A DNA stretch of 22,126 nt from a virus, in IMG/VR virus record IMGVR_UViG_3300031578_000379, positions 1 to 22,126 of that record, one strand, 5' to 3'. The notes below the pieces were generated by a model. The model worked only from the letters and a program-made list of their open reading frames with translations, had not been told where the DNA came from and made no database searches. Below, piece after piece: positions 1 to 22,126 of the stretch (positions within the stretch are counted from its first letter, which is position 1; each line of letters starts with the position of its first letter). The position numbers and the translations under genes are program-made.

Positions 1-1405
1 CCGGATACTGCCACGCATGCGTAACGCCTTCGACGTAGTAGGTCACGCCTTTGCCGTTCTTGCGCGCTTCGTGCAGCTTATGCCCGATGCGGATCTTCGG
101 CAGCAGGCGAGACGTCGTGAGCGTGCCTGACAATTCAAACGGCACCACCGCGTACCAGTCATACAGAAGCTCTAGCCACCGCGACACATGCACGATCCAA
201 TTCTGATCGTCCAGCAACGAGAAGTACCGAGTGCTCTGCGAGAAGCGACGAAAACCATGTTTCTTCATCGACGCTACGTCGTAAATCGGTACGCCGCCCG
301 GCACGCCTTGTGAGCGTGCCGCGCCCTGTTGAATCATAGACAGCACGTCCAAGCCCATGCCTGTGTTGCCCGCTGATTCCAGCAGCCAATAGTTGAACGT
401 GGATTCAGGCGCACCGAGACTCATGGTGCGCGAAAACACGTCTCCGGGTTTGATGTTGTGCGTTCGTATCTGCTCCCAACTTCGCTTGCCTTTGTCAGTG
501 CTTGGGAATGGACGTTCGCGCAGCGTGAGCGTGGCGCGTGGCGGATCCTCTAAAGAGAACGGTATGTCTTGATCGTCTGCGAGCGAGCAAAACATTTCGT
601 TCAGCACGCCGTTGTTATATTCCTCCAAGATGCCCCAGAGGTCGCGGAACATGAACTGATCGGGACTGTAGATCGCAGGGTCGTTGATCTGCCCGCGCGT
701 AGGCGCGTCAAACTCAAGATACAGAAGCGAGTGGAACGATCGCGCACCCAAACTTTTTGGCAACATCCACTGCGTCTCTGATAAGCCGCCATTGCCAAGC
801 CACGCATTGATCAGCGTCCGCACCACAACGTCTGCCGTTAGCCCAACGCCTTTGTTCATCTTCTGCGCGGCGCTCAAAACATCGTACATGGCAGTTAGGG
901 GCACCGCGCCGTTGCCCTCGTAAATGTTGATGTAGAACTGCGTATCCGTAAACACTTTCTGGAAGTCTCGCCCAGTGATCGTGTACGTGACGCTGCGCGC
1001 ACCAAGGTTGTCGCGCTTAAGATCCTCAGTGAACGTGTCGATCAACCCGAACAGCACGTCTGTTGGCTTGCCGCCTGTGAGCGTGACGATGCGCACCCAA
1101 ACGTCTTCAGGCTGCTCCCAAAGCGTTTCAAGCAAGTCCGTACCGACAATGGACGGCTTGACGGTCAGCGTCCATTGCCCTCCCGCCCCGAACGAAGTCG
1201 ACGTCTGAAAACCAACGATCCGAAACGGGCTCTTCTCGGCAGTGTTTGGCGTGTCGGATACAGCGCCGTCAAACCCTTGATCGGAGTGAAACGATGCGAA
1301 CACACGAGTGTGCGTGAAGCTGGCTTCGCCGTCGCGCGTACCTGAATCGAAGATGCCACCGGAGATAACGCTCAGTGCGCCACCTACAAGCGACGCGAGG
1401 CTCAC
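1..1405 (-). CDS. Baseplate hub-like protein (3' end outside window)
   Basis: A frame open from GTG at 1405 to the left edge, 468 visible codons without a stop. The GTG overlaps the tape-measure stop (GTGA). The protein starts MSLASLVGGALSVISGG; then PFRIVGFQTSTSF near 54-66 and WTLTVKPSIVG near 72-82 precede LFGLIDTFTEDLKRD near 116-130 and VTYTITGRDFQKVF near 136-149. Strand, 'G.ID', then 'TGRDF' is characteristic of gp27/gpD-like hub proteins that link the tube to the baseplate. Later parts (for example ILEEYNNGV, then IKPGDVF) are consistent with the large hubs of myoviruses. Place right after the tape measure supports this. The C-terminus is not visible. Confidence 0.75.
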   Translation of the reverse strand, partial: MSLASLVGGALSVISGGIFDSGTRDGEASFTHTRVFASFHSDQGFDGAVSDTPNTAEKSPFRIVGFQTSTSFGAGGQWTLTVKPSIVGTDLLETLWEQPEDVWVRIVTLTGGKPTDVLFGLIDTFTEDLKRDNLGARSVTYTITGRDFQKVFTDTQFYINIYEGNGAVPLTAMYDVLSAAQKMNKGVGLTADVVVRTLINAWLGNGGLSETQWMLPKSLGARSFHSLLYLEFDAPTRGQINDPAIYSPDQFMFRDLWGILEEYNNGVLNEMFCSLADDQDIPFSLEDPPRATLTLRERPFPSTDKGKRSWEQIRTHNIKPGDVFSRTMSLGAPESTFNYWLLESAGNTGMGLDVLSMIQQGAARSQGVPGGVPIYDVASMKKHGFRRFSQSTRYFSLLDDQNWIVHVSRWLELLYDWYAVVPFELSGTLTTSRLLPKIRIGHKLHEARKNGKGVTYYVEGVTHAWQYP

Positions 1406-3348
1406 GCCCCGACCCCAAGTTCGTACAGAGGACGCGTGCCACCGCGTTCAGGTAGGCGCATGACACCGTTGAACGCGCCCACGCCGCCGTAGGTAGGATC
1501 AGGGACGGACAAAGGCCCACCGCCTGTGCCGGGGGTTCCGCCTGGAACGGCTGGTCCTGTTGCTGCGCCTCTGAAGTTGAAAACTGTCATTACCTTGTCC
1601 AGCATTGCCTTAAAGTCTTCACCCATTAGCTTGAATACCGGACCCCATTCTATGCCAGACAGTGCTTCGCTAACCGCCTTCGCAACATCCGCTCCGATGT
1701 TAAGTAGCCCACTAAACATCGACTTTATGTCCGACCCGATCAAAGTGAGAACCGCTTCCGGCCCCTTTGTGAAGGCGTCGCCGTACTCGTTCACTTTCTT
1801 TGCGCCCGCGTCTGCGATAGGCGCTGCGTACTTCGCAGCTTTGATGCCGAGTGCAGTTTCTGTTTCCTTCACGGCAAACATATCACCGGCTACTTTGTAG
1901 CCCGCACTAACCTCCTTCTGTTCTATGCCCGCTTTGGTCGAAGCCCAACCAGGCTTGTACTTATTAAGCTCGCCGCCAACGTAATCGTATCCGGCTTCAG
2001 AATCGGGCTTCAACTTATCAGGCACAGTGCCTTGCGCCATCGACAGCGCTTCACGATCCGACAAGTCAGGCATCCATTGTTTGAATGCCATCGCGCGACC
2101 TTCGGCGGTGCCGCCGCGCGCGTTTACCTCCTTCATAATTTCCCCAAGGTACTTCTCGGGATTCTCTTGCAGGTCCATCGCTGCTTCGTACGGCGACTTG
2201 CCGCTCTTCATCGCTGTGTTCATCGCCAGTGCCGCCATGAAGCCTTGCTGCCCGCCAACACCGCGCAGCGTGTCCATCGCCGTCTTCGCCATGTGCTCGA
2301 CTGGCTCGCCCTGCATGCCAGTTACAGCGCCCATTATGCGCATCGCATTAGACATGCCTTCAGGGTCGATCTGCATGCCCTTCGTGCGAAGCTCCGTGAT
2401 GCCGCTCGCTATGCGATCCACCAAGTCGGGCAACTTCGACTTCCGCATGCCGGTGTCGAGCGCCACCGTGATCGCGGTAGTCAGCACGTTTTCGGATAGG
2501 GCAGCGCTGCCGCCTGCGGTTTCCATTGCGCCGAACAGCGGCGCGGACTTGATCCCGGTGGCTCGCTCAAGCAACGTCGATCGCATGATCTGATCCGGCA
2601 ACCGCGCATCGTCGCCACGCATGCCGGATTCGCGCGCGACGGATGCGGCCATGCCAACGGCTTCGCTTGGGCCGATACCAAGCCTGGCCATGCCCGGATA
2701 TTGCCCGCCGGTCATTCCGGTTTGTGCGAACACGCCCGCGCGTGCTGCGTCAATGGCTGCTGCTTTTTCTGCCAGCGAAGCCGCGTGATCGATCGCCGCG
2801 CCAAGCGCCTCCCCCACAAACGGGATCAGCCCGCGCGCGAGCCCAGACACCAGCCCACTGCCCGACGCGGCGGCAGTGCCCGCGTGCGCAGCCCGTTGGC
2901 CAACGAACGTACCAAGCGCGGTCGCGCCCGTGCGGTTCAGGAAACTTGGTTCCTTCTCCTGCTTACGCCCGTGCACGCGATCCATAGCGCGGTCTACCCG
3001 CCGCCCAAACCCGCCGCCCCCGCCGCCCCCGCCGCCACCAGGCGCTGTACCGCCCCCGCCGCCACCAGGCGCTGTACCGCCCCCGCCAGCGGGCGCTGTG
3101 CCTCCACCGCCCCCACCGTCGCCCCCACCGCCGCCAGCGGGCGCTGCGCCGCCAGTGCGCCCTTGCAGCTTGGCGATCCTCTCCAGTTCCATGCGAAGGC
3201 GCGTGGTCGTCTTCAGCAGCTTTTCCTGTGCCACCAATTGCGCACGCACGGACGCTGGGGCAAAGGCGCGGTCGAACGTCGCACGCAGCCCTTTGAGCGC
3301 GCGGTCGTCAACAGCGATCTCAAGGGTAGTGCGGTTCTTGTCAGTCAT
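1402..3348 (-). CDS. Tail tape measure protein (648 aa)
   Basis: Follows the chaperone pair, the fixed place of the tape measure. It fills the tube and sets its length; at roughly 0.15 nm per residue, 648 residues suggest a tail near 100 nm. The N-terminal 65 residues are helical with coiled-coil character (KLLKTTTRLRMELERIAKL near 43-61). A linker of almost pure Gly with TAP units spans 66-113. A hydrophobic segment with SGLARGLIPFVGEALGAAID lies near 168-187. The rest is helical and Ala/Met-rich to about 575, then a Gly/Pro-rich C-terminal tail. Short for a large myovirus. The ATG overlaps the chaperone extension's stop. Confidence 0.85.
   Translation of the reverse strand: MTDKNRTTLEIAVDDRALKGLRATFDRAFAPASVRAQLVAQEKLLKTTTRLRMELERIAKLQGRTGGAAPAGGGGGDGGGGGGTAPAGGGGTAPGGGGGGTAPGGGGGGGGGGFGRRVDRAMDRVHGRKQEKEPSFLNRTGATALGTFVGQRAAHAGTAAASGSGLVSGLARGLIPFVGEALGAAIDHAASLAEKAAAIDAARAGVFAQTGMTGGQYPGMARLGIGPSEAVGMAASVARESGMRGDDARLPDQIMRSTLLERATGIKSAPLFGAMETAGGSAALSENVLTTAITVALDTGMRKSKLPDLVDRIASGITELRTKGMQIDPEGMSNAMRIMGAVTGMQGEPVEHMAKTAMDTLRGVGGQQGFMAALAMNTAMKSGKSPYEAAMDLQENPEKYLGEIMKEVNARGGTAEGRAMAFKQWMPDLSDREALSMAQGTVPDKLKPDSEAGYDYVGGELNKYKPGWASTKAGIEQKEVSAGYKVAGDMFAVKETETALGIKAAKYAAPIADAGAKKVNEYGDAFTKGPEAVLTLIGSDIKSMFSGLLNIGADVAKAVSEALSGIEWGPVFKLMGEDFKAMLDKVMTVFNFRGAATGPAVPGGTPGTGGGPLSVPDPTYGGVGAFNGVMRLPERGGTRPLYELGVGA
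3034..3087. repeat. Two perfect 27-bp tandem copies in the tape-measure linker
   Basis: Positions 3034-3060 and 3061-3087 are identical, and degenerate versions continue to about 3150. The unit codes for nine residues, mostly Gly with one Thr-Ala-Pro. This is a minisatellite-type tract where linker length could change by slippage. Confidence 0.8.
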
Positions 3349-3741
3349 CAGACGATCCCGGCGAGAAAGCTCGCGTCAAAAGGTTCGCTTGATTCGTCTG
3401 TGGCCGCAAGCTCTACGGCGTCCCATTCAGGGTCGCCAGTCAGCAACGGCGTATCCGCGTTCGCAGCCGCTTCCGCACTGCGGTCCAACACACCGCCCGC
3501 GCCCGTTCGCTTTTCACTAGCAGCCGCCGCCACAAACGCGCGTTGCATTTCCGCTTGGCTGGCGCGAGTCGCCTGGAACAGCAGAACCTGTTCAGCTAGA
3601 TCGCGCGGTGAACTCTGCAAGAACCTCGGATCGTTCGACGGCAGGTTGAACGTCGCCATCCACGCCCCCGTCAGCATCAGAAGCGGGTCCGTTTTCATTC
3701 GCTCCATCAGTTGCGGAATCGTCTGGAGTGTATCCGAGAAA
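3348..3741 (-). CDS. Tail assembly chaperone, +1 frameshift extension
   Basis: The frame reached by a +1 shift (equivalently -2) runs from the overlap with the zero-frame chaperone to a stop at 3348, where the tape measure starts. It reads DTLQTIPQLMERMKTD, GAWMATFNLPSN and a helix DLAEQVLLFQATRAS, a convincing helical domain of the kind found in chaperone extensions such as lambda gpGT. There is no Shine-Dalgarno before any internal start, so ribosomes most likely enter from the zero frame. The given right border is the candidate TTT-C slip site; the real shift point could lie upstream (for example at GGG-A near 3760). Confidence 0.75.
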
Positions 3742-4131
3742 GGTACTCTCGTACGCCCTCCCCAATGCGTACAATTTGAACAAAGGTTCGTAATGGAACA
3801 GGTCAATGCCGTTGTTCGATTCACGCCACCATGCCGGTGCGGACGCGCCGTCGATCGTGATCGACAGGTACGCCAGAGCGTCCGCGATGTTCGTGCCCGT
3901 GCTGTCGACGTGTTCCAACTCTTGCAGATACCGTGAGCGCAGCGCCGCAATGTCAATGCGGTCGCCCATGCTGGGCACCTTGAATTGAAACTTCCCTTCG
4001 TACTTCTTACCGCTGACAGCGGTAACATCGAGCACAAGCGTCGTCTTCGGGCTGAGTGATATTTCAGCAGCGGGCTTCGCGACTACGCGCGTCACTGCGG
4101 CTGCCCCCTTGCGGGGCGATACTGGATCCAT
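3592..4131 (-). CDS. Tail assembly chaperone, zero-frame product
   Basis: A 179-residue protein made in the zero frame between tube and tape-measure genes, like lambda gpG. It probably holds the tape measure while the tube forms. Beta-rich N-terminal half (TTLVLDVTAV, KFQFKVPSM near 26-51) is followed by helices; WWRESNNGIDLF and LFKLYALGRAYESTFL lie before the shift region. After about residue 130 the reading frame gives low-complexity, acidic, shadow-like sequence, whereas the frame shifted by +1 gives a well-formed helical protein. The ATG at 4131 has AGGAG at 6 bases and was preferred to the in-frame TTG at 4137, which would touch that site. Confidence 0.8.
   Translation of the reverse strand: MDPVSPRKGAAAVTRVVAKPAAEISLSPKTTLVLDVTAVSGKKYEGKFQFKVPSMGDRIDIAALRSRYLQELEHVDSTGTNIADALAYLSITIDGASAPAWWRESNNGIDLFHYEPLFKLYALGRAYESTFLGYTPDDSATDGANENGPASDADGGVDGDVQPAVERSEVLAEFTARSS
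3736..3741 (-). promoter_or_regulatory. Candidate +1 frameshift slip site (TTT CTC)
   Basis: In the zero frame the codons read ACC TTT CTC GGA. A tRNA-Phe on TTT could move +1 to TTC without losing pairing strength, giving a fusion ...YESTF/SDTLQ... There is no stop codon or obvious Shine-Dalgarno-like stimulator beside it, so this is one candidate among a few in the overlap. Confidence 0.35.
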
Positions 4132-4184
4132 AACCAACTCCTATTCCACGAGTGCTAACGCACCGTCGCCATGACGGATACGAA

Positions 4185-4628
4185 TCAGGCTTCGGATTCG
4201 TCAGTGATCTTGATCGCCACGAAGTCGCAGTCCACAAGCACGATACCGCGTGCGCCGATTTGCACCGTGTACCGCTGCGCCTTCACGCGCACCAACGTAG
4301 CGATCACAAGGCCGGTCGTGTCTTCGACCGACGCCGACAACTCAGGCGCATTCAGGATGCTCTTAAGCTGTGGGAAGATCAGGATGCCGTCGCGTTTCTT
4401 GATCGACTGATTCAGCACGCGCACATGCTGTGCAGTGAACGTCACGCGATACGCCGTAGCGACGTGTTCCGCGACTTCCAACTGGTCAAGAACCTCCACA
4501 GGATCCTGCGTGATCTCTTCCGAAAAAGAGACGCTGGTACAGTACGCGAATGTCTTGCCCTCAAACAGCAGCTTTACGCGTGCGCCTGAGACTACGTTGC
4601 CGAGTTTGCCGCCTGGAATTGCGCCCAT
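4185..4628 (-). CDS. Tail tube protein
   Basis: A 147-residue protein directly after the sheath, the expected place and size for the tube subunit of a contractile tail. Tube hexamers stack to make the DNA channel inside the sheath. The chain is beta-rich: GARVKLLFEGKTFAYCTSVSF near 15-35, ITQDPVEVLDQLEVAEHV near 39-56 (a typical loop segment before the long strand AYRVTFTAQHVRVL), and a C-terminal segment with IVLVDCDFVAIKI near 128-140. ATG with GGAG at 7 bases. The call rests on position, size, and this ordering of motifs. Confidence 0.88.
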   Translation of the reverse strand: MGAIPGGKLGNVVSGARVKLLFEGKTFAYCTSVSFSEEITQDPVEVLDQLEVAEHVATAYRVTFTAQHVRVLNQSIKKRDGILIFPQLKSILNAPELSASVEDTTGLVIATLVRVKAQRYTVQIGARGIVLVDCDFVAIKITDESEA

Positions 4629-4653
4629 GTCAGTTCTCCAATATCCGCTTCGG

Positions 4654-6936
4654 TTACGCTGCCGATGAAGTGGTCAACGGCGCAAGGTGGACTGTGATCG
4701 GGATGAAGTTGATCGGGTTCACCGTGGCAACCTCGATCGAGACGGGGAACACGTCGCCTATCTGGTCAACGGTCAACGCCCGGAAGGCAACGATGATCTC
4801 TTCTGCGACCATCGCCTCTGCCACACCAAGCGCCAACGACTTGATCGCACCCGCCGACTTGCCCAAGCCGCGCTGTCCGATCTTCAGTTCCAACGCCGTG
4901 CGGAACCGATACACGAACGTGATGAGTGATTCGTTAGACGACATTTCAGTGAACACCAAGTTGTCGTCTGCAAGGTGTGTCGTGATGGATCGCACCCACC
5001 GCACACCAACGCCGTCGACCTTTTCCAGCATCATTAGACCGCGATCGATCAACGCGCTGGCGTCGTTTTCGATCGTCCATGAAGCGTCTTGCCGAATGTC
5101 GCTCACCAAGATCGTCTTGCGCGTCAGAGGCTCCGCAATCTGCGCGCCAGCCTTCATGCCCGCCGCCATCGCAGCCAGCATGAACGGCGGATACCAAGTT
5201 GCAACGCCTTCGGCTGGCGAGAACTTCTGAATCTCTTGCGACACAGCGCAAACGTGGCGGCTGTTCAGAGCCTGTATCTGAGTCTGAATGTTCGCGCGAG
5301 TTTCGCCGCGACCAAGCGCAGTGCCAATGCCCACGATGCCGAACGCTTCAGACTTCAGGCGACCGTTTTTTGCGATCAAGTGCGTGAGCACGAGGTTGTG
5401 CACCGCAGGGTCTTCGGTCAACGGCACGATGATGTTGTACCGGCGCTTCTCTAGCAGAGCCAGCGCAGCAGCCCATTCGTTGATCGTCGTCACGCCCTCG
5501 CTACCGCCCGTCAAGTACACAGGCGCTACGGTGTTGGCAGGCGGCAACTTGCCACCAGTCGCACGCGCGAACTGGACGTACAGACTGACGCTGTTCAACA
5601 CAGGTGCCATCAGGTCCGCGTACAGATCCGCCACAACCGACAGTACGGATACTGCTGGGCGCGCAGCCGCCTGGTGATAGTCCAGATCGACCATCAGGAA
5701 CGTGGTCGGGTTGCTCACGTTGCCGTTTGAAGTGAAGCCCGCAAGCGCGTTCAGACGGTCAACCGCACGCTGCACTGTCGAGAACTCTGCGTGGAGCGTG
5801 ACGACAGCGTTGATCGCCACCGTCACCGTACGCGCACCAGGCACGTCGCCAAGCAACAGTGTAGTCAGTGCGCCGAACTGCGTTGCGCCCACAACAGGGA
5901 TTGCAGCCGCAGCAAGGTCGATCACTTGCGACACCGCAGTGCCCGCCGCGTTAGTGCCAAGCGCGACGAAGTGTGCCGCAGAGTTTACGTCTACGCTAAC
6001 GGTAGCCACACCCGATGCGGGCGTGTTCGTGGTGTCGAGCAAGCCACGCGTAAGCTGGCCGGGCGTGAGCACGAACAGCGACACCGTGACCGGATTGTCG
6101 CTGGCAGTCACCGTGCCGACGGCCACCGCCGACAAGCGCGCAGCAAGCACCTTGGCGAACACCACAGCGCCAACGACTACAACTACGCCGTTCAGAGACA
6201 GCACCTCAGACACGTACGCGTTGCCCGCCGTCAGCCCGTAGACCGTCAACGTCTGCGTCGTGTCGCCTGCGTTGCTGCTGGCCACTTGCACCACGCCGGG
6301 TGCGGGCATCGCTGCCGTGCGCTGCGCCACCAAGCCTGTCGCAGCCTTGGTAGCTGCGACAGTCAGCGCCGTGGCGGATACGGACGCCAGAGCCGTGCCG
6401 TAGCCCGCCGCTCCCGGCGCGTAGATGAGATCCATCACGGACACGCCGCCCACGTCGTCAAACACCTCGACATTATCTTCAAACACCACCGTGTACTTCT
6501 TGCCGACATTGCTGCCCGCCGCGACTTCGATGCTGATCTGATTCGTGAACAGCCCCCAGTCGCGGCTGGTGACGTCGAGCGCGTCCAGCACGTTGTCGTC
6601 AGCCAACGACACGCCCGCCTGCGTGGCAGGGTTGACCTTGACCAGTATCTCCGTCTGCGCGCCGCCAGGGATTGCCTGATCCGACGTGGGTTCAAAACCG
6701 AACAGCCCCGCCGTGCGCAAGTTGCCAGATCGGTATCTGTTCGACACCACGCCGGGGCGTGTCGCGTCTGCCAGCGATTCGTCCACAGTCAGCGGTGCAC
6801 CGCCCTCTGCGGTGCCCAGATAGGCCACGATGCCAGCCGCAGCCGGGCTCACCGATGCAAGCGCGCTCGCGTCGATCTTACTGACCGCTTGCGGGATGTT
6901 GAGTCGACGCCCATTGAAGAAAATTGCTGTAGCCAT
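4654..6936 (-). CDS. Contractile tail sheath protein with duplicated beta insert
   Basis: A 760-residue sheath subunit; hexamers stack around the tube and contract on infection. The N-terminal arm has QAVSKIDASALASV (16-29) and the SNRYRSG segment near 65-71. The C-terminal sheath core is clear near 619-735: WTIENDASALIDRGLM, RWVRSITTHL, TEMSSNESL, YRFRTALEL, then GVAEAMVAEEIIVAF. A DYHQAAARPAV segment follows the insert. Between about 185 and 385 there is an inserted beta-rich part with two similar repeats (near 229-276 and 323-374), probably surface domains. Start ATG has GAGG at 6 bases, 3 bases after the previous stop. Large size fits SPO1/A511-like sheaths. Confidence 0.93.
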   Translation of the reverse strand: MATAIFFNGRRLNIPQAVSKIDASALASVSPAAAGIVAYLGTAEGGAPLTVDESLADATRPGVVSNRYRSGNLRTAGLFGFEPTSDQAIPGGAQTEILVKVNPATQAGVSLADDNVLDALDVTSRDWGLFTNQISIEVAAGSNVGKKYTVVFEDNVEVFDDVGGVSVMDLIYAPGAAGYGTALASVSATALTVAATKAATGLVAQRTAAMPAPGVVQVASSNAGDTTQTLTVYGLTAGNAYVSEVLSLNGVVVVVGAVVFAKVLAARLSAVAVGTVTASDNPVTVSLFVLTPGQLTRGLLDTTNTPASGVATVSVDVNSAAHFVALGTNAAGTAVSQVIDLAAAAIPVVGATQFGALTTLLLGDVPGARTVTVAINAVVTLHAEFSTVQRAVDRLNALAGFTSNGNVSNPTTFLMVDLDYHQAAARPAVSVLSVVADLYADLMAPVLNSVSLYVQFARATGGKLPPANTVAPVYLTGGSEGVTTINEWAAALALLEKRRYNIIVPLTEDPAVHNLVLTHLIAKNGRLKSEAFGIVGIGTALGRGETRANIQTQIQALNSRHVCAVSQEIQKFSPAEGVATWYPPFMLAAMAAGMKAGAQIAEPLTRKTILVSDIRQDASWTIENDASALIDRGLMMLEKVDGVGVRWVRSITTHLADDNLVFTEMSSNESLITFVYRFRTALELKIGQRGLGKSAGAIKSLALGVAEAMVAEEIIVAFRALTVDQIGDVFPVSIEVATVNPINFIPITVHLAPLTTSSAA

Positions 6937-6939
6937 TGA

Positions 6940-7221
6940 TTACCTCGGTAACGCAAACCACACACGGTACAATTCGTCCCACGCACTCACGGACAACTTT
7001 TTGACACGCCCTGCACTGTGCCCGGCGACGAACGCCCGCACGATAGGGTTAGCAACACGCCCACGCCCCCATTGCCCGATCGTGACAAGGGACTCTTGCC
7101 GCACAGGCGTCTCTGCCATATCCGCGACCACGGCTGCTGCCGTGACGGGCGTCAATGCCTCTACGTCGACAGCACGGTCTGTGCTTGGCGTAGTGCTGCG
7201 TGTTCGTGTGTCAGCCATCAT
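6940..7221 (-). CDS. Small basic protein of unknown function before the sheath (93 aa)
   Basis: Not recognised. It starts at ATG 7221 or at the adjacent ATG 7218, 4 or 7 bases after GGAGG. The N-terminal half is Thr/Ala-rich and probably disordered; the C-terminal half is basic with a short QWGRGRV segment and a Trp-containing helix (WDELYRVWFAL near 81-91). No membrane segment. It overlaps the upstream stop by 4 bases and ends 3 bases before the sheath start, so it is translated with the tail genes. An N-terminal disordered region plus small folded tail would suit a minor neck or tail protein. Confidence 0.6.
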   Translation of the reverse strand: MMADTRTRSTTPSTDRAVDVEALTPVTAAAVVADMAETPVRQESLVTIGQWGRGRVANPIVRAFVAGHSAGRVKKLSVSAWDELYRVWFALPR

Positions 7222-8009
7222 TCGTCCTCCGCGTTGAAGATCCTACCACGCAGTGCCCCACGAACACCACCCACCGCAATGTCTTCTGCGAAAAGACCGC
7301 CGATGCGGACGCGTGCCGGATCCACAGCCAGGACATTCGGTACAGACATGAGCGACTTCAGCGTTACACCCAAACGCCGCGTGAACATCGTCTCAGGCAG
7401 ATACGTTTCTTGCGGGTTCAGATCGGATCCGTCGTAACGCGGATCGAGGATCCCGTACTCCGTCAGCGTGTGCAACGAACCAATCAAAATCGCCTTGGCT
7501 AGTTGATACATATACAGGCACACGTCCGGGTGTTCCGCGAACACGTAAATGCCGATCGTCTGCTCAAACATGCTGCCTACGTATTCCTTCGCAACAGCGT
7601 CTGGCTCATGCGGCGTCGTTTCGCCCAAGTAGTCCGCAAGCGCATCGTCGCTCTGCTTATCCGACTCCAGCACGACGGCGTAGCATGGGAAGTCGCTGCT
7701 CGACCTAGCGTATCCGAGTTTCGTGGATGGTGGTGAACGCTGAAACGACGTGACGTAGCTCTCGCGTTCTGCTTCGCCCACCATAGGATCGAAAAAGTGC
7801 GAAAAGAATCCTCGCAGCAGGCGCACGTTTTCTGGCGCGGCGAGACGGTCCACCTCTGTGCGCAGCAGCGAGATCAACACACGTTCCGGCATCACTACGC
7901 TGTAGCGACCGGGCGCAGTCGTGTACGTGCGATCGGGTGAGCCAGGCGGTTGCAGCGCCTCGCTTACGATGGTCCCAAAGTTTGCCGGTGACTTGCGGTT
8001 CGCTGTCAC
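7218..8009 (-). CDS. Tail-terminator-like neck protein
   Basis: A 263-residue protein in the position of the tail terminator, which caps the tube and sheath once full length is reached. The visible core includes a helix with LISLLRTEVDRLA near 46-58, a strand PCYAVVLESD near 108-117, YVFAEHPDVCLYMYQLAKAILIGSL near 154-178, and a C-terminal beta part from about 205. GTG start with GGAG at 5 bases. It is the last larger gene before the sheath; assignment rests mainly on order and general alpha/beta layout, so medium confidence. Confidence 0.6.
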   Translation of the reverse strand: MTANRKSPANFGTIVSEALQPPGSPDRTYTTAPGRYSVVMPERVLISLLRTEVDRLAAPENVRLLRGFFSHFFDPMVGEAERESYVTSFQRSPPSTKLGYARSSSDFPCYAVVLESDKQSDDALADYLGETTPHEPDAVAKEYVGSMFEQTIGIYVFAEHPDVCLYMYQLAKAILIGSLHTLTEYGILDPRYDGSDLNPQETYLPETMFTRRLGVTLKSLMSVPNVLAVDPARVRIGGLFAEDIAVGGVRGALRGRIFNAEDE

Positions 8010-8794
8010 TAGGACTCCACCGTGCTCTTGAGAATGAACCCCGCGATCTTCTTGACGTGCTTGCGCGTCGCGCCTGCAAAGTCATGCCGCTTGATCCCCG
8101 GATGAAACCAGTGCTCGGGATGTTTGGTGTGCTCAGTGATCACGCGGAACGTCGAATACGAAGACTGCGTAGCTTTTTTGTACGTCTTCTGTTTTCGGAT
8201 CATCCCCGTGTAGATGCTTGTGGCGTGCCACGGCTTCTTTAGCGTTTGCAACTCTGTGCGCGCAGACGCATTCGCGTGCGGGCTGTTCGCGGTCAAGCGC
8301 TCGCCCCACCGCGTCGTTGCGCCAGTGCGCGCAGCACGCGCGGGGCGCGACAGCGTAGGCGCGAGCTTCTTGGCAGCCGAGTAAATATCCGTGGGCATTG
8401 TGTTGCCTACGTTTTCACCACCCGTGCCGGGCGTGCCGTGGCGAAACGGAACGATCAGATACTTCCCATTCTTGCCCTGCTTCGCCTTCGGGCCATTCAA
8501 CATCCACCCACGCATGTTGCCGCCCTTGAAACCCTGTTCGATAAGGTTTGGCAGCACGCCGTCAAGATGGATCCGCACAACGCCAAGACCCTCTTCCATC
8601 GACAGCTTGTCGATGTAGTCGCGTGCCGTCGAACGCAATTCCTTTTTCGCTTGCGACTTCCAGTAACCCATTGCGCTTGCGGCCAGCCCCTTCAGGATGT
8701 TCTTGCCGATACCTGCTGGTGGTAACGAAGCAAGCAACTCTGCCGCCGCACGCGGAAGGTTTGGCTTCGTGATGAATGTAGTCGCGCGTGGCAT
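8009..8794 (-). CDS. HK97 gp10-like neck / tail-completion protein
   Basis: A 261-residue protein that probably lies at the head-tail interface and helps finish the tail. An N-terminal helical part (SQAKKELRSTARDYIDKL near 47-64) leads to NLIEQGFKGGNMRGWML near 82-98, YLIVPFRHG near 111-119, and a C-terminal FRVITE strand with WFHPGIKRHDF near 228-238. The 'FR.ITE ... W.HPG' ending is typical of HK97-gp10-like proteins. The ATG shares one base with the preceding stop, and the stop shares a base with the next GTG. Family assigned from memory of these motifs; place between the head-closure-like and tail-terminator-like genes agrees. Confidence 0.72.
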   Translation of the reverse strand: MPRATTFITKPNLPRAAAELLASLPPAGIGKNILKGLAASAMGYWKSQAKKELRSTARDYIDKLSMEEGLGVVRIHLDGVLPNLIEQGFKGGNMRGWMLNGPKAKQGKNGKYLIVPFRHGTPGTGGENVGNTMPTDIYSAAKKLAPTLSRPARAARTGATTRWGERLTANSPHANASARTELQTLKKPWHATSIYTGMIRKQKTYKKATQSSYSTFRVITEHTKHPEHWFHPGIKRHDFAGATRKHVKKIAGFILKSTVES

Positions 8795-9705
8795 TACACC
8801 GCACCCGTCACAGGCAAGATACGTTCAGTCTGCGCAAGGAAGTCCAACTGCGCCGAACACTGCAACGGTAGTCCTACCGCGTCCACCGTGTCAGCGGCTA
8901 CTAAATCAGAGCGCTGCGCGTGCGGGTGCGAAGTCACAACCCAGGCTGGATGAAAGTCATAATGGACGGATACCAACTGCCCGTCGCACACCAATCGTTC
9001 GCCAGCAGCAAGCCACACAATGTGCCCTTGTGCGTTCAGGGTCATGTGATAGCCAACCTCCAACGGCAACACTTGGCCGGTTGGATCAAGGTACAGAGCC
9101 TTGGTTAGCTTCGCTATCCGGTAGCGCGCTGAATCAGTCATGGCAGGCAGCGCGGCCCGCCGACCGCGACGATTGCCCTTCTTCAACAGTTCGTTGAAGT
9201 TCATCAGGTCGTCTACCATTTCGATGCTGTCCCGCCACGCGAGACGATATGCCTGCTGCGTGGTGACAGCGACTTCGCCGCTAGTCCACAAACCGAATTT
9301 CTCGTACAGCCGCGTGGATTTTGAGAACGCGGCCATGTGCGCCTGGATCTCCAGAGGGTCCGTGTAAAAGTAACCGGATCCATCACATGCCGCGCACGCT
9401 GGGTTCGCTTGATCTGTTGACTCTTGCTGACACGGGCAGAGCATCGCCTTGCGCCACACCACACGCTTACCGTGCGCCAGCAAGAGTCGGTCAAACTCGA
9501 CTGTCCGAAAGTTTGTACGCAGGCGTCCAGCCCCAAGCGATTCGTTGTAATCCGCTAGAGGGTCAACGTCACCAGCGGTGCCGTCGATCTGATTGCGGGT
9601 AATACGCTGCGGTTGGCGAGGCACGTTTGGATCAGCAGTACGCGCGGCCACGTTAGGCGGCGGCGGTCTGTATCCGGCACCAAGTTTGTTGACGGGCTCT
9701 GTCAC
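8794..9705 (-). CDS. Zinc-binding neck / head-closure-like protein
   Basis: A 303-residue virion protein with one clear zinc knuckle: CPC at 90-92 and CAACDGSGYFY at 104-114, so C90, C92, C104 and C107 are the likely ligands. This CPC...CxxCDGSG pattern is common in structural proteins encoded just downstream of the adaptor in large myoviruses. The first 50 residues are Pro/Arg-rich and probably disordered; beta-rich segments follow (about 115-150 and 205-265). The GTG start overlaps the adaptor stop (GTGA), and the stop shares one base with the next ATG. Head-closure role is inferred from order, adaptor then this then a gp10-like protein. Confidence 0.7.
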   Translation of the reverse strand: MTEPVNKLGAGYRPPPPNVAARTADPNVPRQPQRITRNQIDGTAGDVDPLADYNESLGAGRLRTNFRTVEFDRLLLAHGKRVVWRKAMLCPCQQESTDQANPACAACDGSGYFYTDPLEIQAHMAAFSKSTRLYEKFGLWTSGEVAVTTQQAYRLAWRDSIEMVDDLMNFNELLKKGNRRGRRAALPAMTDSARYRIAKLTKALYLDPTGQVLPLEVGYHMTLNAQGHIVWLAAGERLVCDGQLVSVHYDFHPAWVVTSHPHAQRSDLVAADTVDAVGLPLQCSAQLDFLAQTERILPVTGAV

Positions 9706-10793
9706 CCCACCACCATGCGCTGCCCTTTATAGTACCTACGCAACACCGGAATTTGCAGCTTGATCTGTTTGAGGTACTGCAAGACGCGCGCCCCGTAACC
9801 TGAGTTTGTGGCACTCGACGTCGTGCCTATGGACTGCGACAGCCCGTCAAGCGATAGGCTGAGAGTTGCGATACCAGCGCCAGCGATCAAGTCACCGAAA
9901 ATGTTGAACGGGCCAAAGGATGCGAACATGCCGATCACGTCCACGATATTGCGAGGCACTTTACCCAACGCAAACCCAGCGGTGTACGACACTTGGAAAA
10001 GCTGCGGCAGATACGGCAGACCGCCGTACAACGCTGGCAAGAAACCGCCGCCCGTACCGATCAACACCTCGCTCAGTGTGCCCGCCGTGGGCACAACTTG
10101 TATGTGCCCCTCTGCTGCGTTCACTCGCAGCCATTCGTTAGGCCACACGATCACGTTCTGGCCAGACGGATACTGCACGCGAAACTCTTCCACGCTAAGT
10201 ACCGGCGCGTTGTCGAGTTTCAGAAACGCGTACGCGCCAAAATCGGCGCGGTAGTAGTCGTGGTTTTCGACAAACACGGTAGGCAGGATAGGTATATCCA
10301 GTTCGTGTTCTAGCCACCGAATTGCGGTCAGGATGTAGTGCGCGAACGTCGCGTCCGAAAGTTCATTCCCACGATCGTCTCGCGTGTTGACTCCGAAAAG
10401 GTAGCGGGCTTTCAGTTGCGCGACAGTGAGCAAGTCGCGGATCGCTAGCCCCGTGCCCTCAATCTCCACGCTCGGTTGCGTAAGTTCGCACTGCCCACCG
10501 ATCACGCCCATGTAACGGAAGCGATAGAAGTACGACGGATCGCCACGCCGATCGAAATACTCCATGCTCGGCTTGCTCGCCTCAAGTCGTACCCGCTCGC
10601 TTGGCGAAGTGACTTCGACGTACGCGATGCCGCCGTCTGTAGACCGCTCCACGATCAAGTGCGTGTATCCGGCACGAATGACTTGCGCCACGTTGTCGTC
10701 AGTGGTCGTGAGTCTGATCACCGTGCCGAAACGCTCGGCATTGATGCTCGGGTTTGCGCCTTCCGCAAGCGACACTTGCAGTTGATTGCTCAC
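9702..10793 (-). CDS. Head-tail adaptor (neck) protein
   Basis: A 363-residue protein that probably sits under the portal and joins head to tail. The N-terminal 100 residues look beta-rich and Ig/FN3-like (HLIVERSTDGG near 45-55). The middle resembles gp6/gp15-type adaptors (LTVAQLKARYLFGV near 122-135; a helical stretch near 148-165). The C-terminal part holds GDLIAGAGIATLSLSLDG near 302-319 and GYGARVLQYLKQIK near 331-344, a pattern I associate with adaptor proteins of large myoviruses. GTG start with GGAAG at 4 bases, overlapping the upstream stop. Assigned from these motifs and its place between capsid and head-closure-like genes; specific family not certain. Confidence 0.7.
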   Translation of the reverse strand: MSNQLQVSLAEGANPSINAERFGTVIRLTTTDDNVAQVIRAGYTHLIVERSTDGGIAYVEVTSPSERVRLEASKPSMEYFDRRGDPSYFYRFRYMGVIGGQCELTQPSVEIEGTGLAIRDLLTVAQLKARYLFGVNTRDDRGNELSDATFAHYILTAIRWLEHELDIPILPTVFVENHDYYRADFGAYAFLKLDNAPVLSVEEFRVQYPSGQNVIVWPNEWLRVNAAEGHIQVVPTAGTLSEVLIGTGGGFLPALYGGLPYLPQLFQVSYTAGFALGKVPRNIVDVIGMFASFGPFNIFGDLIAGAGIATLSLSLDGLSQSIGTTSSATNSGYGARVLQYLKQIKLQIPVLRRYYKGQRMVVG

Positions 10794-11290
10794 GGCACTT
10801 CCGCCAATCCGTTGCGCGGATCCAACCCCAATTGCAGGTTGCGCTTCACGCCGCTCTTAACAGATTGAAACTTTTCGATGCGCTGTCGCTGCGTCGTATT
10901 GCGAGGCAACTTGTCGATTGCGCGGTACGCTAAATCCTCTGCGCGTTGATCGTGAAAGCCATCCTGCACAGCCCTAATCGTGGCATCGGATACAGCGAGT
11001 GACGCCCCAACAGCGTCGACCTTGCGTTCAACGGATGCCGAAGACGCTGTGATCAACTTCGACGTGTCGGCGCGATACGAGGCATGCGACAGTTGGTGCT
11101 CGTCATGCGCGGCCATATCCGTTTTGGTCGCCAGCGACGTAGCATATACCAGCGCAGCGATCACGATCGACACAACAGCCGTCAACGCCTTCCACGCGGT
11201 AGACCAGGACAAACTAACCCCGGTGCTATCGACGTTGACAGCCCGCCGCTTGGCGGGGCTGTCAGGCGGATATGATTCGTGCGCCGACAC
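10790..11290 (-). CDS. One-pass membrane protein inside the neck gene cluster (166 aa)
   Basis: I do not recognise a family. I chose GTG at 11290 because GGAGG (11296-11300) lies 5 bases upstream; the in-frame GTG at 11296 would be fused to that site. A short N-terminus with KRR at 14-16 precedes one clear hydrophobic helix (about 33-53), giving a predicted N-inside, C-outside topology. The rest, about 110 residues, is mostly polar and helical with heptad-like spacing and a basic C-terminus. A membrane protein is odd between head and neck genes; an inner-membrane lysis component (spanin-like) or superinfection protein are possibilities without direct support. A GC-rich hairpin falls in its early codons. 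The next gene overlaps its stop as GTGA. Confidence 0.7.
   Translation of the reverse strand: MSAHESYPPDSPAKRRAVNVDSTGVSLSWSTAWKALTAVVSIVIAALVYATSLATKTDMAAHDEHQLSHASYRADTSKLITASSASVERKVDAVGASLAVSDATIRAVQDGFHDQRAEDLAYRAIDKLPRNTTQRQRIEKFQSVKSGVKRNLQLGLDPRNGLAEVP
11237..11263 (-). other. GC-rich hairpin in the early codons of the membrane-protein gene
   Basis: In the transcript, GACAGCCCCGCC pairs with GGCGGGCTGTC with a single bulged C and a 4-base loop, making a very stable stem that begins about 27 bases after the GTG start. No U-tract follows on either strand, so it is unlikely to be a complete intrinsic terminator. It may slow initiation or early elongation, or be a chance result of the codons. 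Confidence 0.4.
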
Positions 11291-11303
11291 CAGCACCTCC
11301 GGT

Positions 11304-11690
11304 TTACGGATGCGAGATCCGTGTGATCACTACGGTCACAGTACCAGCGTTCGTGATGAGGCTAAGGCCATCCGTCGCGATGCTTTGCCCGCCGCGATTG
11401 CCCGTCGCATCAGGCCGCACCATGAATGTCAGCTTCTGACGCGGCACCTCTGCCAAGTCGACAGGCGTGCACGGCGCAGCAGCAACCGCCGCTGGCAACA
11501 CGCCGAAAGCGCCTTGCCGGATCCACAGCAGAGCAGCCCCTGCGATAGTCTGCGTCGTGATCATGTACCTGCCCGGCACCAGCTTCGCGGGCAACGCCAC
11601 AGCCACACCAGACCCGACAGCAGCCAGTACGACGCTCGGGCCAATGTGCTCTGCGTAGTAATGCCGTAGGTCGTCTGCGTGCGCGCTCAC
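11304..11690 (-). CDS. Small beta-rich putative head protein (128 aa)
   Basis: Function not recognised. The GTG start overlaps the upstream stop as GTGA and has a purine-rich site (GAGG) about 7 bases upstream. Alternating hydrophobic segments (for example PGRYMITTQ near 39-47, KLTFMVRP near 86-93, TVTVVITRI near 117-125) suggest a single beta sandwich, the shape of many phage decoration and head-fibre base proteins. There is no signal peptide; one alanine-rich hydrophobic patch near 60-72 does not look like a membrane helix in this context. It lies between the capsid gene and the adaptor, so a virion role is likely but unproven. Confidence 0.7.
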   Translation of the reverse strand: MSAHADDLRHYYAEHIGPSVVLAAVGSGVAVALPAKLVPGRYMITTQTIAGAALLWIRQGAFGVLPAAVAAAPCTPVDLAEVPRQKLTFMVRPDATGNRGGQSIATDGLSLITNAGTVTVVITRISHP

Positions 11691-12067
11691 GACACCACCT
11701 CGACTGCGCCGTAGATCGCAGCATCCACGATCGGTCGCAGTTCATCGACCGACAACCTGCGTTGCGCGCTTGAAAGTTCGACGTTGTGCTGCGCTGCGAC
11801 GCGAAGCATTTCAGCCTTGGTGACGATCGCTTGCAGGTCTGGCCCTTCCACCGCTTCTTCAGCAGCAGGCTCCGCTTCCACAGCGACCGGCGCAGCAGCG
11901 ACGATCGGCTTGGCCGACTTGGTGGACGGCTTCGCCCACCCCTGCATCGTGAGCACCATCGCCGCGTGTTCATCGGCCATGTCGAACACGCCGTCTGCGT
12001 CACCGTCGTAACTGGCAGTACGTACGGATATTGCTGTACCCGCGTAAACTCGATTCTGAACGCGCAT
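11687..12067 (-). CDS. Small post-capsid protein with calcium-loop-like motif (126 aa)
   Basis: Function not recognised. I chose the ATG at 12067, which has GAGG at 7 bases, over the in-frame TTG at 12073. The N-terminal part (1-40) looks like a small beta domain and holds DGDADGVFDMAD at 21-32, which fits the D-x-D-x-D-G pattern of EF-hand/dockerin calcium loops. A linker rich in Ala, Pro and Glu (about 47-72) leads to a C-terminal helical pair (about 78-126). Its place just after the major capsid protein suggests a capsid decoration or head-completion protein, by position only. The next gene starts inside its stop (GTGA). Confidence 0.7.
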   Translation of the reverse strand: MRVQNRVYAGTAISVRTASYDGDADGVFDMADEHAAMVLTMQGWAKPSTKSAKPIVAAAPVAVEAEPAAEEAVEGPDLQAIVTKAEMLRVAAQHNVELSSAQRRLSVDELRPIVDAAIYGAVEVVS

Positions 12068-12078
12068 GATCAAACCTC

Positions 12079-12122
12079 ACAAACAAGTTGGGGCGGCGAG
12101 CTTGCCGCCCGTCGCCCCAACT
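12079..12122 (-). terminator. Terminator-like hairpin after the major capsid gene
   Basis: A perfect 10-bp stem (AGTTGGGGCG at 12086-12095 with CGCCCCAACT at 12113-12122) encloses a 17-base GC-rich loop. In the minus direction it is followed by TTGTTTG, a weak U-tract; the plus direction has none. It starts 19 bases after the capsid stop and ends 4 bases before the next Shine-Dalgarno. It probably trims or partly stops capsid transcripts, leaving less read-through into the neck genes. Confidence 0.6.
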
Positions 12123-12140
12123 CTACACCACAAGCAGTGG

Positions 12141-13550
12141 TTACAGCGAACCAGCCGCGCGACCGATGTTTTTGATCACGAGGTTCTTGGCGGGCGTATA
12201 CATTTTCACGCCTCCCATGAGGATCTGACTCCAACGAATCGACGTGTCGATCGCAGCCAGCGGGATGCGAGTCATGGGCAGAAGCTGCGCCCATGAGAAG
12301 CTGCGCTGATTCTGCATCAGCACGAATCCCTGCGACGTGCCGGGGATATCCGCGTTCAGGTCGGTGACAACCTGCGTTGCGCCCGTGCGCGCGATGCGAA
12401 CCATCATGCGCGCCGTACCAGCCGCGCCGCCTGGGGTGCTGCGGTAGATTTCGTAGAACGTGGGAGCCTGCCCGTTGTCCTGAATCGTGAATGTCACGCC
12501 GTCGCCAGCGACCAACGCAACACCAGCAGATACGACCGGCGCGCTCAGACCGAAGCGGTTGCCCGCGACCACCTGATAGATGTACGTGCCTGCGTCACCC
12601 GCGATGAACTGCGAGGCAGGGTTCGCGCCAGCAGCCGGTGCGACGATGATCGACGGTGCGTTGGGGCGGCGATCGGTCTTGCCGACGCCGGTCGCGGGCA
12701 CGTCTGGTCCTTCTTGGATGAAAACGTGATCGTGCAAGTTGATCTTGCCGTGTTGGCCTTGAAACGCCGTGACGGTCGCGCCAAGCACGCCTGGTGCGGG
12801 AGCAATCTGGAAGCGCTGCCGGTCGTACACTTGCTTGCTCAGATCCGAGAACGCGCCGGTCGAGAAGTACGCGTCCGTCGCCATGCCGAAGTTGTCGCGG
12901 ATACGGAGCAGCATGTCGTTCAGGCGATCTTCGTTCAGCGATGCGCCGCGCAAGTCGACCACGTTGGCGGGTGCGCCGTCGCTGATCAGCTTGAAGAGCC
13001 CGTCGAACTGCTCGGGGATCATGGTGCTGTCACCGAAGAACAGCGCGTTCTCGCAGTTCTTCAGAAGCTCCATCGTCTTGTTCATCGTCTCAAGCGCAAT
13101 GACAGATCCCGCGCTCGATCGGATAGTGTTCGCCTGCATCGTAACTCGCCCGGTTACGCCGAGATATTTTATTAACATCGTCACGCGTTGATAGGTCGAG
13201 TCCTCTTCTTCTGGAAGGTCTCCCTCTCCAACGAAGCCGAGATTGAAGCGCCGCGTGCCGCCCTTGCCGTACGAGATCAAGCGATTAAATTCTTCGACGG
13301 TGTTCGTTGCAGGAACCTTGGCGATGCTCTTGAAGAGCTTGATCTCGTCCATCTCGAAAGTCAGATTCTTCATCTGACTTTCAAGTGATTCCGTTCGCAA
13401 AGGAAATCCAACGCCAGCGGCGACGCCGGGATCGTTGACGTCCGATCCGGCGACAAGCGCCTTGCGCAGTTCCGCAACGTCGTCAGGGTTCGCGGTTCCG
13501 TATCCGCTGTAGTCTCGGTAGTCTTGGGCAGAAACAAAGTTGCCTAGCAT
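12141..13550 (-). CDS. Major capsid protein, SPO1/A511 type with Ig-like insert
   Basis: A 469-residue HK97-fold shell protein. As I recall the Listeria phage A511 capsid protein, the matches run along the chain: LTF..D..LFK.IAK.PAT.TV near 63-85, FFGDS at 171-175, FDGL.KLI near 182-189, RGASL at 201-205, the DAY segment near 226, the G..KI.LH segment near 268-273, and near the C-terminus LLPM.R.PLA..... (423-433). Between about 296 and 405 sits a beta-rich segment with an APS start and a TYIYQVVAGN strand, typical of an Ig/FN3-like domain inserted into the fold and probably exposed on the capsid surface. The ATG follows AGGAG at 6 bases. The gene is followed by a terminator-like hairpin, as expected for the most abundant protein. 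Confidence 0.92.
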   Translation of the reverse strand: MLGNFVSAQDYRDYSGYGTANPDDVAELRKALVAGSDVNDPGVAAGVGFPLRTESLESQMKNLTFEMDEIKLFKSIAKVPATNTVEEFNRLISYGKGGTRRFNLGFVGEGDLPEEEDSTYQRVTMLIKYLGVTGRVTMQANTIRSSAGSVIALETMNKTMELLKNCENALFFGDSTMIPEQFDGLFKLISDGAPANVVDLRGASLNEDRLNDMLLRIRDNFGMATDAYFSTGAFSDLSKQVYDRQRFQIAPAPGVLGATVTAFQGQHGKINLHDHVFIQEGPDVPATGVGKTDRRPNAPSIIVAPAAGANPASQFIAGDAGTYIYQVVAGNRFGLSAPVVSAGVALVAGDGVTFTIQDNGQAPTFYEIYRSTPGGAAGTARMMVRIARTGATQVVTDLNADIPGTSQGFVLMQNQRSFSWAQLLPMTRIPLAAIDTSIRWSQILMGGVKMYTPAKNLVIKNIGRAAGSL

Positions 13551-13591
13551 TGGGATCTCCTATTTCGATCGTGTGAGTGGGTTGTCGCGGC

Positions 13592-14527
13592 TCAGTGGTA
13601 GGCGCGAGCAACAGCGCTCTCGCTTGGGTTCTTGGCGTGGAAGTCTTCGACGGCTTGCAGCACGGCGGGCGCGCATACGTTGCCGCCCTCCAGCAAGCCG
13701 ATGGCTTCGACGGTGCGTTGACCTTCGATATGCCGAATCCCCTTTTCGAGATTCATGTAGGACATGGTGGAGAGGATCTCAGACTTGCTGAGTTTGGCAC
13801 CACCACCGCGACCGGCTTCGCCGGGCATCGACTTGTGCAGCGCTGCTGCGCCGGTCACGCCGCGCGGCGCGTTGGGGGTGCGCTCCACAAGGTTCAGACG
13901 CGTCCCAAGCGCCTGCACCACAGCAGCGTTGCTCTTCAGCAGACTGCCCATTTGGTGCAACGCGCCTGCGAGTGCGCGGTTGACCGTCGCCTGCGAGCCG
14001 AAGCCCTTGCGCAACGAACCGTTCACCTTGTCGATCTGATCCGCAGTGCGCGCGGTGAACGATTCAAGGTATGCGCTGACGTCGATGGTATCCGCCAAGT
14101 CGGAGTCCGATCGGTACTCGTCCATCGACTTGCGCAGCGTGCGCTCCGACGCGGACTTCTTGGCCTTGCCGCGCATGCGACCACGCATGCCGCCCGACAT
14201 TTCGCCGTCGCCGTCGTTGTCGTCGTCTTCGCCCTCTTCGTCGCCGTCAGGCTCTTCGTGATCCGCGAAGCCCAGCAGGCCGTCATTCATGGCACTGATC
14301 TGACTCGCGCTGAATCCGAGATCAGCGAGCTTGCCGATCATCAGGCGATCCAGAGCAACGTCACCCGGATACGAGCCGCGACCGCCGCCCTTCTTGCCGT
14401 CTTCATCAGTCGTACCAGAGTGCTCCACGCCGTTGCTGTCGCCCTTGATCAAGTCCACTGCGTCAGCAGCCTTGATCAGATCCTCAAGCGCAGAGTTCAA
14501 ACCGTCCACGGTCACGTCGTTGTTCAT
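13592..14527 (-). CDS. Candidate capsid scaffold / head assembly protein
   Basis: A 311-residue protein between protease and major capsid protein, the usual place of a scaffold. Residues 90-108 are almost all acidic or glycine; 112-124 are basic and Gly/Met-rich (MRGRMRGK); about 125-215 look helical; and a conserved-looking C-terminal block (PRGV near 221, LSKSEIL near 246-252, then helices) follows. Such charged, helical, low-complexity proteins fit a scaffold that the protease cleaves away, but the role is inferred from place and composition. The ATG at 14527 has a good AGAAAGG site at 8 bases; the frame is open to 14755, but that part overlaps the protease gene and reads as shadow sequence. 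It ends 41 bases before the capsid gene. Confidence 0.75.
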   Translation of the reverse strand: MNNDVTVDGLNSALEDLIKAADAVDLIKGDSNGVEHSGTTDEDGKKGGGRGSYPGDVALDRLMIGKLADLGFSASQISAMNDGLLGFADHEEPDGDEEGEDDDNDGDGEMSGGMRGRMRGKAKKSASERTLRKSMDEYRSDSDLADTIDVSAYLESFTARTADQIDKVNGSLRKGFGSQATVNRALAGALHQMGSLLKSNAAVVQALGTRLNLVERTPNAPRGVTGAAALHKSMPGEAGRGGGAKLSKSEILSTMSYMNLEKGIRHIEGQRTVEAIGLLEGGNVCAPAVLQAVEDFHAKNPSESAVARAYH

Positions 14528-14540
14528 CAGGTTTACCTTT

Positions 14541-15278
14541 CTACAGTTCAGTCGCGGGGTAATGTTTCGCTGCATATCCGACCACGCGTTCTGCGAGTCG
14601 TACGGAAAGTTTCGGGTGGACCATGCGGAGAAAATGCACGGCTGCGCTCTTGCGCATTTTGCGCTGCTTGCGCTTCTTGGGCATGCGCGGCCCAGCGTTC
14701 GCAATGCCCTCCAGCGCCTCTGGCTCCAGCGCCGCTGCGCTGCCTGCCTCGCCACTGGGCGTGCCTACCGACAGGCTCTTCGCCAGCACGTCCAGCGACG
14801 TCTGCGTGTTGACCGGGCAACGCGTGATTGCGACTTCGCGGACCACTGCCTTGCGAACCTTGCTCGGGTCGCGTGGGTCACGCTCGATAATGCCGCCCTC
14901 TACCGAGAAGCCGAGTCGACGCCCACTGCCGCCCTTCGCCAGACCCTCTGCAATGCCCCACAGCTTGTCGGCCCGTGGGTTGCTACCTTCCGGCAGTAGC
15001 TCGCCCTCTACGTACCAGCCCGCGTGCCCGTCCGCGAGTGTGTCGAGTCGCGCCGCAGTCGGATACCCGACAAGCGAGTCAGAATCGCCAGAGTGATTGT
15101 CGTTGAACCAACCCTTTGCGAGAAAGTGACTGAAGTCCAAACCCTTTTGGATCAGTGTCTCGCCTTGGCGATCCATGTGATCGGTCGAAACGTATCCGCC
15201 GATGAAACGGCCAGACCGTCCATCGATCTTGGACTTCGACAGCGCGTCACACTCAATCTCGAAAGCGAAGTTGGGCAT
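14541..15278 (-). CDS. Prohead (capsid maturation) serine protease
   Basis: A 245-residue protein of the Caudovirus prohead protease family (HK97/S78 type), which trims scaffold and capsid protein inside the immature head. The core is visible: RFIGGYVST near 24-32, DRQGE at 36-40, the likely catalytic His62 in WFNDNHS, the likely catalytic Ser125 in RLGFSVEG, and the closing strand VREVAITRCPVN near 146-156. A very basic stretch, KKRKQRKMRK, lies near 201-210 in the C-terminal tail. The frame is open back to an ATG at 15359, but that start would translate through the hairpin and add 27 unusual residues, so I chose the ATG at 15278, directly after the U-tract. It is first in the capsid module, 13 bases before the next gene. 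Family call is firm; start is moderate. Confidence 0.88.
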   Translation of the reverse strand: MPNFAFEIECDALSKSKIDGRSGRFIGGYVSTDHMDRQGETLIQKGLDFSHFLAKGWFNDNHSGDSDSLVGYPTAARLDTLADGHAGWYVEGELLPEGSNPRADKLWGIAEGLAKGGSGRRLGFSVEGGIIERDPRDPSKVRKAVVREVAITRCPVNTQTSLDVLAKSLSVGTPSGEAGSAAALEPEALEGIANAGPRMPKKRKQRKMRKSAAVHFLRMVHPKLSVRLAERVVGYAAKHYPATEL

Positions 15279-15280
15279 AA

Positions 15281-15324
15281 AATCAAAAAGGGACACGCCT
15301 GCACTAGCGGTGCAAGCATGTCCC
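15281..15324 (-). terminator. Strong hairpin plus U-tract directly before the prohead protease start
   Basis: The transcript folds into a 15-bp uninterrupted stem (arms 15310-15324 and 15290-15304, two G-U pairs) with a 5-base loop, followed by UUUUU and then GAUUUU and the AUG at 15278. This is a textbook intrinsic terminator in the minus direction; the plus strand lacks the T-tract. It ends 3 bases before the start codon, so it may act as an attenuator or anti-termination target. Alternatively the hairpin may bring the GAGAGA-type Shine-Dalgarno just upstream (about 15325-15331) closer to the AUG, as reported for T4 gene 25. Confidence 0.65.
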
Positions 15325-15357
15325 TCTCTCTGCAACGCAGAACGGACCAGCAACGCC

Positions 15358-15387
15358 ATAATGGAACGGCGAACCGCGCACTGTCAA
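15358..15387 (-). promoter_or_regulatory. Possible sigma70-type promoter before the capsid module
   Basis: On the minus strand there is a perfect TTGACA -35 box (15382-15387), an 18-base spacer and CATTAT as -10 (15358-15363, 4 of 6 consensus). It lies in one of the few real gaps between genes. Transcription would start near 15350 and run into the hairpin before the protease. The -35 match is good and the -10 weak, so this is a candidate only. Confidence 0.4.
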
Positions 15388-15393
15388 GTGCGC
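15376..15393. repeat. Perfect inverted repeat over the candidate -35 box
   Basis: Arms GCGCACT and AGTGCGC, 7 bases each and perfectly paired, flank a 4-base centre. The repeat covers the candidate TTGACA box, so it could be an operator for a dimeric repressor or a small RNA hairpin if transcribed from upstream. No second copy was seen in the gap. Confidence 0.45.
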
Positions 15394-15418
15394 GTATCGC
15401 AATAGGCGAGAGTCGCGG

Positions 15419-15634
15419 CTACGTCCGCTCACGAATGACCAAACGCGGCGGCGCGGCCTTGCGAAGCGCAGTGGCAGTCATGCTGCCGATGATCACGCCG
15501 CGCTTGCAGCGCGCACAGTTGATCTCCACGTCGCCGCCCTTGTGCAACACCACAATGCGCGTTGCGAGCTTGACCTTATCCGAGTTGGCAACGACGTGGC
15601 CAATCGACGCTTGGCAGTGTGGGCACGTTGGCAT
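15419..15634 (-). CDS. Com-like zinc-ribbon protein (71 aa)
   Basis: A 71-residue protein with CPHC at 4-7 and CARC at 40-43, the usual two knuckles of a zinc ribbon. The second half (VEINC, ARCKRGVII) resembles the phage Mu Com family, where an IEIRCPRCKRHII-type segment ends the zinc site. Mu Com is a small RNA-binding zinc protein that allows translation of the mom DNA-modification gene. The knuckles here are farther apart than in Mu Com, and no mom-like gene is in the window, so the same job cannot be assumed. The start lies 2 bases after the upstream stop and its Shine-Dalgarno is weak. It is the last gene before the regulatory gap at 15279-15418. Confidence 0.7.
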   Translation of the reverse strand: MPTCPHCQASIGHVVANSDKVKLATRIVVLHKGGDVEINCARCKRGVIIGSMTATALRKAAPPRLVIRERT

Positions 15635-15636
15635 GC

Positions 15637-15930
15637 TCAGACTTCAGGCAACACGACACCCAGCACTTGCCCGTAGTGCATCACGTCGTGCGGCATGGGC
15701 ACGTCGTGCGTGATGCACGCGCGTATCGTGCACAGCCACATGCGCTTGATCTCTGCTTGGCTGTGCTTCTTAACCAGTTCGATCTGATTCACGCCGTCAG
15801 TCAGAAACTCCAACGCCTTGCGCGCAACGTGCGCGTTGGGCTGATCGCAGAAATATCCGACGTCCAGCTTCGTGCCGGGCTCCATGTAGTTCGTGCCCAG
15901 CGCGTCCAAAACATCCGTCGTCCTGCTCAT
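15637..15930 (-). CDS. Small protein of unknown function (97 aa)
   Basis: I do not recognise this 97-residue protein. The ATG follows a strong GGAGGG Shine-Dalgarno at about 6 bases, and that site lies inside the last codons of the giant helicase gene. The start overlaps the upstream stop by 4 bases, so translation is probably coupled. The protein looks soluble and mixed alpha/beta, with three cysteines that form no clear zinc site, and no signal peptide or membrane segment. Coupling to the helicase gene suggests it is made with it, possibly as a partner, but nothing in the sequence proves this. Confidence 0.75.
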   Translation of the reverse strand: MSRTTDVLDALGTNYMEPGTKLDVGYFCDQPNAHVARKALEFLTDGVNQIELVKKHSQAEIKRMWLCTIRACITHDVPMPHDVMHYGQVLGVVLPEV

Positions 15931-18900
15931 CGCATCCCTCCAACGTGAACCACGAACCGCCTCGCGTATCGCGCCGACTTGGCAACCAGTTCTTGCGCGT
16001 AGTGCACCGATTCATCCAGCATGCGATCCGCAAGCGGATCATCGTTTTTATTCAGCGTGGACGTTGTGCGTGCGCTGGCAACGCTCGCAGCCACGAAGTC
16101 ATAATCCGTTGTCTCGGGCTGCGCGTTCTGCGCGATGTTCAGGAACGCTTCGACGGCAGTCATTTTCGCACGGCTCTGCATCAGTTGCGAACGCTCTGCA
16201 TTGCACGGCGATTCCATACTGTACTCGCCCGTCTGCACGGTCACTTTCTTGCCCTTCTTTTTGCCTGCCACCGGGATCGTGATCTCTTCTGTAATGGGGA
16301 TATCGACTGAGGTAGTGAAGCGCTTCACTTCAACCAAGAAGCGGCGGTCCTGCATCATCTTTCGCTCAAACGGCGAGAGGTGCTGCTGAATGATAGTGTT
16401 CACCACGTCGCTCTGTTGCACCGCTTCAGGTGGGATATACATGCGTTTGAGTTGCTGAAGGATGCGATTCCTAGTGGCACCATCGCCCGCCGCAGCAATC
16501 GCTTTCAAGCGTTCGCGCTCTTCCGGGTCGCCCCAGTAGCCGTGCGCTTTCAGATCAGCAAGCGTCGACTCTTGCAGACCCTGTATCCGCTCAAGTGAGC
16601 GCTTCGCAAAGTACGCCTCGATCAGTTGGTCCGGTGCGCCTTCGCCAAGTTCATCTAACTTCTTGCGGTCGCCTGGGTCCAACGTGTCGAGTGCATCGTT
16701 GATCGCGGCAAGCGCCGTCGTGTGATCGTAGTCCTTGATCGACGCGCCTTTTTTCTCTTCGTTGGCGCGAATGATTGCGTCGATCTTGTCTACGATCGGC
16801 TTGGCTTCACGCGACGTCGCAGCGGGCAACATGCGCGCGGCGCGCGTGATGCGCTGCCACTCATCTAGCGGCGAGAAAAGAGAGTCGTACATCGCCAAGT
16901 GCGCAGCGGGCCAATTCAAACCTACGTTCGCTGCATCCGACGCGCACATGAATTGCGTGTTGTTGAACACGTACTGCTGTTTATCCGACAGCGGCACAGT
17001 AGCCACCCAATACGGCTTCAGCAGACCGCGCAGTTCCGATTCATGGCCTTTCATCGTCGTGCCGCTAGAGGTGCGGATAAGGCGCTCCAAGTCCTTCACA
17101 CGTTTGCTAGTCTTCGCATCCAACGCGCTTTCGTAAACGTAGTTGGGCACCACAGTACCCTTCGGGCCAGCAACGCCCATAACACGCATGGGCACCTCCA
17201 ACTCAAACGACTCTTTTTTACCCTTCGCCTTGTCGTGCTTGAGATCCAACACAACGTCCGTGCGGAACGCTGCCGCAATGTTCTTGCGTTCGCTGCGGCC
17301 CCACCCCTCGGCAATGACACCAAGTCCAGGCGGCTTGCCGGTGGTGCCGTACAGCGTGCGGTGCACGAACATGCTCACGCCAGTGTCCTTGCCGAACTTG
17401 TCCTGCTTGTGCCGGAAGATTTCGCTGTTCAGGTTGCGCTCACCCAGCGTCGCGCCCTTGCCCATGTACGTCACAAAGTATTTTTTCGGCGTTTGCTTGC
17501 GGTCGCCTTCGCCGGATACGTCCGCGTTGCCCAGCGCTTCGTTGACGTCTTGGAAACCCATTTGCCGCAGCTTGGCTTCCATCGTGCGCATGGATGAACC
17601 AATGCGGTTGCCGAACAGAATGAACTGCGTGTCGTTGCCGCCAGCGCCCGTGTGCTTCGCCAAGTTGTTCTTGATCCAACCTTCCAACGCATCCGTCTTC
17701 GCGTTGTTATGCGTGACCACTGCGTCGTACTGCGCTCGCTCGTGCCTACGCTCAAGACCACGTTGGATCGTGTGCTTTTCGTGACCGACCTTGGGTGCTT
17801 GATTACGAACGCCCTTGCCCTCATCCCACAGCTTAGGCTTCTTGCGTTCCTCGCCAGTATCCGGGTTCCAAATCCTGTCGTTGTCTTCCGGGTGCTCAGT
17901 CCAACCGGCAGCCTTCAATTGCTTGACTGTTTTCTTGTCGTCGCTGTCGCCAACGTCTTCGCCCTCTTCGCCAGACGTGTCCATGCGCCCGGTGTGATCC
18001 CAGTCAGACGACGCATAGAACATGCCCTTGGCTTTGGCTGTCGAGTCGCGCACGAACAGCGTGCCGTTGGGAACAACGCCAATGTGTTCGTGCCCATGCT
18101 CGTCTGTGAACTTGTATGGGATCGGTTCGATCACGCCGCCAGTTTCCGCCTGCGTGCCGCGCGCGATCATGCCCTCGGGACCGTAGTCCTGATTCAGAAC
18201 CTTATCCGTCCACTTCTGCCCAGTCACTGTGGTGTACGTGCGCTCCTTGATCTGCTTCAGAATCATTGGGTCGATCTTCGTGCCTGCAAGTGTCGAGTAG
18301 TCTACGCCAAACAAACGCTCAGAGTATTTTTGCAGCGCCTCAAAATATCCGCCGTGGATTTTCTCGTCAGCCACGTCCTGAATAGACGGCCACTTGCCGT
18401 TCCACCCAGTTTTCTTGTCCATGATTTCTTCATAGCTGGGCAACTTGAATGTGCGCGGCACTGTGGTGATCGTCACCTCACCGCGCTTATTCGTGAGCGC
18501 AACGGACGCGTCGTATTGCAATTCCTCGCTTGCGTCTGGGGCTTTGTACGCCGCGCAGTTCGCGATGCCACGCGCGCGTGCAACAGACGCCTTCGCCTCT
18601 TCGCTCAGTAGCTCTGTTTCATCCAACCCAAGGCTCGCGCTCGATTCAAGCGAGGTGCGATCCTCGTCTGACATTTGCGCCATCGCAGCGCGGTACATCA
18701 CCGCCTGCATGCCGGTCATGTGCGCGGGCTGGTTTTCGTCCAGCAACACCGCTGGCATGTTCTGGCCTTTGACGTCCGTGGTGTTTTTCACGTCGAAGTA
18801 TTGAAACAGATAGCGTGCCAGCTTGCCCGCACGCATCGGATTCAAATCCAACTTGCGCGGATTCTTCACGCCCAACGCACGCTGCGTTGCACTCGCGACC

Positions 18901-21900
18901 AGATACTCGTTTTCAAACTGATCTTCGGTGCCGAGATCAACAGCGCCCGCCGTGATCAGACGCAGCAAGCGAGGCACCGTGTGCAGCGTGTTATTGACCG
19001 GCGTGCCTGTCATAGCCAGGAACAGCTTCATGTGCGGGTTCCACCGCTCGACAGCTTTAGATACTTCGTTGTCGTTGGCGATCTTGTGCGCTTCGTCAAC
19101 CACCATGCCGTCGAACAGACCCGTCGCGAGCAACGCTTCAGAGTGATCTCTGAAATACTCGTACGGGCAAACCAGTTCGTTGTTTGTGTCGTTGAACGGA
19201 TCCCACATACCAGGACGCTTCTCTATTTGATCCTTCCAATGCTGAATCACTTTCTTGCGGAACGCCTCGTCAGTGTCCTTTGCACCGCGCGGCGGCAGCT
19301 TGGGTAGCTGCTGTGCGCCTGCAAGCGTCGCTGCGCCTGCAAGCGTAGGAACGTATCCGGCCCGTTGCTTGAATTCTTGAAACCAGTTCTCGGCAGTGTT
19401 CAGCGGCACTACAATGATCGTTTTCTTCGACGTGCGGTTGGGGTGCGGTGCTCCGTTGCCGTCCACCAAGTTGCGCATCATTGCGGACGCCATGATCGCA
19501 AGACCCGTCTTGCCTGTACCCATGAAGTGCGCAGCCATCATGCGCCCGCCGTTGTTTGCCAGTTTCTGCAAGGCTGTTATCCGGTGCTCGCCCGGCTGGA
19601 ACCCGTCGTCGTCTGCGCGCATGCCGCGCAGCAGCCCGTCTGGGTTGATGTTGCCGTTAGGCTGGATGAAGTCCTCCGTCTTCGCGATGTTCTTGCGCCC
19701 GACTTGCTCGGACACACTGCGTTCAGCGACCATCGCGATATCGAGCATCGCCCGCACGCGATCCTCCATCATAAATCCGCCAAGTGCTTTTCGCAGTGCC
19801 GGTAGGTCGGATATGTTGATCCCGATCGGCGCGTCGTCTGCGTCCTGATCAGGATCGAGCGCGGGCTCGTACACGCCCTCCATTTGGAGGATGCGGTCAC
19901 GCGTCATAGATCCGTCTTTAGGCAGCTTGATCCTGATTACGCCCGACCCTTCCTCGATAGCCGACCCTGTGACCACTTCGTCTGCGTACAGAAGTACGTG
20001 GCTCTGCAACGGCTCCACAAACCTACGCCGCACGTCCTTTTTGCCAGTCGCCGGAATGATGCCAGCTTCGCGCGGCGTCACTGCGTCAACGCGCAGCAGC
20101 ACTTGTTTGATGCCCGCGCCTTGCCCTGCTTCGGGCATCACAGTCCAACCGTCCTTCGCTCGCTTGATCACGCGAGCAAGTATCCGCTTGTCGCTGCCGG
20201 GGTAAAGAATCCACCCGATCACACCGGGTTTGATCGGCACTTTCTTTTTTGCTTCGCCGCGACGATCGATCACACGCGGCAAACGGATCTCGTTATTCGC
20301 GTCGAGCAGTTCGTCAATGCGGATACTGGACTTGCCCAGTTGCCTTGCCCAGTAGTCGCCAACGACTTTCGGCGGTCCCTTGCCGTCCCACTCGACTTCG
20401 ATATGCGCCAGACCGCGTTCCGCGCCTTGCTCTGCCTTGCCTGAAATAGACACCCATGTGCGGCGGGGCTCAGTGGCTTCTGCCGCCTTGCGCATCAGGT
20501 CAATCAAGTCGCCTGCGTTTTGAATGTCTACGCGCCCGCCTGGATTCAGCAGCGACGCCAACACAGGGTCCATGATCTGCCCACGCCCGTAGCGATGGTT
20601 CTCGGCAAGGATCGACGCGCCAGTGCAGCCGCCGATCTGCTTCGCCAACTTGTGCGGGTCAGTCGGCATATCCTCCGTCAACACGGTCCAACGCCAGTTG
20701 CCGTTGCCATCCGGCAACTTAATTTTGTCGCCAGTCGCAAACGCGTTCGACGCGTTCACCCAAATTTTGGTCCACGTTCCATCAGGGTTGCGTTGCTCGT
20801 ACAACTTCGCCGTCAGCACGGGCTCATGCTTCCCCGTGACCGGATCATAGAACGTCTGCGCCATGCTCTTGCCGTCGACAGTCTCGCGCGCCTGCATCGT
20901 CTGTCGTTCAGGCGGCGCTAGTCGGATACCGTTGAATTTGAACGTGCCCGACTTCGCCATAAACTCTTCGGGCGAAATTTCGACAGGCGTCCATTCGTGG
21001 CGCTCTTGGATCGCATCCTCGCCCTTCGCGTGCAGCTTCGCCACGCGTCTGCGCTCAAACTCTAACGTGCCTGGTATCTTCGCGCGCCCTTCCGGCGTGA
21101 GGTGCAAGCCAGCAGCCATTTGCTCATCAGTCGCGTTGCCGAGATTGCCGCCTAGCGCATTGAAAATCTTGCGCCCAAGGTTCGTTTTTCCGCCCTCCCA
21201 GAGTTTGCCTTTTTTGTCGTACAGCTTCGTGTACGCAGCAATCGGATCGTCGCCCAACTCCGCGACGAACTTCTCGATCTTCGCGTCGCCCTGTCCGAGA
21301 AACAGAGTCGCCTGATCGGAGTCCAGCAGGTTGCCTTTTTCGTCGTAGATTTCCTTCATGTACTCGCGCGATCGAAACTTATTGAAGAGGCTGCCCTCGT
21401 AACGAGGCAACTGCGTCACTGGGTCGATCGTCGCGGGCATGCGGTCCCAGCCAGCCTCTTCGTCCTTGCTGGCAGGCCCAACACGCATCATCACCGTGCG
21501 ACCGTTGACGGTCATTGTGTAGAACTGATCTTTGTCGCTGTAGTATTGGCCCGCTGTAGATGCAGGTGATTCGTGCCTCGCACGATGCAGCAGCTTCGAC
21601 ACGGGCGTGACGGGCGCAGCGTTCCACCAGCGCAACTCTTCGTCCGGTGTCGCCAGCATTTCGGCCAACGGGCGCAACTCATGCAGCACGTTCTCGCGCA
21701 TCCACTCGTAATGCTCGGGCGCGACCATCGCAAGTTCCTTCGGGTGCGTGTGCGCGCACGCAAAGGTTTCTGCGAAGTCCTCTTCGTATTTACTGTCTGG
21801 GCCACTTTTGGGATTGCCGACTTGCGCGTAGTTCGACACGAACTTCTGTTCCGTATCCCGCATGCGTTTCCAGTCGTCCCACAGACCAGGCTGCTGAGTC

Positions 21901-22126
21901 TCTATGATGAAATGCCGCGCATGACCGATTTCGTGGAGCACAACCTTTTCGGTGCGAGTCAGCGACCCATTGAAATTCGGATCCCCGATCGGCACTGTGA
22001 CAATGTTCTGCCCTACTTGGATCTCGCCGGTATTTGGACGGTAGAACGCAGCAGCCCCGTATTTTTCCAGATACTTTTCCGGGTCGTCGCCGTCTCCGAC
22101 CATCCAAAACTTCGTGACGCCATGCG
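15927..22126 (-). CDS. Giant zinc-peptidase-like / SNF2-type helicase virion protein (5' end outside window)
   Basis: The frame is open to the right edge, so the N-terminus is missing; residue numbers count from the first in-window ATG at 22103 (2058 aa). HEIGH at 57-61 followed by EEDFAE at 107-112 looks like a gluzincin-type zinc site. An SNF2-like helicase follows: Walker A MGTGKTG at 861-867, DEAH at 1003-1006, MTGTP (motif III) at 1031-1035, a motif IV-like strand (TQFILFGNR) near 1492, motif V-like GLNW near 1728 and motif VI QRITRAAR at 1750-1757. An acidic stretch lies between the lobes. The gene sits at the head of the capsid operon and its stop overlaps the next start. Large helicase proteins in phage late regions, such as P1 DarB, can be packaged and injected to protect DNA; that role here is inference. 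No methyltransferase motif was seen in the visible part. Helicase call is firm, peptidase call moderate. Confidence 0.85.
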   Translation of the reverse strand, partial: HGVTKFWMVGDGDDPEKYLEKYGAAAFYRPNTGEIQVGQNIVTVPIGDPNFNGSLTRTEKVVLHEIGHARHFIIETQQPGLWDDWKRMRDTEQKFVSNYAQVGNPKSGPDSKYEEDFAETFACAHTHPKELAMVAPEHYEWMRENVLHELRPLAEMLATPDEELRWWNAAPVTPVSKLLHRARHESPASTAGQYYSDKDQFYTMTVNGRTVMMRVGPASKDEEAGWDRMPATIDPVTQLPRYEGSLFNKFRSREYMKEIYDEKGNLLDSDQATLFLGQGDAKIEKFVAELGDDPIAAYTKLYDKKGKLWEGGKTNLGRKIFNALGGNLGNATDEQMAAGLHLTPEGRAKIPGTLEFERRRVAKLHAKGEDAIQERHEWTPVEISPEEFMAKSGTFKFNGIRLAPPERQTMQARETVDGKSMAQTFYDPVTGKHEPVLTAKLYEQRNPDGTWTKIWVNASNAFATGDKIKLPDGNGNWRWTVLTEDMPTDPHKLAKQIGGCTGASILAENHRYGRGQIMDPVLASLLNPGGRVDIQNAGDLIDLMRKAAEATEPRRTWVSISGKAEQGAERGLAHIEVEWDGKGPPKVVGDYWARQLGKSSIRIDELLDANNEIRLPRVIDRRGEAKKKVPIKPGVIGWILYPGSDKRILARVIKRAKDGWTVMPEAGQGAGIKQVLLRVDAVTPREAGIIPATGKKDVRRRFVEPLQSHVLLYADEVVTGSAIEEGSGVIRIKLPKDGSMTRDRILQMEGVYEPALDPDQDADDAPIGINISDLPALRKALGGFMMEDRVRAMLDIAMVAERSVSEQVGRKNIAKTEDFIQPNGNINPDGLLRGMRADDDGFQPGEHRITALQKLANNGGRMMAAHFMGTGKTGLAIMASAMMRNLVDGNGAPHPNRTSKKTIIVVPLNTAENWFQEFKQRAGYVPTLAGAATLAGAQQLPKLPPRGAKDTDEAFRKKVIQHWKDQIEKRPGMWDPFNDTNNELVCPYEYFRDHSEALLATGLFDGMVVDEAHKIANDNEVSKAVERWNPHMKLFLAMTGTPVNNTLHTVPRLLRLITAGAVDLGTEDQFENEYLVASATQRALGVKNPRKLDLNPMRAGKLARYLFQYFDVKNTTDVKGQNMPAVLLDENQPAHMTGMQAVMYRAAMAQMSDEDRTSLESSASLGLDETELLSEEAKASVARARGIANCAAYKAPDASEELQYDASVALTNKRGEVTITTVPRTFKLPSYEEIMDKKTGWNGKWPSIQDVADEKIHGGYFEALQKYSERLFGVDYSTLAGTKIDPMILKQIKERTYTTVTGQKWTDKVLNQDYGPEGMIARGTQAETGGVIEPIPYKFTDEHGHEHIGVVPNGTLFVRDSTAKAKGMFYASSDWDHTGRMDTSGEEGEDVGDSDDKKTVKQLKAAGWTEHPEDNDRIWNPDTGEERKKPKLWDEGKGVRNQAPKVGHEKHTIQRGLERRHERAQYDAVVTHNNAKTDALEGWIKNNLAKHTGAGGNDTQFILFGNRIGSSMRTMEAKLRQMGFQDVNEALGNADVSGEGDRKQTPKKYFVTYMGKGATLGERNLNSEIFRHKQDKFGKDTGVSMFVHRTLYGTTGKPPGLGVIAEGWGRSERKNIAAAFRTDVVLDLKHDKAKGKKESFELEVPMRVMGVAGPKGTVVPNYVYESALDAKTSKRVKDLERLIRTSSGTTMKGHESELRGLLKPYWVATVPLSDKQQYVFNNTQFMCASDAANVGLNWPAAHLAMYDSLFSPLDEWQRITRAARMLPAATSREAKPIVDKIDAIIRANEEKKGASIKDYDHTTALAAINDALDTLDPGDRKKLDELGEGAPDQLIEAYFAKRSLERIQGLQESTLADLKAHGYWGDPEERERLKAIAAAGDGATRNRILQQLKRMYIPPEAVQQSDVVNTIIQQHLSPFERKMMQDRRFLVEVKRFTTSVDIPITEEITIPVAGKKKGKKVTVQTGEYSMESPCNAERSQLMQSRAKMTAVEAFLNIAQNAQPETTDYDFVAASVASARTTSTLNKNDDPLADRMLDESVHYAQELVAKSARYARRFVVHVGGMR

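Follow-up and report, generated by a model that had tools for sequence, protein, structure and literature searches.

The CGGATAY word of an uncultured myovirus: abundance, even spacing and different words in related clades

The stretch of DNA analysed here, called the window throughout, is the 22,126 nt at positions 1-22,126 of IMGVR_UViG_3300031578_000379, which belong to an uncultured myovirus, distantly SPO1-like, and carry their main ORFs on the - strand. A direct count by program locates 50 copies of the hexamer CGGATA/TATCCG in the window, the first and last of which delimit positions 2-20928 (Table 1); about 49 copies over the same span had been counted by hand in an earlier sequence-only reading. 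The - strand, here the coding one, has 28 copies and the + strand 22; sorted by sense orientation and by frame (0/1/2), the copies number 4/11/10 for CGGATA and 7/9/5 for TATCCG. The statement in that reading that the hexamer is present in both orientations and in every frame is borne out by these counts, and the codon frames that it named near 1987, 2493, 2695 and 9115 are correct. Four copies fall outside the 18 ORFs used. One of them (3452-3457) sits inside a further ORF, 3348-4037, while the others are intergenic: two had already been named as such (4175-4180 and 4642-4647), and 15577-15582 is a third. The hexamer is followed by C in 29 copies, T in 12, A in 6 and G in 3, in line with the earlier impression that the next base is mostly C or T. 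The motif in the window is CGGATAY, an asymmetric core of 7 bp whose flanks are almost flat, and the density of CGGATAC is 1.31/kb.

Table 1. Positions and strands of the CGGATA/TATCCG copies in the window.
CGGATA copy	Positions	Strand	Context	Basis
1	2..7	+		direct count
2	943..948	-		direct count
3	1255..1260	+		direct count
4	1988..1993	-		direct count
5	2493..2498	+		direct count
6	2695..2700	+		direct count
7	3452..3457	-	in overlapping ORF 3348-4037	direct count, ORF list
8	3731..3736	-		direct count
9	4175..4180	+	intergenic	direct count
10	4642..4647	-	intergenic	direct count
11	5188..5193	+		direct count
12	5646..5651	+		direct count
13	6375..6380	+		direct count
14	7119..7124	-		direct count
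15	7658..7663	-		direct count
16	7711..7716	-		direct count
17	8386..8391	-		direct count
18	8967..8972	+		direct count
19	9115..9120	-		direct count
20	9671..9676	-		direct count
21	10167..10172	+		direct count
22	10666..10671	-		direct count
23	10987..10992	+		direct count
24	11116..11121	-		direct count
25	11267..11272	+		direct count
26	12025..12030	+		direct count
27	12347..12352	-		direct count
28	12898..12903	+		direct count
29	13120..13125	+		direct count
30	13501..13506	-		direct count
31	14089..14094	-		direct count
32	14366..14371	+		direct count
33	14575..14580	-		direct count
34	15060..15065	+		direct count
35	15193..15198	-		direct count
36	15577..15582	-	intergenic	direct count, ORF list
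37	15854..15859	-		direct count
38	16584..16589	-		direct count
39	16982..16987	-		direct count
40	17074..17079	+		direct count
41	17513..17518	+		direct count
42	17858..17863	-		direct count
43	18203..18208	-		direct count
44	18346..18351	-		direct count
45	19354..19359	-		direct count
46	19578..19583	-		direct count
47	19808..19813	+		direct count
48	20181..20186	-		direct count
49	20320..20325	+		direct count
50	20923..20928	+		direct count

The 50 copies compare with 5.24 expected from 100 dinucleotide shuffles (sd 2.46, max 12) and with Markov expectations of 5.1 (first-order) and 11.4 (third-order), and the over-representation that had been claimed is real: enrichment is 4- to 10-fold, at a density of 2.3/kb. 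Synonymous-codon shuffling gives an expectation of 7.7 (sd 2.6, n=300) compared with 47 copies in the 18 ORFs, a count in which the site at 14575 is entered twice because it falls in two overlapping ORFs. CGGATA/TATCCG is the top-ranked hexamer by the Markov models and by the codon shuffle, the runners-up in the latter being GGATAC, which overlaps CGGATA (28 vs 8.0 expected), and then CAGCAG (42 vs 17.0); no other hexamer is equally enriched, and these rankings rule out the existence of many such hexamers. An artefact of composition, codon usage or assembly would fit the location of all copies but three inside ORFs, but it is contradicted by the codon shuffling, by the occurrence of the word in all frames and both orientations, by its even spacing (see below) and by recurrence among distinct IMG/VR contigs that come from more than one metagenome, so that it keeps next to no credibility. 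A codon or composition effect in particular is ruled out, since the maximum in the 300 codon shuffles is 15. The earlier inference of a DNA-level signal is supported by this result, by the lack of any equally enriched hexamer and by the retention of copy number in a diverged relative despite turnover of positions.

That turnover is seen against the relative G002, at 86% nucleotide identity, where 23 copies in the window correspond to 22 in G002 with 15 positions in common, 8 sites having been lost and 7 gained. Copy number, in other words, is kept while positions turn over. The position conservation of CGGATA (15/23, or 65%) compares with 47% for all hexamers and ranks 32nd among the 146 hexamers with at least 12 copies, and because this is only modestly above average, positions are not what is kept. 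Sites present only in G002 fall in gaps more than randomly placed ones do (P 0.028; P 0.060 for sites present only in the window), and no significant tendency of gained sites to lie near lost sites was found between the window and G002 (P 0.28).

The gaps between CGGATA copies in the window have a mean of 427 bases, a maximum of 1,008 and a CV of 0.53. Random placement gives a mean CV of 0.97, and none of 5,000 trials is as even. Among the 194 window hexamers with 25-90 copies, CGGATA has the lowest gap CV, and the median of 0.98 rules out even spacing as a general trait of hexamers. The even spacing recurs in G001, in G003 where it extends beyond the window and in G002, which is diverged. It places a strong constraint on function, in that the reader of the word seems to need a nearby copy almost everywhere. 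Spacing had no part in the sequence-only reading and was added by the follow-up.

Other clades of the same myoviruses have words other than the CGGATA of clade A, namely GGATAC(C), CGATAA, GAWTC and, tentatively, GGATG. CGATAA occurs 126 times in G006 vs 31 expected, GGATAC 72 times in G004 vs 20, and GAWTC, the word of clade D, 423 times in G420 vs 130, with gap CVs below Poisson in all three (P 0.005, 0.002 and <1/1500, respectively); the GGATG of clade E is evenly spaced, yet its enrichment is a mere 1.1-fold in G422 and 1.3-fold in G429, a near copy of G422. The words for clades B-E were picked on much of the same data that was used to test them, and G426 is placed in clade C solely by its word and G+C content. 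Word densities across records are roughly 1.4-4.4 per kb. GAT can be read on one strand of every clade word, and the sole palindrome among them is GAWTC. None of the five words is found in 11 of 24 records, and the words of G008 (GGATAA, 51 vs 7.8) were not counted, being strand-biased and unevenly spaced. On the capsid-protein tree the word labels need 6 changes, where the minimum is 5 and the shuffled mean is 11.7, and 0 of 200 shuffles are as low. On this tree the word-less sisters closest to clade A are L018/L019/L047 (support 91/90). A literature search, judged from titles and the openings of abstracts, turned up no description of an evenly spaced, clade-switching phage word.

In the “strand-shift” test, the sites of one strand are slid against those of the other and the joint CV is recomputed. 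CVs as low as the real one arise in 0.25% of trials for the window, 0.55% for G001, which overlaps the window, and 2.7% for G002; by this test, the spacing of CGGATA in clade A is coordinated across strands. The test falls short of significance for G003 beyond the window (P 0.089), for G004 (0.18), G018 (0.08) and G005 (0.49), and for CGATAA in G006 (0.10; 0.017 with GATAA). Each strand of the window is also even alone (P 0.025 and 0.026), and permutation of the strand labels, which does not settle the matter, fails to tell evenness within each strand from evenness of the two together (P 0.29 for the window, 0.30 for G001, 0.087 for G003 and 0.052 for G002).

These tests bear on two explanations in which the sites would act per strand. 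CGGATA might be a Chi-like site that turns a host RecBCD/AddAB-type exonuclease away from phage DNA; Chi acts in one orientation, and a short asymmetric word is its usual form. The evenness of each strand alone fits this proposal, as does the enrichment of Chi, likewise an asymmetric word, in lambdoid phages without a RecBCD inhibitor (PMC3784561). Action in one orientation nevertheless predicts independent strands, against which stand the strand-shift P values of 0.0025, 0.0055 and 0.027 for the window, G001 and G002. Lambdoid enrichment, moreover, has a median of 2.3-fold, with about 0.2/kb in Rec- phages and a concentration between origin and packaging site (PMC3784561), well short of the values for CGGATA, and the clade D word is palindromic, in a phage that encodes SbcC/SbcD-like and RuvC homologues itself. 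The enrichment that a Chi site would have in its host's chromosome is not seen in 398 genomes of one phylum, which need not include the host. A Chi-like role is improbable. Recognition sites at which a phage primase starts lagging-strand fragments, and which would here be a long word, deserve even less weight. They would explain why each strand carries sites and why the spacing is comparable to that of Okazaki fragments, and the clade D genome encodes a DNA polymerase A and a DnaB-like helicase of its own; but primase sites act per strand, which makes cross-strand coordination unexpected, known ones are about three bases long, and a palindromic GAWTC would be unusual. Both explanations are weakened by the strand-shift test, on a point that the label permutation left undecided.

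Nicking, which had been offered as one form of the DNA-level signal, is disfavoured. Site-specific nicks occur in the virion DNA of phages T5, phiKMV and tf, and the nick motifs of these phages and of Rembedalsseter resemble CGGATA in being short, group-wide among phages and scattered through coding and non-coding DNA. They are, however, confined to one strand in the cases described, with 14 copies in tf and 13 in Rembedalsseter, and in the Rembedalsseter group they are unevenly spread (PMC3517423, PMC11780129). Nicks at CGGATA, which recurs on the two strands at intervals of about 440 bases, would leave the virion DNA in short strands, and at the palindromic word of clade D they would tend toward double-strand breaks, so that very little can be said for this explanation.

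The results suggest that the viruses mark their genomes, or have them bound, at even intervals. Both modification and protein binding remain possible for CGGATA, neither methylation nor the binding of a protein having been demonstrated. The preferred reading, to which a probability of roughly 0.4 is assigned, is that CGGATAY is the recognition word of a protein acting on phage dsDNA, most likely an adenine DNA methyltransferase that leaves a HIP-like mark. Such a protein would recognise CGGATAY in double-stranded phage DNA in either orientation, and the lineage would keep the word by selection on its density rather than its position, with the outcome that a stretch of 0.4-1 kb would almost always hold one or more copies; related clades would maintain GGATAC(C), CGATAA, GAWTC and perhaps GGATG similarly. 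While enrichment, codon independence, even spacing, turnover and the clade-specific words are computed here, the identity of the acting protein, a sequence-specific adenine DNA methyltransferase either phage-borne or belonging to the host, is inferred by analogy with HIP. The mark could serve self-recognition, the choice of strand in repair or DNA organisation, none of which has been shown. Methylation by itself leaves selection for even spacing unexplained.

N6_N4_Mtase genes are present in 7 of 28 records, four of them bearing words of clades A (G003, where the contig end interrupts the gene), C (G426) and D (G420, with the gene at 13210-14235 of the contig, and G427) and three of them word-less (G009, G010, G430). 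These last are three of the seven word-less records with the DNA polymerase region, G009 having two such genes, and no methyltransferase was found in the other four (G011, G012, G014, G431), nor in the genome parts covered by the contigs of clades B and E. CcrM, whose target is GANTC, is the best NCBIfam relative of the G420 and G003 enzymes and also the best chain in a PDB search with the former, but because the NCBIfam matches, at 71 and 60 bits, lie far below the cut-off of 830, no specificity can be assigned to either enzyme. A palindrome such as GAWTC is a usual form of methyltransferase site. Relatives of the G003 enzyme are encoded on 18 other phage contigs, in none of which CGGATA, at 0-10 copies each, ranks in the top three by enrichment; given this result and the methyltransferases of word-less records, a link between gene and word is not shown. 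Comparison of word-bearing with word-less records yielded no usable partner protein, the contigs being incomplete and the hits looking mostly like antisense artefact ORFs.

Iterated words such as HIP1 are found in large cellular genomes, and their function is unsettled. CGGATA appears by analogy to be a viral case resembling the HIP sequences of cyanobacteria, since in both a single short word is hugely over-represented genome-wide beyond codon effects and related genomes swap one word for another. HIP1 (GCGATCGC) has one copy per 1131 bp of the Synechocystis 6803 chromosome, or about 0.9 per kb, and is thought to be kept by selection (PMC6604393), while some relatives use a replacement word such as GGCGCC, each with a putative matching methyltransferase (PMC4390886). 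In the latter source the word “phage” has 0 occurrences. The differences are that HIP words are palindromes of cellular chromosomes, whereas these are mostly asymmetric words of a virus, that the phage words are denser than HIP1 in Synechocystis 6803, and that the match of word and enzyme is not shown for the phages. The wider proposal, which is possible but doubtful, is of a phage family with a genome-wide self-label, in which each clade would have its own word at regulated density and its own modifying or binding enzyme, switchable in evolution; this would be the equivalent of HIP in viruses, with words that mostly lack symmetry, used for example to discriminate phage from host DNA or to guide repair. 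Small phage genomes whose words differ by clade would offer a compact system for matching and testing word, spacing and enzyme, and should the word prove to be modified, a viral self-label would be readable from sequence alone.

The words might alternatively bind a non-modifying nucleoid or genome-organising protein of phage or host, which coats or bridges DNA at intervals and whose site shifts as the two co-evolve. The even placement of sites and its coordination between strands in clade A, the different words of the clades and the asymmetric core with its nearly flat flanks are all compatible with such a protein, and a precedent exists in the stoperators of Cluster A mycobacteriophages, phage-wide sites (up to 30 per genome) that are bound by the immunity repressor and whose consensus drifts with it among related phages (PMC6550527). 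Stoperators, however, mostly follow the direction of transcription, whereas the sites in the window are divided 28:22 with the main ORFs on one strand, and the incomplete contigs gave no candidate in the gene-content comparison. This explanation is unlikely, although it merits serious consideration.

Less likely again is a word imposed by the host, in which the phage follows a chromosome rich in CGGATAY, as in HIP, and clades differ with their hosts. The G+C content of the records ranges from 0.52 to 0.68, so their hosts probably differ, and the frequency of HIP1 in Synechocystis 6803 provides an example of a chromosome rich in a single word. In all 398 Pseudomonadota genomes, however, which represent the phylum of G017 and the only phylum covered, the density of the word is far below that of the window, the highest value noted being 450 CGGATAC in about 1.9 Mb, or about 0.24/kb. 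The scan of the genome collection yielded one locus, the Gammaproteobacteria MAG contig L047, which may be mis-binned phage and in whose phage CGGATA reaches only 0.79/kb.

The hexamer CGGATA/TATCCG occurs 50 times in the window, compared to expected counts of 5.2 from dinucleotide shuffles and 11.4 from a third-order Markov model, and it heads all hexamers for over-representation in both the Markov and the codon-shuffle scans of the window. Coding sequence holds 47 copies against 7.7 expected (maximum 15 in 300 synonymous-codon shuffles), and all six orientation-frame classes contain the word, which supports the proposal of the sequence-only reading that it is a DNA-level signal and not a codon effect. 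The signal is real, strong and unexplained. At 120 sites in G001 (a near-identical record that overlaps the window) and outer G003 (the part of that related record outside the window), the base 3' of the word is C in 66 cases, T in 32, A in 13 and G in 9, and within 30 bases only position -3 (A in 40/120) and, weakly, +9 differ from background. Since C or T is preferred and the flanks are otherwise near background, the motif of these viruses, here called clade A, is CGGATAY. The variants AGGATAC, TGGATAC and CTGATAC have no copies in the 50 kb of these two sequences, where 1.7, 2.4 and 2.9 are expected.

The even spacing of the word, its turnover and the existence of clade-specific words go beyond the original observation. 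The gaps between copies in the window have a coefficient of variation (CV) of 0.53, a mean of 427 and a maximum of 1,008; none of 5,000 random placements is as even, and CGGATA is the most even of the 194 hexamers with 25-90 copies. The word is also even in G001 (86 copies in 37.7 kb), in outer G003 (34 copies in the 12.6 kb beyond the window, P 0.002) and in the diverged relative G002 (22 copies in 8.9 kb). The copies on the two strands are coordinated in spacing, since the evenness is lost when + sites are slid against - sites (P 0.0025 in the window, 0.0055 in G001, 0.027 in G002; 0.089 in outer G003). Single strands of the window are even on their own (P 0.025 and 0.026), and permutation of strand labels does not separate joint from per-strand spacing (P 0.29, 0.30, 0.087 and 0.052 for the window, G001, G003 and G002). 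Taken together, these tests indicate that the spacing constraint is probably indifferent to which strand holds the word.

Over the part of the window that aligns with G002, at 86% identity, 15 sites are common, 8 are private to the window and 7 to G002. Conservation is only modestly higher for a site of the word (65%) than for any hexamer (47%). Compared with randomly placed sites, the G002-only sites fall more often in the intervals between shared sites (P 0.028), the window-only sites do so marginally (P 0.060), and lost sites are not significantly near gained ones (P 0.28). Selection seems to act on the density of the word, not on single sites.

Among 24 records of the virus family, each tested for enrichment and evenness, CGGATA is both enriched and even in three (G001, outer G003 and G002). 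Clade B instead carries GGATAC, in fuller form CGGATACC/GGATACC, which is enriched 3.7-fold in G004 and 3.1-fold in G018 and is even in both. Clade C carries CGATAA, enriched 4.1-, 4.0- and 3.6-fold in G006, its near copy G005, and G426, which is assigned by word and G+C content only; evenness is significant in G006 (P 0.005) and G005 (P 0.030) and not in G426 (P 0.115). Clade D carries GAWTC, enriched 3.2-fold in G420, 3.3-fold in G427 and 2.8-fold in G428 and evenly spaced in all three (P below 1/1500, 0.002 and 0.023), whereas GASTC is not enriched there. A clade E is tentative: GGATG is evenly spaced in G422 and in G429, which nearly duplicates it, but enriched just 1.1- and 1.3-fold. In the remaining 11 records none of the five words combines enrichment with evenness. 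Scanning was used to pick the words for clades B to E, which makes their P values optimistic; G426, G427 and G428, which entered the enrichment scan and not the spacing scan, are partial checks. A capsid-protein tree of 32 rows has one group per word except for clade B, which is broken by a contig labelled 'none' (L050) that is short and yet has 8 copies of GGATAC in 5.1 kb. In the sister group closest to clade A (L018, L019 and L047; support 91/90) the density of CGGATA is 0.79/kb, compared to 2.26/kb in the window.

Other words were seen in further relatives. G008 (L037-L040) has 51 copies of GGATAA against 7.8 expected, plus other GGATA words; these are strand-biased (34:17) and unevenly spaced, and may represent another signal, or a relic, in the sister clade. 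Four loci (L003, L007, L010, L060) have 8-9 copies of AGGATAA/TTATCCT where fewer than 1 is expected; the copies cluster (CV above 1) and may be a promoter or other local element. The short contig L020 has 11 copies of GATATC in 4.5 kb against 0.6 expected, possibly another clade word.

Whatever acts at the word would work on double-stranded DNA in either orientation and would need a site no more than about a kilobase away from almost any position. The word may be a methylation mark, which would fit its forms because every clade word includes GAT in one of its strands and the GAWTC word is a palindrome; this is the most likely reading, at a probability of roughly 0.4, and is unproven. An N6_N4 methyltransferase gene, truncated by the contig end, closes G003 (clade A), and others occur in G426 (clade C) and in G420 and G427 (clade D). 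The specificity of the G420 and G003 enzymes cannot be read from their best NCBIfam relative, CcrM, because the matches score only 71 and 60 bits, far below the cut-off of 830. A simple link between gene and word is counted against by the presence of such genes in three of the seven word-less records with a polymerase region (G009, G010, G430; not G011, G012, G014, G431), and by 18 further phage contigs that carry relatives of the G003 enzyme, in none of which does CGGATA rank in the top three by enrichment. The next most likely reading after methylation, although an unlikely one, is that a binding protein reads the word. That the word is host-wide and merely shared by the phage is possible but more doubtful still; none of 398 Pseudomonadota genomes approaches the phage density (genome sizes were rounded in that count). 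The protein that reads the word biochemically remains to be found.

The closest known kind is the HIP sequences of cyanobacteria, in which one word dominates a genome (PMC4390886, PMC6604393) and some relatives have another word along with a fitting putative methyltransferase (PMC4390886). HIP, however, belongs to cell genomes, whereas the present word is viral, the phage words are mostly asymmetric, and their link to an enzyme is only putative. Chi sites, phage nick motifs and stoperators each have at least one tested feature that the word lacks. A search of titles and abstract openings found no report of an evenly spaced, clade-switching word in phages.

The window spans an entire virus record of 22,126 bases. 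Its main ORFs, in our reading of the ORF list, all lie on the - strand, and the structural proteins that PHROGs names include a head maturation protease, a tail sheath and a major head protein (phrog_752, E 1.5e-87). Megablast against phage records gives no DNA-level match. At the protein level the head protein has matches in 636 phage records, none of which reaches 60% identity, with Bacillus (SPO1-type) phages best ranked at ~33%. The source is thus inferred to be an uncultured myovirus with a distant likeness to SPO1, whose host is unknown. A single scan of viral contigs found relatives of the head protein at 57 loci.

Selected ORFs of the window and of G420 (clade D)
Feature	Position	Strand	Context
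2,065-residue ORF, SNF2 helicase domain (E 6.6e-14)	window 15927-22124	-	among structural genes
97-residue small ORF	window 15637-15930	-	between giant SNF2 ORF and protease
Two overlapping ORFs, different frames	window 3592-4137 and 3348-4037	-	just upstream of long 1402-3348 ORF
2,211-residue ORF of G420	L124:11487-18119		placed similarly to the SNF2 ORF
Small ORF of G420	L124:18124-18426		adjoins the giant ORF

The SNF2 ORF, which we take to resemble virion-carried polyvalent proteins, has a HEIGH metalloprotease-like motif near its start. The 97-residue ORF has homologues in G005, G006 and G422; the small ORF of G420 is like it in size and place, without homology data. The overlapping pair looks, from position and overlap only, like a frameshifted tail-assembly chaperone gene.

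Some hexamers are missing from G001 and outer G003 (L027, L028, L030), which take in nearly all of the window. The palindromes GCCGGC (38 expected), CACGTG and CCGCGG (32.5 each) and CTGCAG (25.6) are absent, as is the asymmetric CAGCTC (26.1), and GATGAC (31.6) and CAGATG (34.2) occur once each, a pattern such as might be expected if several restriction or BREX-like systems were avoided.
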